Shown in pieces: positions 1-64,000 of a DNA stretch of 64,000 nucleotides. The translations under genes and the position numbers were made by a program. Positions within the stretch are counted from its first letter, which is position 1, and each line of letters opens with the position of its first letter. The stretch spans positions 1-64,000 of the forward strand of contig NZ_BONQ01000138.1 in assembly GCF_016862795.1 (NCBI RefSeq). Reading direction: 5' to 3'. The stretch comes from Dactylosporangium siamense. Its GTDB lineage: Bacteria; Actinomycetota; Actinomycetes; Mycobacteriales; Micromonosporaceae. Under the pieces are notes generated by a model. It was given only the letters and a program-made list of their open reading frames with translations. It made no database searches and had not been told where the DNA came from.

Positions 1-205
1 CTGTCCTGTGTTGCTGGCGTTGCGCTGTCCTGTGCCGTGCTGCTCGGCGTTGCCTGCGTCGCGCTGTCCCGCGTGGCCTGTGTCGCGCTGCCCCGTGTTG
101 CCTGGCCCGCGTTGCTCGGCGTTGCCTGCGTTGCGCTGTCCTGTGTTGCTCGCGTTGCGCTGTCCTGTGCCGTGCTGCTGCGTGCCGTGTCGCGTGGTGT
201 GTTGC
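1..205. repeat. Degenerate GC-rich repeat tract
   Basis: The tract is built from variants of short words such as GTTGCGCTGTCCTGTG and GCTCGGCGTTGCCTGCGT. One stretch near 20-45 recurs almost exactly near 155-180, and another near 43 recurs near 115. Open frames across it translate to Ala/Leu/Arg/Val/Cys-rich strings with no recognisable domain, so I do not call a gene. The tract continues beyond the left edge of the window. Confidence 0.6.
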
Positions 206-935
206 CCCGAGCTGTGCTGGGGCGTGGCAGGACTGGCCGGTTTGCGGGATGCCCTTGGCCGGCAGTGCGTCGTCGGTTGGTGGTGTGGGTTGCGTGGGCG
301 GGGGCGGATCGTCGAGGTCCTTGTCGCTGGCGCCGGCGTACCCCGCTGACCTGCGGCCACGCCATGCCACGCCACGCCACGAGGCGGTTGGCGATGGCTC
401 GTCGGGGCTTTCTGGGGAGCGGGGCTGCGGGAGAGGGCGGCGTTCTGGCCCCGTGCCTTGCGCTGGTGTGGGCAGGGTGGGCTGTTCGCGCGGCACGGCT
501 TCCCGTGCGGGTCCGTGATGTCGGCATTCTGCGCATTTCATGCACCGACCTGCCGGCCCGCGGTGAACGGGTCCTGATTGATGGTCTGGTCGTCCGCACG
601 GCCAGCGCCGTCCTTCGATCGACGCCCCTCGGCCCGCGAGGTCGGTCGCCCAGGTGGGTCGCCCAGGTCCAGCGGCCATCGCTCCGTGGCTGTGGTCGGG
701 GTCCGGTGGCGGGGGCGGCCGTGGCTGGATTCGCACCGGGTCGGTGGTGCGGTCCCGGTATGTGGGCACTGGGCTCAACGGGGCAACAGCAGCTGTCCGG
801 ACGGTTGACAACCGGAGACGCGACTGCCTTCATAGACGTTACCACCGAAGAAACATCGTTCCACTCTGCGAAACGGCGACTGGATGCGGTGGGGCAGACC
901 GCCGGAGCAAACACCAGAGAGGAAGCAGCAATTCG
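206..935. other. Non-coding or unresolved region upstream of the surface-protein operon
   Basis: About 730 bases with no convincing coding sequence. All six frames give biased low-complexity peptides, and there is a short CCACG iteration near 365-381. A TTGACA hexamer at 805-810 could be a -35 element for the gene starting at 936, but the nearest -10-like words (around 829-838) sit at imperfect spacing. The promoter is therefore not fixed. A purine-rich ribosome binding site lies at about 915-925. Confidence 0.5.
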
Positions 936-2585
936 ATGAAGACCCCCTCCAGGTTGGCGGCCGGGGCCCTCGGCCTCACCGCCGCCATCGCGCTCGGCAG
1001 CACCAGTGCCGAGGCGTACGGGCCCGCGGCGAACTCGCTCGGTTGTCGGCTGTACTTCAGCGACGCCGGCACCGGTACCTCGCCGACGACGTGGAACGAC
1101 ACGTTCGGGCTCACCCAGACGCCGGCCACGCCGTCGCCCGGGCAGACCGTCACCGTCACCTTCACCGCGACGACCGGGCCGAACAACGGGCCGGTCCCGC
1201 TCAACGCGGGTGATGTGCCGGTCATCATCAAGTTGGCGCTCGGCGGGTCCCAGTCGGGCACCGTCACGCTCAACATGGCCACCTATCCGACCGCCCCGGC
1301 GGCCGCGGGTGCGCCGCTCGGCTCCATCACCGCGACCGGCACCTACGTGGCCGGCACGGCTGGAGCGGCGTCCCTCACCGTCACGCAGGCCGTGTTCAAC
1401 AACGCGACCGCGAAGACGTACTGCTCGGGTCCGGGCGACCGCGACCACAAGGCCGCCCCGGCAAGCAGCACGATCGTCGAGAACTACAGCGTGTTCGGCG
1501 GCGGCACCAGCATCACCTCGGTCACCGGGCAGGCCGTCACCAGCGCGGCGCGGGCGGGGAACACGATCAATTTCGCTGTGACCGGCCTCAACGCGAGCGC
1601 CACGCTGAGCGCGTCGCTGAAGAACGCGGGCGGCGGTGGCACCGCTGAAGGCAGCGGGGCCGGCACGACCGACGCCACGGGTGCGGGCACCGGGACGCTC
1701 GTCGTCCCGGCCGGGGCCACGACGGGGGCGCGGACACTGTCCGTGTCCGACGGCACCAACACGGTCACCACGCCGATCACCATCCTCGGCGCACCGGCCA
1801 TCTCCATCACCCCCGGTGGTGGCGGCGCGGGCACCGCGGTCGCGGTGAGCGGCACCAACTGGAACCCGGGCAGCACCGTTTCCATCCGGGGTTACAAGGC
1901 CGGGGCACCTCCGCCGCCGCCCACCGCGGACGCGGCGGTCACGGCGACGGCGAGCGCGACCGGCGCGATCAGTGGCTCGTTCACCGTCAACGACCCGACC
2001 ACCGCCTACATCGGCGCGACGTCGGGCGTGGGTCCGGGCACCCTGTTCGCGGTCGCCACCTGGACGGCCTCGGCCGACTCCTGCGTGGCGAAGACCGGGC
2101 TGGCGACCACGGGTTCCTGCAACCTCTCCTACAACCTGTCCCAGACGGTCACGGCGGGCAACCTCGCGATGTCCCGCACGGCCGGCTCGGGCAACGTCAC
2201 GCTGAGCGGCGTCACGCTCAACGGGACCGTCCAGCACGGCACCGGCGCGCTCGCGCCGATCACCGTGACGGACTACCGGGGCAGCACCTTCGGCTGGAGC
2301 CTGGTCGGTGCGGTCACCGACTTCACCGGTACGCCGGGCGGCAGCATCGCGAAGGCGAACCTCACCTGGACCCCGACGTGTGTCGCCGCCGCAGGATCGA
2401 CCAACGCGGTGACGGCGACGGCGGGCTCCGCGGGTGCGGTGGACGGCTCGACCCTGTGCTCGGCCCCGGCCAACGCGGCCGGCACGGGTGGCGGTTTCGA
2501 CGCCGGCGCCGCGCTCGACCTGCAGATCCCGGCCAACCAGCTGGCCGGCAGCTACACCGCGACGCTCACGATCACGCTGAGCTAG
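936..2585 (+). CDS. Secreted WxL-like surface protein with an N-terminal GCRLYFSDAG domain
   Basis: A 549-residue exported protein. The ATG at 936 is preferred because a purine-rich ribosome binding site precedes it and a signal peptide follows at once (MKTPSRLAAGALGLTAAI..., predicted cleavage near SAEA). Residues about 30-190 form a beta-rich domain opening with LGCRLYFSDAGTGTSP and carrying Cys pairs; the same domain recurs in the gene at 10606. The middle is Gly/Ala/Thr-rich. The last about 130 residues resemble a WxL domain, with FGWSLVG where WxL proteins have a Trp-x-Leu motif, and the ending SYTATLTITLS. In Firmicutes, WxL proteins bind peptidoglycan and pair with DUF916 partners, and the next gene is DUF916-like. 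The WxL assignment is by eye; an unrelated Ig-like surface protein is the alternative. Confidence 0.7.
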   Translation: MKTPSRLAAGALGLTAAIALGSTSAEAYGPAANSLGCRLYFSDAGTGTSPTTWNDTFGLTQTPATPSPGQTVTVTFTATTGPNNGPVPLNAGDVPVIIKLALGGSQSGTVTLNMATYPTAPAAAGAPLGSITATGTYVAGTAGAASLTVTQAVFNNATAKTYCSGPGDRDHKAAPASSTIVENYSVFGGGTSITSVTGQAVTSAARAGNTINFAVTGLNASATLSASLKNAGGGGTAEGSGAGTTDATGAGTGTLVVPAGATTGARTLSVSDGTNTVTTPITILGAPAISITPGGGGAGTAVAVSGTNWNPGSTVSIRGYKAGAPPPPPTADAAVTATASATGAISGSFTVNDPTTAYIGATSGVGPGTLFAVATWTASADSCVAKTGLATTGSCNLSYNLSQTVTAGNLAMSRTAGSGNVTLSGVTLNGTVQHGTGALAPITVTDYRGSTFGWSLVGAVTDFTGTPGGSIAKANLTWTPTCVAAAGSTNAVTATAGSAGAVDGSTLCSAPANAAGTGGGFDAGAALDLQIPANQLAGSYTATLTITLS

Positions 2586-2592
2586 CAACCGA

Positions 2593-2622
2593 GGAGGTGG
2601 GGGCCGGAAGGCCCCCACCTCC
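2593..2622 (+). terminator. Perfect 13-bp hairpin with GGAA tetraloop between genes 1 and 2
   Basis: GGAGGTGGGGGCC (2593-2605) pairs exactly with 2610-2622 around a GGAA loop, which is a GNRA-type tetraloop. It starts 8 bases after the stop of the WxL-like gene and ends 21 bases before the next start. No T-tract follows, so it could be a partial terminator or a 3' stabiliser that lowers expression of the downstream genes relative to the first. Confidence 0.65.
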
Positions 2623-2643
2623 GAAGAACAAGGGGGAGCAACG

Positions 2644-3621
2644 TTGCGGAGAGCAGTAGCGATCATCGCAGCCCTGATGATCATGGCACCGGTAGAAGCC
2701 CACGCGGCTGACAACGGCGAGTGGTCGGTCAACCCGACCCCGCCCGCCGAGCCGGGACCCGCGCCCCGCCTGTACTTCTTCCTGGAGTCACCGCCCGGCA
2801 CCTCCGTGCAGGACTCGGTCCGCGTGACCAACCTCGCCGACCAGCCGCGCACCTTCCGCCTCTACGGCGCCGACGCGTACAACACCCCCAACGACGGCGG
2901 GTTCGGCCTGCGGACCCAGGACGCCACCAACACCGACGTCGGCGCGTGGACACGGGTCGGTGCCGCGACGGTGACCGTGCCCGCGAAGTCCCAGGCGGAC
3001 GTCCCCTTCGTCATCACCGTGCCGCCCAACGCGACCCCCGGCGACCACGTCGGCGGGGTCGTCGCCATGGAGGAGCAGCCGGGCGCGACCACGAAGCAGA
3101 ACGGCGTCGACGTCACCGTCCGCCGCGCCGTGGCCGCCCGCGTCTACCTGAGGGTCAGTGGCCCGACCGTGCCCGGACTGCGCATCGACGGCGTACAAAC
3201 GAAAAGCGAAAACCCCTGGCTGCCGACCACAGTGGACGGTGCCTACTCGTACACCGTGGTCAACACCGGCAACCTGCACCTGCCGCCGACCCTCCAGGTC
3301 CGGGTCACGGGCCTGTTCGGCCATAAGATCCGGCAGCACGGCAGCACCCCGCAGATCGACCTCCTGCCCGGCGCGCAGACCCGCCTCGGCGGCACCGTCA
3401 GCGGCGTGTGGCCGTTCGACGTGGTCACGACCTCGGTGACCGTCACCGCCGACGGCGGCGTGCAAGCGAGGGGCGAGGACACGACGGTGGTGGTCTCGTG
3501 GCCGACCCTCGCCGTCATCGTCGCCGCGATCGCACTCTTCATCTGGTACCAGAAGCGCCGAGCCCAAGCGCATACCGCCAAGCCTCGCAGGCGACTGCCC
3601 GAACCGGTGACGGTGCGATGA
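2644..3621 (+). CDS. DUF916-family, WxL-interacting-protein-like membrane-anchored protein
   Basis: A 325-residue protein starting at TTG 2644 after a strong GGGGGAG site. It has a signal peptide (cleavage near AHA), a DUF916-like beta domain (about residues 35-150, with PRLYFFLESPPGTSVQDSV and GDHVGGVVAMEE typical of the family), a second beta domain (about 155-270), one C-terminal membrane helix (LAVIVAAIALFIWY) and a basic tail. That is the layout of Firmicutes WxL-interacting proteins, which sit at the membrane and hold WxL partners and peptidoglycan. Here it follows a WxL-like gene and overlaps the next gene by 4 bases (ATGA). The role in surface assembly is inferred from family and context. 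Confidence 0.75.
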   Translation: MRRAVAIIAALMIMAPVEAHAADNGEWSVNPTPPAEPGPAPRLYFFLESPPGTSVQDSVRVTNLADQPRTFRLYGADAYNTPNDGGFGLRTQDATNTDVGAWTRVGAATVTVPAKSQADVPFVITVPPNATPGDHVGGVVAMEEQPGATTKQNGVDVTVRRAVAARVYLRVSGPTVPGLRIDGVQTKSENPWLPTTVDGAYSYTVVNTGNLHLPPTLQVRVTGLFGHKIRQHGSTPQIDLLPGAQTRLGGTVSGVWPFDVVTTSVTVTADGGVQARGEDTTVVVSWPTLAVIVAAIALFIWYQKRRAQAHTAKPRRRLPEPVTVR

Positions 3622-4838
3622 GGCGGATCCTCACCGTCCTGTGTGGACTCGCGCTGATGATGCCGGCCGCACCGGCCCGCGCCGACGGCCTGACCGCGAG
3701 TGTCAGTGCCCCGTCGGCGAAGCCCGGCACCAGTGTCAAGGTCACCGGCGCAGGCTGGCCCGCCGGGCAGCTGCTGCAGCTCGTCACCTGCGGTGAGCTC
3801 GCCATGACCGGCTCGGGCGCCTGCGACATGCGCGCGGCCCTCGCCACCCCGGCCAGGGCCGACGGCACGTTCAGCGTCGACATCCGCGTCGGTGACCCGC
3901 CGCGGCCGTGCCCGTGCGTCGTGCACGTCGCGCTCGTCGGCACCGGCGCCAGCGGCCACGTCGACGTCCCGCTCGAGATTCCCGGTCACACCACCGGACC
4001 GGCGCCGACCGCGGCGAGCACCGTGGCCCGGCTCGACGCGGTGCGGATCCGCCTCGATGGCCGCCCGTCGTGGACCGAATGGTTCGGCGCCAGGGCCGAG
4101 CGCACCCTGGTCTACGAGGTCCGCAACCCGGGCGCGCAGAGCCTGCGGGAGCTGCCGCTCAACGTGCGCGTCGGCAAGGGCGGCGGCGACCCGACGGCCG
4201 CGCCGCGGTCCGGCGAGATCCGGCCCGGCGAGACCCGCCAGTACCGGGTGCCGGTGACGATCCCGTTCGCGGCGTTCGGCCGGTACCAGGTCCGCGCCGA
4301 CATCGCCGGGCTCGGCGCGGCGAACGTGGCCTACGACGCGTACCCGTGGGGGCTGTTCGCGCTCAACGCGCTCGGGCTCGCCCTCATCGTCCTCGGCGTC
4401 CGCAACCGGCTGCGGGCCCGGCGCCGCGCCGGTGACCCGCTCCCGGACAGCGCCGACCCGTTGCTCCTGCCGCCGCTGGTGCGGGTACCCGCGCTCGGCG
4501 CCGTGCTCGTCTTCGACGACGCCCCGGGCGCGAAGCGGCTCCGCCGCCAGGCCCGGGCCCAGATCAGCGCCGCGACCCTGCGCCAGCTGATCGGCGAGCC
4601 GGACGGCGACGGCGGCACGGCGATCGTCGACCTCGCCGCCCTGGACGCCGTCCTGGCCGGTGACACCCCGAAAGCGGACACCACACCAGCGGCCAGCACC
4701 GCCGTCGTCGAACTCGGCGAACTGGACGCGTACCTCGCCGGCCACGCGGACGCCGACGACTGGCGGGCCGCGTTGCAGCGTCCACCACGGAAAGGCCGGT
4801 TCGGCCGGCAGAAGAGGAGCCCCGGTGCGGGTGCATGA
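3618..4838 (+). CDS. Secreted neocarzinostatin-like domain protein with one membrane helix
   Basis: A 406-residue protein whose ATG overlaps the previous stop (ATGA). It has a signal peptide ending PARA, then a neocarzinostatin-like Ig-fold domain (about residues 25-120; VSAPSAKPGTSVKVTGAGWPAG, with paired Cys in VTCGELAM and CPCVVHV). An extracellular beta region follows, then a membrane helix (about 238-258, LFALNALGLALIVLGV) and a Glu/Asp/Ala-rich cytoplasmic tail of about 145 residues. The tail has two similar segments ending ALDAVLAGD and ELDAYLAGH. The family is named for an enediyne-binding apoprotein, but most homologues are surface proteins of unknown ligand. Position between surface proteins and a Liv-type transporter suggests a cell-envelope role. 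No catalytic residues are visible. Confidence 0.65.
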   Translation: MRRILTVLCGLALMMPAAPARADGLTASVSAPSAKPGTSVKVTGAGWPAGQLLQLVTCGELAMTGSGACDMRAALATPARADGTFSVDIRVGDPPRPCPCVVHVALVGTGASGHVDVPLEIPGHTTGPAPTAASTVARLDAVRIRLDGRPSWTEWFGARAERTLVYEVRNPGAQSLRELPLNVRVGKGGGDPTAAPRSGEIRPGETRQYRVPVTIPFAAFGRYQVRADIAGLGAANVAYDAYPWGLFALNALGLALIVLGVRNRLRARRRAGDPLPDSADPLLLPPLVRVPALGAVLVFDDAPGAKRLRRQARAQISAATLRQLIGEPDGDGGTAIVDLAALDAVLAGDTPKADTTPAASTAVVELGELDAYLAGHADADDWRAALQRPPRKGRFGRQKRSPGAGA

Positions 4839-6180
4839 CTGGTCCCTCGCGCTGAGGGCGGGCGTCGCGGCGGTCGCGGCCGTGGTGGCGTTCGCCGGCT
4901 GCTCGTCCGTGATGCCCGGCGCCCTGGACGGCGACGGCGGCGGCGACGCGGCCCCGCGCACCGGTGCCGGGCCCGGCGTCACCGCCGACAGCGTCAAGGT
5001 GGTGTTCGTCGGCGTCGACCTCAAGGCCACCGCGAGCGTCACCGGGTTCAAGACCGCCGACGCCGGCGACCCGGCGCGCCAGGTCAAGGCCCTCGAGACG
5101 TGGGTCAACGCCAACGGCGGCATCGCCGGGCGCAAGATGGTCGCGGTCTACCGCAACTACGAGGCGGCCGACGACTCACCGGCCGCCGAGGAACGGCTGT
5201 GCAACCAGATCACCCAGGACGACAAGGCGTTCGCGGTGGTGCTGACCGGGCAGTTCCAGAGCAACGCGCGCCCCTGCTACGCGTCCCGGCGCACGCTGGT
5301 GCTCGACGCGACCCTCGTCGCCAACGACCAGAGCACGTTCACGAAGCTGGCGCCGTACCTGTGGTCGGCCAGCTACCCGGACTACGACGAGTTCGTCCGC
5401 GCGTTCCTCGGCAGCCTCGAGCAGCAGCAGTACTTCGCCGGCACCACCAAGGCCGGCGTCGTGGCCGCCGACACGCCCACGAACCGCACCGCGTACGAGC
5501 GGCTGGCCGTACCCGAGCTCAAACGCCTCAACGTGACACCCACGGTCGCCTGGATCGACACGACCGACCTGGGCACCCTCAACGCCGGGTTGAACCAGGC
5601 CGCGGTCGACTTCCGGGCCAAGGGCGTCGAGCGGGTGTTCTTCCTCGGCGGCGCGCGGATGGCGTCGTTCTTCCTCACCGTCGCCGCCGCGCAGAGCTTC
5701 ACCGCCCGCTACGCACTGTCCAGTTTCGACAACCTGACCTTCCTGGTGAACAACCCGGCGACGATCCCGCGCGAAGGTCTGCAGGGCGCCGTCGGGATCG
5801 GGTTCAACCCCAGCCAGGACGTCCCGGACAGCGCGTACCCGTTCCCCGGCACCGACGCCGAACGCGCCTGCGTGGACATCTACGCGGCCGACGGCCAGAA
5901 GTTCGCGACCCGGGAGAACGCCCGCGTCGCGTTCCCCTACTGCGACGCGGCGCTGCTGCTGCAGGCCGGCGCCCGTAACCTCGGCGCCGACCTCAACGCG
6001 TCGGCGTGGTCGCAGGCCGCCCGCGCCCTCGGCACGCAGTTCCGCCCCGCGACGGGGTTCTCGGGGCTGCTCGGCCCGGGCCGGTTCTCGGCCGCGAACG
6101 GTTACCGCGCCATCGCGTACGACGGCGGCTGCGGCTGCTTCGCCTACCAGGGCGAGGAGGTGCCCTTTGCCGCCCGCTGA
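4825..6180 (+). CDS. Liv-type ABC transporter substrate-binding lipoprotein
   Basis: A 451-residue type I periplasmic-binding-protein fold of the LivJ/urea/amide family. GTG 4825 lies 14 bases inside the previous gene and gives a lipoprotein signal ending VAFAGC, with the lipid-anchored Cys at about residue 26. A Gly/Asp linker follows. The two-lobed receptor domain includes VKALETWVNANGGIAGRK, VEVER-type helices and a C-terminal Cys-rich tail (GGCGCFAY). The next genes encode the matching ATPase and permease, so this is the ligand receptor of that importer. The ligand cannot be told from sequence; this family binds branched amino acids, urea, amides or aromatic acids. Confidence 0.85.
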   Translation: MRVHDWSLALRAGVAAVAAVVAFAGCSSVMPGALDGDGGGDAAPRTGAGPGVTADSVKVVFVGVDLKATASVTGFKTADAGDPARQVKALETWVNANGGIAGRKMVAVYRNYEAADDSPAAEERLCNQITQDDKAFAVVLTGQFQSNARPCYASRRTLVLDATLVANDQSTFTKLAPYLWSASYPDYDEFVRAFLGSLEQQQYFAGTTKAGVVAADTPTNRTAYERLAVPELKRLNVTPTVAWIDTTDLGTLNAGLNQAAVDFRAKGVERVFFLGGARMASFFLTVAAAQSFTARYALSSFDNLTFLVNNPATIPREGLQGAVGIGFNPSQDVPDSAYPFPGTDAERACVDIYAADGQKFATRENARVAFPYCDAALLLQAGARNLGADLNASAWSQAARALGTQFRPATGFSGLLGPGRFSAANGYRAIAYDGGCGCFAYQGEEVPFAAR

Positions 6181-6895
6181 CGCCCTGGCCTGCACCGGCG
6201 TCGACGCGGCCTACGGGCAGGTCCAGGTCCTCTACGGCGCCGGCGTGCACGTCGCGGACGGCGAGATGGTCGGGCTGTGCGGCCCCAACGGCGTCGGCAA
6301 GACCACCCTCGTGCGGGTGCTCGCCGGCCTGCACCGCCCCGCGAGCGGCCGGGTGCTGCTGGACGGCCGGGACATCACCGCGGTGCCGGCCGCCCGCCGG
6401 GTCCGGCTCGGCATGTCCACAGTGGTCGGTCAGCAGGCCTTCGGGTCGCTGACCGTCACCGAGAACCTGCGCATGTACGGATACACGGTCAGCCGCCGCG
6501 ACGGCCGCCTGCGCCGCGCGGTCGACGGCGCGTTCGCGGTCTTCCCCCGCCTGTACGAGCGGCGCGACCAGCTCGCCTCGACCCTGTCCGGCGGTGAACG
6601 GCAGATGCTGGTCCTCGCCAAGACCCTCATCCAGCGGCCCCGGGTGCTGCTCATCGACGAGTTCTCCCTCGGTCTCGCGCCAGTCGTCGTCGGTGGGCTC
6701 CTGGAGATGGTCCGCCGCCTGAACCGGCTCGGCACCTCCCTGCTCGTGGTGGAGCAGTCGGTCAACGTCGCGCTGTCCCTGGTGGACCGCGTGTACTTCA
6801 TGGAGAAGGGCACGATCGTCGCCGAGCACACCTCCGCCCACCTCGCCGGGCAGCCGGAACTGGTCCAGACCCTCATGCTGGGCGGGCACGCATGA
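6167..6895 (+). CDS. livF: LivF-type ABC transporter ATPase
   Basis: A 242-residue ATPase. The TTG start at 6167 lies 14 bases inside the receptor gene, indicating translational coupling. Walker A is GPNGVGKTT (residues 39-47), the signature is LSGGERQM (about 143-150), Walker B is VLLIDEFSLGLAP (about 160-172), and the H-loop region is LLVVEQSVN. Length and motifs match LivF, the second ATPase of branched-chain amino-acid-type importers, which pairs with LivG; here LivG is fused to both permeases in the gene at 6978. The stop codon lies inside the left arm of a 34-bp palindrome. Confidence 0.88.
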   Translation: MPPADALACTGVDAAYGQVQVLYGAGVHVADGEMVGLCGPNGVGKTTLVRVLAGLHRPASGRVLLDGRDITAVPAARRVRLGMSTVVGQQAFGSLTVTENLRMYGYTVSRRDGRLRRAVDGAFAVFPRLYERRDQLASTLSGGERQMLVLAKTLIQRPRVLLIDEFSLGLAPVVVGGLLEMVRRLNRLGTSLLVVEQSVNVALSLVDRVYFMEKGTIVAEHTSAHLAGQPELVQTLMLGGHA

Positions 6896-6925
6896 GCGGC
6901 CGGCGCAGCGGCTCGGGCCGCTCAT
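6892..6925. repeat. 34-bp ATGA...TCAT palindrome, copy 1
   Basis: The arms ATGAGCGGCC and GGGCCGCTCAT pair around a CGCAGCG-type centre, and the livF stop codon (6893-6895) is within the left arm. Read on the minus strand the element begins ATGAGCGGCCCGAG. This matches the palindrome at 22328-22361 and the decayed copy at 12230-12267. It could form a stable hairpin between livF and the permease fusion. Confidence 0.65.
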
Positions 6926-6977
6926 CGGGATGGCAGGTCAGCTCAGGCCGACGCTGGAGCGCAGCGAAGGTGGCGGC

Positions 6978-9900
6978 ATGAGCATCTGGGGCTACGACTT
7001 CGGGCCGGACCGGATCCTGCTCGGCCTGTTCACCGGCCTCACGTACGCGTTGCTGGCCGTCGGCCTGGTGCTCGTGTACCGCTCCAGCCGGTTCGTCAAC
7101 TTCGCGCACGGCTCGATCGGGGTGTTCGGCGCCGCCGTCCTCGGCCGGCTCGTCGCCGGGGAGGGCCTGCCGTACTGGGTGGCGTTCCCGGCCGCGATGG
7201 CGGTCGCCGCGGGGGTGGCGGCGGCCGTCGAGGCGGGCGTGGTGCGAAGGCTGCGGCACCGCTCCCGTGTCATCGGCATGATCGCCACGCTCGGGCTGTC
7301 CCAGTTCATCCTCGTCGTGTCGCTGCTGGTGAACCGGCAGGGCGTCAGCGGCGCCACGTTCCCCCGCCCGCCGGGGCTGCCGTCGTTCACGGTCGGGCGG
7401 ACGCCGGTCGGGCCCGCGTTCACCGCGATGCTGATCCTGACCCCGCTGCTGCTTGTGGCGCTCGCACTGTTCCTGAAGCGGTCCCGGCACGGCCTGGCCA
7501 TCCGCGCCGCCGCCGACCAGCCGTCCGCCGCTCTGCTCGACGGGGTCGCCGCACCGCGGATGGCGACCGTCGCCTGGGCGATCGCCGGCGGGATCGCGGC
7601 CTTCTCCGCCATGCTCGTCACCCCCACCCAGGGCGCCCAGTCCATCGAGACCCTCGGGCCGGACCTGCTGCTCAAGGGTCTCGCCGGAGCGGTCATCGCC
7701 CGGCTGTCGTCGATCCCGGTCGCGTTCGCCGCGTCGCTGGGCATCGGCGTGCTCGAACAGATCCTGCTCTCTGGTTCCTCCGGTGCCGGTGTGGTACAGG
7801 TCGTGCTCGGCGCGACGATCCTCATCGCGCTGCTGCGCCAGCCCCGCCTCGGCCGGCGGGACACCGACGACGGCGGCTGGGCCCGCTCCGGCGCCGGCCC
7901 CCTGTCCGGGCCATGGCCGGTGCGCCACCTGGGCCGGCTCACCGCCGGTGCCGGGTTCCTGCTCGCCGCGGCGCTCGCGTATCTGGTGGACAACCAGACG
8001 GCGTCGGCGCTGACCACGGTCGCCGGCTTCACCCTCGTGGCGCTGTCGGTCCTCGTCGTCACCGGCGTGGCCGGGGAGCTGTCCCTGGGCCAGTTCGCGT
8101 TCGCCGGCATCGGCGGCGCCGTGTCGGTGCGGGTCGCCGCGCACACCGGCAACTTCTTCGTCGGGGTCGTCGCCGGCTGCGCCGCGGCCGCGCTCGCCGC
8201 CGCCGCGGTCGGCGTCCCGGCGCTGCGGCTGCGGGGGCTCGCCCTGGCCGTCACCACCCTCGCGTTCGCGCTGGCGACCAGCGCGTTCCTGCTGCGCCGG
8301 GACTGGTTGCTCGGCTCGGGCGTGGCCACCCCGAAACCGCGGTGGGCCGGCTACACCCTCGAGGTCGCCAAGGACTACTACCTGTTCGCCCTGCTCATGC
8401 TCGGACTCGGGCTGTGGCTGACCGCGAACCTGCGGCGCGGCGCGTTCGGCCGGCTGCTCACCGCCCTGCGCGACAACGAGGAAGCGGCGAGGGCGCTGAC
8501 CGTGTCCGCACCGCTGCGCAAGCTCCAGGCGTACGCGGTCGCCGGCGCCCTCGCCGGCCTGGGTGGCGCTGTCATCGGGCACGGGCAGACCCAGCTCACC
8601 GTCAACAGCTTCCCGGCCGGGGCGAGCGTGGACGTCGTCGCGATCACCGTCGTCGGCGGGATCGGGTTGCTCGGCGGGCCGCTGCTCGGCGCGCTCGTCA
8701 TCGTCGGCATCCCCGCCTTCGTCGACCTCGGCATCGCCGGTCAGGCCGCGCTCACCCTCGCCTGGCTGCTCGTCGTCGTGCTGCTGCCCGGCGGGCTCGG
8801 CGGCCTGGTGGTGCGCGCCCGCGACCTCCTCGCGGCCCGCTGGACCAGGCCACCGGCACCCGCCGCGGCGCCGCCACCCGGCGACACGGCGGCGGGCGGC
8901 CGTACCGAAGACGCGGCGGACGGCCCACCCGATGACGCGGTGGCGGACGGCGCGTTCGACGACGTGGCGGTGGACAGCGCATTTGGCGACGCGGTGGTGG
9001 ACGGCGCGTTCGACGACGTGGCGGTGGACAGCTTTGCTGGAGGCGCGGCGGTGAACGGCACACGGCCGCGCACGGCGGTCGAGGGCCCGGCACACCGCGG
9101 GATCCCGTTGCAGCGCGTAGGGGAAGCCGTCGCGGGACGGCACGCGGCGACGCTGCCGGCCCGCACCGAGCCCGTCAGGGCGCCCGCGCCCGGGGAGCCG
9201 CTGCTGGTGGTGCGTGACATCGCCCGGTCGTTCGGCGGGGTCAGGGCCGTCGCCGGGGTCCGCCTCGACGTCGCGGCCGGCGAGGTGCTCGGCATCATCG
9301 GCCCCAACGGCGCCGGAAAGACCACGCTGTTCGAGATCATCGCGGGATTCGTACCCCCCGACGCCGGCACCGTCACGTTCGCCGGGCGGGACGTCACCCG
9401 CGCCACCCCCGAGCGCCGCGCGAAGCTCGGCCTGGTCAGGTCGTTCCAGGACGCGCGGCTCTTCGCCACGATGACCGTCCTGGAGACGGTGATGACCGCT
9501 GGGGAGCGGACCGCGCCGAGCGGGCTGCTCGCCTCCGCGCTCGGCGCGCCCCTGGCCGAGCGGCGCAAGGCCGCGCGGGCCCGCGAGCTGATCGACCTGA
9601 TGGGACTGTCCACAGTGGCCGGTTCGCTGGTCGGTGCGCTGTCCACCGGCACCCGGCGGATGGTCGAGATCACCTGCCTGCTCGCGCTCGAACCGGCGCT
9701 GCTGCTGCTGGACGAGCCGTCCTCGGGCGTCTCCCAGGCCGACGGCGCGGCCCTGGGCGACCTGCTGCTGCGGGTGCACCGCGAGCTCGGCACCACGCTG
9801 CTCGTCATCGAGCACGACCTGCCGCTGCTGTCCCGCCTCGCCACCCGCATGGTCGCGATGGAAAGCGGCCGGATCATCGCCGACGGCACCCCGGACGACG

Positions 9901-9980
9901 TCCGCGCCCACCCGGCGGTGGTGCGGTCCTACCTCGGCACCGACCTCGCCGCCGTCAACCGTTCAGGCGCAACGACATGA
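6978..9980 (+). CDS. Single-chain LivH-LivM-LivG fusion: two permease domains and an ATPase
   Basis: A 1000-residue protein joining three subunits that are normally separate. Residues 1 to about 295 are LivH-like (FVNFAHGSIGVFGA, about eight helices). Residues about 305-620 are LivM-like (GELSLGQFAFAGIGG, and an EAA-type loop near LTALRDNEEAARAL). Residues about 625-735 are an acidic linker with an 18-residue tandem repeat. Residues about 740-1000 are LivG-like (Walker A GPNGAGKTT at 775-783; LLLLDEPSSG; H-loop VIEHD). The signature reads LSTGT instead of LSGGQ. ATG 6978 is chosen over an in-frame ATG at 6930 because a GAAGG site precedes it. With LivF and the receptor lipoprotein it completes an importer. 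LivM-LivG fusions are known; having LivH in the same chain is less usual. Confidence 0.85.
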   Translation: MSIWGYDFGPDRILLGLFTGLTYALLAVGLVLVYRSSRFVNFAHGSIGVFGAAVLGRLVAGEGLPYWVAFPAAMAVAAGVAAAVEAGVVRRLRHRSRVIGMIATLGLSQFILVVSLLVNRQGVSGATFPRPPGLPSFTVGRTPVGPAFTAMLILTPLLLVALALFLKRSRHGLAIRAAADQPSAALLDGVAAPRMATVAWAIAGGIAAFSAMLVTPTQGAQSIETLGPDLLLKGLAGAVIARLSSIPVAFAASLGIGVLEQILLSGSSGAGVVQVVLGATILIALLRQPRLGRRDTDDGGWARSGAGPLSGPWPVRHLGRLTAGAGFLLAAALAYLVDNQTASALTTVAGFTLVALSVLVVTGVAGELSLGQFAFAGIGGAVSVRVAAHTGNFFVGVVAGCAAAALAAAAVGVPALRLRGLALAVTTLAFALATSAFLLRRDWLLGSGVATPKPRWAGYTLEVAKDYYLFALLMLGLGLWLTANLRRGAFGRLLTALRDNEEAARALTVSAPLRKLQAYAVAGALAGLGGAVIGHGQTQLTVNSFPAGASVDVVAITVVGGIGLLGGPLLGALVIVGIPAFVDLGIAGQAALTLAWLLVVVLLPGGLGGLVVRARDLLAARWTRPPAPAAAPPPGDTAAGGRTEDAADGPPDDAVADGAFDDVAVDSAFGDAVVDGAFDDVAVDSFAGGAAVNGTRPRTAVEGPAHRGIPLQRVGEAVAGRHAATLPARTEPVRAPAPGEPLLVVRDIARSFGGVRAVAGVRLDVAAGEVLGIIGPNGAGKTTLFEIIAGFVPPDAGTVTFAGRDVTRATPERRAKLGLVRSFQDARLFATMTVLETVMTAGERTAPSGLLASALGAPLAERRKAARARELIDLMGLSTVAGSLVGALSTGTRRMVEITCLLALEPALLLLDEPSSGVSQADGAALGDLLLRVHRELGTTLLVIEHDLPLLSRLATRMVAMESGRIIADGTPDDVRAHPAVVRSYLGTDLAAVNRSGATT
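8934..9041 (+). repeat. 54-bp tandem repeat encoding an acidic linker
   Basis: Two 54-base copies (8934-8987 and 8988-9041) encode DAVADGAFDDVAVDSAFG and DAVVDGAFDDVAVDSFAG. They lie in the linker joining the LivM and LivG parts of the fusion. The in-frame length and acidic composition suggest a flexible tether whose length may vary between strains. Confidence 0.8.
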
Positions 9981-9991
9981 GGAGCATTCCG

Positions 9992-10609
9992 ATGCAACGA
10001 CGGATTCCGACCCTGGCGGTGCTGGTCACGGCGGCGCTCGCCGGGATTGTCCCGCTCGGCGCGGCGCCCGCGTGGGCCGCGCCCACGCTCACGGTCAGCA
10101 AGACCACCGGCCTGACCGACGGTGCCTCGGTGACCGTCGGCGGCAGCGGGTTCACCCCCAATCTCAAGCAGATCGCGGTCGGGCAGTGCATCGAGGAGGT
10201 GAAGGGCCCCACCGACTGCAACCTCGCCGGCGGCAGCCAGTTCGTCAACGCCGACGCCGCCGGCAAGCTGCCGACGGTGACGCTGAAACTGGCGCAGAAG
10301 TTCGGCACCTTCGACTGCACGAAACGCACCTGCGTGATCGCGGCGCAGATCCTGCCGTCCGGCGGCAACGCCGGCGAGATCGCCGCGAACAAGGCGTCGG
10401 TGAAGCTCACCTTCGGCGCCGCGGCGGCCGCGACCACGACCCAGGCGGCGGCCGCCACGACGGAGCCCACGGCACTGCCGAAGACCGGGCCCGGCGACGA
10501 GCCGTTCGTGGTGCTGCTCGCCGGTTCGGCGCTGCTGACCGTCGGTGTCGGGCTGCTGGTCGTGCTGCCGGCCCGGCGGCGCCGGGCCCGTGCCGCGGAA
10601 GGGGTGTGA
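9992..10609 (+). CDS. Neocarzinostatin-like LPxTG cell-wall protein
   Basis: About 205 residues. ATG 9992 is preferred because GGAG (9981-9984) sits 7 bases upstream; an in-frame ATG at 9977 overlaps the previous stop and is the alternative. It has a signal peptide ending AWA, a neocarzinostatin-like domain (LTVSKTTGLTDGASVTVGGS; Cys in VGQCIEEV, TDCNL, FDCTKRTC), a Thr/Ala linker, then the sorting signal LPKTG, a hydrophobic helix and a basic tail (RRRRARAAE). Sortase would link it to peptidoglycan; no sortase gene is in the window. Its domain relates it to the protein at 3618. Confidence 0.78.
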   Translation: MQRRIPTLAVLVTAALAGIVPLGAAPAWAAPTLTVSKTTGLTDGASVTVGGSGFTPNLKQIAVGQCIEEVKGPTDCNLAGGSQFVNADAAGKLPTVTLKLAQKFGTFDCTKRTCVIAAQILPSGGNAGEIAANKASVKLTFGAAAAATTTQAAAATTEPTALPKTGPGDEPFVVLLAGSALLTVGVGLLVVLPARRRRARAAEGV

Positions 10610-11952
10610 GCACCGTGCGCCGCATCGCGACCGGAGCCGCCGTCGTGGCGGCCGTGGCACTCGTGGGCCTTGCCGTGCCCGCGCTGGCGGCCGACCCCGT
10701 CGCCGCGACCCTCGGCTGCCGGCTGTACTTCAGCGACGCCGGCACCGGCACCTCACCGACCAGCTGGAACGACACGTTCACCCTCACCCAGTCCCCGGCC
10801 AGCCCGGCGGCCGGGCAGACGGTCACGGTCACCCTCGCCGCCGCGGCGGGCGTCACCAACGGCCCGGTGCCGCTCAACGCCGGTGACGTGCCGGTGCGGG
10901 TCACGGTCGCCGTCGGTGGCGCGCAGACCGGCACCGTCACGCTCAACCAGACCGCCTACCCGGCCTCGGCGAAGGCGGCCGCGGTGCCGCTCGGCCCGAT
11001 CAGCGCGACCGGCACGTACACCGCGACGACCGCCGGCACCGTGACGCTGACGGTCCGGCAGGTGGCCTTCGCCAACGTCACCGCCACCACGTACTGCTCG
11101 GCGACCGGCGACCGGGACCACAAGGTCGCGCCCGTGGACACGCCGATCACGCTGTCGTCCGTGGTGGCGCCGGCCCCGTCGGGCTCGCCCTCACCGAGCG
11201 CGTCCGCGTCCGCGTCTGCTTCGCCGAGCCCGTCCGTTTCGCCGTCCGCGTCCGCGTCCGCTTCGCCGAGCGCGTCCGCGTCGAGCACCGAGGCGACCAC
11301 CGCCGCGGAGACGTTCGGGCCCAAATCGGTGACGATGAGGTGCAAGACGCTCAGCACGATCCGCGACTGGACCGCCACGCACACGCTGAGCATGTCGCCC
11401 ACCAACCCCGGGTACGGCGCGAACGTGACCATCACGTACACCTTCGACAACGGTGGGAAGAACGGCCCGGCGCCGATCACCGCGGGCGACCTCAAACCGA
11501 CCGCGACCGTGAAGCTCAGCGGCGCCCAGTCCGGCACGGTGAAGCTCGCCGGCCCGGCCTACGGCGCGATCGCGGCCCAGGCGACGGTGCCCGGCGCCAC
11601 GCTCACCGGCCAGTTCACCGCCGGCACGCCCGGGCTGGTCACGCTGACCGTGGCGGACATCCTGTTCGACCACCCGCAGGTGGACACCGAGTGCAACAAC
11701 GGCAGCGACCCGGTGACCGGGCCGGCGGACACGACGATCGTCGCCAAGTTCACCGTCAAGTCCACGGCGGCGACCGCCGCGGAGGCCGCCGGGCAGGCGC
11801 TGCCGAAGACCGGCGACGGCGGGATCCTGCCGGTGCTGCTGCTGTGGGGCACGGCGCTGCTGCTGACCGGGGCCGGCGCGCTCGTCGTCCTGCCGGCCAG
11901 GGCCCGCCGCCGGGCCGCCCTACATACCGGGCTCCCCACGCCCGGCGAATAG
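10606..11952 (+). CDS. LPxTG cell-wall protein with two GCRLYFSDAG-type domains
   Basis: 448 residues from GTG 10606, overlapping the previous stop (GTGA); GTG 10615 is an alternative start. After a signal peptide ending ALA, domain A (about 32-165) is close to the N-terminal domain of the first operon gene: both have LGCRLYFSDAGTGTSP, a WNDTF motif, NGPVPLNAGDVPV and a Cys before GDRDHK. A Ser/Pro/Ala linker follows (about 190-225). Domain B (about 232-385) is a diverged copy (MRCKTLSTIRDW...NGPAPITAGDL...TECNNGSD). LPKTG, a membrane helix and a basic tail end the protein. Domain duplication between the first and last genes suggests they bind the same ligand or each other (inference). The operon seems to end here. 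Confidence 0.78.
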   Translation: MSTVRRIATGAAVVAAVALVGLAVPALAADPVAATLGCRLYFSDAGTGTSPTSWNDTFTLTQSPASPAAGQTVTVTLAAAAGVTNGPVPLNAGDVPVRVTVAVGGAQTGTVTLNQTAYPASAKAAAVPLGPISATGTYTATTAGTVTLTVRQVAFANVTATTYCSATGDRDHKVAPVDTPITLSSVVAPAPSGSPSPSASASASASPSPSVSPSASASASPSASASSTEATTAAETFGPKSVTMRCKTLSTIRDWTATHTLSMSPTNPGYGANVTITYTFDNGGKNGPAPITAGDLKPTATVKLSGAQSGTVKLAGPAYGAIAAQATVPGATLTGQFTAGTPGLVTLTVADILFDHPQVDTECNNGSDPVTGPADTTIVAKFTVKSTAATAAEAAGQALPKTGDGGILPVLLLWGTALLLTGAGALVVLPARARRRAALHTGLPTPGE

Positions 11953-12367
11953 GGAACCGCTCCCGATGCCGGCGCGGCCGGCGGCGGCGAGGCCTGCCTC
12001 ATCGCCGCCGGCACCGCGCCGCGGCAACGATCGCGTGCACGAGACCGAGGACGAGGAGACCATCCCGGAGCATGCCCGCCGCGGCGGCTTCCCGGCCGAC
12101 CTGGTGTCGGTGGTCGCCAACGAGTTCGGCCCCCAGACGGCCGGATCGGCCTGACAGATCGGCCTGACGGATCGGCGCCGCTCATACCGCTGTGCTCCGG
12201 TGTCGGCCTGGGCCGCCCCTGCGTCGCTGATGAGCGGCCCGAGGCGCTGCGCCGGCAAGCTGTTCATCTCCGTCACGACCGCCGACCACCACGTCCCCGC
12301 GGTGCTGACGAAGCTCGGCCGCGCCGTCGCCGGGCAGGCCGAGGAGCTCAACCTGGCGTAGGGTCCT
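11953..12367. other. Spacer with possible gene remnants
   Basis: About 415 bases between the surface operon and the MFS gene. Two short plus-strand frames look unlike random high-GC translation. One (11966-12154, 62 codons) ends PADLVSVVANEFGPQTAGSA. The other (12230-12361) reads GKLFISVTTADHHVPAVLTK before ending ELNLA. Neither has a clear ribosome binding site or a family I recognise. They may be tails of decayed genes. The second begins inside a degenerate copy of the 34-bp palindrome. Confidence 0.4.
12230..12267. repeat. 34-bp palindrome, decayed copy
   Basis: The left arm and centre (ATGAGCGGCCCGAG, then CGCTGCGCCGGC) match the copies at 6892 and 22328, but the right arm is interrupted (CAAGCTGTTCAT). 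It lies in a spacer with other signs of decay. Confidence 0.5.
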
Positions 12368-13597
12368 GTGCTCGTGAGCACCTTGAGCAAACTCGTGCCG
12401 GACCGGCTCGGCACCGGGTTCCGGTGGCTGCTGGCGTCGTCGTGGACGAGCAACCTCGGCGACGGCATCGCCGTCGCGGCCGGTCCGCTGCTCGTCGCGT
12501 CGCTCACCACCAACGCGTTCCTGGTGTCCCTCGCCGCCATGCTGCGGTGGGCGCCGCCGCTGATCTTCGGCCTGTACGCGGGGGTCCTGTCCGACCGCCA
12601 CGACCGCCGGCGGATCGTCATGGCGTCCGACGGGTTCCGGGCCGTCGTCCTCGCGGTGCTGATCGCCTGCATGGTCACCGACCAGCTCACCGTCGCGCTC
12701 GCCCTCGTCGCGCTCGGCCTGCTGACCACGGCCGAGGTGTTCGCCGACAACGCCGCCGCGACGCTCGCCCCGATGCTGGTCCACCGCGACGACCTGGCGA
12801 TCGGCAACACCCGACTCCAGGCCGGGTTCCTCACGCTCAACCAGCTCGTCGGCCCGCCGATCGGCGCGGCACTGTTCGCGGCCGGCGTCGCCTGGCCGTT
12901 CGCCGCCGAGGCGGTCCTCGTCGGCGCCGGCGTGCTGCTGGTGTCCCGGGTCGTCCTGCCCAAGGACACGACCGAGGCGGTCGGGGTGCGGCACGCCGTC
13001 GTCGAAGGACTGCGCTGGACCGTGCGGCACCCCGCCGTGCGGACCCTGTCGCTGACGATCCTCGTCTTCAATATCACGTTCGGCGCCGCCTGGTCGGTCC
13101 TGGTCCTCTACGCCCAGCAACGCCTCGGCCTCGGCGCCGTCGGGTTCGGCCTGCTCACCACCGTGAGCGCCATCGGCGGTCTGCTCGGCACCGGCCTCTA
13201 CGGCCAGCTGACCCGCCACGTGAGCCTCGGCAACATCATGCGGGCCGGCCTGATCATCGAGACCCTCACCCACCTGGCCCTCGCCGTCACGACGTCGGCG
13301 TGGGTCGCCTCGGTCATCCTCTTCGTCTTCGGCGCCCACACGTTCATCTGGGGCGCCACGTCGATCACCGTCCGCCAGCGCGCGGTCCCCACGCACCTGC
13401 AGGGCCGCGTCGGCAGCGTCAACACCATCAGCGTCTACGGCGGCCTCGTGATCGGCTCGGCGATCGGCGGGACACTGGCGACCCGCATCGACGTGACGGC
13501 ACCGTTCTGGTTCGCGTTCGCCGGCTCGGCCGTCTTCGTCGTGCTGCTGTGGCGCGAGCTGACCCGCATCGCGCACGCCGATCAGTCGTCAGTGTGA
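12368..13597 (+). CDS. MFS transporter, MFS_3 (enterobactin-exporter-like) family
   Basis: 409 residues, about 12 membrane helices. GTG 12368 or GTG 12374 could be the start; an AGGG site lies just upstream. The MFS loop motif reads GVLSDRHDRRRIV (about residues 75-87), and helices such as AGFLTLNQLVGPPIGAALF fit the MFS_3 group, whose members export siderophores, macrolides or other drugs. Nothing nearby is biosynthetic, so the substrate is unknown. It converges with the kinase gene at 13638. Confidence 0.8.
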   Translation: MLVSTLSKLVPDRLGTGFRWLLASSWTSNLGDGIAVAAGPLLVASLTTNAFLVSLAAMLRWAPPLIFGLYAGVLSDRHDRRRIVMASDGFRAVVLAVLIACMVTDQLTVALALVALGLLTTAEVFADNAAATLAPMLVHRDDLAIGNTRLQAGFLTLNQLVGPPIGAALFAAGVAWPFAAEAVLVGAGVLLVSRVVLPKDTTEAVGVRHAVVEGLRWTVRHPAVRTLSLTILVFNITFGAAWSVLVLYAQQRLGLGAVGFGLLTTVSAIGGLLGTGLYGQLTRHVSLGNIMRAGLIIETLTHLALAVTTSAWVASVILFVFGAHTFIWGATSITVRQRAVPTHLQGRVGSVNTISVYGGLVIGSAIGGTLATRIDVTAPFWFAFAGSAVFVVLLWRELTRIAHADQSSV

Positions 13598-13637
13598 TTC
13601 CGTTCCGCCGGAGGTGTACGACCAGCGCCGGCGCGCG

Positions 13638-14375
13638 TCACATCCTGGCCCGCAGCACGTCGACCTCGCAGCCTGGCGCGGACGGGTCGAAGCCGTGCTC
13701 GACCAGCCAGCGAACCGCCAGCAGGCTGCGCAGCGACCACCATCCCCGGATCGCGTCTCGGTCGACGTCCGCGCCGTAGCCGGCGAGCAGGTCGTCCAGG
13801 CGGTCCTCGTGCCCGAGCGTCAGCGACGCCACGTCGAACATGGCGTCGCCCCGGCTCGCCTCCGACCAGTCCAGCACGCCGGTGACCGTGTCACCGTCGA
13901 CGAACACGTGCGAGATCTGCAGGTCGCCGTGCGTGAACACCGGCGTCCACCGCCGCAGCGCTGCCCCGGCCACGTGGCGGTTGCGCGTGACCAGGTCGGC
14001 GGGCAGGACGTCGTTCGCGACGAGCCACCCGCATTCGCGGTCGAGCTCCGAGGCGATGTCCTCGACGCTGCGCCCCGGCCACGGCGGCAGCGGCGCGTCG
14101 TGCAGCTTCCGCACCGCCGCCCCCGCCGCGGCCCACGCCGCCGGTGACGCGGCCGACGGCTCGCCGAGGCGCCCGAGGGCCGTGCCCGGCAGGCCGGCGA
14201 GCGCCAGCACCGGCGGCTCGCGCCACAGGATCGCCGGTGTCGGGATCGGCGCCAGGGCCATCGCCTCGACCTCGACGTCGATCCGTGCCTGATCGGCGTC
14301 GACCTTCAGGAACACGTCCCCGACGCGCAGGGTCGCCCGCTCATGATGGGCGACGACGACCTTGACCTCATCCAT
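13638..14375 (-). CDS. APH-family phosphotransferase
   Basis: 245 residues if started at ATG 14375 (an ATG at 14384 is also in frame). The kinase motifs are present: FTHGDLQISHVFVDG carries the catalytic HGD with a downstream His in place of the usual Asn, and VTGVLDWSEA with GDAMFDVASL supplies the metal-binding Asp. This APH/choline-kinase fold phosphorylates aminoglycosides, macrolides, homoserine or other small alcohols. Clinical aminoglycoside kinases are only one branch, so a resistance role should not be assumed. It stands alone between an MFS gene and a decayed gene. Confidence 0.75.
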   Translation of the reverse strand: MDEVKVVVAHHERATLRVGDVFLKVDADQARIDVEVEAMALAPIPTPAILWREPPVLALAGLPGTALGRLGEPSAASPAAWAAAGAAVRKLHDAPLPPWPGRSVEDIASELDRECGWLVANDVLPADLVTRNRHVAGAALRRWTPVFTHGDLQISHVFVDGDTVTGVLDWSEASRGDAMFDVASLTLGHEDRLDDLLAGYGADVDRDAIRGWWSLRSLLAVRWLVEHGFDPSAPGCEVDVLRARM

Positions 14376-14407
14376 GCCGGCCATTGTCGCGGGGGTGACC
14401 TCCGGCG

Positions 14408-14811
14408 TCACCGGGTTTCCGGATCCTCGCCGATCTCGCGCCACTGGCCGTCCGGCATCGGGCGGAACCGCTGCGGCGGCCGCATGCGCCGCATGACCTG
14501 CCGCGTCCTGGCCTCGCGTTCCGCCGCTTCCCGCCCGGTCGGGTCGGCCACCCGGAACCCGTGCAGGTGGACCCCGAACGGATCGACGTCGTCCGGGCGG
14601 CGGCTCTCGAGGACGAAACCGAGCAACCCACGCAGGGCCGCGTCACCCACCTCCAGCGGATGGAACGGCAGCGGGTACGGACCGTCGCCGGGGAACGTCG
14701 ACCCGACCGGATGCTCGCCGGCAGCCCCGCCGGGTCGGACCCGGACCGCTCCCCGCAGGATGGTCCGCAGGTCCCCTCGGCGAACGCCAGCAGCGCGGTC
14801 TTCGCGCCCAT
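14408..14811 (-). pseudogene. Decayed DUF6928-family gene
   Basis: The start is family-like (MGAKTALLAFAEGT from 14811). After a frame change the reading resumes as PYPLPFHPLEVGDAALRGL and continues through VHLHGFRVADPTGRE to a stop at 14408. Intact members are roughly twice as long, and the central part (the DVLCDRR-type region) is missing. So this is an internal deletion plus a frameshift. The family has no known function; it is common in actinobacteria, often as single genes. Confidence 0.65.
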
Positions 14812-14865
14812 CGAGCCGTCGCCTCCCCGGAAATGATCACCACGCCACCCCGGTCCGGCGTCGGG

Positions 14866-15753
14866 TCAGTCGGTCGTCCAGGGGCGGAGTTTCTCCGGGT
14901 TGCGGACGGCCCAGATGCGGTTGATCCGGTCGTCGGTGACGGCGAACGCATACACCGTCAGCGTGCGCCCGTCCTGCCGGGCGACCAGGCCGGGCCGGCC
15001 GTTGACGGTGCGCTCCAGGAACGTCACGCCGGCCGGGGCCTGGTGAGCGATCTCGACCCAGGCGCGGGCGATCTCCGCGGCGCCTTCGATCGGGTCGAGG
15101 AAGGTCATGGCCCGGCCGCCGCCGTCGGCGGTCGCGGTGGCGTCGGGGTCGAGCAGGCCGATGAGCGCGTCGACGTCCTTGGCCTCCCAGGCGGCCTTGA
15201 AGGCGCGGACGACGGCGGCCTGGCGGGCGGCCGGGGTGGCGGGAGCCTGGGCGGAGCGGATCCGGCGGCGGGCCGAGGACGCCAGCTGGCGGCACGCCGC
15301 CGGGGTGCGGCCGACGATGTCGGCGATCTCGGCGAACGGGTAGCGGAAGACGTCGTGGAGGATGAACGCGACGCGCTCGGCCGGGGTCATCGACTCGAGC
15401 ATCACGAGAAACGCCATGTTGACCGACTCGTCGAGGGTGACCCGGTCGGCCGGGTCCGCCGGGGACCGGCCGGTCCACTCCGTGTGGTCGGGCAGCGGCT
15501 CGGGGAGCCATTCGCCCACGTACCGCTCGCGGCGGGCCCGGGCCGAGCTCAGCAGGTTGAGGCAGATGCGGCTGGCGACCGTGGTCAGCCAGGCGCCGGG
15601 AGACTCGATGGCCTCCTGCTGTTCGCGGGACATGGCGTACCAGCGGGCGTAGGTCTCCTGCACGGCGTCCTCGGCCTCCGCGAGGGAGCCCAGCAGCCGG
15701 TAGGCCAGGTTGATCAACTGACTGCGTTCGCTGATGATCGCTGGGGTGGTCAT
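14866..15753 (-). CDS. ECF41-type RNA polymerase sigma factor with SnoaL-like C-terminal domain
   Basis: 295 residues. The sigma2 region (SLAEAEDAVQETYARWY) and sigma4 region (AEIADIVGRTPAACRQLASSARRR) are followed by a SnoaL-like domain (about 190-290). That domain carries the ECF41 marks: ADGGGRA and the ending WAVRNPEKLRPW (family NPDKL). In ECF41 proteins this extension replaces a separate anti-sigma factor and controls activity. The gene faces a SnoaL-LUD fusion across a large inverted repeat that places near-identical sequence upstream of both genes. Self-activation plus activation of the partner is the usual ECF41 pattern. Confidence 0.85.
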   Translation of the reverse strand: MTTPAIISERSQLINLAYRLLGSLAEAEDAVQETYARWYAMSREQQEAIESPGAWLTTVASRICLNLLSSARARRERYVGEWLPEPLPDHTEWTGRSPADPADRVTLDESVNMAFLVMLESMTPAERVAFILHDVFRYPFAEIADIVGRTPAACRQLASSARRRIRSAQAPATPAARQAAVVRAFKAAWEAKDVDALIGLLDPDATATADGGGRAMTFLDPIEGAAEIARAWVEIAHQAPAGVTFLERTVNGRPGLVARQDGRTLTVYAFAVTDDRINRIWAVRNPEKLRPWTTD

Positions 15754-15769
15754 GACCTGCGGCTCCCTC

Positions 15770-15858
15770 GGTTGGTCTCAACGGTCCGACAAGACAGCGC
15801 GCCGAAATGTGAGCCTGACATTTCCGGGCGCTGTGCTGTCGGACCGGTGCGACCAACC
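15770..15858. promoter_or_regulatory. 41-bp inverted repeat between the ECF41 gene and its divergent neighbour
   Basis: The left arm (15770-15810) and right arm (15818-15858) match at 35 of 41 positions around a 7-base centre. Read outward, each arm has ACATTTC near the centre and TGTCGGACC about 17 bases further on. These resemble the two parts of ECF41-type promoters (a TGTCACA-like -35 and a CGTC-like -10, from memory). I infer two matched divergent promoters recognised by the same sigma factor. Confidence 0.65.
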
Positions 15859-15884
15859 CATTTTCCACTGAGCAGGGGACACCG

Positions 15885-17000
15885 ATGACGGACTTTCAGG
15901 CGATCGCGGACCGGGTCGAGATCGAGGCGCTGCGCGGTGAGTTCACCGACGCGGCGATGATGCGCGACCGGGCCCGCATGGCCGCGCTGTTCACCGACGA
16001 CGGCGCGCTGCGGATGCCGGACATCCCGGTCGACCTGGTCGGCCGGGAGGAGATCATCGCCGGGGGCGAGCGGCTGCAGGCCCAATGGGACTTCTTCGTG
16101 CAGAACTCCCATCCGGGCACGATCCAGCTCGACGGCGACACCGCGGCCGGCCGCACCTACATGCAGGAGATCGCACGGACCAAGGACGGCCGTCAGGGGC
16201 AGAACTTCGCCATCTACCACGACCGCTACCAGCGCACCGGCGACGGCTGGAAGTTCGCCGAGCGGGTCTACGAGATCAGGTACCTGGACACCAGCCCACT
16301 GGCCGGCACCGCACCGACCAGCAAGCCGGCCGGTGAGCCGACCAGCAAGCCGGCCAGTGAGCCGGCCGGTGAGCCCGCCGAGGCGCCCGCTGACGCGTTC
16401 ACCGAAGCGGTGCCCGAGGCGGTCCTGGAGCGGACGGCGGCGGCGCTGCGGGCCAACAACTTCACCGTCGAGATCCTCGACGACGTCGCCGCCGCCCGGG
16501 CCCGCGTCGAGGAGCTGATCCCGGCCGGTGCCAGTGTGTTCACCGGGGCCAGCGAGACCCTCCGCCTGTCCGGCATCGACGCGGACATCAACGCCGGCGG
16601 GCGCTACGACGCGGTCAAGTCGCGGACCCTGACCATGGACCGGGCCACCAGCAGCCGCGAGATCTGGGGGCTGATCGCCAGCCCCGACGTCATCGTGGGC
16701 AGCGTCGCCGCGGTCACCGAGACCGGCTCCCTCGTCGTCGCGTCGGCCAGCGGCGCCCAGGTGCCCGGCTACGCCGGCGGTGCCGGCCGCGCCATCTGGG
16801 TCGTCGGGGCGCAGAAGGTGGTGCCCGACCTGAGCACCGCCCTGCGCCGCGTCGAGGAGCACTGCCTGCCGCTGGAGAGCGTCCGCGCCCAGGCGGCTTA
16901 CGGCCGGCCCAGCGTCGTCAACCGCGTGCTCATCCTCAACGGGGAGCTCGAGCCCGGCCGCGGCACGGTCCTGCTGCTCCGCGAGGCCATCGGCTTCTGA
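15885..17000 (+). CDS. SnoaL-like domain fused to a LUD (LutC/YkgG-type) domain
   Basis: 371 residues from ATG 15885 after a GCAGGGG site. Residues 1 to about 135 are a SnoaL/NTF2-like domain (MRDRARMAALFTDDGALRM...GDGWKFAERVYEIRYL). Residues about 140-170 are a linker with a 24-base tandem repeat (TSKPAGEP, TSKPASEP). Residues about 175-371 form a LUD domain (VPEAVLERTAAALRANNF, ASVFTGASETLRLSGI, VTETGSLVVASASG). LUD proteins include LutC of lactate oxidation, but this looks like the stand-alone LUD type. Sharing a SnoaL fold with the adjacent sigma factor's tail is notable: both may sense the same ligand (inference). Confidence 0.8.
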   Translation: MTDFQAIADRVEIEALRGEFTDAAMMRDRARMAALFTDDGALRMPDIPVDLVGREEIIAGGERLQAQWDFFVQNSHPGTIQLDGDTAAGRTYMQEIARTKDGRQGQNFAIYHDRYQRTGDGWKFAERVYEIRYLDTSPLAGTAPTSKPAGEPTSKPASEPAGEPAEAPADAFTEAVPEAVLERTAAALRANNFTVEILDDVAAARARVEELIPAGASVFTGASETLRLSGIDADINAGGRYDAVKSRTLTMDRATSSREIWGLIASPDVIVGSVAAVTETGSLVVASASGAQVPGYAGGAGRAIWVVGAQKVVPDLSTALRRVEEHCLPLESVRAQAAYGRPSVVNRVLILNGELEPGRGTVLLLREAIGF

Positions 17001-17003
17001 ACC

Positions 17004-18098
17004 TCAGTCGACGGTCGCCGCGACGTCGTCATCAGGGGGAGGCGAGGTGCTGTCGTCGGGGGGAGGCGAGGTGCTGTCATCTGGGGGAGGCGAGGCGCGC
17101 AGCATCGCCTGCCAGGAGACGGCGATCGCGGCGATGGGCGGCGCGAGCAGCACCCCGACCAGTCCAGCGACGGCAGCGCCGACGATCGTGACCGCGAGGA
17201 TCGCGACCGGGTGCAGGTCCAGGGCCCGGCCGAACACGAACGGGCGCAGCACCCCCTCGAGCACGTTCTGCGTCACCAGCACGATCACCAGCATCCAGGT
17301 CGCCGCCACCGGACCGCCGGCGCCGAGGGCGACGAGCACCGCGAAGGCGGCCGAGACCCACGCGCCGAGATACGGCACGTATGCCGCGACGAACGTGAGC
17401 AGCGCGATCATGCCGACCAGCGGCAGCCTGAGCACCACCGCCCCGAGCCCGATGACCAGCGCGTCCATGGCGGCCACCACGGTCGTGCCGAGGACGTACT
17501 GCCGCATCCGGAGCGCGGCGCTGCCCAGCAGTTCCCGGGTCAGCCCCGGTCGCAGCGGCAGCCGCCGGTCGAGGTGATCGACCAGTTTCGGGCCGTCCTT
17601 GAACATGTAGAACAGCAGGAACGCGCCGAGCAGCACACCGATCGCGGCCTGGCCGGCGAGCGCGGCACCGCTCAGCACCGCCGAGCCGACGCCGAACAGC
17701 GCGGCCTGCCACTGCTTCGAGGCCAGGAGCGTGTGCAACGGGTCGGCACCCAGTGTTGTGCGCAGGTGCCGGCCCGCGTCGGCCGCGACGGTGGTCCAGT
17801 CGGAGCTCGCGGCGGTCACGGTGCGCACGGTGAGGGCGGCGAGCAGCACGAGGACCGCCGGGACGAACAGCGCCCCGACGAGCGCGGCGAGGGCCGGCGG
17901 GACCCCTCGCCGGCGCAGCCGGTCGACGAGGGGCTGCAGCGCCGCGGCGATCACGACGATGACGAGCACCGGCGCCAGGACCGCGAGGATCAGGCCCAGC
18001 CCGGCGATCAGCGCCGCCGCGCCCACGATCGCACCGGTCACCAGCCAGCCCGACCGCCCCAGCCGCGAAAGCCAGATCGGCGGGTCCTGCAGAGCCAT
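17004..18098 (-). CDS. AI-2E family (PerM-like) membrane exporter
   Basis: 364 residues, about eight membrane helices. The family signature region is present (AFLLFYMFKDGP; LVGMIALLTFVAAYVPYLGAWVSA; VTQNVLEGVLRPFVFGRAL). Family members export autoinducer-2, sodium, or act as permeases of unknown substrate. The C-terminus is a short Pro/Asp tail encoded by a 24-base tandem repeat. The stop lies 3 bases from that of the converging SnoaL-LUD gene. Confidence 0.82.
   Translation of the reverse strand: MALQDPPIWLSRLGRSGWLVTGAIVGAAALIAGLGLILAVLAPVLVIVVIAAALQPLVDRLRRRGVPPALAALVGALFVPAVLVLLAALTVRTVTAASSDWTTVAADAGRHLRTTLGADPLHTLLASKQWQAALFGVGSAVLSGAALAGQAAIGVLLGAFLLFYMFKDGPKLVDHLDRRLPLRPGLTRELLGSAALRMRQYVLGTTVVAAMDALVIGLGAVVLRLPLVGMIALLTFVAAYVPYLGAWVSAAFAVLVALGAGGPVAATWMLVIVLVTQNVLEGVLRPFVFGRALDLHPVAILAVTIVGAAVAGLVGVLLAPPIAAIAVSWQAMLRASPPPDDSTSPPPDDSTSPPPDDDVAATVD
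17035..17096 (-). repeat. 24-bp tandem repeat in the 3' end of the AI-2E family gene
   Basis: Two full copies (17035-17058, 17059-17082) and a partial third of a unit beginning GGGGGAGGCGAGGTGCTGTC. On the minus strand the repeat encodes SPPPDDST units in the cytoplasmic tail. Copy number probably varies between strains by slippage. Confidence 0.75.
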
Positions 18099-18135
18099 GG
18101 CACGGCACTGCCCCGCGACGGTGCCGATAATCCGA

Positions 18136-18894
18136 TCAGGGTGCGGTGGCGGTGGCGAACATCCGGCGCAGCGAGCCGAACGTCTCCAGCGACCGCCGCC
18201 CCTCCTCCTGCAGCGACCGCATCGCCGCGTCCGGTTCGGGCTCGACCACGACCGCCTCCCACAGCGCCCGTTCCGCCGCCCGCCAGTCCGGTCGCTCCCG
18301 GACGTCGATGTCGGCGAAGCCCGCTGTGGTCAGATCCTGCAGCAGGTGTACGCCGTTGATCCGCGGCGGCACGAGCGGGTCACCCGGGTTGACGGCCTCC
18401 CAGCAGGTCAACGCGAGCCGCCCGCCGGGCTTGAGCACCCGCCGGAACTCCTGCAGGGCGGCCAGCGGCGGCACGGCGAACTGCAGGGCGTCCACGCACA
18501 TCAGCGCGTCCGCGGTGCGGGCGGCGACCCCGGTCTCCAGCAGCGTCCCGACCCGGAACTCGGCCCGCCCGCCCGGCAGCCGCTCGGTGGCGGCCTCGCC
18601 CGCCAGCCGCACCGCCGTCGCGGAGAAGTCCACCCCGATCAGCCGGGCGCCGGTGCGCTGGGCGATCTCGATGCCGTACCCACCCCGCCCGCAAGCGACG
18701 TCGACCAGCAAACCGCCGTCCGGCACCCGCAGCCGCTCGGTGACCTCGGCGACACCTTCCCAGGTGAGCAGGCTGGTGGACCGCAGGTGCGCCGGCAGGC
18801 CGAGCATCCGGGCCACGAGGGCGTCCCGGCTGGTCGAGCCGGCCATGTCGGCGTACCACTGGTCGAAGTAATCCGCGTCGGGGAGCGTGGTCAT
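18136..18894 (-). CDS. Class I SAM-dependent methyltransferase
   Basis: 252 residues from ATG 18894; an upstream GTG-type extension lacks family features. Motif I is LLVDVACGRGGYGIEIA (about residues 64-80), the acidic motif II is LIGVDFSATAV, and post-motif III is RRVLKPGGRLALTCWEA. This is the Methyltransf_11/UbiE-like fold. The N-terminal YFDQWYADMAG resembles small-molecule methyltransferases of secondary or quinone metabolism. There is no operon partner, and the substrate is unknown. Confidence 0.8.
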   Translation of the reverse strand: MTTLPDADYFDQWYADMAGSTSRDALVARMLGLPAHLRSTSLLTWEGVAEVTERLRVPDGGLLVDVACGRGGYGIEIAQRTGARLIGVDFSATAVRLAGEAATERLPGGRAEFRVGTLLETGVAARTADALMCVDALQFAVPPLAALQEFRRVLKPGGRLALTCWEAVNPGDPLVPPRINGVHLLQDLTTAGFADIDVRERPDWRAAERALWEAVVVEPEPDAAMRSLQEEGRRSLETFGSLRRMFATATAP

Positions 18895-19057
18895 CCGGGC
18901 ATTGTGTCCCAGCGACCACCGGGGGCGCCCGCCCTTGTGCACAGGGGGCGAATTCCCGCGGACCGCATGACGGTCGGTGACCGCAACTCCTTACGAGCCA
19001 CGAACGGCATCGATCAGGTGCTACCGCCGGCACTGTCACGATCGATACGTTCGGCCC

Positions 19058-20056
19058 ATGACTCATACCACGGGGAGAGCCATCCGCCGATGGCTCGTAA
19101 GAGTCGGCGCGACTGTCGTCGTCGCCGGGACCGCCACCAGTCTGGCACCCGGCGCGGCGGCGTCCGCAGGCGTCCAGCCGTACGTCCAGTCGAGCACCGT
19201 ATCGAAGCCCGTCCTGAACGGTGGTGAGCGCGCCACCCAGACCATCACCCTGAACGCGCCGGCGCCGGCCGGTGGGGTGAACGTCCGGCTCTACGGCGAC
19301 CGCATCTACAACTTCAGCACCGGCGGCTCGGTGGTCGTGCCGCAGGGGAGGCGCAGCGTCACCTTCCCGTTCCACGTCGGCGCGCCGGCCGAGACGTTCA
19401 CGCTCAACCTGTCGGCGCAGACCGCCGGGTACGACCTGAAGGCCGTCACCCAGCTCGAGGTGCGCGCACTGGACCCCCGCAAGCAGGCGGTCACGGGGTT
19501 CCGCGTCAGCGTCCCGGAGGCGGTGGCCGGTGACACGGTCGCGGGCACCGTGCAGCTGCTGCGACCGGCACCGTCCGGTGGCTTGGCGGTGGCACTGTGG
19601 CCGAACAGCACCTACGAGTACGGCGCGCTCGGCTTCGAGGAGCTCTGGGCGCTGGTGCCGGCCGGCCGGACCACGGTCACCGTGCCGCTGCACGCATCCG
19701 CGGAGCGGTCGGTCGTCGCGAAACCGACGGCGGATCTCGGCACCTCGAGGGCGTCCGGTGACACGGTCGTGACGCCGGACGCGCTGTCGTTCAACGGCCC
19801 CGCCGCGGTGGGTGCCAGCAACGACTGGCTGCTGGGGATCGGCCGGGCCGGGCATCCCGGCGGCGCGGTCGTGTCGCTGACCTCCGACACGCCGGGCATC
19901 ACGGTGCCGGCGACGGTCACGGTCCCGGCGGATCGCGTCACGACCGCCTTCCCGGTCACCGTCGCGGCCGACGTCCCGGCCTGGACCATCTTCAACGTCA
20001 CCGCCGTCTGGAACGGCACCACCGTCACGACGCAGTTCTTCACCTACCCGGCCTGA
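19058..20056 (+). CDS. Secreted beta-rich protein of unknown function
   Basis: 332 residues. ATG 19058 gives a long signal peptide (MTHTTGRAIRRWLVRVGATV..., cleavage near ASA). The mature part consists of about three Ig-like repeats of about 90 residues, each with a phrase such as GGERATQTITLNAPAPAGGV, EAVAGDTVAGTVQLLRPAPS or GRAGHPGGAVVSLTSDTPG. No catalytic motif, LPxTG signal or membrane helix is seen, so it is probably released. It converges with the regulon gene at 20145, and a strong hairpin separates them. Confidence 0.6.
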   Translation: MTHTTGRAIRRWLVRVGATVVVAGTATSLAPGAAASAGVQPYVQSSTVSKPVLNGGERATQTITLNAPAPAGGVNVRLYGDRIYNFSTGGSVVVPQGRRSVTFPFHVGAPAETFTLNLSAQTAGYDLKAVTQLEVRALDPRKQAVTGFRVSVPEAVAGDTVAGTVQLLRPAPSGGLAVALWPNSTYEYGALGFEELWALVPAGRTTVTVPLHASAERSVVAKPTADLGTSRASGDTVVTPDALSFNGPAAVGASNDWLLGIGRAGHPGGAVVSLTSDTPGITVPATVTVPADRVTTAFPVTVAADVPAWTIFNVTAVWNGTTVTTQFFTYPA

Positions 20057-20068
20057 TCACCGTGGCCG

Positions 20069-20109
20069 CTGCGCCGTCCGGCCGGAACGCATCGGGCCGG
20101 ACGGCGCAG
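20069..20109. terminator. Bidirectional terminator hairpin, perfect 15-bp stem
   Basis: CTGCGCCGTCCGGCC (20069-20083) pairs exactly with 20095-20109 around an 11-base loop. It lies between the convergent genes ending at 20056 (plus) and 20145 (minus). There is no U-tract, as is common in high-GC actinomycetes. Confidence 0.75.
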
Positions 20110-20144
20110 CGCGCCGCCTCCAGCGGGAGCCGGGCGAAGGCTTA

Positions 20145-20888
20145 TCAGTGCGAGCGCAGCAGTGAGCCGGCGCCGTACACCTTGTCCTGGATGCCGTTGT
20201 CGCGCAGCGCCATCCACCAGGTGGCGGCGTTGATGGCGATCACCGGCTTGCGCAGCCAGCGCTCGGCCTCGTCGGCGAGGCGGACCATCGACAGGTTGGT
20301 GCCGCACTGCACGATCGCGTCGACGTCGGGGCCGTCGACCTCCAGGATCGCCGCGCGCAGCTCGTCCTCGGTGACGTGGGCGATCGACACGGCCGTGGGG
20401 CAGCGCAGGCCCTTGATGCGCACGACCTCGAAGCCGAGCTCCGAGAAGAAGCGCACCACGTTCTCGTCGCCGATCGGCTGATACGGGGTGACCACGCCGA
20501 TGCGGCGGGCGCCGAACAGGTGCAGGGCGCGTTCGCAGGCCTCGGCGCCGGTGGCGACCTGCAGGCCGGTGATGCCGTTGATCTGGGCGACGAACTCGCG
20601 GTTGCCCTCGACGCCGCCCCAGAAGGTCTCCGCGGACATGCCCATGACCATGAAGTCCGGCTCGCAGGTGAGGACCCGCTCGCAGGCGTGGCCGATCTCG
20701 GCGCGGATCTGCACGAGGAGGTTCTCGAAGCCCTCGTCGCTGGACAGGTCCTGGTTGCGGATGTGGATGCGGGAGAAGTGGGCGGTCACGCCGGGCACGC
20801 CCATGGCATAGAAGTCGGGTTCGACGATCGTGTTGGTGGAGGGGGCGATGACGCCGAACTTGTGGCGCCAGCCCAGGGCGTCGGTCAT
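20145..20888 (-). CDS. Maleate isomerase / arylmalonate-decarboxylase-type enzyme (Asp/Glu racemase superfamily)
   Basis: 247 residues from ATG 20888, overlapping the upstream gene by 4 bases. FGVIAPSTNTIVEPDF and AIVQCGTNLSMV are typical of maleate cis-trans isomerases. Those use two Cys; here the C-terminal one is present (Cys195), but the N-terminal position (MGMSAETFWGG) has Ser85. A single-Cys site resembles arylmalonate decarboxylases. It is the last gene of the RCCR/PAO-like operon. I infer action on a substituted maleate or related diacid made from a pyrrole ring via a maleimide. Both an isomerase and a decarboxylase remain possible. Confidence 0.75.
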   Translation of the reverse strand: MTDALGWRHKFGVIAPSTNTIVEPDFYAMGVPGVTAHFSRIHIRNQDLSSDEGFENLLVQIRAEIGHACERVLTCEPDFMVMGMSAETFWGGVEGNREFVAQINGITGLQVATGAEACERALHLFGARRIGVVTPYQPIGDENVVRFFSELGFEVVRIKGLRCPTAVSIAHVTEDELRAAILEVDGPDVDAIVQCGTNLSMVRLADEAERWLRKPVIAINAATWWMALRDNGIQDKVYGAGSLLRSH

Positions 20889-21514
20889 GCGGGCACCTCT
20901 GAGGGGGAGGGACGGTAGGCGCGGACGGTGAGCCAGACGGCGGTGAGGAACGCCAGCTGCGCGGCCGTGTTCGTGCCCTGCTCGGTCCACTGCAGGCGCA
21001 GCGTCTCGTGGTCGGGGTGGTTGCGCAGCGGCACGAGGGCCGTGACGAGGACGATGCCGAGCGTGTAGAGCGCGATGGCGAGCCGGGCCCGCCGGCGCCC
21101 GGCGTACACAGCGCCGATGACGCTGATCGTGGTCACGCCCGCGGTGGCGAGGATGAACACCGGCTTCATGCTGCCCGCGACCAGGGCGCCGCCCACCACG
21201 GCGGCGTACACCGCGGCGAACGGCCACCAGGGCGCGGTGGGAAGCAGTGCCCAGATGAGCAGGACGGCGCCGGCGGACATGAGGGGGAAGAGTGCGCCCT
21301 CCAGCCACGGCAGGTCCACGTTGAAGCCGGCGACGAGGAGCTTCCACACCGACTTGGCGATGCCGCCGGCGCCGATGAGCACGGCACCGATCCGCCCGGG
21401 GGTGACCCGGCCAGGGGCGCCCAGCGAGGCCAGCAGCCAGAAGCCGTACATCGCCAGCAGTGTCGGCACGAAGTCCTCGACGGCGAGGACGACCGGATAG
21501 TCGTGGCCCGTCAT
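20885..21514 (-). CDS. Six-helix integral membrane protein of unknown function
   Basis: 209 residues from ATG 21514; ATGA overlaps at both ends tie it into the operon. About six hydrophobic helices (VEDFVPTLLAMYGFWLLASL, PGRIGAVLIGAGGIAKSVWK, LMSAGAVLLIWALL, PFAAVYAAVVGGALVAGSM, and so on) with short loops. I do not recognise the family. A conserved-looking FNVDLPWLEGALFPLM loop faces one side. Its place between an SDR and the isomerase suggests a transport or membrane-electron role in the same pathway, but nothing in the sequence proves it. Confidence 0.6.
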   Translation of the reverse strand: MTGHDYPVVLAVEDFVPTLLAMYGFWLLASLGAPGRVTPGRIGAVLIGAGGIAKSVWKLLVAGFNVDLPWLEGALFPLMSAGAVLLIWALLPTAPWWPFAAVYAAVVGGALVAGSMKPVFILATAGVTTISVIGAVYAGRRRARLAIALYTLGIVLVTALVPLRNHPDHETLRLQWTEQGTNTAAQLAFLTAVWLTVRAYRPSPSEVPA

Positions 21515-22281
21515 GCGAAGAGGTCCCGTTTCCGGAAGGCGGCCGTGGCGAAGCGGCCGAACGCCTTGGGGGTGGTGAGCCAGGCGACCCGCCCGCCGTT
21601 CGGCACCCCGGCGAGGACCCGGTCGGCCAGCCACGGCGTGACGGTCTCGACCTTGTCGGCCAGGATGTTGAAGATCTTCTTGGCCTTGGCGAACTCCTCC
21701 GGCGTGTAGTCGCGGGAGAGCAGGTCGGTGACCACCATGCCGGGGGACAGGTGGGCGACGGTGACCGGCGAGTCCTTGCCGAGTTCCTTCGCGAGGGCGT
21801 CGGTGAGGTACGTGACGGCCCGCTTGGTGGCGCCGTATCCGGTGAGCCCGGCCGCCTTCTGGTTGCCGGAGCCGAAGCCCTCCATGTTCCACAGGGCCCC
21901 GTGTCCCTGGGCGCGCATGGCGGCGAGGACGACGGCGCTGGCGTGGGCGACGCCGCGCAGGTTCACGTCGATGACCTCGTCCAGCTCCGCCGGCGGCAGG
22001 TCCCACAGCGGCCGGCGGGCCGTGGACACGCCGGCGTTGTTGATCCAGATGTCGACCGGGCCGTACGCGGCGACCGCCTCGTCCCACAGTGCCCGCACCG
22101 CGTCGCGGTCGGTGACGTCGGCGACCACGCCCCGCAGCTCGGGCCCGCTGCCGGGAAACGCCGCCGCCACCGACTCCAGCGACCGTCCACAGTAGACGAC
22201 CGAGCACTTCCGGGCGAGGAACTCGCGCACCAGGCCGTGGCCGATGCCGCGGGTCCCACCGGTGACCACAACCACGGTCAT
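21511..22281 (-). CDS. Short-chain dehydrogenase/reductase, resembling NYC1/NOL-type enzymes
   Basis: 256 residues. The cofactor motif is VVTGGTRGIGHGLV (residues about 5-18), the structural NNAG motif is present (WINNAGVST), and the catalytic YxxxK is GYGATK. The segment ALWNMEGFGSGNQ recalls plant chlorophyll b reductases (NYC1/NOL), but that resemblance is short and by eye. The start codon lies in the arm of a hairpin (22276-22311) and may be translationally controlled. In the operon it follows two RCCR-like genes and a PAO-like oxygenase, so a carbonyl reduction on a tetrapyrrole-derived compound is plausible. Generic SDR substrates cannot be excluded. Confidence 0.75.
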   Translation of the reverse strand: MTVVVVTGGTRGIGHGLVREFLARKCSVVYCGRSLESVAAAFPGSGPELRGVVADVTDRDAVRALWDEAVAAYGPVDIWINNAGVSTARRPLWDLPPAELDEVIDVNLRGVAHASAVVLAAMRAQGHGALWNMEGFGSGNQKAAGLTGYGATKRAVTYLTDALAKELGKDSPVTVAHLSPGMVVTDLLSRDYTPEEFAKAKKIFNILADKVETVTPWLADRVLAGVPNGGRVAWLTTPKAFGRFATAAFRKRDLFA

Positions 22282-22311
22282 GCGTCCTCACTTCGTTCCG
22301 GGCGCATGACC
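22276..22311. promoter_or_regulatory. Hairpin overlapping the SDR start codon
   Basis: GGTCATGCGTCC (22276-22287) pairs with GGGCGCATGACC (22300-22311) at 11 of 12 positions around a 12-base loop. The minus-strand ATG of the SDR (22279-22281) is inside the stem. This could limit initiation until ribosomes from the upstream gene disrupt it. Confidence 0.5.
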
Positions 22312-22327
22312 CATTGCTGTTCCCCCG

Positions 22328-22361
22328 ATGACCGGCCCGAGACGCTTCGCTGGCCGGTCAT
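22328..22361. repeat. 34-bp ATGA...TCAT palindrome, copy 2
   Basis: ATGACCGGCC... and ...TGGCCGGTCAT form the arms around a GACGCTTCGC centre. The minus-strand stop of the upstream gene (22358-22360) is in one arm, just as the livF stop is in copy 1 at 6892. It sits 16 bases from the hairpin at 22276-22311. Confidence 0.65.
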
Positions 22362-23281
22362 GCGCTGATCCAGGTGAGCGAGCCGTGCAGGATGCCGGCG
22401 AGGGTCGCGCCGTTGTGGATCCGGTACGCCACGGCCAGTTCCGTGCCCGCGCCCATGCCGGGGGTGGCGTCGAGCATGAACTCGCGGCCGGTGATCTTCA
22501 CAACATCGGTGCAGTGGACGGTGGCGTAGTTGGCGCGGCCGAACGCGATCGCGTTGCCCCACGCCTCCGGTCCCTCGTAGAAGGAGCGGAACCCGTCGCG
22601 GCGCCAGTCCACCGTGTACGACCGGTCCAGGGCCCCGGACCAGGTGACCGTCAGGCGGGTGCGCAGCAGGTCGATCGGGGTGAGGGCGATCGTAACGTCG
22701 ACCGGGCCGATCAGCTTCTGGTCGGCGCCCCACAGCTCGCACCGTCCACTGTAGGCACCGGCCTGCTTCGTCGGCAGGATGTAGGGCACCGGGCCGTTGC
22801 GGGTCTCGGCGGCGAGGTGCTCGCGCAACGAGGCATCGGAGACGCCCCGTTTGTAGACGCCGTTGAAGCAGCCGACGACCGCCGGGCCCTGGTAGAGCAT
22901 GGAGGAGTACACCTGGGTGTCGTCGCCGAGCACCTGGTTCCAGGTGTTGAGGTCGACCTGCCAGCCGGGGCCGTAGTAGTGGGCGTCGACGAAGGTGCCG
23001 TAGGGCTGGCCGGTGCCGAAGAAGTCCGGGCCGGTGTAGACGCGATCGGCGTCGGAGTCCACGACGCCGAACGCGAACGGCGCGCCGAGCCGGAAACGCC
23101 CCGCGAGCGGGCCGCCGCCTTCCAGGCCACCGTCCATGTAGTACGTGGTGACGCCGTCGGCGAAGACGGAGGAGCGGCGGATGTCCTCGTAGCCGCGCCA
23201 GGTGCCGTCGGCGTCGAAGAGGCTCGGACGCCCGTGCCACTCACCGGCGATGCGCTGCTGCCATTCCGAGGGGGAGGTCAC
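22358..23281 (-). CDS. Conserved-looking operon protein of unknown function, probably beta-rich
   Basis: 307 residues from GTG 23281 (GTGA overlap with the upstream gene). It is rich in alternating aromatic and Gly/Asp segments: TYYMDGGLEGGGPLAGRFRL, DRVYTGPDFFGTGQPYGTFV, YGPGWQVDLNTWNQVLGDD, AVVGCFNGVYKRG, AYSGRCELWG. The pattern suggests antiparallel beta structure such as a lipocalin- or steroid-binding-like barrel. There is no signal peptide, membrane helix or metal motif. I do not recognise the family. Lying between an RCCR-like gene and the SDR, it may bind or act on the same hydrophobic pigment-derived intermediate (inference). Confidence 0.65.
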   Translation of the reverse strand: MTSPSEWQQRIAGEWHGRPSLFDADGTWRGYEDIRRSSVFADGVTTYYMDGGLEGGGPLAGRFRLGAPFAFGVVDSDADRVYTGPDFFGTGQPYGTFVDAHYYGPGWQVDLNTWNQVLGDDTQVYSSMLYQGPAVVGCFNGVYKRGVSDASLREHLAAETRNGPVPYILPTKQAGAYSGRCELWGADQKLIGPVDVTIALTPIDLLRTRLTVTWSGALDRSYTVDWRRDGFRSFYEGPEAWGNAIAFGRANYATVHCTDVVKITGREFMLDATPGMGAGTELAVAYRIHNGATLAGILHGSLTWISA

Positions 23282-24006
23282 GTGAGCGGCCCGCCGATCA
23301 GCACGTCGCGGATCCCGTCCGAGGCCGGCTCGCCGAGCAGCCGCGACACCTGCGCCCACACCGGGTCGACGGCCGGGCTGAACAGGTTGGCGCGGACGGT
23401 GGCGTCGCGGGCGGCGAGGTCCGTGTCGCCCAGTGACTCCACCACCGGGGAGGGCAGCCCGGCGGAGACCAGGCCGAGCCAATGCGACACGTAGGCGTCG
23501 ACGATCGGGTTCATGCCCTGGAACGCGGCCTCGTCGGCGCGGTGCACCAGCATCCACGGCGACATCAGGGCGTGCTGGCGCGGGCCGATGTGCGCCCGGC
23601 TGAGCCCTTCGCGCTGTGACGCCTCCTCGTACAGGGCGGTCAGCGGGTGATACGCGCTGTCCATGTAGGACAGGTGCGACGACAGCTCGGCCCGGGGGAT
23701 GAGGTCCAGGTGGTAGGCGTAGTAGGCGCCGCCGTAGACGGAGTCCAGGGTGAAGTGCGGGACGCCGGACTTCGGTGCGGTGAACGCGAACACCATGTGG
23801 GAGTCGAGGTTGATCGGCGGCACGGTCAGGCCGACGTAGACCATCCGGGAGATCCCGCCGGAGCCCTCCCAGACCCGCATCGTGCCGACCGGGGCCGGTG
23901 ACATGGGCGAGCGCAGCTCCCGGTAGGGCGAGCCGACCTCGGTCAGCGGCTGCTGGGCGAGGATCGCGTCGAGGGCCCGGGTGGCCAGGGCGAAGGGCAG
24001 CGACAT
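23278..24006 (-). CDS. RCCR-like (ferredoxin-dependent bilin reductase superfamily) protein, paralogue 2
   Basis: 242 residues from ATG 24006. The core (about residues 66-170) has the layout of plant red chlorophyll catabolite reductase: VPHFTLDSVYGG, then YHLDLIPRAELSSHLSYMD, then HALMSPWMLVHRAD. Plant RCCR has PNFVVEL, LILDLPHRKDL and a SP..FVR..FSPTA block in the same order. The acidic residue at the position I align with the plant catalytic Glu is Asp88 here. RCCR reduces red chlorophyll catabolite using ferredoxin; related reductases act on biliverdin. A second, more RCCR-like paralogue is at 26186, and the PAO-like gene is immediately upstream (1-base overlap). The assignment is by eye and needs a profile search. 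Confidence 0.55.
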   Translation of the reverse strand: MSLPFALATRALDAILAQQPLTEVGSPYRELRSPMSPAPVGTMRVWEGSGGISRMVYVGLTVPPINLDSHMVFAFTAPKSGVPHFTLDSVYGGAYYAYHLDLIPRAELSSHLSYMDSAYHPLTALYEEASQREGLSRAHIGPRQHALMSPWMLVHRADEAAFQGMNPIVDAYVSHWLGLVSAGLPSPVVESLGDTDLAARDATVRANLFSPAVDPVWAQVSRLLGEPASDGIRDVLIGGPLT

Positions 24007-25214
24007 CACAGTTGCTCCTCTGAGTCTTCGGCGTCGCGGCGGGCCTGACCGAGACGTTCGGCCTCGGCGACCGTGGGGTGTTCGCCCTTCGCCTTGTGCA
24101 CCCAGGCGCGGGCGAGCTCCGGGTTCTCCCGGCGGGCCGGTGAGGCGATGACCGTCGCCTCGCGGCGCGGGACGTCGCCCATGATGCGGTCCTCGTCGCC
24201 CAGCAGCCAGCCCTGCTCGGCGAGCTCCTGCCGGCGGCGCCGGTAGTGCACGGCGATCAGGTCGCTCTTCACGTGCAGCTCGGCGCCGAGGTCGAACGGC
24301 AGCAGCTCGGGGCGGACCTTGTCGACCACCGGGGCGTCCTGCCCGAAGATCTTCTCGACCCGCTGGATGGCGTTCTTGTCGGCCCAGTTGCCGGTGAAGA
24401 AGTCCCGCAGCGCCACCCACTTGACCAGGGTGGTGGTCTCGTCGATGGGGATGTTGGTGTCGTAGATGATGAGGTTGCCCAGCGGCAGCCGGACGTGCAG
24501 CTTGATCATGTTCGGCAGCATCCAGCCGGCCGTCGTCGCGACCGGCGGGCGTTCCTTCAGGTTATTGCCGCGCCGCCCCACCATCGCCCAGATGCCCTTC
24601 GGCGCGGGCGGGTGCAGGCGCACCGTCGCGAACGCCGACCACTCGTCGGGGATCTCGAGCTCGTACTCCTCGACGTCGGGCCGCTCCGGGTTGCCGAACG
24701 ATCCGGAGTGCACGAACGGCGTGTGCGCGATGTCGCAGCCGTTCTCGAGGATCCGTTCGTAGTTGGACTTCCACAGGTACTCGCCGGTGACGGCCTTGAA
24801 CCTGCCGCCGTTGGTCACCAGGTCGTCGAACTCGGGCCAGACCGGGATCGGTGGGCGCTCCTCAGCCGGGAGGTCGCCGAGGAACACCCAGACGAAGCCG
24901 TAGCGCTCCTCGACCGGATACGAGTCGACCCGGGCCTTCTTCGGGATGCCGCGCCCGGGCTGGTTCGCCGGGATCTTCACGCAGGCGCCGTCCGGCTCGT
25001 ACTCCCAGCCGTGATACGGGCACACGATCGAGTCGTTCTTGACCCAGCCGCCGGACAGCGCGGCGCCGCGGTGCACGCACAGGTCCGACAGCGCGACCGG
25101 GCGGCCCTTCGGCGTGCGGTACAGCACCAGCTCCTGCCCGAGGCACGTGGCCCGCAGGGGTTTGGTGGTGACGCGGTCGGCGAACTCGACCGCGTACCAG
25201 AAGTTCTTCAGCAT
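24006..25214 (-). CDS. Rieske non-haem iron oxygenase, pheophorbide a oxygenase-like
   Basis: 402 residues. The Rieske 2Fe-2S ligands are Cys46, His48, Cys65 and His68 (LCVHRG and CPYHGWEY). The mononuclear iron site is NGCDIAHTPFVH (about residues 159-170). The stretch after the Rieske motif (ACVKIPANQPGRGIPKKARV, then YGFVWVFLGD) resembles the plant PAO/TIC55/vanillate-demethylase branch more than classical ring-hydroxylating dioxygenases. PAO opens the chlorophyll macrocycle oxidatively, and its product is the RCCR substrate. RCCR-like genes follow immediately and lie two genes upstream. A ferredoxin and reductase must come from elsewhere; none is in the window. The substrate is inferred; O-demethylase activity is the main alternative. 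Confidence 0.75.
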   Translation of the reverse strand: MLKNFWYAVEFADRVTTKPLRATCLGQELVLYRTPKGRPVALSDLCVHRGAALSGGWVKNDSIVCPYHGWEYEPDGACVKIPANQPGRGIPKKARVDSYPVEERYGFVWVFLGDLPAEERPPIPVWPEFDDLVTNGGRFKAVTGEYLWKSNYERILENGCDIAHTPFVHSGSFGNPERPDVEEYELEIPDEWSAFATVRLHPPAPKGIWAMVGRRGNNLKERPPVATTAGWMLPNMIKLHVRLPLGNLIIYDTNIPIDETTTLVKWVALRDFFTGNWADKNAIQRVEKIFGQDAPVVDKVRPELLPFDLGAELHVKSDLIAVHYRRRRQELAEQGWLLGDEDRIMGDVPRREATVIASPARRENPELARAWVHKAKGEHPTVAEAERLGQARRDAEDSEEQL

Positions 25215-25223
25215 GCGAGGCTC

Positions 25224-26189
25224 CTAGCGGCGCCGGACGGACACCAGGTCCTGGGGGAACGTGTCGAGGGCGGCCGGGTCGCCGCCGCGCAGATGGGTGC
25301 GCAGGAACGCGGACAGCAGCCCGGCGATGGCGCCGCGGGCCGTCGCGTCGCCCACGGTGGACGGCCGGTCGAGGAACGACCGGGCCGCGGTGGGGTCGGC
25401 GGGCTCGACGACGCTGAAGTGGTTGGCACCGGCCAGGGTCGCCAGGACGTGCTCGCCGTCGCGGTCCTTCAGCGCCTCGTCGAACGTGCGGTTGACCGGG
25501 TCGTGCGACCCGTCCGCCGAGGCGCCGTAGCGGTCGGCGGACGCGGCGATGACGCCGTCCTCGGTGCCCGCGAGGAGCAGCACCGGCGACTCGACGAGCG
25601 CGTCGGCGATGTGGCCCGCGGGCCAGCCGAGCATGGTGGAGACCATGGTGTGCGCGCCGTAGGTCGCGACCGCCCGCACCTGCGGGAAGAAGCGCCCCGA
25701 CTGCAGCGCGACGGTGCCGCCGGCGGAGTGCCCGAACAGCGCCACCCGGTCGAGGTCCAGGGCGCCGCGCAGCGGCCCCTCAGCGGCGTTGAGCGAGGCC
25801 AGTTCGTGCAACAGCGGCGCGATCGCCTGGCAGGTCGGCCCGTCGCCGTAGGTGTCCGGCCGGGCCAGGGCGAGGTCCACGCCCGGCGTGATGCCGACCT
25901 GACCCGCGAACAGCGGCCCGACCCAGTCGTAGGTGACCGTGACGAAACCCTGCCGGGCGAGTTCGACGGCGAGCCAGCGGTACGCGTCCTGGCCCACGTT
26001 GATGCCGCTGAGCACCAGCACCACGGGGTGCGGCCCGCCGGCCGGGTCGGCCTGGAAGACGCCGCTGAGCCGTTCGGTGTCCGAGCCGGTCACCAGCGCC
26101 GGGTAGTGCACCTTGAGATGGGCGGTGGCGTAGGGCTCAGGCGCGCCGGGGATCGTCACGGCGGACCACAGGGATCGGACGGTCGTCAT
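25224..26189 (-). CDS. Alpha/beta hydrolase, chlorophyllase-like
   Basis: 321 residues from ATG 26189 (ATGA overlap upstream). The nucleophile elbow is GHSAGG (Ser155), the acid lies near AGTEDGVI, and the catalytic His is in GANHFSVVE. Layout resembles chlorophyllases: HPVVLVLSGINVGQDAYRWL, then ARQGFVTVTYDW, and a C-terminal GLLSAFLRTHLRGGD after the His. Plant chlorophyllase has GHSRGG, so the Arg is Ala here. Chlorophyllases and related pheophytinases remove the phytol ester. In this operon an esterase acting before the PAO-like oxygenase would make sense. A dienelactone-hydrolase-like or general esterase function is the alternative. Confidence 0.65.
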   Translation of the reverse strand: MTTVRSLWSAVTIPGAPEPYATAHLKVHYPALVTGSDTERLSGVFQADPAGGPHPVVLVLSGINVGQDAYRWLAVELARQGFVTVTYDWVGPLFAGQVGITPGVDLALARPDTYGDGPTCQAIAPLLHELASLNAAEGPLRGALDLDRVALFGHSAGGTVALQSGRFFPQVRAVATYGAHTMVSTMLGWPAGHIADALVESPVLLLAGTEDGVIAASADRYGASADGSHDPVNRTFDEALKDRDGEHVLATLAGANHFSVVEPADPTAARSFLDRPSTVGDATARGAIAGLLSAFLRTHLRGGDPAALDTFPQDLVSVRRR

Positions 26190-27001
26190 GGGCGGGGCAG
26201 TTCGCGGTCGCCGCCCCACAGCGCCCGCACCAGGCGCTGGGTGGTCTCCTCGCCGAAGTAGCGCACGCCCATGACGTTGGCCGGGTCGCGGTCGGCGATG
26301 TTGCGCCGGGTCGCCAGGTCCCGCTCGCGCAGCGCGTCACGCTCGCCGGCGGGCACCTCGGGGGCCTCGTCGACCCACGTGAGCCACTGGTCGACCTGGG
26401 CGTGCAGCCGGTCGCTGACCACCTGGATGTTGCGGGCCGTGCGCTCGAACGAGTACACGTAGGCGTTCGGCGACAGCGAGGCGCGGATGAACCCGGCCCG
26501 GCTGGTGAACCAGGCGAACTCCGGGTCGGCCCGGTGCTCCAGCCACGCCTCGTTGGGCGGCGCGTAGTAGCGGTCGAAGTAGTCGCCGTCCACGACGATG
26601 TCGGTGCGCGGGATGTAGTCGGTGTAGAACCAGCCGCCCGGCCAGCACAGCAGCGCGATGCCGAGGTGCGGCACCTTGACCTGGGGGCCGAGCCAGCAGG
26701 TGAGGTGCAGGTTGACGAAGCTGCGCGACGGGTCGCCCAGCCACGAGTGCACCATCCAGTCGACCTCCGGCCCGCTGTAGGCGGCCACCCGGCCGCCCGG
26801 TCCCTCCGGATACGTCCCGTACTGCTCCAGCGGCTCCGTCGACGGATCGCGGGTGGTGGCGAACCTCGCGTCGATCTTGGCCTTGAGATCCGCCAGGAGC
26901 TGCTGGAACTGTGCGAAGGTGTCGTTGACGTCGATGACGGGCGAGGCGTCGAGCATCTCCTCGACGTGCTGGACGGTTTCCTCCACGCGCTCACTCTCCA
27001 A
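26186..27001 (-). CDS. RCCR-like (red chlorophyll catabolite reductase-like) protein, paralogue 1
   Basis: 271 residues from TTG 27001; GTG 26986, with a GGAGAG 8 bases upstream, is an alternative. Residues about 110-205 parallel plant RCCR in order and spacing: VPHLGIALLCWPGGWFY, then DYIPRTDIVVDGDYFDRYY (plant LDLPHRKDLVLNPDYLKEYY), then RAGFIRASLSPNAYVYS (plant PSLFVRSAFSPTASMLK), then DRLHAQVDQWLTWVDEA. The position of the plant catalytic Glu is Ala here, so the chemistry or register may differ. It is the first gene of an eight-gene operon whose promoter carries the 26-base regulon site. I infer reduction of an open-chain tetrapyrrole. Plant sequences are quoted from memory. Confidence 0.58.
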   Translation of the reverse strand: MESERVEETVQHVEEMLDASPVIDVNDTFAQFQQLLADLKAKIDARFATTRDPSTEPLEQYGTYPEGPGGRVAAYSGPEVDWMVHSWLGDPSRSFVNLHLTCWLGPQVKVPHLGIALLCWPGGWFYTDYIPRTDIVVDGDYFDRYYAPPNEAWLEHRADPEFAWFTSRAGFIRASLSPNAYVYSFERTARNIQVVSDRLHAQVDQWLTWVDEAPEVPAGERDALRERDLATRRNIADRDPANVMGVRYFGEETTQRLVRALWGGDRELPRP

Positions 27002-27016
27002 CTCTCAGGCCTTTAT

Positions 27017-27042
27017 GGAAACAGTGTTTCGCTACGGGTAAC
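27017..27042 (+). promoter_or_regulatory. 26-base regulon operator, site A
   Basis: GGAAAC (27017-27022) is followed exactly 20 bases on by GGTAAC (27037-27042). Between them is AGTGTTTCGCT, so GAAACA-G-TGTTTC also forms a perfect inverted repeat. It lies just upstream of the RCCR-like operon. See also sites at 28655, 39059, 40668 and 61066. Confidence 0.75.
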
Positions 27043-27047
27043 GGATG

Positions 27048-28643
27048 TCAACGGGTCAGCGCGTCCACGAGCTGCCAGGGTCGCCCGTCCAGCAGGTCGG
27101 TGCCGCGCGAGACGAGCTTGTTGCGGCTCTGCGCGGGGGCGAGGACCGCCGTGGCGACCGCGGTGCCGGCCGGGACCTCGGTCACCAGCGGGTGGCTGAT
27201 CCGGCCGGTGAACGGGCCTTCCCAGGCGGTCCACAGCGTGAAGTCGGGGCTCAGCGCGTAGAAGGCGGCCGGCGTGCCGAGGGGTGTGGCGGCGACGATG
27301 TTGAGCCGGTTCTCCGCGGCGCGCTCGGGCAGGCCGAGCGCCAGCTCCCAGTCCTCGGCCGGGCTGAACGGCACGGCCACCACGTCGGCGCCGGCGATCG
27401 CGGCGAGGCGGAACACCTCCGGGTAGATGGCGTCGTCGCCGACCACCACCGCCAGGCGGCCCCACGGCAGGTCGAACGTCTCCAGGCCGTCGCCGTGCCG
27501 GTCGACCCGGCCGTCGAGCCGGGCGACCGGGTGCAGCTGCAGCTGCCGGCCGATGACGCCGGCGGCGGACACCACGACGCCGGTGTGCGCGCCGTCCTCG
27601 ACGACGCTGGTCACCGCGACCGCCGCCGTGTCCCGCAGCAGCTCCTGCAGGGCGGCCACGACCGAGGGGTCCTGCAGCTCGGGCAGCACCAGGAGCCGGG
27701 CGCCGGCGGACAGCGCCTCGGGCACGCCGCCGTGCCCCCGCACCACCGCCGCGTGCAGCGACTCGGCGGCCTGTGGCGGGCGGGGGTCCTGGGGCGGCCG
27801 GCCGATCGGGGCGTAGACGGACCCGCGCCGCGCGGTGAAGCGGTCCGTGCCGTCGGGGCGGCGCTTGTCCCTGGCGAGGGCGGGGTCGATGTCGGCGACG
27901 ACGACCGCCTCGCCGGTCCGCGGCCCCTTCGCCACGACCGTGCCGTCGGGCGCCACGATCTGGCTCTCCCCGGCCCCGTGCAGCCACTCCGGCGGCACCT
28001 TGAGCCCGGCGCTGATGACGTCGAGCTTGTCGGCGGGCAGCAGCGGGCCGACCTTGTTGGCCGCCACGACCCAGACCCTGTTCTCCGCGGCCCGCACCGG
28101 GATGTGCAGGCTCGCCTCGTCGGTGGCGAACGAGTTGAGGCTGTTGAGCAGGACCTCCGCCCCGCGCAGCGCGAGACCGCGGGCCACCTCCGGAGCGACG
28201 CCCTCCATGCAGGCATACATGCCGACGGTACCGAAGCCGGTGGCCATCACCGGGCCGTTCTCGCTGCCGCGGTGCAGGTGGTCGTTCTCGCTGCCCATCA
28301 GCGTCTGCTTGTCGCTCTGCCCCAGCAGTGCGCCGTCGGGGCCGAACAGCAGGTTGGTGCCGGTGGTCCGGCCGTCGTCCTGGGCGAGCGTGACGTTGAT
28401 CTTGACGAAGCAGCCGTGCTGCGCCGCACGCGCGGCGATCGCGGTCAGGAACGGGTCGCCGAGGCGGCAGGCCATGCGGCGGGCGTGGTCGCGGTCGTCG
28501 TACCACGACAGGTGGTTGCAGAACTCCGGCAGGACCACCAGATCCGCGCGCTCGGCGGCGGCCTGGTCGATCATCCGCAGACAGCTCGCGAGGTTCGCGG
28601 ACACGTCCTGACCGACGGCGAACTGGACAGCGGCAACCCTCAC
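27048..28643 (-). CDS. Tandem nitrilase-superfamily amidase with degenerate second domain
   Basis: 531 residues from GTG 28643, with AGGAGG about 5 bases upstream. The first domain (1 to about 275) has the full triad Glu40 (VVLPEFCN), Lys112 (QSDKQTLMG) and Cys145 (YACMEG). The second (about 290-531) keeps the fold and a Glu (LVLPELQDP), but the Cys position reads VVVGDDAIYPE, so it is probably inactive. Nitrilase-family enzymes hydrolyse amides, carbamoyl groups or nitriles. With the cyclic-amide hydrolase at 59625 this could cleave the half-amide left after opening a maleimide or similar ring. It is a single gene divergent from a Dabb protein, with regulon site B between them. Confidence 0.8.
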   Translation of the reverse strand: MRVAAVQFAVGQDVSANLASCLRMIDQAAAERADLVVLPEFCNHLSWYDDRDHARRMACRLGDPFLTAIAARAAQHGCFVKINVTLAQDDGRTTGTNLLFGPDGALLGQSDKQTLMGSENDHLHRGSENGPVMATGFGTVGMYACMEGVAPEVARGLALRGAEVLLNSLNSFATDEASLHIPVRAAENRVWVVAANKVGPLLPADKLDVISAGLKVPPEWLHGAGESQIVAPDGTVVAKGPRTGEAVVVADIDPALARDKRRPDGTDRFTARRGSVYAPIGRPPQDPRPPQAAESLHAAVVRGHGGVPEALSAGARLLVLPELQDPSVVAALQELLRDTAAVAVTSVVEDGAHTGVVVSAAGVIGRQLQLHPVARLDGRVDRHGDGLETFDLPWGRLAVVVGDDAIYPEVFRLAAIAGADVVAVPFSPAEDWELALGLPERAAENRLNIVAATPLGTPAAFYALSPDFTLWTAWEGPFTGRISHPLVTEVPAGTAVATAVLAPAQSRNKLVSRGTDLLDGRPWQLVDALTR

Positions 28644-28654
28644 GAGGGCCTCCT

Positions 28655-28680
28655 GGTTCCTCTAGCGGAACAGTGTTTCC
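28655..28680 (-). promoter_or_regulatory. 26-base regulon operator, site B
   Basis: Read on the minus strand: GGAAACACTGTTCCGCT, then AGAGGAACC; the two GGAA-type words are 20 bases apart. It matches site D at 21 of 26 positions. It lies between the divergent nitrilase (28643) and Dabb (28721) genes. Confidence 0.75.
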
Positions 28681-28686
28681 CGAACA

Positions 28687-28692
28687 TACACT
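28687..28692 (+). promoter_or_regulatory. -10 element for the Dabb gene
   Basis: TACACT fits the actinobacterial TAnnnT -10 pattern and lies 28 bases before the ATG at 28721. Operator site B overlaps the expected -35 position, so regulator binding should directly affect this promoter. Confidence 0.5.
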
Positions 28693-28720
28693 CGCCGCGC
28701 GTTCACTGAAAGAGAGGTCG

Positions 28721-29002
28721 ATGCTCGTGCTGACCCATGTCGTCATCATGAAGTTCGCGGATCCGGGCGACGCGCCGAAGGCCAAGGAGCTCCTGGAGGG
28801 CCTGGTCGGCGTGGTGCCGCAGGTCCTGTCCATGACCCTCGGGCTGGACACCGTGCGCAGCGAGGTGTCCGGCGACCTGTGCATGATCACCACCCACGAC
28901 GACGTGGACGGGCTGCGCGGGTATCAGGCGCACGAGGCGCACCAGGAGGTCGGCGCCTGGCTGCGGCCGCGCCTGGCCGCGCGCACGGTGGTGGACTTCT
29001 GA
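28721..29002 (+). CDS. Dabb (stress-responsive A/B barrel) domain protein
   Basis: 93 residues; ATG 28721 has an AGAGAGG site just upstream, and a longer reading frame from 28673 would run through the operator. LTHVVIMKFADPGDAPKAKELLEGL and YQAHEAHQEVGAWLRPRL are typical of the dimeric ferredoxin-like Dabb fold, shared with haem-degrading monooxygenases and polyketide cyclases. Family members range from stress proteins to enzymes. Regulon site B upstream links it to the catabolic genes. The substrate is unknown. Confidence 0.8.
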   Translation: MLVLTHVVIMKFADPGDAPKAKELLEGLVGVVPQVLSMTLGLDTVRSEVSGDLCMITTHDDVDGLRGYQAHEAHQEVGAWLRPRLAARTVVDF

Positions 29003-29030
29003 GCTTGCCGCAGTCCGGCATGATCGACGC

Positions 29031-30260
29031 ATGCGACTGCGCGCGTACCGGGGAGTGCCGCTGTGGCCGACCGTCCTCACCGAGTGGGCGCTGCGGGTCG
29101 CGGCCGTGCTGCCGCCGTTCGTGCTCGCCGGCGGCGCCTGGCTGATCTGGGGCAACTGGATCGCGCCGATCGTCTGCGGGGTCGTGGGCGCCGGGGTCGC
29201 GTTCGTGGCGCTCGGCACGGTCCTCGGCGACCCGCACGAGCCGCTCCGCGGGCGGCGGCTGCGGTACGCCCTGGCCAAGGACCCCGGTCTGGAGCTGCAC
29301 GCCCGGGTCGTGGCGGAGACCGCCCGGCACGACCCGGGCGCCGAGCTGGTGCTGCGCGAGGGGATCGCCGAGGGCAGCCTGCCGCACCTGCGAGAGCTGG
29401 CCGACCTGATGCGCAGCCAGTATCGCGACGACGACGTGCGGACGCTGGCGACGCAGATCGCCGGGTCGGGCACCGTGGAGCAGCTGCGGGCGATGGTGCC
29501 CGGGCCCTACCGCTACTCGAGCTTCGCGGTGCCGCTGCAGGCCGAGATGGTCGCGCGGCTGCCCGACGACATGCACGAGCGCCTGCTCCACGCGGCACTG
29601 CTGGTCGAGAACGGCGCGCCCGCCAAAGCCATGCCGGAGGTGAACACGGCGATGGCGTTGCTCGGCGACGCGCCGCTGGACCAGCGCGCCGCCGACTTGC
29701 TGCGGCGGGTCGCTCGGGGCTTCGTGGCACGCAAGCGCCTCGCCGACGCCGAGAAGATCCTGCGCCTGGGCATGCGCGACCCGTCCGTGCTGGCGGCGCT
29801 GGCGGGGCTGATGGTGCGGCGCCGCAAACCCTCGCAGGCGATCGACGTGCTGCGCGCCCACCCCGACCAGGACGACCCGGTGGTCAGGTATTCGCTGTAC
29901 CTGATCCTGCGCGGCCGGGGCAGAGCCGCGGAGGCCGAGGCGCTGGTGCCGCCCGGCGGCTGGCCTTCGCAGATCACCCGTCCCCGCCTCCAGGCGGCCG
30001 GGTCCGGCTGGTCGTATCCCACGTCAACCGGCGGTGGGTCGTCCTGGGCCGGCGCCGCGCTCGACGGTGCGGTCGACGGGGTGGTCACGGGCCTGGTGCA
30101 CCGCACCTTCGACGACAGCGGTCCGGGCGACTCCGGCTCCAGCAGCTCCACCGACTACGGCGGCTTCTCGGGTGACTCCGGGTCCGGCGACAGCGGCGGC
30201 TATTCCGGCGACAGTGGTGGCGGTGGGTACAGCTCCGACAGCGGCGGCAGCAGCTGGTGA
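29031..30260 (+). CDS. Membrane protein with helical repeats and a Gly/Ser/Asp-rich tail
   Basis: 409 residues from ATG 29031. Two N-terminal membrane helices (about 15-60) are followed by an alpha-helical region of TPR-like character (about 70-315; HERLLHAALLVENGAPAKAM, RLADAEKILRLGMRDPSVLA). The tail (about 350-409) is a low-complexity run of Gly-Asp-Ser units such as DSGSGDSGGYSGDSGGGG. No enzyme motif is visible. It follows the Dabb gene by 28 bases and may be read from the same promoter, though nothing else ties it to the pathway. Confidence 0.6.
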   Translation: MRLRAYRGVPLWPTVLTEWALRVAAVLPPFVLAGGAWLIWGNWIAPIVCGVVGAGVAFVALGTVLGDPHEPLRGRRLRYALAKDPGLELHARVVAETARHDPGAELVLREGIAEGSLPHLRELADLMRSQYRDDDVRTLATQIAGSGTVEQLRAMVPGPYRYSSFAVPLQAEMVARLPDDMHERLLHAALLVENGAPAKAMPEVNTAMALLGDAPLDQRAADLLRRVARGFVARKRLADAEKILRLGMRDPSVLAALAGLMVRRRKPSQAIDVLRAHPDQDDPVVRYSLYLILRGRGRAAEAEALVPPGGWPSQITRPRLQAAGSGWSYPTSTGGGSSWAGAALDGAVDGVVTGLVHRTFDDSGPGDSGSSSSTDYGGFSGDSGSGDSGGYSGDSGGGGYSSDSGGSSW

Positions 30261-30306
30261 CGGGCGGCCCGCATGAACGGCCTGCGGGCGGGTACCAGCC
30301 GCGGCG

Positions 30307-31659
30307 ATGATGAGGGGTCGGGCGCTCGCGATCGCCCTCGTGGCGGCGTTCATGACGCTGCTCGACGTCAGCATCGTCAACGTCGCGATCCCGTCGATGC
30401 AGGCCGACCTGCACGTCGGGGCGAGCGGCCTGCAGTGGGTGCTGTCCGGATACGCGCTGACGTTCGGGCTGCTGCTGGTGCCCGCCGGCCGGTTCGGTGA
30501 CGCCCGCGGGATCCGGCCGGTGTTCGTGGCCGGGCTCCTCGGGTTCACGGCGGCCAGCGCCGCGGCCGGGGCGGCGCAGAACGAGGCCTGGCTGGTCACC
30601 GCCCGCCTGGTGCAGGGTGCCTTCGCCGGCGTGGTGAACCCGCAGGTGACCGGGCTCATCCAGCGGCTGTACGCACCGCCGGAGCGGGCCCGGCCGTTCG
30701 GCCTGCTCGGCGCCACGATCGGCATCGCCACCGCCGCCGGCCCGCTGCTCGGCGGGGTGATCATCCAGCTGGCCGGGGCGAGCGACGGCTGGCGCTGGGT
30801 GTTCTACATCAACCTGCCGGTCGGGCTCGCCGCCGCCGTGCTCGGCTGGCGGCTGATACCCCGGCGCCCCGCGGACCGGATCCGCCGGGAGAGCCTGGAC
30901 CCGGTCGGGGTGCTGCTGCTGGGCCTGGCCGTCGTGCAGATCCTGCTGCCCCTCATCGAACAGCGGGAGTGGTACCTGCTGGGCACCGGCGCCCTGACCC
31001 TCGGCGGCTTCGTCTGGTGGGAGCTGCGCTACCCCGGGGTGCCGCTCGCCGACCTGCAACTGTTCCGCCGCCGCTCCTACGCGCTCGGCACGACCCTGGT
31101 GCTGCTGTACTTCGCCGGGTTCACCGCCAATTTCTTCATCCTCACCCTGTACCTGCAGCGCGGCCAGCACTTCACCGCGCTGCAGGCGGGCCTGGCCACG
31201 ACCCCGTTCGCGCTCGGCTCGGCCCTGGCCGCGTTCGCCGGCGGCCGGGTCGTCAACCGCTTCGGCCGGCCCCTCGTCGTCGCCGGGCTGCTCACCGTCA
31301 TCGCCGGCCTGGCCGGGACGCTCCTGGTCCTGCACACCGTCGACTCGGCGTGGGCCCTGTCGGTGCCGCTGCTGGTCGCCGGCATCGGCAGCGGCCTGGT
31401 CATCACCCCCAACCAGACCCTCACCCTCGCCGACGTGCCCGTCGACCGGGCCGGCAGCGCCGCCGGCGTCGTGCAGACCGCGCAGCGCGTCGGCGCGGCG
31501 TTCGGCATCGCGGCGATCGGTGCGGTGTTCTTCGCCCGGCTCACCGCCACGTCCGGCAACTGGACGGCCGCGTTCGAGATGGCGCTGATGGTCGCGATCG
31601 GCTCCCTGGTCCTCGCCCTCGCCGCCGCCGCCACCGACGTGGCCCTCGGGCGGCGGTGA
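30307..31659 (+). CDS. MFS transporter of the DHA2 (EmrB/QacA) drug:H+ antiporter family
   Basis: 450 residues and about 14 membrane helices. The family motif near helix 1 is TLLDVSIVNVAIPSMQADL, the loop 2-3 motif reads PAGRFGDARGIRPVF, and helix 5 carries the GPLLGGVII motif C of exporters, followed by GWRWVFYINLPVG. DHA2 proteins export drugs, dyes or metabolites. It sits between regulon operons and converges with the aldehyde dehydrogenase gene, leaving 1 base between stops. Export of a pathway intermediate is possible, but no regulon site precedes it. Confidence 0.85.
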   Translation: MMRGRALAIALVAAFMTLLDVSIVNVAIPSMQADLHVGASGLQWVLSGYALTFGLLLVPAGRFGDARGIRPVFVAGLLGFTAASAAAGAAQNEAWLVTARLVQGAFAGVVNPQVTGLIQRLYAPPERARPFGLLGATIGIATAAGPLLGGVIIQLAGASDGWRWVFYINLPVGLAAAVLGWRLIPRRPADRIRRESLDPVGVLLLGLAVVQILLPLIEQREWYLLGTGALTLGGFVWWELRYPGVPLADLQLFRRRSYALGTTLVLLYFAGFTANFFILTLYLQRGQHFTALQAGLATTPFALGSALAAFAGGRVVNRFGRPLVVAGLLTVIAGLAGTLLVLHTVDSAWALSVPLLVAGIGSGLVITPNQTLTLADVPVDRAGSAAGVVQTAQRVGAAFGIAAIGAVFFARLTATSGNWTAAFEMALMVAIGSLVLALAAAATDVALGRR

Positions 31660-31660
31660 C

Positions 31661-33109
31661 TCAGGACGGGTACGCGGTGGGGGAAAGGCCGGCGCCGCCG
31701 GCCCGGAACGCGGCCGGGGCGTGCACCACGCAGGTCTGCACGTACTCGGCCAGGCCCTCCTCGCCGTACTCGCGACCCCATCCGGACCGCTTCACCCCGC
31801 CGAACGGGGCCCGCAGCGACATGCCGGTGCGGTTGTGCGTGTTGACGAACGTGAAGCCGGCCTCGATGCGCCGGGCGAAGGCGAACGCCCGCTCCTCGTC
31901 GGCGCTCCACACGGACGCGCCGAGGCCGAGGTCGTCGTCGTTGGCCATGGCCAGGACCTGGTCCTCGGTGTCGTACAGGATGAGGGGCACTACGGGGGCG
32001 AACTGCTCCTCGCGGATGAGTGCCGCGTCGGGGCGCGGGTCGACGACGAGCAGCGCGGGCGAGAAGTACCCCTCCGTCTCGCTGTAGCCCTCGCCGTCCT
32101 GCCCCAGGTCGATGATGCCGCTCGCGGTGTGGTCGGCGGCGAGCGCCAGGTCGAACGCCCGGCGCTGCGCGTCGGCGCTGATCAGCGGTCCCATGGTGAC
32201 GCCGTCGGCGAGGGGGTCGCCGATGACGAGGACCCGGGCGGCGGCGGCCACGTAGGCGTCGACGAACTCGCCCGACCGGTCGCGGGGCACGTACAGCCGC
32301 TTCGCCGCCATGCACACCTGCCCGGCGGTGGCGAAGCTCGCCATGACAAGACGCTCCATGGCGGCGTCGTCGAACGGCGCGTCGTCCAGGAACACCGCGG
32401 GGTCGTTGCCGCCGAGCTCCAGCACCGAAGGGATGAGCCGGTCCGCGGCGGCGGCGGCGATGGCCCGCCCGGCGTCCTCGCCGCCGGTGAACGCGACCTT
32501 GCGCACCAGCCGGTGCGTGACGAGCGCCGTGACGAGGTCGGCGTGGCCGTGCATGACCTGCACGGCGTGCTCCGGCAGGTGCTCCTGGAACAGCCGGACG
32601 ATCCGGTCGACGGTGAGCGGGCCGAGCGGTGACGGCTTGACGATGACGGTGTTGCCGGCGGCGAGCGCCGCGGCGAGCTTGAGCATGGCCAGGATGACCG
32701 GCGCGTTCCACGGCGTGACCGCGACGACGACCCCGTAGGGCTTGCGGATGCTGAGCAGCCGGCCCCGGGCGTCGTCGAGCTCCTGGTCGGCGTACGCGGC
32801 CGGCGCGTACTCGATGACCCACCGCAGGTGCTGCACCGCGAACCCGATCTCGCCCCGGCAGTCGGCGAGCGGCTTGCCGATCTCCCGGGCGAGCAGGGTG
32901 GCGAGCTCCTCCCGGGCGTCGTCGATCGCCTCGGCGGTGTCGCGCAGCGCGGCGAGCCGGTCGTCGATCGGGGCGGCCGACCACTCGCGGAACGCCGCGT
33001 GGGCGGCGCGGACGGCGTCGTCGACCCGGTCGGGGATGTTCCGGGTCACGGGCGTGACCCGGCCGACGATCTCAGTGTGCCGCGCCGGGTTCTCCCGCTG
33101 GATGCTCAC
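31661..33109 (-). CDS. Aldehyde dehydrogenase (ALDH superfamily)
   Basis: 482 residues from GTG 33109, overlapping the upstream stop (GTGA). Motifs are PWNAPVILAMLK, KPSPLGPLTV for NAD(P) binding, the general base in LELGGNDPAVF, the catalytic Cys in ATAGQVCMAAKRLY, and NTHNRTGMSLRAPFGGVKRSGWG near the end. It resembles the succinate-semialdehyde/benzaldehyde dehydrogenase branch. It is the last gene of a six-gene operon running from 39032. I infer oxidation of an aldehyde released by ring or side-chain cleavage. Confidence 0.85.
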   Translation of the reverse strand: MSIQRENPARHTEIVGRVTPVTRNIPDRVDDAVRAAHAAFREWSAAPIDDRLAALRDTAEAIDDAREELATLLAREIGKPLADCRGEIGFAVQHLRWVIEYAPAAYADQELDDARGRLLSIRKPYGVVVAVTPWNAPVILAMLKLAAALAAGNTVIVKPSPLGPLTVDRIVRLFQEHLPEHAVQVMHGHADLVTALVTHRLVRKVAFTGGEDAGRAIAAAAADRLIPSVLELGGNDPAVFLDDAPFDDAAMERLVMASFATAGQVCMAAKRLYVPRDRSGEFVDAYVAAAARVLVIGDPLADGVTMGPLISADAQRRAFDLALAADHTASGIIDLGQDGEGYSETEGYFSPALLVVDPRPDAALIREEQFAPVVPLILYDTEDQVLAMANDDDLGLGASVWSADEERAFAFARRIEAGFTFVNTHNRTGMSLRAPFGGVKRSGWGREYGEEGLAEYVQTCVVHAPAAFRAGGAGLSPTAYPS

Positions 33110-34230
33110 GCCGCCCCCTCCCGCAGTGAAGCGATCATCGAGGACCGTAGCAAATAGGCGCGGGCCGCGACCGGGTCGGCGGCCAGCGCGCGCAGCTCGT
33201 CGGCGTAGGCCGAGGCGCCGCCGGCACGCAGCTTCTCCCAGTTGCTGTGGGTGGTCTTCTGCACGTAGTTGCGGGCGACGTCCCGGCGGGCGGCGGCGGT
33301 GGCCGTGACCGCGTCGTCGTCCCCGGCGGCGATGGCGCGGGAGAGGAGGACCGCGTCGTGGATGCCGGAGTTCATGCCCATCCCGCCGAGCGGGTTGTTG
33401 ATGTGCGCGGCGTCCCCGGCGAGCACGACCCGCCCGACCCGGAAGGACTCCGCGACCCGCTGGTGCACGCGGTACAGCGTGGTGTGCGCGATCCGCCACG
33501 GCCGTCCCGGGTCGGCGACGCCGAGCAGCCGCTCCGGCAGGCGGGCCCGCTCGACGTCGTCGGGGGTGTCGGGCGGGGTCGGCAGCAGCACCCGCCAGTG
33601 GTCCGGGGTGCGCAGCACGACGAGCCACTCGACGGGGTCGAAGAGGTAGTTCACCTCGGCGATGCCGGGCAGCAGCGCGGTCAGGTCCTCGTCGGTGGAG
33701 CCGACCAGGAACCGGTCCGGATACGTGATGCCCTCGAACGCGTCGCCGAACAGCGACCGGCGCACCGCGGAGTTGGCGCCGTCGGCGCCGACGAGCCAGT
33801 CGCCCCGGAAGGTGTCGTTGACCGTCACCCCGGTGCGGTCCTGGGTCACCCGGTCGACGCGTTGTCCGAAGTGGACGGTTCCCGGGGGGAGCAGCGGCAG
33901 CAGGAGCCGGGTCAGCTTGCTCTGCTCGCACTGCAGGCGGAAGGGGTACGGGGTGTCGCCGGCGAGCAGTGACATGTCCAGCTCGGCGATGATGCCGCCG
34001 CCGCGTTCCCGGTACTGGAAGCGGGGCGAGACCAGGCCCTGCGCCAGCAGCGCGTCGAGGACCCCGAGGTCGGCGAGCATCTCCAGGGACGGCGGGTGGA
34101 ACGTCGAGGCCCGCGACTCGGTGGCGAGGGCGTCGCCGGCCTCCAGGACGGTGACGTCGACGCCGAGGCGGTGCAGGGTGAGCGCCGCGGTGAGCCCGAC
34201 CGGCCCGGCGCCGGCGACGACGACCTTCAT
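33106..34230 (-). CDS. FAD-dependent aromatic monooxygenase (PHBH fold)
   Basis: 374 residues from ATG 34230 (ATGA overlap). The FAD-binding GAGPVGLTAALTL is at the N-terminus, the NAD(P)H/FAD motif LVGADGANSAVR is central, and VVLAGDAAHINNPLGGMGMN is the GD motif. This is the UbiH/PHBH-type group A flavoprotein hydroxylase family, which uses NAD(P)H and O2 on aromatic or enolic rings. Some members hydroxylate or open N-heterocycles. The length is normal. It lies with an aldehyde dehydrogenase and a C-C lyase, in line with oxidative attack on a ring. Confidence 0.83.
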   Translation of the reverse strand: MKVVVAGAGPVGLTAALTLHRLGVDVTVLEAGDALATESRASTFHPPSLEMLADLGVLDALLAQGLVSPRFQYRERGGGIIAELDMSLLAGDTPYPFRLQCEQSKLTRLLLPLLPPGTVHFGQRVDRVTQDRTGVTVNDTFRGDWLVGADGANSAVRRSLFGDAFEGITYPDRFLVGSTDEDLTALLPGIAEVNYLFDPVEWLVVLRTPDHWRVLLPTPPDTPDDVERARLPERLLGVADPGRPWRIAHTTLYRVHQRVAESFRVGRVVLAGDAAHINNPLGGMGMNSGIHDAVLLSRAIAAGDDDAVTATAAARRDVARNYVQKTTHSNWEKLRAGGASAYADELRALAADPVAARAYLLRSSMIASLREGAA

Positions 34231-35078
34231 GCGGGCACCTCCGGGGCGTAGCGGGCGTCCAGGGCGAGCGCGTCGGCCTGCCCGACCAGGCCGGTGAACG
34301 CGTCCCAGGGCAGGCGGGGGACCGCGCCGGCGTGCCCGTCGGCGGCGATCGCGGCGTACGCGGCCCGGGCCGCCTCCAGCGCGGCGAGCAGCGGCGCGAC
34401 CGGGTGCAGGACGAACCGGACGCCGAGCTCGGCGAGCGTCGCGTCGGCCACGAAGGCGGCCGGGCCGGCCTCGGAACGGTTGACGACCAGCGGCATGTCC
34501 GGCAGCGCGGCGTGCACGGCGGCGAGGTCGTCGACACCGGTGACACCCTCGACGAACACCGCGTCGGCGCCCGCGTGCGCGTACCGTAACGCCCGGTCGA
34601 TCGCGTCGTCGAGGCCGGTGACGGTGTACGCGTCCGTCCGCGCGACGACGACCAGGCCGGTGCCGGCCTCGGCGACCGCCCGGATCTTCGCCGCGGCCAG
34701 GCCGGCGTCGAGCAGTTCCTTGCCGGCCAGGTGCCCGCAGCGTTTCGGGCTGACCTGGTCCTCCAGGTGCAGCCCGGCGACCCCGGCGGCGGCGTAGCGG
34801 CGGGCCGTCCACACCGCGTGCGGGGCGTTGCCGTAGCCGGTGTCGGCGTCCGCGAGCAGCGGCACCACGCCCAGCGCGGGCGTCACGGTGGCGGCGACGG
34901 ACGCGATGTGGGTGCCGTGCAGGTAGCCGAGGTCGGGCAGCCCGAGCCGCAGCGCCGACACGGCCGCTCCGGACAGGTGGGCCGCGGCGAACCCGGCCCG
35001 CACCGCGAGGGCGGCGGTCAGCGGGTCGTACACGCCGGGCAGGTGGGTCACGCCTGCACCGGTCAGGAGCCGTCTCAC
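34227..35078 (-). CDS. Isocitrate lyase/PEP mutase superfamily C-C lyase (2,3-dimethylmalate or methylisocitrate lyase type)
   Basis: 283 residues from GTG 35078 (GTGA overlap). Metal-binding ADADTGYG (Asp77 and Asp79), LHLEDQ (Glu106-Asp107) and the catalytic loop SPKRCGHLAGK (Cys114) identify a lyase rather than a PEP mutase. Known activities are 2-methylisocitrate, 2,3-dimethylmalate and petal-death-type 2-alkylmalate cleavage. A 2,3-dialkylmalate is what hydration of a dialkylmaleate would give, and pyrrole rings of chlorophyll and haem yield dialkylmaleimides on oxidation. The precise substrate is inferred. Confidence 0.8.
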   Translation of the reverse strand: MRRLLTGAGVTHLPGVYDPLTAALAVRAGFAAAHLSGAAVSALRLGLPDLGYLHGTHIASVAATVTPALGVVPLLADADTGYGNAPHAVWTARRYAAAGVAGLHLEDQVSPKRCGHLAGKELLDAGLAAAKIRAVAEAGTGLVVVARTDAYTVTGLDDAIDRALRYAHAGADAVFVEGVTGVDDLAAVHAALPDMPLVVNRSEAGPAAFVADATLAELGVRFVLHPVAPLLAALEAARAAYAAIAADGHAGAVPRLPWDAFTGLVGQADALALDARYAPEVPA

Positions 35079-36493
35079 AGCGCGAAACCGTTCTCGACGC
35101 CGGTCACCCGCGGGTTGGTGAAGAAGCGCAGGGTCTCCGCGGTGCCTTCCTCGCCGAGGCCGGAGACGCCCCACGCGGGCCGCGGCGTGAACAGGTGCAG
35201 GCTCATCACCGAGGAGCCGTTGACCTTCACCTCGCCGGCCCGGATCAGCCGGGCCACCGCGAGCGCGGCCGCCTCGTCGGTGCCGAACACGTAGCCTTCC
35301 AGGCCGTAGGCGGTGTCGTTGGCGAGGGCGACGGCCTCGTCGACGGTGCCGTAGCCGTGCACGGTGGCGACGGGCCCGAAGATCTCGTGCCGGGCCGGCT
35401 CCTCGGCGGCGCCGGTGACGAGGGCGGGGGCGAAGAAGTTCCCGCCGGCGGGCACGTCGGTGAACGTGTGCGCCTTGCCGCCGAGGTCGAGCAGCCGGGC
35501 CGCGACGAGTGCGCGGTGCCCGCTGTGGATGAGCGGGCCCAGCTCGGTGGCCGGGTCGGCGGGGTCGCCGACGCGCAGCGCGGCGAGCCGCTCGCCGATC
35601 GCCGCGAGCAGCGACGGGAGCAGGTCGTGCGGCGCGATGAGCCGGCCGAGGGCCCGGCACCACTGGCCGTTGAGGGTGGTGAGCAGGTCGACGGCGGCGC
35701 GGGCGGCGGCGTCGACGTCGGCGTCGGGCAGCACGACCAGGGGGTTGTTGCCGCCGAGCTCCAGCTGCGCGGGTTTCAGCCCGGACGCGCACTGCCCGGC
35801 GACGGCCCGGCCGCCGGGGACGCCGCCGGTGAACGACACGGCCCGGATCCGCGGGTCGCCGACGAGCGTGGCGCCGACCTCGGGGCCGCCGTGCAGCAGC
35901 TGCAGCACGCCCGGCGGCAGCAGCCCGGCGATGATCTCGACGAGGAGCTGGGTACCCAGAGGGGCGTACTCGCTGGGTTTGACGACGGTGGGGCAGCCGG
36001 CGGCGAGGGCGTTGGCGGCCTTGTGCGCGGCCATCGGCGCCGGGGCGTTCCACGGCACGAGGCACAGCGCCGGCCCCCACGGCAGCAGCTCCACGGTGAC
36101 GGGCCGGCCGTCGTCGCGGGTCATGGTGCGGGTGAGCCAGCCCTCGCGCAGCTGCGCGGCGGCGAGCCGGAACGACCCGGTGACGATGAACCCGAGCGGG
36201 GTCGCCTGCCGGATCGGCACGCCGGTGCTCGCGCTCTCCACGGTGACGATGCCGGCGACGGCCGCCTCGAGGGCGTCGGCGCAGGCGTCGAGCAGGTCGG
36301 CGCGTTCGGCCGGCGGCACGGCCGCCCACGGTGCGGCGGCGCGGTCCGCGGCGGCGAGGGCGGCCTCGACCTCGGCGCGGGTGCTGCCGAGCTGCGGGCC
36401 GAGCACCGCGCCGGTCGCCGGGTCCTCCAGGGTGCCGTTGAGGGTCCGGGTGGCCGGTGCCCAGGCACCGTCGACGAGTGACCGGGCTGGCAT
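35075..36493 (-). CDS. Aldehyde dehydrogenase (ALDH superfamily), second paralogue
   Basis: 472 residues from ATG 36493. Key parts are VPWNAPAPMAAHKAANAL, KPSEYAPLGTQ, the base in LELGGNNPLVVL, the catalytic Cys in LLTTLNGQWCRALGRLI, and EIFGPVATVHGYGTVDEAV. It is clearly distinct from the paralogue at 31661. It begins 1 base after the stop of the upstream acyl-CoA-dehydrogenase-like gene. Two different ALDHs in one operon suggest at least two aldehyde intermediates, for example a formyl-pyrrole fragment and a side-chain aldehyde (inference). Confidence 0.85.
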   Translation of the reverse strand: MPARSLVDGAWAPATRTLNGTLEDPATGAVLGPQLGSTRAEVEAALAAADRAAAPWAAVPPAERADLLDACADALEAAVAGIVTVESASTGVPIRQATPLGFIVTGSFRLAAAQLREGWLTRTMTRDDGRPVTVELLPWGPALCLVPWNAPAPMAAHKAANALAAGCPTVVKPSEYAPLGTQLLVEIIAGLLPPGVLQLLHGGPEVGATLVGDPRIRAVSFTGGVPGGRAVAGQCASGLKPAQLELGGNNPLVVLPDADVDAAARAAVDLLTTLNGQWCRALGRLIAPHDLLPSLLAAIGERLAALRVGDPADPATELGPLIHSGHRALVAARLLDLGGKAHTFTDVPAGGNFFAPALVTGAAEEPARHEIFGPVATVHGYGTVDEAVALANDTAYGLEGYVFGTDEAAALAVARLIRAGEVKVNGSSVMSLHLFTPRPAWGVSGLGEEGTAETLRFFTNPRVTGVENGFAL

Positions 36494-36494
36494 G

Positions 36495-37784
36495 TCACTG
36501 CTCCTTCGCGGACGAAGCGCTCACGTTGGCGAACAGCGCGTTCTCCGCGCCCGAGGTGACCAGGTTCGCGGCTTCGAGCCGGCCGCGCTCCGCGGGGAAC
36601 GTCATGACGAGGGACATCGCGGTGTCGCGCACGGCGCGGGCGATGACCCCGGTGTTGGCGGTGCCCGACGTGCCGGTGCACTTCAGCGCCCCGACGGCGA
36701 CGTCGAAGCAGGCCTCGGTGATGGAGCCCTTCGCCATCCGCCACTGGCGGAACACGTCGTCCTTGCTCCGCAGCGGCGGCTCGGACGTCTCGAGCTCCAG
36801 CTGCCGGCGGATCCAAAGGTACGCGGTCTCGAGGCGCTCGGTCATGTCACCGAACAGCACCTGGTGCATGGGGCTGCTGGCGACGGGCCGGCCGGTGTCG
36901 GCGAACGCCTTGCCGGTCGTGGCGGCGAGCGCGGCGTCGTACGCGGCCTGCGCCGAACCCAGGTAGACCGCGGAGATGGCGCACTGGTTGCCGACGAACG
37001 AGCCGCGGCTGACCTGCAGCATCCGCACGAACGCGCCGGGCACGGTCAGCGCCTCGTCGTCGGCGATGAACACGTCGTTGAGCGTGATGCCCTGGTTGGC
37101 GGTGGCCCGCATGCCGAGGGCATCCCAGGTCGGGCGCTCGCCGACGCCGGCGGCGTCGCGGGGGACGAAGAACGTGGCGAGCCCGGCGGCGGTGTCGGTG
37201 CCGGCCAGGCGGGCGGTGGTGAGGTAGTAGTCGGCGACGCCGGTGGCGCATCCGAAGGACTTCTCGCCGTTGAGCAGCCAGCCGCCGTCGGTCTTCGTCG
37301 CGGTGGTGCTGATGGAGATGTTGGCGCCGGCGCTCTTCACCGACTCGCTGGCGAAGTTGGCCAGCCAGACGCCCTCGGCCATGCGGGTCAGGACCTTCTC
37401 GGCGAACGCCCGGACGGCCGGGATCTCGTCGGTCTCGAACAGCCCGGCCCGGATCGCCTCCAGGGGCAGCAGCCCGCGGGACGCGCTGGTGTTGTGGAAG
37501 AAGTAGGCCAGGGCCGTCGAACCGCAGGCGGTGCCCATGGCGAAGGTGGCCGCGGCGAGGTCACGCAGGGTGCCGCCGAGGCCGCCGTACTCCTCCGGCA
37601 CGACCAGGCCGAGCAGGCCGGAGTCGCGCAGCAGGCCGACGTGTTCGATCGGGAAGCGACCTTCGGCGTCGGCGCCCGCCGCGGCCTTCCGCAGCGCGGG
37701 CAGCACGGATTCGACGCGTTCGGCCCGGCCGCGCTCGGCGTCGGACAGGCCGTCCAGCAGACGGTCGGCGGTGAGCTGTGCCAT
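36495..37784 (-). CDS. Acyl-CoA dehydrogenase-fold flavoprotein, possibly a two-component monooxygenase
   Basis: 429 residues from ATG 37784. The fold is clear from LLGLVVPEEYGGLGG, GGWLLNGEKSFGCATGVADYY, and the C-terminal SLVMTFPAERGRLEAANLV. The usual catalytic Glu and acyl-CoA-binding regions are not obvious, and the gene directly follows a flavin-reductase fusion. Acyl-CoA-dehydrogenase-fold monooxygenases (HsaA/DszC type) use reduced flavin from such a partner. I therefore favour an FMNH2-dependent oxygenase of a ring or thio/aza compound. A true acyl-CoA dehydrogenase is the alternative. Confidence 0.72.
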   Translation of the reverse strand: MAQLTADRLLDGLSDAERGRAERVESVLPALRKAAAGADAEGRFPIEHVGLLRDSGLLGLVVPEEYGGLGGTLRDLAAATFAMGTACGSTALAYFFHNTSASRGLLPLEAIRAGLFETDEIPAVRAFAEKVLTRMAEGVWLANFASESVKSAGANISISTTATKTDGGWLLNGEKSFGCATGVADYYLTTARLAGTDTAAGLATFFVPRDAAGVGERPTWDALGMRATANQGITLNDVFIADDEALTVPGAFVRMLQVSRGSFVGNQCAISAVYLGSAQAAYDAALAATTGKAFADTGRPVASSPMHQVLFGDMTERLETAYLWIRRQLELETSEPPLRSKDDVFRQWRMAKGSITEACFDVAVGALKCTGTSGTANTGVIARAVRDTAMSLVMTFPAERGRLEAANLVTSGAENALFANVSASSAKEQ

Positions 37785-37799
37785 GACAGCGAAGTCCTT

Positions 37800-39032
37800 T
37801 CAGGAGATCGGTACGCGGTAGGTGCGGCCGGGCAGCGCGCCGCCGAGATGTCGTTCGAGCTCGGCGGCGGCGGCGACCAGCGCGGCGCGGGGGCTGTCGC
37901 AGGCCACGCCGAGCCGGTCGGCGAGGAACTGCACGTCTTCGCAGGCGAGCACCCCGTCGATGCCGCCGAGCGTGGTGTCGAAGTGCCGCACCCCGCTCTT
38001 CATCGCCGTCAGCGCGTTGACCAGGCCGAGGCCGTGCCGGTCGCGCAGGCGCACCCGCAGCGACACCGGCCTGGCCCGGACCGTGGCGTCCTGCAGCAGC
38101 TCCCGGACCTGGCGGGGGGAGGCGGCCTCGGCGCCCTCGTCCAGGCCGATCTCGGCGCAGCCGAGCGAGGCGAGCAGGTCGACGGCGTCCAGGACGGCAC
38201 TGCCGTTGCCCGGCGCGAACGCGTCGGGCAGCCAGCAGGTCGCCGTCATGTCGTAGCGGTCGGCCTCGTCGAGGATGTGTTTCGTGGTCGCGGGGTCGCC
38301 GGCGAGCAGCTCGATCACCCCGGCGCCGCTCAGCGCCGCGTCGGCGACCTCGTCGGCGGTCGTGACCAGGGCGGTCGCCGTCGACCGGTCGCCGGTGGAG
38401 GTGAGGCAGCCGAACGGGTCGCGGACCCGGACCCGGACCCCGGCGGCGCGCAGCGCGGTGGCGAGGGTGCCGGCGGCGCCGGCGGAGACGGCGTGGTTGC
38501 GCAGCGCGGAGAGCAGGCCGGTGTCGGCGACGCTGACCTCGTCGGGCAGCACGTCGGCCAGCTGGCCCCAGGCCCGGGAGTGGAACAGCAGCGGCGCGAC
38601 GATCCGTGCGGTGGACGCGCCGAGCACGGCGCCGACGAAGATGGTGTGGTCGCCGCCGGCGTACGCGTGGACCACCCGGCAGTCGAGCCAGCCGACGGCG
38701 TCGGTGAGCACCGGCGCGCCGGTGACCCGGGTCTCCCAGGCGCCGCCGGCGAACCGGTCGGAGACGTCCTCCTGCCCGGCGAAGCGGCGCCCGACCACGG
38801 TCTGGTCCTTGGCCAGGACGCTCACCGCGAAGACGCCGCTGGCCTCGATGAGCGCGTGCGTGATGATGCGCCGGTTGAGGCACACGAGAATCAGTGGCGG
38901 GTCCATGCTCACACTGGAGAAGGAGCTCGCGGTCATGCCGTGCCAGCCGTCGCCCGCGACGGTGGTCACGACGCTGACACCGCTCGGCCACTGTGCGAGC
39001 ACCGAACGGAACGTGTCGGGGTCGATCGTCAC
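37800..39032 (-). CDS. Flavin reductase fused to an HMG-CoA-lyase-like TIM barrel
   Basis: 410 residues from GTG 39032. Residues 1 to about 160 are a flavin reductase domain (FRSVLAQWPSGVSVVTT, WHGMTASSFSSVSMDPPLILVCLNR, HTIFVGAV). Residues about 175-405 resemble HMGL-type lyases: PVSLRVRLRDRHGLGLVNAL, then SGVRHFDTTLGGIDG and ACEDVQFLADRLG. Family metal-binding residues are only partly recognisable, so lyase activity is uncertain. The reductase half would feed reduced flavin to the next gene's product (36495). I do not know this fusion from described systems. The first gene of its operon; site C lies 26 bases upstream. Confidence 0.78.
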   Translation of the reverse strand: MTIDPDTFRSVLAQWPSGVSVVTTVAGDGWHGMTASSFSSVSMDPPLILVCLNRRIITHALIEASGVFAVSVLAKDQTVVGRRFAGQEDVSDRFAGGAWETRVTGAPVLTDAVGWLDCRVVHAYAGGDHTIFVGAVLGASTARIVAPLLFHSRAWGQLADVLPDEVSVADTGLLSALRNHAVSAGAAGTLATALRAAGVRVRVRDPFGCLTSTGDRSTATALVTTADEVADAALSGAGVIELLAGDPATTKHILDEADRYDMTATCWLPDAFAPGNGSAVLDAVDLLASLGCAEIGLDEGAEAASPRQVRELLQDATVRARPVSLRVRLRDRHGLGLVNALTAMKSGVRHFDTTLGGIDGVLACEDVQFLADRLGVACDSPRAALVAAAAELERHLGGALPGRTYRVPIS

Positions 39033-39058
39033 CCGCGCCCACCTTCTGTTCCACTTAG

Positions 39059-39084
39059 CGAAACGCTGTCACGGTCACGGTAAC
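39059..39084 (+). promoter_or_regulatory. 26-base regulon operator, site C
   Basis: CGAAAC (39059-39064) and GGTAAC (39079-39084) are 20 bases apart, with CTGT at the same offset as in the other sites. It agrees with site A at 17 of 26 positions and is the weakest of the five. It lies upstream of the minus-strand operon starting at 39032 and 74 bases before the IclR gene. Confidence 0.55.
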
Positions 39085-39121
39085 GACGGCGGTGAAGCGA
39101 TGTCAACGATGCGCGGACGCC

Positions 39122-39151
39122 GTTTCCCCTAGGGAAATCTGTGCTTAGACT
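39122..39151 (+). promoter_or_regulatory. Leaderless IclR promoter with overlapping palindrome
   Basis: TTTCCC (39123-39128) and GGGAAA (39132-39137) form a perfect inverted repeat around CTA at the expected -35 region. TAGACT (39146-39151) fits a -10 element and ends 6 bases before the GTG start, which predicts a leaderless transcript. The palindrome shares the GGGAAA word with the five 26-base sites in an inside-out arrangement, suggesting autoregulation. Confidence 0.6.
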
Positions 39152-39157
39152 TCTGGG

Positions 39158-39973
39158 GTGTCGACCACCACCACGACGGCGTCCAGCGCCGACAACGCCG
39201 ACGGCTCCGCCAGCCGCTCCATCGCGGCGGTCGAGCGGGCCATGGACGTCCTGCTGCTCTTCGGCCGGGTCGGGCGCCCCGACCTCGGCGTCACCGAGAT
39301 CGCCGCCGAGCTCGGCCTGACCAAGGCGGCGGTGCACCGCATCCTCACCGCGCTGCGCAACCGGGACCTGGTGACGGTCGATCCGACCACCCGCCGGTAT
39401 GCGCTCGGCCACGCGGCCGTGGCGCTCGGCCGGGCCTACCTGGCCCGCACCGACCTGCGGGCGATCGCCGCGCCGGAGCTGCGCCGGCTGTCCGAGGAGA
39501 CCGGCGAGACCGCCACCCTGTCCATCCGCCGCGGTGACATGCGGCTCTACGTCGACCAGGTGGTGCCCGAGCAGGAGCTGCGCCTGGAGGTCCAGCTCGG
39601 CACGCCCTACCCGCTGCACGCGGGCGCGTCGTCGAAGGCGTTCCTGGCCTTCCTCGGCGAGGACGAGATCGAGGTGTACCTGGCGAAGCACGCCCTGGGC
39701 GCGCTGACGGAGAAGACCATCGTCGAGGACGGCGCGCTGCGCCTGGAGCTGGCCGCGATCCAACGCCGTGGCTACGCCACCTCGATGGGGGAGCGCCAGG
39801 TCGGCGCGGCGTCGGTCGCCGCGCCGGTGTTCGACCATGACGGGCACGTCATCGCGGTGCTGTCGGCGGCCGGCCCGCTGTCGCGCTTCAAGCCGCGGAT
39901 GGCCGAGTGCGCCGACCGGCTCCTCGCCGCGGCCGCCCGGGTGTCCGGCCATCTCGGCTACCACGCCGGTTAG
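39158..39973 (+). CDS. IclR-family transcriptional regulator, probable regulon controller
   Basis: 271 residues. GTG 39158 directly follows a -10-like TAGACT, implying a leaderless mRNA. The winged helix-turn-helix is at about residues 20-85 (LGVTEIAAELGLTKAAVHRILTAL). The effector-binding IclR domain follows (LRLEVQLGTPYPLHAGASSKAFLAFL; GERQVGAASVAAPVFDHDGH). IclR proteins control catabolic genes in response to aromatic acids or other pathway compounds, and PobR/PcaU-type members bind an inverted repeat plus a third direct repeat. The five 26-base sites have just that arrangement. It is the only regulator inside the regulon, central and flanked by sites C and D. Confidence 0.88.
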   Translation: MSTTTTTASSADNADGSASRSIAAVERAMDVLLLFGRVGRPDLGVTEIAAELGLTKAAVHRILTALRNRDLVTVDPTTRRYALGHAAVALGRAYLARTDLRAIAAPELRRLSEETGETATLSIRRGDMRLYVDQVVPEQELRLEVQLGTPYPLHAGASSKAFLAFLGEDEIEVYLAKHALGALTEKTIVEDGALRLELAAIQRRGYATSMGERQVGAASVAAPVFDHDGHVIAVLSAAGPLSRFKPRMAECADRLLAAAARVSGHLGYHAG

Positions 39974-40659
39974 TGCATCCAGGGTTTGAGCACCCCGAAC
40001 GCGGCGGCGGCGAGGACGGACAGCCAGATGCCCCACACGTAGGGCAGGCAGCCGTCCACCGCCCGCCGCAGCCGGTGCTCCACCTCCGGCGTCGAGCCGC
40101 TGGTCATCAGCTCGCCGTAGGGGGCGGCGAAGCCGCGCAGCGTCAGCCGGATGCCCAGACCGCACGCGATGGCCGTGGCGTAGAGCGCCACCTTCGCGCC
40201 GAGCCACTTCGGGTTGCTCGTCACGCCGAACGGCTCGGTGGCGAAGATGGTGTACACCGCGAGGGCGTACAGGATGCCGATCAGCGTGATGCGGATGCCC
40301 CAGTCGGCCCGCCGCACCAGGGGGTGTTTCCCCGGGGCGTGATGGTCCCTGATCGTCAGGAACAGCCAGCCGAACGCGAAGAGCCACACCGGCAGCACCG
40401 TCCACCACTGGAAGAGGGTGAAGCCGCCGAGCTGCGCGCCGTGGGAGTCCAGGGCCATCAGGGTGACCCCGCTGGGCAGGAACAGCACCAGGCAGATCTT
40501 CGGGCCCAGGTCCAGCCCGCCCATGATCTTCAGGGCGGTGTTGCGCGCGACGGGCGGCAGGTCGGGCCGCAGGACGAAGCGGCTGGAGTAGAAGACGCCC
40601 AGGTCTCCGCCCAGCCAGAACACGAACAGCACGATGTGCAGCAGGATCCACCAGCCCAT
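39970..40659 (-). CDS. Seven-helix membrane protein, CopD/DUF2269-like
   Basis: 229 residues. ATG 40659 is chosen; a longer frame from TTG 40695 would run through regulon site D. The first helix is GWWILLHIVLFVFWLGGDLG, and later helices include GPKICLVLFLPSGVTLMAL and WWTVLPVWLFAFGWLFLTI. A His in helix 1 and Trp-rich helices recall CopD-type or haem-related membrane proteins, but the match is weak. The gene is divergent from the CoA operon and shares site D. Its stop overlaps that of the convergent IclR gene. It may transport a substrate or carry electrons (inference). Confidence 0.62.
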   Translation of the reverse strand: MGWWILLHIVLFVFWLGGDLGVFYSSRFVLRPDLPPVARNTALKIMGGLDLGPKICLVLFLPSGVTLMALDSHGAQLGGFTLFQWWTVLPVWLFAFGWLFLTIRDHHAPGKHPLVRRADWGIRITLIGILYALAVYTIFATEPFGVTSNPKWLGAKVALYATAIACGLGIRLTLRGFAAPYGELMTSGSTPEVEHRLRRAVDGCLPYVWGIWLSVLAAAAFGVLKPWMH

Positions 40660-40667
40660 CGGACAAT

Positions 40668-40693
40668 GGAAACACTGATCCGCTGTGGGAAAC
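40668..40693 (+). promoter_or_regulatory. 26-base regulon operator, site D
   Basis: GGAAAC (40668-40673) recurs exactly at 40688-40693, with ACTGATCCGCT after the first copy. This is the clearest case of the 20-base spacing. The site ends 6 bases before the TTGACT -35 element of the CoA operon, a position typical of activator binding. Confidence 0.78.
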
Positions 40694-40699
40694 AAGTGC

Positions 40700-40729
40700 T
40701 TGACTCCGGCGTGGCGCGCTGCCTAGCGT
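40700..40729 (+). promoter_or_regulatory. Leaderless promoter of the 40737-50070 operon
   Basis: TTGACT (40700-40705), an 18-base spacer and TAGCGT (40724-40729) form a good sigma-70 promoter. The -10 ends 7 bases before the ATG at 40737, so the transcript should start at or next to the start codon. Confidence 0.68.
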
Positions 40730-40736
40730 CACGTCC

Positions 40737-41240
40737 ATGACCCTGGGCAACTACCTCGAGGACTTCACGGTCGGCGCCGTGTACCAGCATCCGCTGGGCC
40801 GCACGATCAGCGAGGCCGACAACACGTGGTTCACGTTGCTCACCATGAACACCAACCAGAACCACTTCAACGCGCACTTCGCCGCCGACGCCCCCTACGG
40901 CCGCCTCATCGTGAACTCGGGGCTGAGCGTCGCGATCGTGCTCGGGCTGTCCGTGTCCGACATGAGCCAGCACGCCATCATGAACCTCGGCTGGGAGCAG
41001 ATCCGCCTCACCGCGCCGGTGTTCGTCGGTGACACCCTCTACGCCGAGTCCATCGTGCTCGCCACCCGGCCGTCGGCGTCGCGCCCCTACGCGGGCATCG
41101 TCACGTGCCGCACCCGCGGCCTCAACCAGGACGGTGACGAGGTCATGTCGTGGGAGCGCAGCGTCATGGTGTACCGGCGCGACGCCCCCCACGACAAGTC
41201 GCACTTCCCCGTCGCGAAGACCGGTCCACTGACGGTATGA
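40737..41240 (+). CDS. MaoC-family enoyl-CoA hydratase, mesaconyl-CoA-hydratase-like
   Basis: 167 residues, hot-dog fold. GRTISEADNTWFTLLTMNTN and HFNAHFAADAPYGRLIVNSG supply the MaoC hydratase motif, with catalytic Asn/His near NQNHFNAHFA. DTLYAESIVLATRPSASRPY resembles mesaconyl/beta-methylmalyl-CoA dehydratases. It is the first gene of an eleven-gene operon in which most genes overlap by 4 bases. Reversible hydration of a branched unsaturated diacid CoA ester is the likely role, feeding the CitE-like lyase at 49225. Confidence 0.82.
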   Translation: MTLGNYLEDFTVGAVYQHPLGRTISEADNTWFTLLTMNTNQNHFNAHFAADAPYGRLIVNSGLSVAIVLGLSVSDMSQHAIMNLGWEQIRLTAPVFVGDTLYAESIVLATRPSASRPYAGIVTCRTRGLNQDGDEVMSWERSVMVYRRDAPHDKSHFPVAKTGPLTV

Positions 41241-42244
41241 CGATCCCGGCGCTGCATTTTCAGCCCTGGGGCGAGACGCTCCAGGAGCAACTCGACGCGG
41301 CACGCCGGGCCGAGGCCGCCGGCGCGGCCGTCGTCTGGGCGCCCGAACTGCACCGCAGCGCCCCCGTCACCGCCGCCGCGCTCGCCGCCCGCACCGCCAC
41401 GATCGGGGTGGGCACCGGCATCGCCCTGGCCTTCGCCCGCAGCCCGTTCCTCACCGCGCTGTCCGCGCTCGACCTGGACGAGCTGTCCGGCGGCCGGCTG
41501 CGGCTCGGCCTGGGCACCGGCGTGCAGCGGCTCAACGAGGACTGGCACGGCGTCACCTGGTCCCGCCCGGTCACCCGGCTGCGCGAGACCGTCACCGCGA
41601 TCCGGCTCGTCATCGCGGGTGCCCACACCGGCGAACCGATCGACTTCGAAGGCTCGGCCGTCCGGCTGCGGGTGCGCGGGTACCGCCGGCCATATCCACC
41701 GGTCCGTCCGGCGATCCCGGTGTACCTCGCCGGGGTCGGGCCCGCGATGACCGCCCTGGCGGGGGAGATCGGCGACGGCTGGATCTCCCACGAGCTGTGC
41801 TCCCCGTCCTATCTCGCCTCGCACGTCCTGCCCCGCCTCGGCGCGAAAGAAGGGTTCGAGGTCGTGGTGTCGGCCTGCTGCGCGATCGACGCCGACCCTG
41901 CACAGGCGCGGGCCGCCGCCGCGGGGGTGGTCGGCTTCTACGCCTCCGTGCGCACCTACGCCGACCTGTTCGCCTTCCACGACCTCGCCGACGAGCAGCA
42001 GCGGGTCATCGAGGCGTTCCGGGGCGGGCTGCCCGCCGACGGGCTCGCCGGCGCGGTCGCCCCCGCGATGGTCGACCGGCTCACCCTCGCCGGGACGCCG
42101 GACCAGGTCGCCGCGCGGATCGCCGAATACGGCGGGCTCGCCGGCGCGATCAAGCTCAGCCCGCCCACGCACGGGCTGCCGCCTTCGCGGATCCGCGCGC
42201 TGCAACAGCAGATTCTGCGACTGATCGAGGAGCTGAGCCGGTGA
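41237..42244 (+). CDS. Luciferase-like (LLM class) F420- or flavin-dependent oxidoreductase
   Basis: 335 residues from ATG 41237 (ATGA overlap). The bacterial-luciferase-like barrel shows AALAARTATIGVGTGIALAF, LSGGRLRLGLGTGVQRLNE and AIPVYLAGVGPAMTALAGEI. The LAGTPDQVAARIAEYGG segment near the C-terminus is typical of the actinobacterial F420-dependent group. These enzymes oxidise alcohols, reduce C=C or C=N bonds, or act as monooxygenases. In this operon it may reduce a conjugated ring fragment before CoA activation. The cofactor is not proven by sequence. Confidence 0.8.
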   Translation: MTIPALHFQPWGETLQEQLDAARRAEAAGAAVVWAPELHRSAPVTAAALAARTATIGVGTGIALAFARSPFLTALSALDLDELSGGRLRLGLGTGVQRLNEDWHGVTWSRPVTRLRETVTAIRLVIAGAHTGEPIDFEGSAVRLRVRGYRRPYPPVRPAIPVYLAGVGPAMTALAGEIGDGWISHELCSPSYLASHVLPRLGAKEGFEVVVSACCAIDADPAQARAAAAGVVGFYASVRTYADLFAFHDLADEQQRVIEAFRGGLPADGLAGAVAPAMVDRLTLAGTPDQVAARIAEYGGLAGAIKLSPPTHGLPPSRIRALQQQILRLIEELSR

Positions 42245-43452
42245 GACCCCTCGAAGACATCCGGATCGTGTCCCTCGAACAGTACGGCGCCGGACCGTTC
42301 GGGTCCGTGCACCTCGCCGACCTCGGCGCCGAGATCATCAAGATCGAGGACCCGCGGACCGGCGGCGACGTCGGCCGTTACGTGCCGCCGTACGCCGACG
42401 GCGAGGACTCGCTGTTCTTCGAGACGTTCAACCGCAACAAACGCTCCATCTCCCTCGACGTCACCTCGCCCGCCGGGCGGCTCGTCTTCGAGGACCTGGT
42501 GCGGGCCAGCCACGCCGTCTACTCCAACCTGCGCGGCGACGTCCCCGCGAAGCTCGGCATCCGCTACCAGGACCTCCGCGCGGTCAACCCCGCGATCGTC
42601 TGCTGCTCCCTGACCGGCTTCGGCATGACCGGCCCGCGCGCGACCCAGCCCGGCTACGACTACATCCTGCAGGGACTCGCCGGCTGGATGGAGCTCACCG
42701 GCGAACCCGACGGCCCGCCGACGAAGAGCGGGCTGTCCCTGGTGGACTACAGCGGCGGGCTCGTGGCCGCGATCGCGCTCCTGGCCGGGGTGCACGCGGC
42801 CCGCCGCGACGGCGTCGGCATGGACTGCGACCTCAGCCTGTATGACACCGCCGTCGGCATGCTCACCTACCCGGCCGTGTGGCATCTCAACGGCGGCTTC
42901 GAACCCGTGCGCACCCACCACTCCGCGCACCCGTCGCTGGTGCCGTTCCAGGTGTTCCAGGCCGCCGACGGGTGGATCGTCGTCGGCTGTGCGAAGGAGA
43001 AGTTCTGGCGGCGCCTCGCCGACCTGCTCGACGCGGTGGCCGGCACGTCGTTCGCCACGGACCCCCGGTTCGCCACGTTCGGCGGGCGGCACCAGCACGC
43101 GACGATGCTGCTCGCGCTGCTCGAGGACGCCTTCGCGACGCGGACGGTCGCGGCGTGGCTCGCCGACCTGGGGCCCGCCGGCGTCCCGTGCGGGCCCGTC
43201 AACGACGTCGCCGCGGCCCTCGCCGACCCGCACACGGCGGCCCGCGGCATGGTCGTGGAGACCGATCATCCGGTGTTCGGCACGATCCGCCAGCCGGCGT
43301 CGCCGGTGCGGGTCGGCGACGAACCCGTCCCGCACCGGCGCGCGCCGCGCCGCAACGAGGACGCCGTCTACGTGCTGCACGAGATCCTCGGCTACGACAG
43401 CACCCGGGTCGGCGACCTCACCGCCGCCGGGGCGTTCGGGCCGGTCACATGA
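42241..43452 (+). CDS. Type III CoA-transferase (CaiB/BaiF family)
   Basis: 403 residues from GTG 42241 (GTGA overlap). The N-terminus RIVSLEQYGAGPFGSVHLADLGAEIIKIEDP is family-typical, and the catalytic Asp lies in LSLVDYSGGLVAAIALLAGV. The C-terminal domain has VPCGPVNDVAAALADPHTAARGM. It transfers CoA from a donor such as succinyl-CoA or acetyl-CoA to a carboxylic acid. It precedes a MmgE/PrpD gene with a 4-base overlap. A second CaiB plus MmgE/PrpD pair is at 61123-64000, pointing to two parallel activation steps. Confidence 0.87.
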   Translation: MRPLEDIRIVSLEQYGAGPFGSVHLADLGAEIIKIEDPRTGGDVGRYVPPYADGEDSLFFETFNRNKRSISLDVTSPAGRLVFEDLVRASHAVYSNLRGDVPAKLGIRYQDLRAVNPAIVCCSLTGFGMTGPRATQPGYDYILQGLAGWMELTGEPDGPPTKSGLSLVDYSGGLVAAIALLAGVHAARRDGVGMDCDLSLYDTAVGMLTYPAVWHLNGGFEPVRTHHSAHPSLVPFQVFQAADGWIVVGCAKEKFWRRLADLLDAVAGTSFATDPRFATFGGRHQHATMLLALLEDAFATRTVAAWLADLGPAGVPCGPVNDVAAALADPHTAARGMVVETDHPVFGTIRQPASPVRVGDEPVPHRRAPRRNEDAVYVLHEILGYDSTRVGDLTAAGAFGPVT

Positions 43453-44774
43453 CGGTCGCCGCCGCCCTCGCCGACTGGGGCCTCTCGGCCGACCTCGCGG
43501 ACCTGCCGGTCGAGGCCGCGCTGCGGCACCTCCTCGACGGATGCGGCACCGCCGTCGCCGCCCTGCGGTCCGGTGCCGCCGAACCGGCCCTCGCCGTCGC
43601 GCGCGGGCTCGGCGGGCCGCCGGAGGCACGGATCCCCGGCACCGCCACGCGGCTCGGCGCTCTCGGGGCGGCGCTCGCCGGCGGGGTCCTCGTGCACGCC
43701 CTCGACTTCGACGACACCCACGCCGGCGGACTCGTCCACGCGACCGCGCCCGTCCTGCCCGTCGTCCTCGCCGTCGGTGAGCAGCTGCGCGTCACCGGCG
43801 CCGAGGCGGTCGCCGCGCTCGCCGTCGGCCTGGAAACCGTCTGCCGGCTCGGCGCCGCCGCCCCGCACGCGTTCCACGCCCGCGGGGTGCACGCCACCGC
43901 CGCCTGCGGGGTCCTCGCCGCCGCCCTCACCGCCGCCCGGCTGCACCGGCTCACCGCCGCGCAGACCGTCGACGCGCTCGGCATCGCCGCCAGCCAGGCC
44001 GGCGGGCTCCTGGAGTTCCTGCACACCGGGTCGTCGACGAAGCAGCTGCACACCGGGTTCGCCGCGCACCACGGCATCCTCGCCGCCCGCCTCGCCGCCG
44101 CGGGCGCCAGCGGACCCGCCAGCGCCATCGAGGGCCCATCGGGGTTCTACGCGGCGCTCGCCGGTCGGCGCGTCCCACCGGAAGCGGTCCTCGACGGGCT
44201 CGGCGAGCGGTTCGAGCTGACCCGGATCACGGTGAAGCCGTATCCGGCGTGCCAGCTGCTGCACGCGCCCCTCGACGCCGCCGCGACCCTGCGTCTCGAC
44301 CCGGGCGACATCGTTGATGTGCTTGTGGACGTGCACCCCGACGCGGAGGCGATCGTGTGCGGGCCCGACCAGGCCGCGCCCCGCACCGAATACCAGGCGA
44401 AGTTCGCCCTGGCCTGGTGCGTCGCGGCGATGCTGCGCGACGGCGCGGTCACGGTCGCCACGTTCACCGGTGTCGACCGGCCCGACGTGCTCGCCCTCGC
44501 CGCGGTGGTGCGGCACCGCGTCGCGCCGTGGTCCGGTGCCGCCGCTGACCAACCCGGGCGGGTCGAGGTGACGCTGCGGTCCGGCCGGACGGTCGTCGGC
44601 GAGGTGGCACGCAGCGGCGGCGGACCCGGGGCGCCCGGCCTCGACGCGACCGTGCGCGCCAAGGCCCTCGCCAACCTCGGCGCCGGCGGACCCCGGGTGC
44701 TCGCCGCCGTGGCCGCGCTGCCCGGCGCCCCCGACCTGGACGATCTCCTCGACGCGCTGGGAGCGACCGCATGA
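43449..44774 (+). CDS. MmgE/PrpD family protein, paralogue 1
   Basis: 441 residues from ATG 43449 (ATGA overlap). It has the family motif HALDFDDTHAGG (about residues 83-94), HARGVHATAACGVLAAAL and VKPYPACQLLHAPLDAA. Members dehydrate 2-methylcitrate (PrpD), act on aconitate-like acids (immune-responsive gene 1) or isomerise and hydrate small tricarboxylates or diacids. Here it should act on a branched di- or tricarboxylic acid, beside a CoA-transferase and hydratases. The length is normal. Confidence 0.83.
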   Translation: MTVAAALADWGLSADLADLPVEAALRHLLDGCGTAVAALRSGAAEPALAVARGLGGPPEARIPGTATRLGALGAALAGGVLVHALDFDDTHAGGLVHATAPVLPVVLAVGEQLRVTGAEAVAALAVGLETVCRLGAAAPHAFHARGVHATAACGVLAAALTAARLHRLTAAQTVDALGIAASQAGGLLEFLHTGSSTKQLHTGFAAHHGILAARLAAAGASGPASAIEGPSGFYAALAGRRVPPEAVLDGLGERFELTRITVKPYPACQLLHAPLDAAATLRLDPGDIVDVLVDVHPDAEAIVCGPDQAAPRTEYQAKFALAWCVAAMLRDGAVTVATFTGVDRPDVLALAAVVRHRVAPWSGAAADQPGRVEVTLRSGRTVVGEVARSGGGPGAPGLDATVRAKALANLGAGGPRVLAAVAALPGAPDLDDLLDALGATA

Positions 44775-45721
44775 CCACCTACCTGCCGGGTGTCTCCGGC
44801 ACCGACCCCGCCGCCGTCTACGCGGCGGCCGTCCGGCAGCTGGCCGACGCCGGTTTCGGGCCGGACGACATCGTGCACGTCACGCAGTACGTCACCCGTG
44901 CCGGGGGTGCTGTGGACGTGCACCGGGTGCCGGTGTCGGTGGTGCCCGTCGCCGGGTTCCCCGACCCGGCGCACACGTTCGGCGTCGAGCTCGTCGCCCA
45001 TCCCGGCGGCGGCACGGTGATCGACACCGGTGACGGCGGGGTGCTGCGGATCGCCGGGGACCTCGTCCACCTGCCGAGCGTGCACACCACCACCGGGGAG
45101 TTCCGCGACCAGTACCGCTGGTGCCTGACGCGGATCGGCGAGCTCCTGGCGCACGCCGGGCTCGGCCTCGACGCCCTGGTCAGCACGACCGACTTCACCG
45201 CGACCGCGACCCGGGCCGAATACCCGCGCTGCGGCCGGCCCCGGCGCGAGCTGCTCGGCCCGGTCTTCCCCGGCGCCGCCGGCATCCTCGTCGACACCCC
45301 GGTCGCCGCCGGCGCCGCGGTCTCCATCGCCGCCCTGGCCGGTCTCGGCCCGCTGCGACCGGTGAACCCCGGCTGGGCCCGCTACGACACCCTGACCTAC
45401 CAGCCGGGAGTCGTCGCCGGGAACACCCTCGTCATGTCCGGTTTCGGCGCCCTCGACCCCGCCACCCAGCTCGCCGTGCACGACGGTGACCTCGTCGCGC
45501 AGGCGGCGTTCATCTACGACAACATCGACCTGGTCGCGCCGGATGCGAGGGTCACCCGGATCCTGGAATACGTCACGCCCGCCGGTCTCGCCGACTACGA
45601 CAAGCTCGCCGCGATGCGCACCGAGCGATACCCGGACGCCGCGGTCACCTCGGTCGTCTGCTCCGCCCTGCTGCGCCCGGAGTTCCTCATCGAGGTCGTG
45701 CCGACGGCGGTGCTCGCATGA
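44771..45721 (+). CDS. Tandem RidA (YjgF)-like protein
   Basis: 316 residues from ATG 44771 (ATGA overlap). About three RidA-like units can be traced: 1 to about 90 (DIVHVTQYVTRAGG), about 90-195 (LLAHAGLGLDALVSTTDFTA) and about 200-316 (NTLVMSGFGALDPATQ, then VTRILEYVTPAGLADYDKLA). RidA proteins hydrolyse reactive enamines and imines, freeing ammonia. The Arg that anchors the substrate carboxylate in classic RidA is not evident in any unit. Pyrrole breakdown would give imines or enamines, so a deaminase-type role fits the locus (inference). Acyl-acceptor or structural roles are possible. Confidence 0.68.
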   Translation: MTTYLPGVSGTDPAAVYAAAVRQLADAGFGPDDIVHVTQYVTRAGGAVDVHRVPVSVVPVAGFPDPAHTFGVELVAHPGGGTVIDTGDGGVLRIAGDLVHLPSVHTTTGEFRDQYRWCLTRIGELLAHAGLGLDALVSTTDFTATATRAEYPRCGRPRRELLGPVFPGAAGILVDTPVAAGAAVSIAALAGLGPLRPVNPGWARYDTLTYQPGVVAGNTLVMSGFGALDPATQLAVHDGDLVAQAAFIYDNIDLVAPDARVTRILEYVTPAGLADYDKLAAMRTERYPDAAVTSVVCSALLRPEFLIEVVPTAVLA

Positions 45722-46206
45722 TGACCGACGAGATCCGCGCGCTCATCGGCCGGGAGGTCACCTACACCGCGCCGGAACCCCTCGGGCGGGCCGCGATCCG
45801 GTACTTCGCGCTCGCCGTCGGCGACCACAACCCCGTCTACACCGACGACGCGGCCGCCCGCGCCGCCGGCCACGACGGGGTGATCGCGCCGCCGACGCTC
45901 ATCTGCGAGACCAACCAGTACGCCGGGCTGCCCGCCGACGCCGACGGCTACGCCGGGCACACCTGGGGCATCGAGCTGCCCGGCACCCGCCAGGTCCGCG
46001 GCGGCAACGCCTACGAGTTCCACCGGGCGGTGCGCCCCGACGACGTGGTCACCGCGACGTGGCGCCTGCGGGACATCGCCGAGCGGACCACGGGTGCCGG
46101 GCAGCCGATGCTGGTGTTCACGTCCCGGGCCACGTACACCAACCAGGACGGCGACCTCCTCGCCACCAACGAGGAGACCATCATCTACCTCGGGGTGACC
46201 CCGTGA
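45718..46206 (+). CDS. MaoC-like dehydratase, N-terminal type (FAS1-like hydratase subunit)
   Basis: 162 residues from ATG 45718, overlapping the previous stop; ATG 45721 is also possible. Motifs are IRYFALAVGDHNPVYTDD and GVIAPPTLICETNQYAG, typical of the MaoC_dehydrat_N fold, followed by VRGGNAYEFHRAVRPDDVVT. This type pairs with a second hot-dog subunit, and that is the next gene (46203). Pairing gives one active hydratase, as in ChsH1-ChsH2 of steroid side-chain removal. It is followed by the thiolase-like and DUF35 genes, completing that module. Confidence 0.78.
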   Translation: MMTDEIRALIGREVTYTAPEPLGRAAIRYFALAVGDHNPVYTDDAAARAAGHDGVIAPPTLICETNQYAGLPADADGYAGHTWGIELPGTRQVRGGNAYEFHRAVRPDDVVTATWRLRDIAERTTGAGQPMLVFTSRATYTNQDGDLLATNEETIIYLGVTP

Positions 46207-46586
46207 AGCCCGGCCTCGAACTGCCGCCGCTCGAACGGCGCATCGCGCTGCCCGACATGATCGCCTACGCCGGCGCCACCTGGGACTGGCACCGGCTGCA
46301 CTACGACCCCGTCTATCTCGCCCCGCGCGGCCTCGACCTTCCCGTCGTGGACGGCCAGGTGTTCGGGGCCCTGCTCGCCGAGCAGGTCCAGGACTGGATC
46401 GGCGCCGCAGGGGTGCTGCGCACGCTCAAGTTCCGGTTCAAGCAGCTCGTGTACGCCGGGGAGACCGTCCGCTGCGTCGGCACCGTGACCGCGGTGGACG
46501 GCGGGCTCGTCACGATCGAACACCAGGTCCTGGCCGGGGACCGGGTCGCGGTCGCGCCCGCGTCATCCACTGTGGAACTGCGATGA
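46203..46586 (+). CDS. MaoC-like hydratase, C-terminal type, small subunit
   Basis: 127 residues from GTG 46203 (GTGA overlap). The hot-dog core is short: DMIAYAGATWDWHRLHYDP carries the hydratase Asp/His-type motif, and GQVFGALLAEQVQDWIG and RFKQLVYAGETVRCVGTV complete the fold. It probably forms a heteromer with the product of 45718 to hydrate an alpha,beta-unsaturated acyl-CoA. The upstream step would be the acyl-CoA dehydrogenase at 48065. Confidence 0.77.
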   Translation: MKPGLELPPLERRIALPDMIAYAGATWDWHRLHYDPVYLAPRGLDLPVVDGQVFGALLAEQVQDWIGAAGVLRTLKFRFKQLVYAGETVRCVGTVTAVDGGLVTIEHQVLAGDRVAVAPASSTVELR

Positions 46587-47683
46587 GCACCGGGGTCTGC
46601 ATCGTGGGCGCGGCCGAATCCGACCTCGGGGTCACCGGCAAGACCGTGCTGCACCTGCAGACCCAGGCGATCACCCGGGCCCTCGCCGACGCCGGGCTGC
46701 GCCTCGCCGACGTCGACGGGCTCGCCACCAACGGCGTGTCCCGGTTCTCCGCCACCCAGGTCGCCGAGCACCTCGGGCTGCGTCCACAGTGGACGGACTC
46801 GACGTTCGCCGGCGGGTCCGCGTTCGAACTGTACGTCGGCCACGCCGTCCAGGCGATCCAGGCCGGGCAGGCGTCGGTGGTGGTCATCTCGTACGGGTCC
46901 AACCAGCGCTCGGCACGCAGCCGCACCCTTGCCCCGTATGAGGCGCACACCCCGGAGGCGCAGTTCGAGCAGCCGTACGGGCCGCTGTACCCGGTGTCCG
47001 CGTACGCCATGGCCGCCCAGCTGTACCTGCACACGTACGGCACCGCCCGGGGCCGCGCGGGCATGACCGAGGTCGCGGTGGCCGCCCGCGAGTGGGCCCT
47101 GGCGAACCCGCGCGCCTACCGCTACGGCGCCGGGCCCCTTGATATGGACGGCAGTCCATTGCTCAGCGACCCGCTGCGGGTCGCCGACTGCTGCCTCGTC
47201 ACCGACGGTGGCGGCGCGGTTGTGCTGACCACCGCCGCGCGGGCCCGGGACCTGCCGGGTGTCCCGATCGAGGTGCTCGGCTACGGCGAGGCGACCACCG
47301 GCACGTCGATCGTCGGCGTCGGCGACCTGCTGCGCACCGGCGCCGTCGACTCCGGCCGGCGGGCCTTCGCGATGGCGGGGCTCACCCCGGCGGACGTCGA
47401 CTCCGCCCAGATCTACGACTCGTTCACCATCACCGTCCTGCTGTCGCTGGAGGCGCTCGGCCTCTGCGACTTCGGTGAGGCCCCCGACCTGGTCGCCGCC
47501 CGGACACTGCCGCTGAACACGTCCGGCGGCGGGCTGTCCTACTGCCACCCGGGCCAGCTGGGCGTCCTGCTGCTCGTGGAGGCGGTCCGCCGGCTGCGCT
47601 CCACACCGGACCGCACCGCGCTCGTGCACGGCACCGGCGGGATCCTCTCCACCCACGGCACGGTCCTGTTGGGACGCTCGTGA
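46583..47683 (+). CDS. Thiolase-like (SCP2/Ltp2-type) protein, probable acyl-CoA retro-aldolase
   Basis: 366 residues from ATG 46583 (ATGA overlap). The thiolase fold is clear: VCIVGAAESDLGVTGKT, SVVVISYGSNQRSA, PADVDSAQIYDSFTITVLLSLEALG, LVHGTGGILSTHGTVLL. The nucleophilic Cys of true thiolases is absent (STFAGGSAFEL), as in Ltp2-type aldolases that cleave beta-hydroxyacyl-CoA to a carbonyl and a short acyl-CoA. Those need a DUF35 partner, and that is the next gene. A role in shortening a propionate side chain would suit pyrrole propionates (inference). Confidence 0.8.
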   Translation: MSTGVCIVGAAESDLGVTGKTVLHLQTQAITRALADAGLRLADVDGLATNGVSRFSATQVAEHLGLRPQWTDSTFAGGSAFELYVGHAVQAIQAGQASVVVISYGSNQRSARSRTLAPYEAHTPEAQFEQPYGPLYPVSAYAMAAQLYLHTYGTARGRAGMTEVAVAAREWALANPRAYRYGAGPLDMDGSPLLSDPLRVADCCLVTDGGGAVVLTTAARARDLPGVPIEVLGYGEATTGTSIVGVGDLLRTGAVDSGRRAFAMAGLTPADVDSAQIYDSFTITVLLSLEALGLCDFGEAPDLVAARTLPLNTSGGGLSYCHPGQLGVLLLVEAVRRLRSTPDRTALVHGTGGILSTHGTVLLGRS

Positions 47684-48054
47684 TTCCATGCGACGAGACC
47701 ACCCTCGGCTGGTGGGACGCGACCCGGGAGCGGCGGCTCACCGTGCAGCGGTGCGCCGCGTGCGGGCACCACCAGCACTACCCGCGGCCGGTGTGCCTGG
47801 CGTGTGGCGGCCTTCAGCTGTCCCTGGTGGACGTCGCCGGCACCGGCGTCGTGGAGACGTTCACCGTCGTGCGCCGCGCCCCGTCGCCCGGGTTCGAGCC
47901 GCCGTACGCGGTCGCCGTCGTCGCCCTCGACGAGGGTCCGCGGCTGCTGTCCAACGTCGAGCCCTGGCCGGACGTGACCATCGGCGCCCGCGTCCAGGTG
48001 CGCTGGCGGCCGCTGGACGATGGCCGCAACCTTCCCGTGTTTGTCGTCGTTTAG
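47680..48054 (+). CDS. DUF35 Zn-ribbon/OB-fold partner of the thiolase-like protein
   Basis: 124 residues from GTG 47680 (GTGA overlap). The rubredoxin-like zinc ribbon has Cys25, Cys28, Cys39 and Cys42 (RCAACGHHQ and VCLACGG), followed by an OB fold (GTGVVETFTVVRRAPSPGF, PYAVAVVALDEGPRL). DUF35 proteins bind thiolase-fold partners and may help bind acyl-CoA. In steroid degradation the DUF35 part of ChsH2 activates Ltp2. The gene order MaoC-MaoC-thiolase-DUF35 supports the same complex here. Confidence 0.87.
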   Translation: MIPCDETTLGWWDATRERRLTVQRCAACGHHQHYPRPVCLACGGLQLSLVDVAGTGVVETFTVVRRAPSPGFEPPYAVAVVALDEGPRLLSNVEPWPDVTIGARVQVRWRPLDDGRNLPVFVVV

Positions 48055-48064
48055 GGGATCCACA

Positions 48065-49228
48065 GTGGACTTCGAGCTCACCGACGAGCAGCGCCAGTTC
48101 CGTGACGTGCTGCGGGCGTTCGTCGACAAGGAGATCCGGCCCGTCGCCCGCGAGTGGGAGGCCACCGACCGGTACCCGACGGAGATCGTCGCCACGATGC
48201 GCCGGATGGGGCTGTTCGGGCTCACCGTCCCCGAGGAGTACGGCGGCCTCGGCGCCGACATGGTCTCCTTCGCCCTCGTCTTCGAGGAGATCGCCAAGGG
48301 CTGGATGGGCATCGCCGGCATCCTCGGCAGCCACTCCCTGTCGTGCTGGCTCATCGCCCGGCACGGCACCGACGAGCAGCGCCGCCGGTACCTGCCGGAC
48401 CTCGCGACCGGGGCCCGCCGCACCGGCATCGCACTCACCGAACCCGACGCCGGCACCGACCTGCAGGGCATCCGCACCGTCGCCCGCCGCGACGGCGACG
48501 ACTACGTGATCAGCGGCCGCAAGACGTGGATCACCAACGCCCGCCACGCCGACCCGCTGCCCGTGCTCGTCAAGACGGACCCTTCCGCGAGCCCCGCGCA
48601 CCGTGGCATGTCGGTGCTGCTGGTCGAGGCCGGCACGCCCGGCTTCGAGGTCCTGCGCGACCTGCCGAAGCTCGGATACAAGGGGACCGAGTCGTGCGAG
48701 ATCCTCTTCGAGGACTGCCGGGTCCCCGCGTCGGCCCTGCTGGGCGGCGTCGAGGGCCGGGGCATGCAGCAGGTCCTGTCCGGCCTCGAGACGGGCCGGA
48801 TCAACGTCGCCGCCCGCGCGCTCGGCATCGCCCAGGCCGCCTACGACGAGGCACTGCGCTACGCGGGGCAACGCCGGGCGTTCGGGTCGCACATCTCGGA
48901 GTTCCAGGCGATCCAGCTCCGGCTCGCCGACATGGCGATGCAGGTCCAGTCGGCCCGGCTGATGGTGTACTGGGCCGCGTCCCGCGCCGACGCCGGCCGC
49001 CGCGTCGACCTCGAAGCCGGGATGGCGAAGGCGTTCGCGTCCGAGGCGGCCGCCGCCTGCGCCCTGTCGGCGATGCAGGTCCACGGCGGCTACGGCTACT
49101 CCAAGGAGTTCGACGTCGAACGCCTCTACCGCGACGCCCCGCTGATGATGATCGGCGAGGGCACCAACGACATCCAGCGCATCGTCATCGCCAAGGCACT
49201 CACCAGCGGGAAAGGCACCATCGGATGA
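48065..49228 (+). CDS. Acyl-CoA dehydrogenase
   Basis: 387 residues from GTG 48065, 10 bases after the DUF35 stop and preceded by GGGGAT. It is a standard-length enzyme: FELTDEQRQFRDVLRAFVDKE, GLTVPEEYGGLGAD, the FAD-binding IALTEPDAGTDLQG, YVISGRKTWITNA, and AMQVHGGYGYSKEFDVERLYRD near the active-site end. It oxidises an acyl-CoA to the 2-enoyl-CoA using FAD, passing electrons to ETF. The likely acceptor is the MaoC pair at 45718/46203. The start region coincides with a TCCACAGTGG word. Confidence 0.87.
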   Translation: MDFELTDEQRQFRDVLRAFVDKEIRPVAREWEATDRYPTEIVATMRRMGLFGLTVPEEYGGLGADMVSFALVFEEIAKGWMGIAGILGSHSLSCWLIARHGTDEQRRRYLPDLATGARRTGIALTEPDAGTDLQGIRTVARRDGDDYVISGRKTWITNARHADPLPVLVKTDPSASPAHRGMSVLLVEAGTPGFEVLRDLPKLGYKGTESCEILFEDCRVPASALLGGVEGRGMQQVLSGLETGRINVAARALGIAQAAYDEALRYAGQRRAFGSHISEFQAIQLRLADMAMQVQSARLMVYWAASRADAGRRVDLEAGMAKAFASEAAAACALSAMQVHGGYGYSKEFDVERLYRDAPLMMIGEGTNDIQRIVIAKALTSGKGTIG

Positions 49229-50070
49229 GGTCGTACCTCTACGTCCCCGGCGACGCGCCGCAGAAGCTCGACAAGGCCCTGACCCGCGGCGCCGACGCGC
49301 TCATCGTCGACCTCGAGGACGCGGTGCCCGCCGCCGGCAAGTCCCGCGCCCGCGCGCTCGTGGCCGAGTGGCTCGACGCGCTCCCGGCCGACCGTCCCGC
49401 GATCTGGGTCCGGGTGAACCCCGGCCCGACCGGCGAGGACGACGTGCGTGCCGTGACCGGGCCCAACCTCGCCGGGGTCTGCCTCGCCAAGGCCGGCAGC
49501 GCGGCCGAGGTCGCCGCGTTCGGCGCCACCATCGCCGCCGCCGAGGAGGCGTGCGGCCGGCCGGTCGGCAGCGTTGCCGTCGTGCCGCTGCTCGAATCCG
49601 CGGCGGCGGTCCTCGGCGCGCCCGACATCGCCCGCGCGCCGCGGGTCGCCCGGCTCCAGATCGGCGAGGCCGACCTGCGCGCCGAGCTCGGCGTCACCCT
49701 CGGCCCCGACGAGCGCGAGCTGCTGTTCGTCCGCTCACAGATCGTCCTGGCCAGCGCCGCGGCCGGGATCGCCCCGCCGGTCGCCTCCGTCAGCACCGAC
49801 TACCGCGACCTGGCGGCCCTGCGCGCCTCGACGGTCGCGTTCCGGCGGCTCGGGTTCCTCGGCCGCGCCTGCATCCACCCCGCCCAGGTCGCCGTGGTCA
49901 ACGAGGTGTTCACCCCGACGCCGGAGGAGGTCGCGGAGGCGGCCGACCTGGTCCGCCGCTTCGACGCCGCGCTCGACTCCGGCGCCGGCGTCCTCGTCGA
50001 CGTCGATGGCCGCATGGTCGACGCCGCCGTCGTCCGCGCCGCCCGCCGCATCGTGGACCTCGCCACCTAG
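49225..50070 (+). CDS. CitE/HpcH-type beta-hydroxyacyl-CoA lyase
   Basis: 281 residues from ATG 49225 (ATGA overlap). MRSYLYVPGDAPQKLDKAL, GADALIVDLEDAVPAAGK, IWVRVNPGPTGEDD and VVPLLESAAAVLGA, followed by LQIGEADLRAELGV, give the full citrate-lyase-beta/malyl-CoA lyase layout, with the metal-binding Glu and Asp. Stand-alone members cleave citramalyl-, malyl- or beta-methylmalyl-CoA to pyruvate or glyoxylate plus an acyl-CoA. Preceded in the operon by a mesaconyl-CoA-hydratase-like enzyme, it probably delivers central metabolites. It is the last gene of the operon. Confidence 0.87.
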   Translation: MRSYLYVPGDAPQKLDKALTRGADALIVDLEDAVPAAGKSRARALVAEWLDALPADRPAIWVRVNPGPTGEDDVRAVTGPNLAGVCLAKAGSAAEVAAFGATIAAAEEACGRPVGSVAVVPLLESAAAVLGAPDIARAPRVARLQIGEADLRAELGVTLGPDERELLFVRSQIVLASAAAGIAPPVASVSTDYRDLAALRASTVAFRRLGFLGRACIHPAQVAVVNEVFTPTPEEVAEAADLVRRFDAALDSGAGVLVDVDGRMVDAAVVRAARRIVDLAT

Positions 50071-50119
50071 CGATCGGCCAGGTGTGCTAGAAACTTCTCC
50101 GGTACGGGGGAGGTACACA

Positions 50120-51268
50120 ATGCGTCGTCTCTGCGTGATGCTCGGGGTGCTCGCGATCGGGCTGGCCGGCTGCGGCTCGTCCGGTTCGTCAGGCTCGTCC
50201 GGTGAACCCGGGAAGGGCAAGCCGGGACCGTCCGCGTCGAAGCCGCCGCCGCCGAAGGTCCCGGGCAAGGTCGTGGTCGTGGTCGGCGGCTCGCTGAAGG
50301 TGCTGACCCAGGAGCCCGACGGCCACCTGATCATCGCACCGCTGGACGCGCCGAAGTTCGAGGACTACGAGTTCACGCCCGACCACAAGACGGTGATCTA
50401 CCGCGCCGGCACGGTGGTGACCGCCCGCAACCTCGCCGACGGCAGCGAGAAGAAGCTCGCCGGCGACGCCAAGAGCAACAGCCTGTGCCTGCGAACCTCA
50501 CCGGACGGCAAGCGGGTCTCCTACCGCCGCAACGACGACCTCGTCGTGGTGGACCTGGCCGGCAAGGTGACCGTGCTGGACAAGGTGAAGCGGGACAAGT
50601 ACGGCAACGGCACCGTCACCGCCACCACCGAGCTGGGCTGCGGCGAGTGGCTGGACGCGACGCACGTCGTGTTCGACCGGCGCAAGTCGCTGCCGGAGAC
50701 CGTCTCCGTCAAGGCCCTCGAGTTCGACGTGGTCGTCGACGCCGACACCACGACCGTCGCGGTGCTCGGCGGCAAGAGCCCGAAGCTGATCGACTCGCCG
50801 GCCATGTGGAACCCCACCGCCGTCTGCGGCAACTGGGTCGTGGCCAACAACGGCAAGAACGCGGACGCGCTGCACCTGAGGCAGCGCACCGGCGACGGCG
50901 ACATCACCAAGGCCGGCGCGTTCACCGGCCCGGAGCTGGCCGTCACCGGCACCGCCGGCAGCACCCACGGCGTGCTCTTCACGCCCGGCACCTGCCGCCC
51001 ACTGCTGTACTCCATCGACAAGCGGACCTTCCAGACGATCGACCCGGCGACCCGCGCGGTCGGCGCCCCGGTCGCCACCCTGCCCGCCGGCGGCATCGAG
51101 GTCCACCTGTTCGACGAGCCGGCGACCTGGCAGCCGGGCGACGCCGAGGTGCTCGCCGCCGTCGTCAACAAGCAGCTCGTCCTCGTCGACGTCAAGGCCG
51201 GCACCGCCACCCCCGTCCCCTCCGACGCCCTCGACGCCGCCGCCCGCGTGGTCGCCTGGCTGCCCTGA
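50120..51268 (+). CDS. Secreted beta-propeller-like lipoprotein
   Basis: 382 residues from ATG 50120, with GGGGGAGGT upstream. The lipobox is IGLAGC (Cys about residue 18), and a Gly/Ser/Pro linker follows. The rest has propeller-like blades: YEFTPDHKTVIYRAGT, LCLRTSPDGKRVSYRRNDD, VVADADTT-type strands. No enzyme residues are visible. It lies 49 bases after the CitE-like gene with its own ribosome binding site, and a -10-like TAGAAA is near 50089. A link to the regulon is not shown; no 26-base site is nearby. Confidence 0.65.
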   Translation: MRRLCVMLGVLAIGLAGCGSSGSSGSSGEPGKGKPGPSASKPPPPKVPGKVVVVVGGSLKVLTQEPDGHLIIAPLDAPKFEDYEFTPDHKTVIYRAGTVVTARNLADGSEKKLAGDAKSNSLCLRTSPDGKRVSYRRNDDLVVVDLAGKVTVLDKVKRDKYGNGTVTATTELGCGEWLDATHVVFDRRKSLPETVSVKALEFDVVVDADTTTVAVLGGKSPKLIDSPAMWNPTAVCGNWVVANNGKNADALHLRQRTGDGDITKAGAFTGPELAVTGTAGSTHGVLFTPGTCRPLLYSIDKRTFQTIDPATRAVGAPVATLPAGGIEVHLFDEPATWQPGDAEVLAAVVNKQLVLVDVKAGTATPVPSDALDAAARVVAWLP

Positions 51269-51281
51269 CGGCATTGACGGA

Positions 51282-51317
51282 CGTCAGGCCGGTGGGGCTG
51301 CCACCGCCGGCCTGACG
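51282..51317. terminator. Bidirectional terminator hairpin, perfect 11-bp stem
   Basis: CGTCAGGCCGG (51282-51292) pairs exactly with 51307-51317 around a 14-base loop. It lies between the convergent genes ending at 51268 (plus) and 51343 (minus). Confidence 0.75.
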
Positions 51318-51342
51318 GCGCGCCACGAGGCCCGCGGCGCGG

Positions 51343-52206
51343 TCATGATGACGCGTTGGCCGACTGCGACGCGCTGAACTGCCTCGGCGGACCCGTGTAG
51401 GCGCGTTTGGTCAGCAGGTCGTTGATGATGTTGCCCTCGATCGGGGTGACACGCCCCTCCGCCAGCCGCACTCCGAGCACGTTCGCCACGGCGATGGTGT
51501 AGGTGTCGATCGTCGCCTCGACCAGAAGGGCCAGCGCGGCGGAACTGAATACGGCATTGCGCCAACCAGCGGCGACTGCCAGGACGGCGATCACGGAGGC
51601 GGGCCACCACTGCACCGTCCACGGCGCGGCGAGCAGACCCCAGGCGACCAGCGCCGCGTCCTGCCGGTAACGGCGATGCGCGCCGAGGATGACGGTCCGG
51701 GCATCGTCCGTGGCGATCATCCAGATGCGCGGCCAGACGGCGGTTGCCGAGAGTCCGTATTGTGCGTGGACCCGCTCGCCGATGAGCCGGAAGTGCTCGC
51801 CGATGACGGACATCCGGGCCGGCAGATACCTGTCGGGAGGAGGCGGAGTCTGGTCACGCCATGCGTCTCTGGTCCGGTTACGCAACGTGGTGAGACGGCG
51901 TTGGGGGCCGTCGATCAGCCAGAGCCGGTGCACGACCTCGTTCGCCACCGCCGTCGCGGCAAGACCGGCCAGACTCGCGCTGAACAACGCCACGGCCGCC
52001 GTGACCAGCAGCTCCCCGGGCCGGGAACCGTGCTGCTGCCACCACTGCGTCACCTGGCCGCCCGCATGGGAGAAGTCGAGGGCGTGGGCCTGACCGGACA
52101 CGGTGGCCCAGCCGACCACCGCGACATACAGCAGTCCCGGCAGCAGTATCGCGGCCAGCCAACGTTCGGTGATCTTCTGCCCCAAGGAGGCGATGAGACC
52201 TGTCAC
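51343..52206 (-). CDS. Membrane protein associated with the TPR-CHAT gene
   Basis: 287 residues from GTG 52206. Helices are seen at about 17-37 (LAAILLPGLLYVAVVGWATV), 65-90 (LLVTAAVALFSASLAGLAAT) and two more around 190-235 (ALVAWGLLAAPWTVQWW, SVIAVLAVAAGWRNAVFSS). A soluble loop of about 100 residues lies between the pairs. I do not recognise the family. It follows a small gene by 12 bases, and the pair diverges from a TPR-CHAT gene. Membrane partners are common beside CHAT proteins in actinomycetes, which suggests a signalling or defence module. Confidence 0.6.
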   Translation of the reverse strand: MTGLIASLGQKITERWLAAILLPGLLYVAVVGWATVSGQAHALDFSHAGGQVTQWWQQHGSRPGELLVTAAVALFSASLAGLAATAVANEVVHRLWLIDGPQRRLTTLRNRTRDAWRDQTPPPPDRYLPARMSVIGEHFRLIGERVHAQYGLSATAVWPRIWMIATDDARTVILGAHRRYRQDAALVAWGLLAAPWTVQWWPASVIAVLAVAAGWRNAVFSSAALALLVEATIDTYTIAVANVLGVRLAEGRVTPIEGNIINDLLTKRAYTGPPRQFSASQSANASS

Positions 52207-52218
52207 CGACAGCCTTTC

Positions 52219-52602
52219 CTACTCACGGCGCCTGGTCATGGTCCGGTCGTAGACCCCGCAGCGGGGTTCATGACCAGCGGCATCAGGTTCTGCGCGCCGT
52301 GAGCACGGCACGGTCGGCGCGACAGCGGGACATCCATACGCCCCGGTGACCGCTACCGGGTCCAGGCGCAGGTCGTCGAGGATGGTTGGTTCGCCACGGC
52401 GGACACTTTCGGCCAATGCGGCGTTGAGCGGAATATGGTGCGCTGCGAGCGCTTCGTCCACCGGGGTTCCGGCGCGGATCGCTATCAGCGCACCGTTCAG
52501 TTTGTGTGCCCATCGGTGATAGCCGGAATTCGTGGTCAACTCCGACATGTACCTGCAAAGCCAGCCAGTCGAAGGATTCTCGCTTTCTTGTTCTGCGTCC
52601 AA
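52219..52602 (-). CDS. Small protein of unknown function beside the TPR-CHAT gene
   Basis: 127 residues from TTG 52602, with CGGAGGG about 11 bases upstream. The first two thirds look like a folded helical domain (YHRWAHKLNGALIAIRAGT, VDEALAAHHIPLNAALAESV). The tail is Cys/Arg-rich and probably disordered. It has no signal peptide and no family I know. It shares an operon with the membrane protein at 51343. A TTG start and odd tail lower confidence; it may be shorter. Confidence 0.5.
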   Translation of the reverse strand: MDAEQESENPSTGWLCRYMSELTTNSGYHRWAHKLNGALIAIRAGTPVDEALAAHHIPLNAALAESVRRGEPTILDDLRLDPVAVTGAYGCPAVAPTVPCSRRAEPDAAGHEPRCGVYDRTMTRRRE

Positions 52603-52709
52603 TGGCCGATCGTCCCTCCGGATGAGCCTTGCGGCGCTTGGAAAGTTGAACCAGGAGCGGCAATGTCGTCATTCTAGGCTCCGCCCCCAACGCATCAATC
52701 GGAGTGTTG

Positions 52710-55700
52710 ATGTCGATCGAGGAACACCTGGCGCTGGTGGTCCGCCGTCTCCGCGCCTACGAGGACGGCGACAGTCAGCCGGTGCTTGACCCGATGGCGC
52801 TGGACGAGGCCAATGACCTCCTCCAGCTTGCCTTCACCGCGCAGGGGGTGCGGGTTGACGCTGTGCGCGCGGTCGGATGGCTGCGTTGGCGTCGCTACCA
52901 GGCGCTCCCCGAAGGCCTTGATGACGGTGAGCTCGAGGCGGCGGTCGCGTTGTTCAAGGTGGTCGGCGCCGTCGATCCGGGCGGCGTCCCTGGCCGGCTG
53001 CTGCCGCTCATCCTTCCGGGCGGGCAACCGGAGATCGATCCGGACGAGCGGCTGCTGCGCGAGGCGATGGAGTCGCTCCGGCGCGGTTTGAGCGGTGATG
53101 ACGCGGCTGCGCTCGCCCGTGCGATCGAGCTGTTTTCCGACATCGCCGTCCGGCTTCCCGACCACCCCGCGCGTGCGGGCATTCTCTCCAACCTCGGGAT
53201 AGCGCTGCAAACACGATACGAGCGCGACGGAGCATTGTCCGACCTCGACGCGGCGCTGGCCGCGGTGCGCGAAGCCGTCGATTCCGCCCCGGTCGAAGAC
53301 CCGGCAATGCTGTCCAATCTCGGTAACATCCTGCGGATCAGGGCGACGCGCACCCACGAGGTGCGCGATCTCGACGACGCGATCGTGGCAGGGCGGCGAT
53401 CCGTCGACGTGGCGCCGATCGGCAGCGAGGACGTCTCCAAGTATGTGTTCAATCTGAGTCTCACCTGGTTCGTGCGGTTCGACCTCACCAGCGATGGGGA
53501 CGACCTCGACACCGCGATCGCCACGGGGCGGGCGGCGCTCGCCGGGACATCCGTGGATCATCCCCGGCGGGGGGCACGGCTGGTGAAGCTGCAGGAGATG
53601 CTGCGCCGCCGGTTCGAACACGCACATCAGCTGGAGGACCTGGACATGGCTGCCGCCGCGGCCGAAGAGGCCGCCGGCGCCATGGCGACCGACGATCCGG
53701 ACCGGGCGATGATGCTCGCCGACCTGGCCGAATTGTTGCGGGTGCGGCTGACCTTCGATCAGGCGGATGTCGATCGCGACGCGACGGTGGCCGCGATCCA
53801 GGCCGCGGTCAGCGCCGCCCCCGCCGGCCGCGATCAGGGCCAGTTGCTGTCCCGCCTCGGCGACACGTTGCGGGCCCGATTCGGGCGGACCCGTGAGCCG
53901 GCCGACCTCGACGCGGCGGTAGCCGTCGGGCGGCAGGCAGCCGATGCCGGCACCGCGAGCGGTCCGGACCGGGCGCGGCCGCTGCTCACCCTCGCCGAAT
54001 CCCTGCACGCCAGGTTCCGGCACGCGGGCGACACGGACGACCTCGACGCGGCGGTTCAGGCCGGCCGTCAGGCGTTCGACCTCTGCCCGCCAGGGGACGC
54101 CATGCGTGCCCTCATCGTCGTCCACCTCGCAGTCATGCTGGAAGCCCGATACCTGGTGCGGGAGGGCCCAGCCGACCTCGATGAGGCGATCGCCGCCGCG
54201 CAGCTGGCGGTCGCCACAACCGCCGAGAGTGTGCCGCGGACGGAGTTGCGCTTCCGCCTGGGCGTCATGCAGTACCAGCGCTTCCTCCTGCAGGGCGACC
54301 CGGCCGACCTGGACGCCGCCGTCGGCGCGATCCGCACCGCGACGGCTGCCACGCAGATCGACGACGTCGAACTTCTCGGCCGCTTGACCGGCCTGGCCAG
54401 TGCCCTGCACGCACGCTTCCAGCACTTCGGCGCATTGAGCGATCTTGACGCGGCGCTCAAAGCGCTGCGCCAGGCGGTCGAAGTGAGTCCCAGCGACCAT
54501 CCGGATCGGGGCCTGCTCGATCACACCATCAGCATCTGCCTCCGGAGCAGGTTTCTGCGGCTGGGCTACCCACCTGACCTCGACCTCGCGATCGATGCCG
54601 GAACGCGGGCCGTCGACGCCGGTGCGAGTAGCCCTGACAACGCGGCGGTACGGTTGTCCAATCTCGGGCTCGCGCTGCGAACCCGATTCGAACGGGCCGG
54701 TGACGCGGCCGATCTCGAGGCGGCGATCACGATGGCGCGGCGAGCCGCGGACGCCAGTCCCGCGCACGGACCGCAGCGAGCCGTGTATCTTTCCCAGCTC
54801 GGCAACGCACTGATGATGCGCTGTGAGCGGATGGACGATCCTGACGCCGGCGATGCGGGGATCGTCGCCCTGCGTGAGTCCCTCAGGTGCACGCCGGACC
54901 ACGACCCCAAGAGGCCGGCCTTCATCAACAATCTCGGGGTCGCGCTCCAGGTGAGGGGCCGGCGAACGGGCGAGGCGAGCGACCTGGCCGAGGCGCTGCA
55001 AGGATGGTCGCTTGTCGCGCGGTTGGAGGACGCCGCACCGATGGACCGCCTTCGCGCGGCACGCGCGTGGACGATTGCCACGGCCGGGGCCGACGGGCCT
55101 CAGGCAGCGCTGGAGATGTTTCAGACGGCGATGACACAGTTGCCGTTGCTGACGGGCCGGCAAGCGCCACGCCTCGATCAGCACCAGGTGCTCCAGGCAG
55201 ACGCCTTGTCCCTGGCTCGCGACGCTGCGGCCGGCGCGATCGCCGCCGGTCGGCCCGAACTGGCGGTGTCGTGGTTGGAGCAGGGCCGCGGGGTGTACTG
55301 GTCGCAACTGCTGGATGCGCGCACGGACCTGACAGCGCTGCGCCGCGCCGCGCCAGACTTGGCCGACCAGTTCGAAGACGTCCTCGGGCAACTCGAGGTC
55401 GCCACCGAATCCAACCCCGGCCACGAGGCGCAATCAGCCGTGGGTGAGGACAGGCGACGGGCCGGAGCCCGGCTCAGCGCCCTTATCGACCAGATCCGGG
55501 CGTTGCCACCGAATGACCTGTTCCCCGAGCCGGACCTGTTCCTCAGGCCGCCGCCCATGCACAAGCTGCTACCTCAAGCGGACGACGACGTCGTGGCCAT
55601 GGTCAACTTGAGCCGGTGGCGGTGCGACGCTCTCATTCTGCGTGCGGACGGTGTGACGGTCCTGCCGTTGCAGATCTCCGAGCCGGAGGTGATTGCCGAG

Positions 55701-56642
55701 GCCGTCCGCTTCGTCGGGGCGCTGCACGACTTCGACGCGTCTGCTCAGACAGCGGTTGACCGTGTCGCCCTCGAAATGGCGATCACAGCGACGCTCGAAT
55801 GGTTGTGGGACAACATCGCCGCGCCAATCCTTGACGGCGCGGGCATCACCGGCGAGCCCGAGGGGCGCAGTCCTCGCCTGTGGTGGTGCCCCACGGGGCA
55901 GCTCACCGTCCTGCCGCTGCACGCGGCCGGCTACCACCACACCCGCCAGACCGTGTATGACCGGGTCGTCTCGTCGTACACCCCGACGCTGCGGGCGCTC
56001 TCCCACGCCCGCAGCCTTCGGCCTTCCACCAATCCTCACCAGATCCTGATCCTCGCGTTGCCTGACACACCGGACGCCAGTCCGTTGCCCGGTGCCGCCG
56101 ATGAACATCGGTTCCTGACCACCCTGTTCCCGCCCGAACGGCGCACGGTGTTGACCGGGATGGCCGCGAGCCGCGACTCGATCATTGATGCCATCTCCCG
56201 GCACCGGGTGGCGCACCTCGCCTGCCACGCGATCCAGTTCCCGCTCCATCCGATGGGCGGCGGACTGCGGCCCTACGACTGGGACACCGCGGGGTTGGTG
56301 ACCGTGGCCGATCTCGCCACCACCCGGCGCGGCGGCGATCTGGCGTTCCTCTCGGCCTGCCAGACGGCAGCCGGCGGCGTCACCAATCTTGACGAGGCGG
56401 GCAGCATCGCAGCTGCCATGCAGCATGCGGGCTGGCGCCATGTGATCGGCACGCTGTGGTCCGTCTGGGACGAGCCCGCCGGCCTGGTCACGCGGGCCGT
56501 CTACCCGAAGCTGATCAACGCCGACGGTGACCTCGATCCCGCCGGTGCCCCCGACGCGCTGCACCAGGTCATCCGTGACCTGCGCACCGCCACCCCCGAC
56601 ACACCGAGCGTCTGGGCCCCGTTCATCCACATCGGGCCCTGA
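52710..56642 (+). CDS. TPR-CHAT protein (caspase-like peptidase domain)
   Basis: 1310 residues. ATG 52710 is favoured, as GGAG (52701-52704) lies 5 bases upstream; GTG 52704 is possible. Residues about 80-830 hold about 13 TPR-like units, each with a phrase such as ADLDAAVAVGRQAAD or DDLDAAVQAGRQAFD every 50 or so residues. The C-terminal CHAT domain (about 1020-1310) has the catalytic pair His1173 (VAHLACHAIQF) and Cys1217 (FLSACQTA), followed by VIGTLWSVWDEPAG. CHAT domains are separase/caspase-like proteases found in bacterial conflict and signalling systems. Divergent from a small protein and a membrane protein, which may be its sensor or target. The substrate is unknown. Confidence 0.85.
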   Translation: MSIEEHLALVVRRLRAYEDGDSQPVLDPMALDEANDLLQLAFTAQGVRVDAVRAVGWLRWRRYQALPEGLDDGELEAAVALFKVVGAVDPGGVPGRLLPLILPGGQPEIDPDERLLREAMESLRRGLSGDDAAALARAIELFSDIAVRLPDHPARAGILSNLGIALQTRYERDGALSDLDAALAAVREAVDSAPVEDPAMLSNLGNILRIRATRTHEVRDLDDAIVAGRRSVDVAPIGSEDVSKYVFNLSLTWFVRFDLTSDGDDLDTAIATGRAALAGTSVDHPRRGARLVKLQEMLRRRFEHAHQLEDLDMAAAAAEEAAGAMATDDPDRAMMLADLAELLRVRLTFDQADVDRDATVAAIQAAVSAAPAGRDQGQLLSRLGDTLRARFGRTREPADLDAAVAVGRQAADAGTASGPDRARPLLTLAESLHARFRHAGDTDDLDAAVQAGRQAFDLCPPGDAMRALIVVHLAVMLEARYLVREGPADLDEAIAAAQLAVATTAESVPRTELRFRLGVMQYQRFLLQGDPADLDAAVGAIRTATAATQIDDVELLGRLTGLASALHARFQHFGALSDLDAALKALRQAVEVSPSDHPDRGLLDHTISICLRSRFLRLGYPPDLDLAIDAGTRAVDAGASSPDNAAVRLSNLGLALRTRFERAGDAADLEAAITMARRAADASPAHGPQRAVYLSQLGNALMMRCERMDDPDAGDAGIVALRESLRCTPDHDPKRPAFINNLGVALQVRGRRTGEASDLAEALQGWSLVARLEDAAPMDRLRAARAWTIATAGADGPQAALEMFQTAMTQLPLLTGRQAPRLDQHQVLQADALSLARDAAAGAIAAGRPELAVSWLEQGRGVYWSQLLDARTDLTALRRAAPDLADQFEDVLGQLEVATESNPGHEAQSAVGEDRRRAGARLSALIDQIRALPPNDLFPEPDLFLRPPPMHKLLPQADDDVVAMVNLSRWRCDALILRADGVTVLPLQISEPEVIAEAVRFVGALHDFDASAQTAVDRVALEMAITATLEWLWDNIAAPILDGAGITGEPEGRSPRLWWCPTGQLTVLPLHAAGYHHTRQTVYDRVVSSYTPTLRALSHARSLRPSTNPHQILILALPDTPDASPLPGAADEHRFLTTLFPPERRTVLTGMAASRDSIIDAISRHRVAHLACHAIQFPLHPMGGGLRPYDWDTAGLVTVADLATTRRGGDLAFLSACQTAAGGVTNLDEAGSIAAAMQHAGWRHVIGTLWSVWDEPAGLVTRAVYPKLINADGDLDPAGAPDALHQVIRDLRTATPDTPSVWAPFIHIGP

Positions 56643-57111
56643 CCATCGCCGTGACCCGGCCGGGTTCCTGTGACGTCCGACCGATGAGCTGCCACCAGCG
56701 TTCGTCGAACAGCTTCCGCCAGGAGCCGGTGGCTGCCGTCATCGACCGGGCCAGGGGCCGTCGACGGCGAGGGTGGGCGGCCGTGGCGCGGTTCGGCGCC
56801 CTCCGAGGTGCCGGTGAGGTCGGCGCCGACCGGGCGGGCGGCGAAGTCCTGGAGGACGTCGATCGAGTACGCGAGGTCTGACCGGCACCGCGGGCGCCGG
56901 TCACCCTGATCGGGGTGCCGGGGAGCGAGCCGCGGGCCGGCCGGGGCGCCGGTCGGGTGGTCGGCGATGCGCAGCGGGTCGCCGGCGGGGAAGTGGTCGG
57001 CGAACCCCCTCGCCGCGGCCCGTCTCGACGCCATCGCGCGGCATTCGCGCACATCGTCACGACGGGCGTGTCCCGCCGGGCTCATCCTTTGCTGCCTGAG
57101 ACACTCGGACG
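56643..57111. other. Spacer with a possibly decayed minus-strand gene
   Basis: About 470 bases without a convincing gene. On the minus strand, natural-looking pieces appear in different frames: DLAYSIDVLQDFAARPVGAD, TLAVDGPWPG and TGSWRKLFDERWWQLIG. The pattern suggests an old gene broken by frameshifts, but I cannot name its family. No tRNA or terminator was recognised here. Confidence 0.35.
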
Positions 57112-57840
57112 GTGACGGCAGACGAGGTCCGTGCGGTCCGCTCGCGGCTCCGGCGGGACGGCCCCCCTCGCACCCGCGGCCCGGAGCTGGACTTCCAGAC
57201 GGTCACCCTCCCCGAACGCGACTGCGACCTGCTGCGCGACGTGCTCATCGCGGAGGGCGTCGAGACCGTCGTCGAGGTCGGCCTCGCCTATGGCAGCTCC
57301 GCCCTCGCGATCGGCGAGGCCCTGCTCACCGTCGGCGCGCCGCGCCCCCGGCACGTCATCGTGGATCCGTTCCAGCGCGACGCGTACGCCGACGTCGGCT
57401 GGGACCTGCTGGTCGAGGCCGGCCTCGACGGGATCGCCGAGCTCGTCGCGACCCCGTCGTCGCTGGCCCTGGCCGACCTCGTGGCCGCCGGGACCGTCGC
57501 CGACGCGGCCTTCGTCGACGGCAGCCACCGGTTCCACGAGGTGTTCGTCGACCTGTACTTCCTGCGCAAACTCGTCCGCCCCGGCGGCCTGATCGTCCTC
57601 GACGACGACTGGACCCCGTCCGTGCGGACCGCCCTGCGCTACTACGAGCGCAACCTGGGCCTGACCCCCGTCCCCTCCGCGTTCGCCGCCGGGACGCTCG
57701 GCCGGATCGGTGCCGACCCCGCCGCGCCGGAGGTGCCCAGGTGCCGGGCGGTGCGCCTGCCCGACCCGTCGTTCGAGCCGCCGTTCACGACGTTCGAGCC
57801 GTTCTGGGACGACGGCCGTGCGCAACTTCCGACCGGCTGA
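57112..57840 (+). CDS. Class I SAM-dependent methyltransferase (Methyltransf_24-like)
   Basis: 242 residues from GTG 57112. Motif I is TVVEVGLAYGSSALAIGEAL, followed by HVIVDPFQRDAYADVGWDLL. The later FVDGSHRFHEVFVDLYFLRKLV and GGLIVLDDDWTPSVRTALRYY resemble O-methyltransferase/cephalosporin-hydroxylase-type proteins, where the DGSH and DDD acidic residues may bind metal. No partner genes suggest a substrate. It is weakly preceded by a ribosome binding site. Confidence 0.75.
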   Translation: MTADEVRAVRSRLRRDGPPRTRGPELDFQTVTLPERDCDLLRDVLIAEGVETVVEVGLAYGSSALAIGEALLTVGAPRPRHVIVDPFQRDAYADVGWDLLVEAGLDGIAELVATPSSLALADLVAAGTVADAAFVDGSHRFHEVFVDLYFLRKLVRPGGLIVLDDDWTPSVRTALRYYERNLGLTPVPSAFAAGTLGRIGADPAAPEVPRCRAVRLPDPSFEPPFTTFEPFWDDGRAQLPTG

Positions 57841-57934
57841 CCACCCGCCACATTGCAAGGGCCGCGCCGCAGCGGCATCAGTCGATTGCTGCGCCGGTGA
57901 CGAGACCCGAGGTGCTGCGTCGCATCCGACACCG

Positions 57935-58690
57935 CTAACCGGCGTAGACGGCCCGGGCGAGCAGGTGCAGGGCGGCGGCCGACGGTGAGCCGGGCTCGGC
58001 GGTGAACGTCAGCAGCTGGTCCGACGCGTCTGGGTGGAGCACCTCCTGGTGCAGCGTCATCCGGCCGACGACGGGGTGCCGGAACTCGCGGACCGCCGGC
58101 TCGCACTCCTCGACGGCGTGATCGGCCCACAGCGCCGCGAACCGGGAGCTGCGCACGCACAGGTCGCCGACCATCTCGGCGAGCTTCGGGTCCTCGGCGT
58201 GCCGGGCGGCGAGCATCCGCAGGTACGCCACGGACTCGCGGGTCTTCTCCGGCCAGTGCACGTACAACTCCCGCATGTGCGCGTCCAGGAACAGCATGCG
58301 CACCTTTGTTCGGCCGCTGATCACCATCAACCGCGCCGTAGTCGACGTGGCCGGCCAGGAACGCGTGCCCGAGCCGGTTCCACGCCAGGAAGTCACCCGA
58401 ACCGGCCGAGGACGACCGCCGGCACCTCCGTCATCGCGTCGAGCAGGCGGCGCACCCCCGGGCGGGCGGTCTCGACCGGCGGCGCGGGCGGGGCGGCCGG
58501 CGCCGGGCCGCGGGCGAGGGTGAACAGGTGCTTGCGTTCCTGGTCGCTCAGCCGCAACGCCCGGGCCAGGGCGGCGAGCACCTCGTCGGACGCGTTGCCG
58601 CGCTGCCCCTGCTCGAGGCGGATGTAGTAGGACACGCTCACCCCGGCGAGCTGCGCCAGCTCCTCGCGGCGCAGCCCGGCCACGGCCACC
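57935..58690 (-). pseudogene. XRE-family regulator with MmyB-like domain, frameshifted and 5'-truncated
   Basis: The helix-turn-helix region GLRREELAQLAGVSVSYYIR with VLAALARALRLSDQERKHL reads in one frame and stops after VVLGRFG. The next family segment, DFLAWNRLGHAFLAGHVDYG, is in a second frame. The rest, VRMLFLDAHMRELYVHWPEK through to ALHLLARAVYAG, is in a third. So at least two frameshifts break a gene of the MmyB-like regulator family. The normal N-terminus is missing and the sequence runs directly into the MFS fragment at 58691. These regulators often sit divergent from the exporter they control. Confidence 0.78.
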
Positions 58691-58906
58691 TCCGGCCTGC
58701 CCGACGGCGAGCAGGGCCTGGCCATCGGCCTCAGCACCCTGACCCAGCAGGTCGCCCTCACCGTCGGCATCCCGGTGATGAGCGCGGTCGCCGCGGCCGG
58801 ACCGACCCTGCTGTCCGGCATCCGCCTCGCCCTGCTCGTCGACGGCGCGGTCACCCTGGTGGGCGCCCTCGCCATCCACTACGGCCTGCGCCGGACGGTC
58901 GGCTGA
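58691..58906 (+). pseudogene. C-terminal fragment of a DHA2-type MFS transporter
   Basis: About 71 codons ending at TGA 58904-58906. The fragment begins SGLPDGEQGLAIGLSTLTQQ and continues VALTVGIPVMSAVAAAGPTL, which matches the last two helices of DHA2 exporters. No start or upstream part exists. The fragment abuts the truncated regulator (57935-58690) head to head. A single deletion removing both 5' ends and the shared promoter region explains this. Confidence 0.75.
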
Positions 58907-58927
58907 CCCGACCCGGGCCGGGCGGGC

Positions 58928-59521
58928 TCAGCGGGGCAGCTCGGCGGACGCCGCGAGCAGCGGCACGCCCGGCCCGGGCACGTCGAGGACCACGCCGCCG
59001 CCACGCGGTTCGAGGTGCCCCACGACCACCATGACGGCGACGCGCTCCGGCGCGGACCAGAGCTTCGGCCAGGTGAACGCGGGGCACAGCGTCCGGGTCC
59101 CGACGGCGGCCTCCACCGGTGCCCCCGGCCTGACCTCGAACCCGGTCCCCGGCTCCGCGATGGTCTGCGGCGAGAGGTCTCCGGGCTGGTTGAGCATCGG
59201 GCCGCCGCCGACGATGACGCTTTCCTTGAGGTACAGCACCTCGACCGGCGGGATTTCGACCCGCAGCTCGGTGGTGGCGGTGAACCGCAGCGTCACCTCG
59301 GGGGCGGTGTCGGCGGAGACGCGCCGCACCGACGCGATCGCCACCGTCAGCGCGTCCCGGGTGCCGGCCAGGTCGTCGGCCCAGACGCCACGCCCGCAGA
59401 CGAACAGCGGATCCCGGCCGGCCGCGACGGAGGGCGACGGCACCGGGGCCGGCCGCGACCGGTGGGTGCAGCCGGCCAGGCCGAGCACGACCACGACCGG
59501 CACCAGCCAACCTGCCCGCAT
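58928..59521 (-). CDS. Lipoprotein of unknown function
   Basis: 197 residues from ATG 59521. The lipoprotein signal MRAGWLVPVVVVLGLAGC gives an anchored Cys at residue 18, followed by a Pro/Ser linker. The mature domain is beta-rich, with phrases such as TLRFTATTELRVEIPPVEVL and HLEPRGGGVVLDVPGPGVPL, and two further Cys (FVCGRGV, TLCPAFT) that may form a disulfide. No family is recognised. It is not in an operon with the gene at 59625, which lies about 100 bases upstream on the same strand. Confidence 0.62.
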   Translation of the reverse strand: MRAGWLVPVVVVLGLAGCTHRSRPAPVPSPSVAAGRDPLFVCGRGVWADDLAGTRDALTVAIASVRRVSADTAPEVTLRFTATTELRVEIPPVEVLYLKESVIVGGGPMLNQPGDLSPQTIAEPGTGFEVRPGAPVEAAVGTRTLCPAFTWPKLWSAPERVAVMVVVGHLEPRGGGVVLDVPGPGVPLLAASAELPR

Positions 59522-59610
59522 CCCACGAACCTACGGCGTGGCCGACCGGCCCGTTGTCCCGCCCGGGTGGCGGTGGTGGAGTGCGGCTGACCAGGGCTGG
59601 GCTCGGTCAC

Positions 59611-59636
59611 GTCAGCGGGGCAGGTCAGCGGGGCAG
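59611..59636. repeat. 13-bp tandem duplication at the 3' end of the cyclic-amide hydrolase gene
   Basis: GTCAGCGGGGCAG occurs twice in tandem (59611-59623 and 59624-59636). On the minus strand it duplicates the last codons and the TGA stop of the gene ending at 59625, so the second copy lies just past the stop. Confidence 0.7.
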
Positions 59637-61049
59637 GAAGGTGCCGCTGGGTTCGCCGACGACGGCGCCGTCGCGGAAGACGACCCGGCCGCGCAGGACC
59701 GTCGCCACCGGCCAGCCGCGGACCTTGCGGCCGGCGAACGGGCAGTGGTCCTGGCCGGACAGCAGCAGGTCGGTGGTGACCTCCTGCTCGAGGTCCGGGT
59801 CGACGACGGTGAGGTCGGCGTCCTGCCCGACGAGCAGCGATCCCTTGCGCGGCCACAGTCCGTAGGCGCGGGCCGGGTTGGCCGAGACGAGCTCCGCGAC
59901 CCGGTGCGGGGCGAGGCCGCGCTTGTGCATGCCCTCGCTGAGCAGCACCGGGTAGAGCAGGCCGGTGCCGCCGAAGCCGGGCAGGGCCGGCCACAGCTCG
60001 TCGCCCTTGTGCTCCTCCAGGCAGCAGGCGTGGTCGGAGGCGACCCAGTCGACCTTGCCGGACAGCACCCCGGCCCAGAGCGCCTCGCTGTCGGCGGCGC
60101 TGCGGATCGGCGGGTTCACCTTGGCGCCCAGGCCGGACAGCTCGTCGTAGTTGAGGCACAGGTGGTGCAGCGTCACCTCGGTGCGCAGGTCGAGGTCGGG
60201 GCGGGCCAGGCGGGCCTCGGTCGCGGCGGCGAGGGCCTCGCCGCTGGACAGGTGCAGCAGGTTGATCGGGCAGGCGGTCGCCGCGGCGAGGGTGGTGGCC
60301 TCACCGATCGCGACCCGTTCGGTGAGCGGTGGCCGGGCGTCGGAATACGCCTTCAGCGTCTGCGGGTCACCGGCGGCGCGGACCCGTTCGATGAACAGCC
60401 GCATCAGCTCGGCCTGCTCGCAGTGCAGCGACAGGGAGATCCGGCGGCCGGTGTCGCGGGCGGCGGCGGAGACGGCCTCCATGATCTGGTACAGGTGGCC
60501 CAGGTCGTACTCGTCGCTCATCGTGAACGCCTTCGCGTCGCGCGAGTCGGCGGACAGGTTGAAGCCCTTGTAGAACATGTAGTACTTGAACGAGCTGATC
60601 CCGTGCCGGTCCACGAGCGCCGGGACCTCGCCGACCTGACGGGTGTCCATGGGCGCGAGGTGGAAGCCGAAGTCGGTCCACGAGCGGCCGGACACGGCGT
60701 CGAGCACCTCGGGCAGGATGTCCTCGTACGCACCGGTCTTGTTCAGGTAGTGCTGCCCGGTCCGGAAGTACGACAGCACGGTGGTGGCGCCGCCGACGAG
60801 GGAGGACCGGGTCTCCTCGGTCGCGTCGACCTCCAGGGGCCGGTAGATGCCCAGGTGGTAGTGCGCGTCCACGCCGCCGGGGAAGACGAGTCTGCCGGCG
60901 GCGTCGAGGACCTCGTCGGCCTCACCCGGAGGAAGGTCCTCCCCGATCGCAGCGATCCGCCCGTCCCGCGTGGCCAGGTCCGCCCGGACCTCACCCACGT
61001 ACGGCAGGACCAGGGTCCCGTTCTTCACCAGCAAGTCGTACCGCGACAC
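59625..61049 (-). CDS. Dihydropyrimidinase/hydantoinase-type cyclic amide hydrolase
   Basis: 474 residues from GTG 61049, with AAGGGG 5 bases upstream; a longer frame from TTG 61076 would run into the regulon site. The amidohydrolase metal ligands are present: GGVDAHYHLG (His63, His65), the carboxylated Lys in SSFKYYMFYKG, His in LSLHCEQAE and INLLHLSSGE, and Asp in VASDHACC. The family opens hydantoins, dihydropyrimidines, allantoin and cyclic imides such as maleimide. Site E upstream ties it to the regulon. A maleimide or succinimide-type substrate from pyrrole oxidation is my inference. Confidence 0.83.
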   Translation of the reverse strand: MSRYDLLVKNGTLVLPYVGEVRADLATRDGRIAAIGEDLPPGEADEVLDAAGRLVFPGGVDAHYHLGIYRPLEVDATEETRSSLVGGATTVLSYFRTGQHYLNKTGAYEDILPEVLDAVSGRSWTDFGFHLAPMDTRQVGEVPALVDRHGISSFKYYMFYKGFNLSADSRDAKAFTMSDEYDLGHLYQIMEAVSAAARDTGRRISLSLHCEQAELMRLFIERVRAAGDPQTLKAYSDARPPLTERVAIGEATTLAAATACPINLLHLSSGEALAAATEARLARPDLDLRTEVTLHHLCLNYDELSGLGAKVNPPIRSAADSEALWAGVLSGKVDWVASDHACCLEEHKGDELWPALPGFGGTGLLYPVLLSEGMHKRGLAPHRVAELVSANPARAYGLWPRKGSLLVGQDADLTVVDPDLEQEVTTDLLLSGQDHCPFAGRKVRGWPVATVLRGRVVFRDGAVVGEPSGTFLPR

Positions 61050-61065
61050 ATGAGCCCCTTTCAGC

Positions 61066-61091
61066 GTTTCCCTCAATGTAACGGGGTTTCC
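61066..61091 (-). promoter_or_regulatory. 26-base regulon operator, site E
   Basis: On the minus strand GGAAAC (61091-61086) recurs at 61071-61066, exactly 20 bases apart. It agrees with site D at 19 of 26 positions. It lies between the divergent cyclic-amide hydrolase and CoA-transferase genes. Confidence 0.72.
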
Positions 61092-61110
61092 ATTTTGACG
61101 ATAGTGCCGT

Positions 61111-61116
61111 TAGGCT
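61111..61116 (+). promoter_or_regulatory. -10 element of a leaderless promoter
   Basis: TAGGCT ends 6 bases before the GTG at 61123, the same spacing as TAGACT before the IclR gene at 39158. The expected -35 (near 61088-61093) overlaps operator site E. Confidence 0.55.
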
Positions 61117-61122
61117 CTGCTG

Positions 61123-62319
61123 GTGGAACTGCAGCCCGCCTTAGCAGGGATCACCGTCGTGGACGTGTCCACCCTGTTCGCCGGCCCCCTGGCCGCCACC
61201 ATCCTGGGGGACTTCGGCGCCGACGTGATCAAGATCGAGCATCCCGCCAAAGGTGACCCGTCCCGCGGCCACGGCCCCGCCAAGAACGGCGTGCCGCTGT
61301 GGTGGACGCTGCTCGGGCGGAACAAGCGCTGCGTCACCCTCAACCTGTCCCGTCCCGCCGGCGCCGAGCTGCTCAAACGCCTCCTGGCCGGCGCCGACGT
61401 CCTGATCGAGAACTTCCGGCCCGGCACCCTGGAGCGCTGGGGCCTCGGGCCCGATGTGCTGCTGGAGCTCAACCCGCGCCTGGTCGTCGCGAGGGTCACC
61501 GCGTTCGGCCAGTTCGGCCCGTACGCGTCGCGGCCCGGCTTCGGCACCCTCGCCGAGGCGATGAGCGGGTTCGCGGCCATCACCGGACAGCCCGACGGGC
61601 CACCGACGCTGCCACCGTTCGGGCTCGCCGACGGCATCGCCGCCATCGCCACCGCGCAGGCCGTCACCACGGCCCTGCTCGCGCGGCACGCGACAGGTTC
61701 CGGGCAGGTGATCGATCTGGCCATCATCGAACCCATCCTGACCCTTCTGGGCATGCAGCCGATGGTGTACGACCAGCTCGGGACCGTTCAGGGCAGAACC
61801 GGGAACCGGAGCGTCAACAACGCGCCCCGCAACACGTACCGCAGCCGCGACGGGAAGTGGCTCGCCGTGTCGACGTCCGCCCAGGCCGTGGCGGAGCGGG
61901 TGCTGCGCCTCGTCGGGCATCCGGAGGTGCTCGACGAGCCGTGGTTCGCCGCCGGCGCCACCCGCGCGCAGCACGCCGACCTGCTCGACACCTATGTCGG
62001 GGACTGGATCGCGGCCCGCGACGCCGCCGACGTCATCGTCGCGTTCGAGGCCGCGGAGGCCGCCATCGCCCCGATCCACGACATCGCCGACGTGTTCACC
62101 GACCCGCAGTACGCCGCGCTCGGCACCCTGCGCGCCGTCGAGGACCCGGCCCTGGGCCCGGTCCGCATGCAGAACGTGCTGTACCGGATGTCCGCCACCC
62201 CGGGCGACATCAAGTGGACCGGACCGGCCCTCGGCGCCCACAACGACGAGATCTACCGCGACCGGCTCGGCCTCACCACCGACGACCTCGACCAGCTGCA
62301 CGCCGACGGGGTGCTGTGA
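61123..62319 (+). CDS. Type III CoA-transferase (CaiB/BaiF family), second paralogue
   Basis: 398 residues from GTG 61123, probably leaderless. LAGITVVDVSTLFAGPLAAT and LGDFGADVIKIEHPAKGDPS are family-typical, followed by VLIENFRPGTLERWGLGPD. The catalytic Asp position reads PPFGLADGIAAIATAQAV. It transfers CoA to a free acid. It precedes a cyclase-family gene (1-base overlap) and a MmgE/PrpD gene, echoing the CaiB-MmgE pair at 42241-44774. Confidence 0.87.
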   Translation: MELQPALAGITVVDVSTLFAGPLAATILGDFGADVIKIEHPAKGDPSRGHGPAKNGVPLWWTLLGRNKRCVTLNLSRPAGAELLKRLLAGADVLIENFRPGTLERWGLGPDVLLELNPRLVVARVTAFGQFGPYASRPGFGTLAEAMSGFAAITGQPDGPPTLPPFGLADGIAAIATAQAVTTALLARHATGSGQVIDLAIIEPILTLLGMQPMVYDQLGTVQGRTGNRSVNNAPRNTYRSRDGKWLAVSTSAQAVAERVLRLVGHPEVLDEPWFAAGATRAQHADLLDTYVGDWIAARDAADVIVAFEAAEAAIAPIHDIADVFTDPQYAALGTLRAVEDPALGPVRMQNVLYRMSATPGDIKWTGPALGAHNDEIYRDRLGLTTDDLDQLHADGVL

Positions 62320-63101
62320 TGGACTTCCTCGCCGGTTCGCGGGTGCTGGACCTGGCGCAGCCGATGCGCCGGGGCATGCCGCAGTCGCCGAACCACCCGC
62401 CGTTCCGGATGGCCCTGGAGCGCCGCCACGGCGACCTGGTCCGCCCCGACGGCGGTTCGGCCGCGAACGAGCTCATCGTCACCGGCGGCCACGTCGGCAC
62501 CCACGTCGACGCCCTCGCGCACGTCTCGCAGGACGGCGTCCTGCACGGCGGGGTCGACGCCTCCTCCGTCCAGTCCCACCTCGGGTTCAGCTCCCACGGC
62601 ATCGAGTCGTTCGAGGTCTACGTCGGCCGTGCCGCCGTGCTCGACGTCGCCCGCGTCCACGGGGTGCCGGTGCTGCCCGCCGGCTACGAGATCACGGCCG
62701 AGGACCTCGACGCCTGCGACGTCGCCGTGCACCCCGGCGACGCCGTGCTGATCGGCACCGGCTGGTCCCGCCGCTGGGACGAGCACGACGCCTTCATCGG
62801 CCAGCGCGACGGCACCCCCGGCCCCGGCGTCGCCGCCGGTGCCTGGCTCGCCGGCCGCGGGGTGCGGGTCGTCGGGGGCGAGACGATCGCCTTCGAACAC
62901 ATCCCGGCCGGGCGCGGGCATGCCGTGCTACCCGTACACCGGATGCTCCTGGTCGAACGGGGCATCCACATCGTGGAGACGATGCGGCTGCACCCGCTGC
63001 TGGACACCGGCGCCCGCGAGTGCCTCCTGGTGCTCAACCCGCTGCCGATTGTCGGCGCGACCGGCGCTCCCGTCCGCCCGCTCGCGATCCTCCCGTCATG
63101 A
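62319..63101 (+). CDS. Cyclase-family (kynurenine-formamidase-like) amidohydrolase
   Basis: 260 residues from ATG 62319 (TGATG overlap). The metal motif HxGTHxDxxxH reads GGHVGTHVDALAH, and a further His/Glu set lies in EHIPAGRGHAVLPVH. The family includes kynurenine formamidase, isatin hydrolase and other enzymes that open lactams or N-formyl amides. In this locus it could remove a formyl group or open a lactam ring of a bilin-derived pyrrole (inference). The length is typical. Confidence 0.82.
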   Translation: MDFLAGSRVLDLAQPMRRGMPQSPNHPPFRMALERRHGDLVRPDGGSAANELIVTGGHVGTHVDALAHVSQDGVLHGGVDASSVQSHLGFSSHGIESFEVYVGRAAVLDVARVHGVPVLPAGYEITAEDLDACDVAVHPGDAVLIGTGWSRRWDEHDAFIGQRDGTPGPGVAAGAWLAGRGVRVVGGETIAFEHIPAGRGHAVLPVHRMLLVERGIHIVETMRLHPLLDTGARECLLVLNPLPIVGATGAPVRPLAILPS

Positions 63102-64000
63102 CGGCCGTCGAACAGCTCGCCGCCTTCGCCGTCGGCTGCCGTGCTTCGGTGCCCGCCGCGGTCCGCGCCGACGTGCCCGCCAGGGTCCTCGACATCCTCG
63201 GGCTCGCCCTCGCCGCGCACGGGGACCCGGACGCCGACGCCGCCCCCGCGGTGCTGCGGTCGGTACGCCGCTGGGGCGGCACCCCCGAGGCGACCGTCAT
63301 CGGCACCGGCGACCGGCTTCCCGCCCCGGCCGCCGCACTCGTCAACGGCACCCTGGCGCACTCCCTCGACTTCGACGACACCCACCTGCCGTCGGTGCTG
63401 CACCCGTCCGCGTCCGTCGTCCCGGCCGCCCTCGCCACCGCCGAGGCCACCGGCGCCTCCGGCGCGGCGCTCCTCGCGGCCGTCGCCGCCGGGGTCGAGC
63501 TCACCAACCGGCTCGGCATGGCCGCCTACGACCCGGCGATCGCCAACTCCATCTTCTTCGAACGCGGCCTGCACGCGACCTCGATCTGCGGCGCCATCGG
63601 CTCCGCCGCCGCCTCCGCCCTGCTGCTCGGCCTCGACGCACCCGGCGTCGCCTCCGCGATGGGGGTCGCGGCGAGCATGGGCGCCGGCCTGATCGAGGCG
63701 AACCGCACCGGCGGCACCGTCAAGAAGGTCCACTGCGGCTGGGCCGCCCACGCCGGGGTCTCCGCCGCCTACCTCGCCGCCGACGGGCTCACCGGCCCGC
63801 CGACCGTGCTCGAAGGCCGGTTCGGCTTCTTCACCGCGTACACCGGCGGCCGCTGCGACGACGACGCGCTCCTGGGCGGCCTCGGCACCCGCTGGGAGCT
63901 GCTGCGCACCGCGTTCAAACCCTACCCGTCCAACCACTTCACCCACCCCGGCATCGACTGCGCCCTCGCCCTGCGCGCCGCCGGCCTCGACCCGTCCACC
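63098..64000 (+). CDS. MmgE/PrpD family protein, paralogue 2 (runs past the window end)
   Basis: About 301 residues visible from ATG 63098 (ATGA overlap), with no stop before the window edge. The motif HSLDFDDTHLPS matches HALDFDDTH of paralogue 1 at 43449, and RGLHATSICGAIGSAAASAL, KKVHCGWAAHAGV and FKPYPSNHFTHPGIDCA follow the family. It is the third gene of a unit with a CaiB enzyme and a cyclase-family enzyme under site E. Confidence 0.85.
   Translation, partial: MTAVEQLAAFAVGCRASVPAAVRADVPARVLDILGLALAAHGDPDADAAPAVLRSVRRWGGTPEATVIGTGDRLPAPAAALVNGTLAHSLDFDDTHLPSVLHPSASVVPAALATAEATGASGAALLAAVAAGVELTNRLGMAAYDPAIANSIFFERGLHATSICGAIGSAAASALLLGLDAPGVASAMGVAASMGAGLIEANRTGGTVKKVHCGWAAHAGVSAAYLAADGLTGPPTVLEGRFGFFTAYTGGRCDDDALLGGLGTRWELLRTAFKPYPSNHFTHPGIDCALALRAAGLDPST

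Follow-up and report, generated by a model that had tools for sequence, protein, structure and literature searches.

Chlorophyll is made and degraded at a scale of 10^12 kg per year, as stated in the available part of PMC7318184. The plant PAO/phyllobilin pathway, in the accessible part of PMC8219035, employs a Rieske oxygenase, an RCCR-type reductase, alpha/beta hydrolases around the tetrapyrrole and an SDR, all of which have a likeness in the locus described here. A bacterial RCCR family is known from Nostoc and Anabaena, with an adjoining pair in Nostoc punctiforme (PMC2716323, available part). PcyA, PebA/B, HY2 and the pre-PcyA clusters resemble the locus in fold, in some active-site residues and in placing bilin-reductase genes in non-photosynthetic bacteria (excerpts of PMC10151467 and PMC13193486), and enzymes of the RCCR/bilin-reductase/CPO fold known so far act on tetrapyrroles, according to the same part of PMC13193486. 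Reduction of a linear tetrapyrrole by bacteria is furthermore described for the bilirubin reductase BilR of gut bacteria (PMC10769871, available part). A bacterial gene set dismantling a tetrapyrrole was absent from the literature matches listed, outside of which most subscription papers lie, and this is not proof of novelty.

The window analysed here comprises 64,000 nucleotides of Dactylosporangium siamense (GCF_016862795.1, NZ_BONQ01000138.1, positions 1–64,000, forward strand), for which an initial annotation had proposed a bacterial locus for chlorophyll or linear-tetrapyrrole breakdown. Sequence evidence supports this proposal. The RCCR similarity survives; the assignment to the PAO family fails. 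Comparisons were based on the best-matching 80 of 123 confirmed loci (named loci), which stem from six actinomycete families, and on 35 family loci; G000 itself, G100 and G135 belong to the 38 RCCR-positive family genomes but not to this second set. The gene calls of three named loci lack g25, though all three were recruited via g25.

Table 1. Features of the window, with assignment, basis and recurrence in the compared loci.
Feature	Position	Strand	Assignment	Basis	Recurrence
g1–g8	936–11952	+	candidate uptake module, branched-chain-amino-acid-type ABC importer	Pfam	
g18	20145–20888	-	arylmalonate decarboxylase/EutA superfamily	PF17645, 3.7e-19	78/80 named
g19	20885–21514	-	hydrophobic, probably membrane protein	by eye	50/80 named
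g20	21511–22281	-	generic short-chain dehydrogenase	PF00106, 7.6e-40	79/80 named
g21	22358–23281	-	double calycin (lipocalin-like) barrel	AlphaFold, Foldseek	
g22	23278–24009	-	second RCCR/bilin-reductase-fold protein	hhalign, AlphaFold, Foldseek	
g23	24006–25214	-	Rieske oxygenase (Rieske + VanA_C)	Pfam	
g24	25224–26189	-	intracellular alpha/beta hydrolase	Pfam, catalytic Ser-Asp-His set	
g25	26186–26986	-	RCCR homologue	PF06405, phmmer, family profile	
Palindrome GGAAACAGTGTTTCG	27017–27031		before g25 operon	site search	
g26	27048–28643	-	nitrilase-superfamily amidase, two CN_hydrolase-like stretches	PF00795, 1.2e-44	78/80 named
Weaker palindrome CGGAACAGTGTTTCC	28666–28680		between g26 and g27	2 mismatches	
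g27	28721–29002	+	small Dabb alpha/beta-barrel protein	PF07876, 9.8e-15	40/80 named, 28/35 family
g30	31661–33109	-	aldehyde dehydrogenase	Pfam	72/80 named
g31	33106–34230	-	FAD_binding_3 monooxygenase	Pfam	67/80 named
g32	34227–35051	-	PEP-mutase/methylisocitrate-lyase superfamily, not core		19/80 named, 28/35 family
g33	35075–36406	-	aldehyde dehydrogenase	Pfam	66/80 named
g34	36495–37784	-	acyl-CoA-dehydrogenase fold		55/80 named
g35	37800–39032	-	flavin reductase + HMGL-like part, fused	Pfam	
g36	39158–39973	+	IclR-family regulator, divergent from g35	Pfam	
g38–g48	40737–50070	+	CoA module	Pfam	
g56	59625–61049	-	hydantoinase/allantoinase-type cyclic amide hydrolase		4/5 wide neighbourhoods
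Weaker palindrome TGTAACGGGGTTTCC	61077–61091		between g56 and g57	2 mismatches	
g57–g59	61123–64000, on to contig 64480	+	CoA-transferase III, putative cyclase, MmgE/PrpD	Pfam	

The six genes g25 to g20, encoding the RCCR homologue, the RCCR-fold protein, the double lipocalin-like barrel, the Rieske oxygenase, the hydrolase and the SDR, stand in exactly the same order in 72 of the 80 named and 34 of the 35 family loci. Across the phylum, RCCR, g22 and g21 are held by the identical three of 396 genomes, and within the family g22 occurs in 37 of 38 RCCR-positive and none of 40 RCCR-negative genomes (raw counts in both cases, kinship ignored). Even in the distant genomes G550 and G592, the two RCCR-fold proteins and the double lipocalin are still found together, while searches there did not find g20. 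The initial annotation had treated 20145–64000 as one locus. Its conserved core stands, but the neighbourhood comparison places 29055–31659 and 50135–59503 outside the conserved set and adds 936–11952 on the left and, on the right, contig positions 68251 to about 73382; the reading of all of 20145–64000 as a single pathway was dropped. In five genomes with wide neighbourhoods, the modules co-recur across 73–120 kb.

The RCCR homologue g25, whose start at 26986 is the gene caller's choice among longer starts in the ORF list, matches PF06405 with an E-value of 5.4e-13 (49.2 bits, cut-off 24.9). It finds Arabidopsis RCCR at 3.5e-8 by phmmer and at 1.4e-14 with its family profile, and in Pfam it scores with RCCR and not with Fe_bilin_red; a search against plasmids returned no match. 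We looked in g25 for Glu154 and Asp291 of Arabidopsis RCCR, which we take to be the acidic pair: the C-terminal Asp is kept in 80 of 80 sequences, with an alignment gap near it, and the position of the plant RCCR Glu, occupied by Asp in PebB, is Ala in 79 of 80. This Ala in place of the plant Glu counts against chlorophyll as the substrate. For g25, ferredoxin-dependent reduction of RCC to pFCC is presumably the candidate activity. The second protein, g22, has no Pfam match on its own at E 0.01 and stays below the RCCR profile cut-off with 12.6 bits, and 31 of 34 relatives match this profile weakly (best E 0.0045). Its family aligns with that of g25 in hhalign (96.6 % over 210 columns), and its AlphaFold model (pLDDT 90.7) retrieves Arabidopsis RCCR 3aga as the top Foldseek match (2.1e-11, TM 0.77/0.70), followed closely by PcyA, HY2 and PebB; matches to designed proteins were treated as noise. 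The prediction is that g22 has the RCCR/bilin-reductase fold, and its residues H71, D89 and D215, presumably a PcyA-like His/Asp/Asp set, are invariant. The initial annotation had named two RCCR-like reductases and called for profile and structure comparison with RCCR; the similarity survives both in two proteins, by profile for g25 and by hhalign and predicted structure for g22. The adjoining g21, without a match among PDB sequences, was modelled at pLDDT 86.8 and resembles BFA1 (4.4e-10), DUF3598 (8.4e-9) and the CpeS lyase (4.0e-3), which makes it a candidate binder of bilins or tetrapyrroles.

Several other assignments needed revision. The supposed PAO-like oxygenase g23 is of the Rieske type and groups with VanA/DdmC/SxtT oxygenases in the PDB comparison, its cluster and iron ligands being conserved in 81 of 81 sequences. 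Its 25 examined relatives all carry Rieske + VanA_C and none a PaO domain, nor was PaO among the six families found up to E 10, which rules out membership in the PAO family and counts against a chlorophyll substrate; g23 is kept as a candidate ring-opening or bilin oxygenase. The hydrolase g24 retains S155, D211 and H257 in 79 of 79 sequences and scores below the cut-off of PF07224 (E 0.0021, 17.3 versus 26 bits), so it was rejected as a family chlorophyllase; a chlorophyllase-family esterase sits on another contig. An NYC1-like nature of g20 found no confirmation, the protein looking like a generic SDR: the best 25 of 208 matches are to generic SDR models, none of which reaches its cut-off, in a model set that did not include NYC1. 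Maleate isomerase has two catalytic cysteines. In g18, read earlier as an enzyme of this type, the first cysteine site is MGMS in 112 of 112 sequences, while the second Cys is kept in 108 of 112 when scored by motif, an alignment giving 79 of 81 with Val in the exceptions G550 and G592; with only one position kept, the two-cysteine assignment was discarded. No Pfam or NCBIfam match was obtained for g19. The Mg-dechelatase Staygreen was found in 0 of 80 genomes in a search without positive control, a further observation counting against chlorophyll.

On contig C127 of the same genome, two exported esterases (5488–6453 and 6595–7497) lie behind the palindrome GGAAAC-N3-GTTTCC. The second exceeds the Chlorophyllase cut-off of PF07224 (31.4 versus 26 bits) as well as those of the PETase (28.2 versus 28) and PAF-AH models (27.1 versus 20), whereas the first remains below PF07224 with 21.1 bits. 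Among 34 exported esterases, 21 match the generic Hydrolase_4, 13 match Chlorophyllase and 10 match PETase. Of the 38 RCCR-positive relatives 28 carry the first type, and none of the 40 RCCR-negative ones does (raw counts, kinship ignored). To be counted against the chlorophyll reading are the PDB comparison, in which PETases rank first, ahead of chlorophyllase, the absence of the first type from 10 of the 38 RCCR-positive family genomes, and the second type, of which 12 linked copies were compared and just 3 have the palindrome upstream.

Of the 80 named loci, 77 carry the palindrome in an intergenic stretch; their 186 kb of intergenic sequence holds 194 sites and their 1.42 Mb of coding sequence 11 (35 overlapping family loci left out); the 59 permuted palindromes stay far lower, other half-site permutations reaching 24 at most. 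Within the window alone the signal is weak, with four sites of up to two mismatches against 0.73 expected and 3 of 100 shuffles performing as well. Of the ten best sites in the genome, three fall on the window's contig (0.06 expected), two precede the exported esterases, and four were dismissed as chance (C49 and C81 inside ORFs, C62 and C185 between ORFs). A 60-kb stretch of G550 lacks the palindrome even at two mismatches, which likewise counts against chlorophyll. The claim of one regulon is supported by conserved synteny and the common palindrome standing before the modules, as for an IclR regulon, and g36 is the candidate regulator acting through this site.

The uptake module consists of an ATPase (6167–6895) and a permease + ATPase (6978–9980) with WxL-like and neocarzinostatin-like proteins at 936–4838 and 10019–10609; their Pfam matches lie above the curated cut-off for 2677–3621 and 10019–10609 and below it for 936–2585 and 3618–4838, and 4825–6180 and 10606–11952 have no Pfam match. 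It lies near the core in all five wide neighbourhoods, g8 missing in some. Family models confirmed the enzyme types noted earlier for the flavin monooxygenases, the two aldehyde dehydrogenases, the CoA enzymes, the nitrilase-type (CN-hydrolase) amidase and the hydantoinase-type cyclic-amide hydrolase. For g32, labelled a dimethylmalate-lyase type, the superfamily holds but an equivalog-level match does not (prpB 209 bits, cut-off 354; the dimethylmalate-lyase model was not among the matches listed). With acyl-CoA dehydrogenase and DszC/HsaA models both matching below cut-off, g34 is possibly a two-component flavin monooxygenase. The module g38–g48 encodes MaoC, luciferase-like monooxygenase, CoA-transferase III, MmgE/PrpD, RidA-like, thiolase + OB partner, acyl-CoA dehydrogenase and HpcH/HpaI types; it is complete or nearly so in three of five wide neighbourhoods, partial in G124 and absent from G081. 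The g57–g59 trio is conserved in four of the five and lies just upstream of RCCR in the distant G550.

From the homologies, predicted folds, gene order, co-occurrence and palindrome distribution, we infer the substrate, reactions and order of a catabolic regulon that probably lets soil actinomycetes use chlorophyll-derived tetrapyrroles. Exported esterases of the chlorophyllase/PETase superfamily would strip the phytyl ester, and the product would enter through the ABC importer with its surface proteins and/or an MFS carrier. The Rieske oxygenase may then open the macrocycle or oxidise a bilin, doing the job of PAO from another family, before the RCCR homologue and the second RCCR-fold reductase, presumably ferredoxin-dependent, would reduce the coloured phototoxic bilin held by the double lipocalin. 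Remaining esters would be removed by the intracellular hydrolase and bridges cut by flavin monooxygenases and aldehyde dehydrogenases to give pyrroles or maleimides, which the cyclic-amide hydrolase, nitrilase-type and isochorismatase-type amidases, MmgE/PrpD, lyase and CoA enzymes may convey to central metabolism, by what we infer to be maleimide/maleate chemistry. The IclR regulator would switch the regulon through GGAAAC-N3-GTTTCC. We suggest only tentatively that this is the first bacterial regulon for full aerobic chlorophyll mineralisation across soil actinomycetes, combining exported dephytylation, import, a Rieske opener arisen apart from PAO, two RCCR-fold reductases with a double lipocalin and conversion of pyrroles to central metabolites.

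A chlorophyll-derived substrate is strengthened by the conserved gene order, the co-occurrence, the common palindrome and its position before exported esterases. It seems unlikely that environmental bilins of haem or phycobilin origin (biliverdin, bilirubin, urobilins) are degraded instead, the Rieske enzyme oxidising an already linear bilin. The His/Asp/Asp set of g22, the closeness of its model to PcyA, HY2 and PebB after RCCR and the missing plant-type PAO would suit such substrates, as would haem oxygenase (PF01126) in 30 of 40 RCCR-positive genomes, though this is not significantly above the 23 of 40 RCCR-negative ones; g25, however, is nearer to RCCR than to bilin reductases, and free-acid bilins would hardly call for the linked exported esterases. 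As PF01126 is missing in 10 of the 40 RCCR-positive genomes, the Dactylosporangium one included, biliverdin self-made by that route is not a needed substrate, and an own haem oxygenase of this family is unlikely as the required substrate source.

Somewhat less likely still is a recruitment of the RCCR-fold proteins to a non-tetrapyrrole (plant polyester, steroid-like or alkaloid) in an ordinary aromatic or ester catabolic cluster, since the two RCCR-fold proteins and the double lipocalin stay together even in G550 and G592 and the amide-hydrolysing enzymes indicate a nitrogen-containing substrate; mostly common downstream enzyme types, a flavin monooxygenase and reductase like DszC and HsaAB, esterases like PETases and cutinases and the one RCCR residue missing in g25 speak for it. 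Pre-PcyA clusters of heterotrophs with active bilin reductases and bilin-binding proteins (available part of PMC10151467) offer a precedent for a core serving the synthesis or modification of a cellular bilin chromophore, in biosynthesis or light sensing, and not nutrition. We regard this as highly improbable here, given a genome without PF01126 haem oxygenase and a core which, across families, stays linked to amidase, dehydrogenases and monooxygenases and shares their palindrome.

If the favoured use of chlorophyll-derived tetrapyrroles is true, the regulon would provide the genes behind a natural process of vast extent with a poorly known bacterial side, put names to candidates for a soil process that has been missing, and offer a cultivable genetic system and bacterial RCCR-type enzymes comparable with the plant ones, and metagenomes could tell who recycles chlorophyll nitrogen; full mineralisation would give plant RCCR functional counterparts in litter-degrading bacteria. 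Were the substrate another bilin, it would still be an aerobic tetrapyrrole catabolic system, none being described among the literature matches listed.

With aerobic aromatic and steroid clusters (HsaAB, DszC, VanA) the locus shares a VanA-type Rieske enzyme, an acyl-CoA-dehydrogenase-fold/flavin-reductase pair, a CoA module and an IclR-type regulator, and we know of no RCCR-fold pair, double lipocalin or amide hydrolases in such clusters. BilR, an anaerobic flavoenzyme not known to be related, is set apart by its other pathway setting. Bilin reductases of heterotrophs from pre-PcyA clusters are reportedly active, with bilin-binding proteins alongside; unlike bilin reductases, g25 scores with RCCR, in a genome without PF01126 haem oxygenase and among catabolic neighbours. 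The Nostoc and Anabaena homologues belong to phototrophs, without a catabolic cluster described in the available part of PMC2716323, whereas the Dactylosporangium locus is catabolic, resides in a heterotroph and holds a strongly diverged second RCCR-fold protein. While the plant pathway, as described in the accessible part of PMC8219035, does not dismantle the pyrroles, this locus adds enzymes that would do so, and differs further by a Rieske oxygenase outside the PAO family, two RCCR-fold proteins with a lipocalin partner, exported esterases and IclR-type control.

The locus holds what we consider a real, conserved catabolic system with two RCCR-fold reductases, which probably is co-regulated as well. 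Both reductases that the initial annotation had called RCCR-like were confirmed, the RCCR homologue g25 by Pfam and a PDB profile search, and g22 by profile–profile comparison, weak matches of its relatives and a predicted model. With 49.2 bits against a cut-off of 24.9, g25 matches the Pfam RCC_reductase profile almost end to end and represents the only PF06405 match in its own genome, while none was found in 14 control genomes. As a single sequence it already retrieved Arabidopsis RCCR from the PDB (3.5e-8), and a profile of 36 sequences placed Arabidopsis RCCR (1.4e-14) before the plastid bilin reductase PebB (6qwq, 3.2e-7). The g22 protein gave no family match at the usual threshold in Pfam and NCBIfam; comparison of its profile with that of g25 yielded 96.6 % over 210 columns, both profiles being shallow (Neff <2). 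Weak RCC_reductase matches were found for 31 of 34 g22 relatives (best 0.0045) and Fe_bilin_red matches for three (best 5.5e-4), and the structure closest to the predicted g22 model (pLDDT 90.7) was Arabidopsis RCCR, followed by PcyA, HY2 and PebB. H94 and the C-terminal D234 are kept in 80/80 g25 sequences, 79 of which feature an alanine at the position occupied by Glu in RCCR and Asp in PebB, and H71, D89 and D215 are kept in all 82 g22 sequences; we take these positions to correspond to the numbered PcyA and RCCR residues. As their conserved residues differ, g25 and g22 are not copies of each other and are likely to perform different reductions.

The likeness of two neighboring enzymes to PAO and chlorophyllase did not hold. 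The Rieske oxygenase g23 carries a VanA_C domain, and the solved structures closest to it are SxtDIOX, SxtT, NdmA, NdmB and DdmC. The PaO domain was absent up to E 10 in all 25 family members scanned, placing g23 outside the PAO family, although it may perform PAO's reaction. The alpha/beta hydrolase g24 features a Ser-Asp-His set invariant in 79/79 sequences and matches Chlorophyllase only below threshold. For g21, which lacks matches in Pfam, NCBIfam and PDB sequences, the predicted model (pLDDT 86.8) is a double calycin barrel similar to BFA1 (4.4e-10) and to a DUF3598 protein from Nostoc (8.4e-9); one of the barrels bears a weaker likeness to CpeS, a bilin lyase (4.0e-3), and to nitrophorin. 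The protein g18, a member of the arylmalonate decarboxylase/EutA superfamily, has a single conserved cysteine; its match, like those of the PEP-mutase/methylisocitrate-lyase type protein g32 and the cyclic amide hydrolase g56, is at superfamily level. On chemical grounds, opening of an imide such as haematinic acid or a maleimide would give alkylated maleates. Alkylated maleates resemble substrates of PrpD- and PrpB-type enzymes.

PF06405 is found in 38 of 300 same-family genomes including our own, and in 34 of the 35 neighborhoods fetched the six genes from g25 through g24, g23, g22 and g21 to the SDR g20 stand in exactly this order, the exception being Actinoplanes couchii. This genome contains a lone RCCR gene (loci L057/L114, 64 % to g25), possibly a remnant or put to another use, and a profile search found g22 absent genome-wide. 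A second set of named loci, the best 80 of 123, overlaps in part with the organisms of the family set and covers, as assigned from genus names, Micromonosporaceae, Streptosporangiaceae, Thermomonosporaceae, Nocardiaceae, Streptomycetaceae and Nocardioidaceae. The exact run is present in 72 of these 80 loci, kinship being ignored; within 10 kb on each side, the aldehyde dehydrogenases g30 and g33 occur in 72 and 66 and the FAD monooxygenase g31 in 67, while the lyase g32 occurs in just 19. RCCR, g22 and g21 each appear in the same 3 of 396 phylum-sample genomes, our own counted, and g22 is found in 37/38 RCCR-positive (A. couchii being the miss) versus 0/40 RCCR-negative family genomes, kinship again being ignored in both counts. 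In G550 and G592, the two distant genomes, RCCR, Rieske oxygenase, g22 and g21 are adjacent and in this order, with homologues of the nitrilase-type amidase g26, g18, g31 and CoA-transferase as well as HMG-lyase- and isochorismatase-like genes (partly judged by eye) close by. G550 additionally has homologues of g24 and the acyl-CoA-dehydrogenase-fold protein g34 and, directly upstream, the CoA-transferase/cyclase/MmgE trio known from the window together with a HyuB/HyuA pair, a candidate ATP-driven lactam opener. A distant HyuB/HyuA pair lies near the Micromonospora cluster.

Genes g1–g59 were called by codon-position G+C in the window (73 % G+C), which takes up bases 1–64000 of its contig (74,946 bases; genome size 12.7 Mb). 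In wide neighborhoods of 73–120 kb from five genomes (probably Actinoplanes, Micromonospora, Catellatospora and two Dactylosporangium), the modules g1–g8, g18–g27, g30–g37, g38–g48 (CoA module), g56–g59 and the right-hand set beyond the window recur jointly, though reshuffled, so that assigning 59625–64000 to the same locus as 20145–39973 was right. One stretch (G081) is without g38–g48 and has just g58 of the right-hand modules, another (G124) has g38–g48 in part and misses the cupin, and a third (G115) has cupin and ligase without HMG lyase, second CoA-transferase and isochorismatase. Module g1–g8 encodes a branched-chain-amino-acid-type ABC importer with WxL- and neocarzinostatin-like proteins; many Nocardia loci also have g7-type genes next to the core. 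As neocarzinostatin itself holds a bulky chromophore, the WxL- and neocarzinostatin-like proteins might serve as pigment carriers. In many Nocardia loci the RCCR cluster has as neighbors genes similar to the C81 set (a g18 paralogue, a TetR-like and a DUF4437-like gene), so this set may represent a further module.

Coordinates of features in the window, on its contig and elsewhere
Feature	Position	Remark
Palindrome site	1869-1883	Within a gene
WxL-/neocarzinostatin-like proteins	2677-4838	Adjoins importer
WxL-/neocarzinostatin-like protein	10019-10609	Adjoins importer
g21	22358-23281	
g22	23278-24009	
g23	24006-25214	
g25	26186-26986	
Palindrome sites, ≤1 mismatch	27017, 70574, 71522	
TPR + CHAT-protease protein, 1312 residues	52704-56642	Pfam CHAT 1.9e-41; third-position G+C lower, 0.84; inside locus, outside conserved modules; could be signalling or defence gene
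Two ORFs	57935-58327, 58393-58875	Match ligand-binding and HTH parts of one MmyB-like regulator; possibly a single interrupted gene
STAND-type NTPase/TPR protein, 942 residues	64492-67320 (L059:492-3320)	Interrupts right-hand catabolic module; not conserved with it in wide neighborhoods
DUF4437 cupin, acyl-CoA ligase, HMG lyase, CoA-transferase, isochorismatase	68251-73382	Right-hand set
DUF4437 cupin, TetR-like regulator, g18 paralogue	G000:C81:68198-70474 (L006)	Second, small set, on a different contig; cupin 70 % to G550 cupin; regulator by eye; paralogue 58 %
HyuB/HyuA hydantoinase/oxoprolinase pair	G550 locus L160, 4615-8348	Between MmgE/PrpD gene and RCCR gene

Several modules are preceded, in short intergenic stretches, by the palindrome GGAAAC-N3-GTTTCC or degenerate forms thereof. 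The window alone provides a weak signal, as four sites with at most 2 mismatches, one of them within a gene, compare to 0.73 expected and 3/100 shuffles equal this number. The signal is no longer weak once the 80 named loci are taken together: their intergenic DNA (186 kb) holds 194 sites and their coding DNA (1.42 Mb) 11; at least one intergenic palindrome occurs in 77 loci, and 59 other half-site permutations gave a mean of 6 and a maximum of 24 intergenic sites. Of the distant genomes, G592 yielded three sites, each at 2 mismatches, and G550 none. Our own genome contains 10 places at ≤1 mismatch versus 3 for the backwards control; three lie on this contig (0.06 expected, Poisson P 3e-5), two on contig C127, one on C18 and four elsewhere. 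The C18 palindrome adjoins an MFS gene with homologues (58–67 % identity) in 7 named loci. We infer that the palindrome is bound by g36, an IclR regulator divergently encoded inside the cluster.

Judging from sequence, chlorophyll is the best-supported substrate, followed by free bilins. The strongest single reason for preferring chlorophyll, an esterified pigment, to free bilins is the palindrome link: the motif recognized in the window also stands before exported esterases of chlorophyllase type on another contig. Both C127 palindromes are located directly before two alpha/beta hydrolases, whose export signals appear by eye to be one Sec-like and one Tat-like (MAQRFSRRGVLL). Chlorophyllase is the best match of both, above the cut-off for the second (31.4 vs 26 bits) and below it for the first (21.1 bits), whereas among PDB sequences the second is closer to PETases (2.5e-6) than to chlorophyllase 8fjd (4.7e-4). 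A scan of 34 related esterases gave Hydrolase_4 for 21, Chlorophyllase for 13 and PETase for 10. By our own count, relatives occur in 42/80 named loci (first type 33, second type 12, both 3), and the first type is present in 28/38 RCCR-positive versus 0/40 RCCR-negative family genomes (4 genera of 42). A palindrome is found within 350 bp upstream of 27/35 linked first-type and 3/12 linked second-type copies, compared to 35/261 other unlabelled genes.

The literature matches listed for bacterial or actinomycete chlorophyll, bilin and phyllobilin catabolic genes, mostly from outside subscription journals, contained no pathway of such form. On the plant side, PAO, RCCR, TIC55 and MES16 are covered in PMC8219035, and haematinic acid and maleimides are reported chlorophyll oxidation products (PMC7318184). 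RCCR homologues are described for Nostoc and Anabaena (PMC2716323), RCCR-like sequences for Schekmanbacteria alongside bilin reductases of heterotrophs (PMC10151467), and one fold is common to RCCR, bilin reductases and CPO (PMC13193486).
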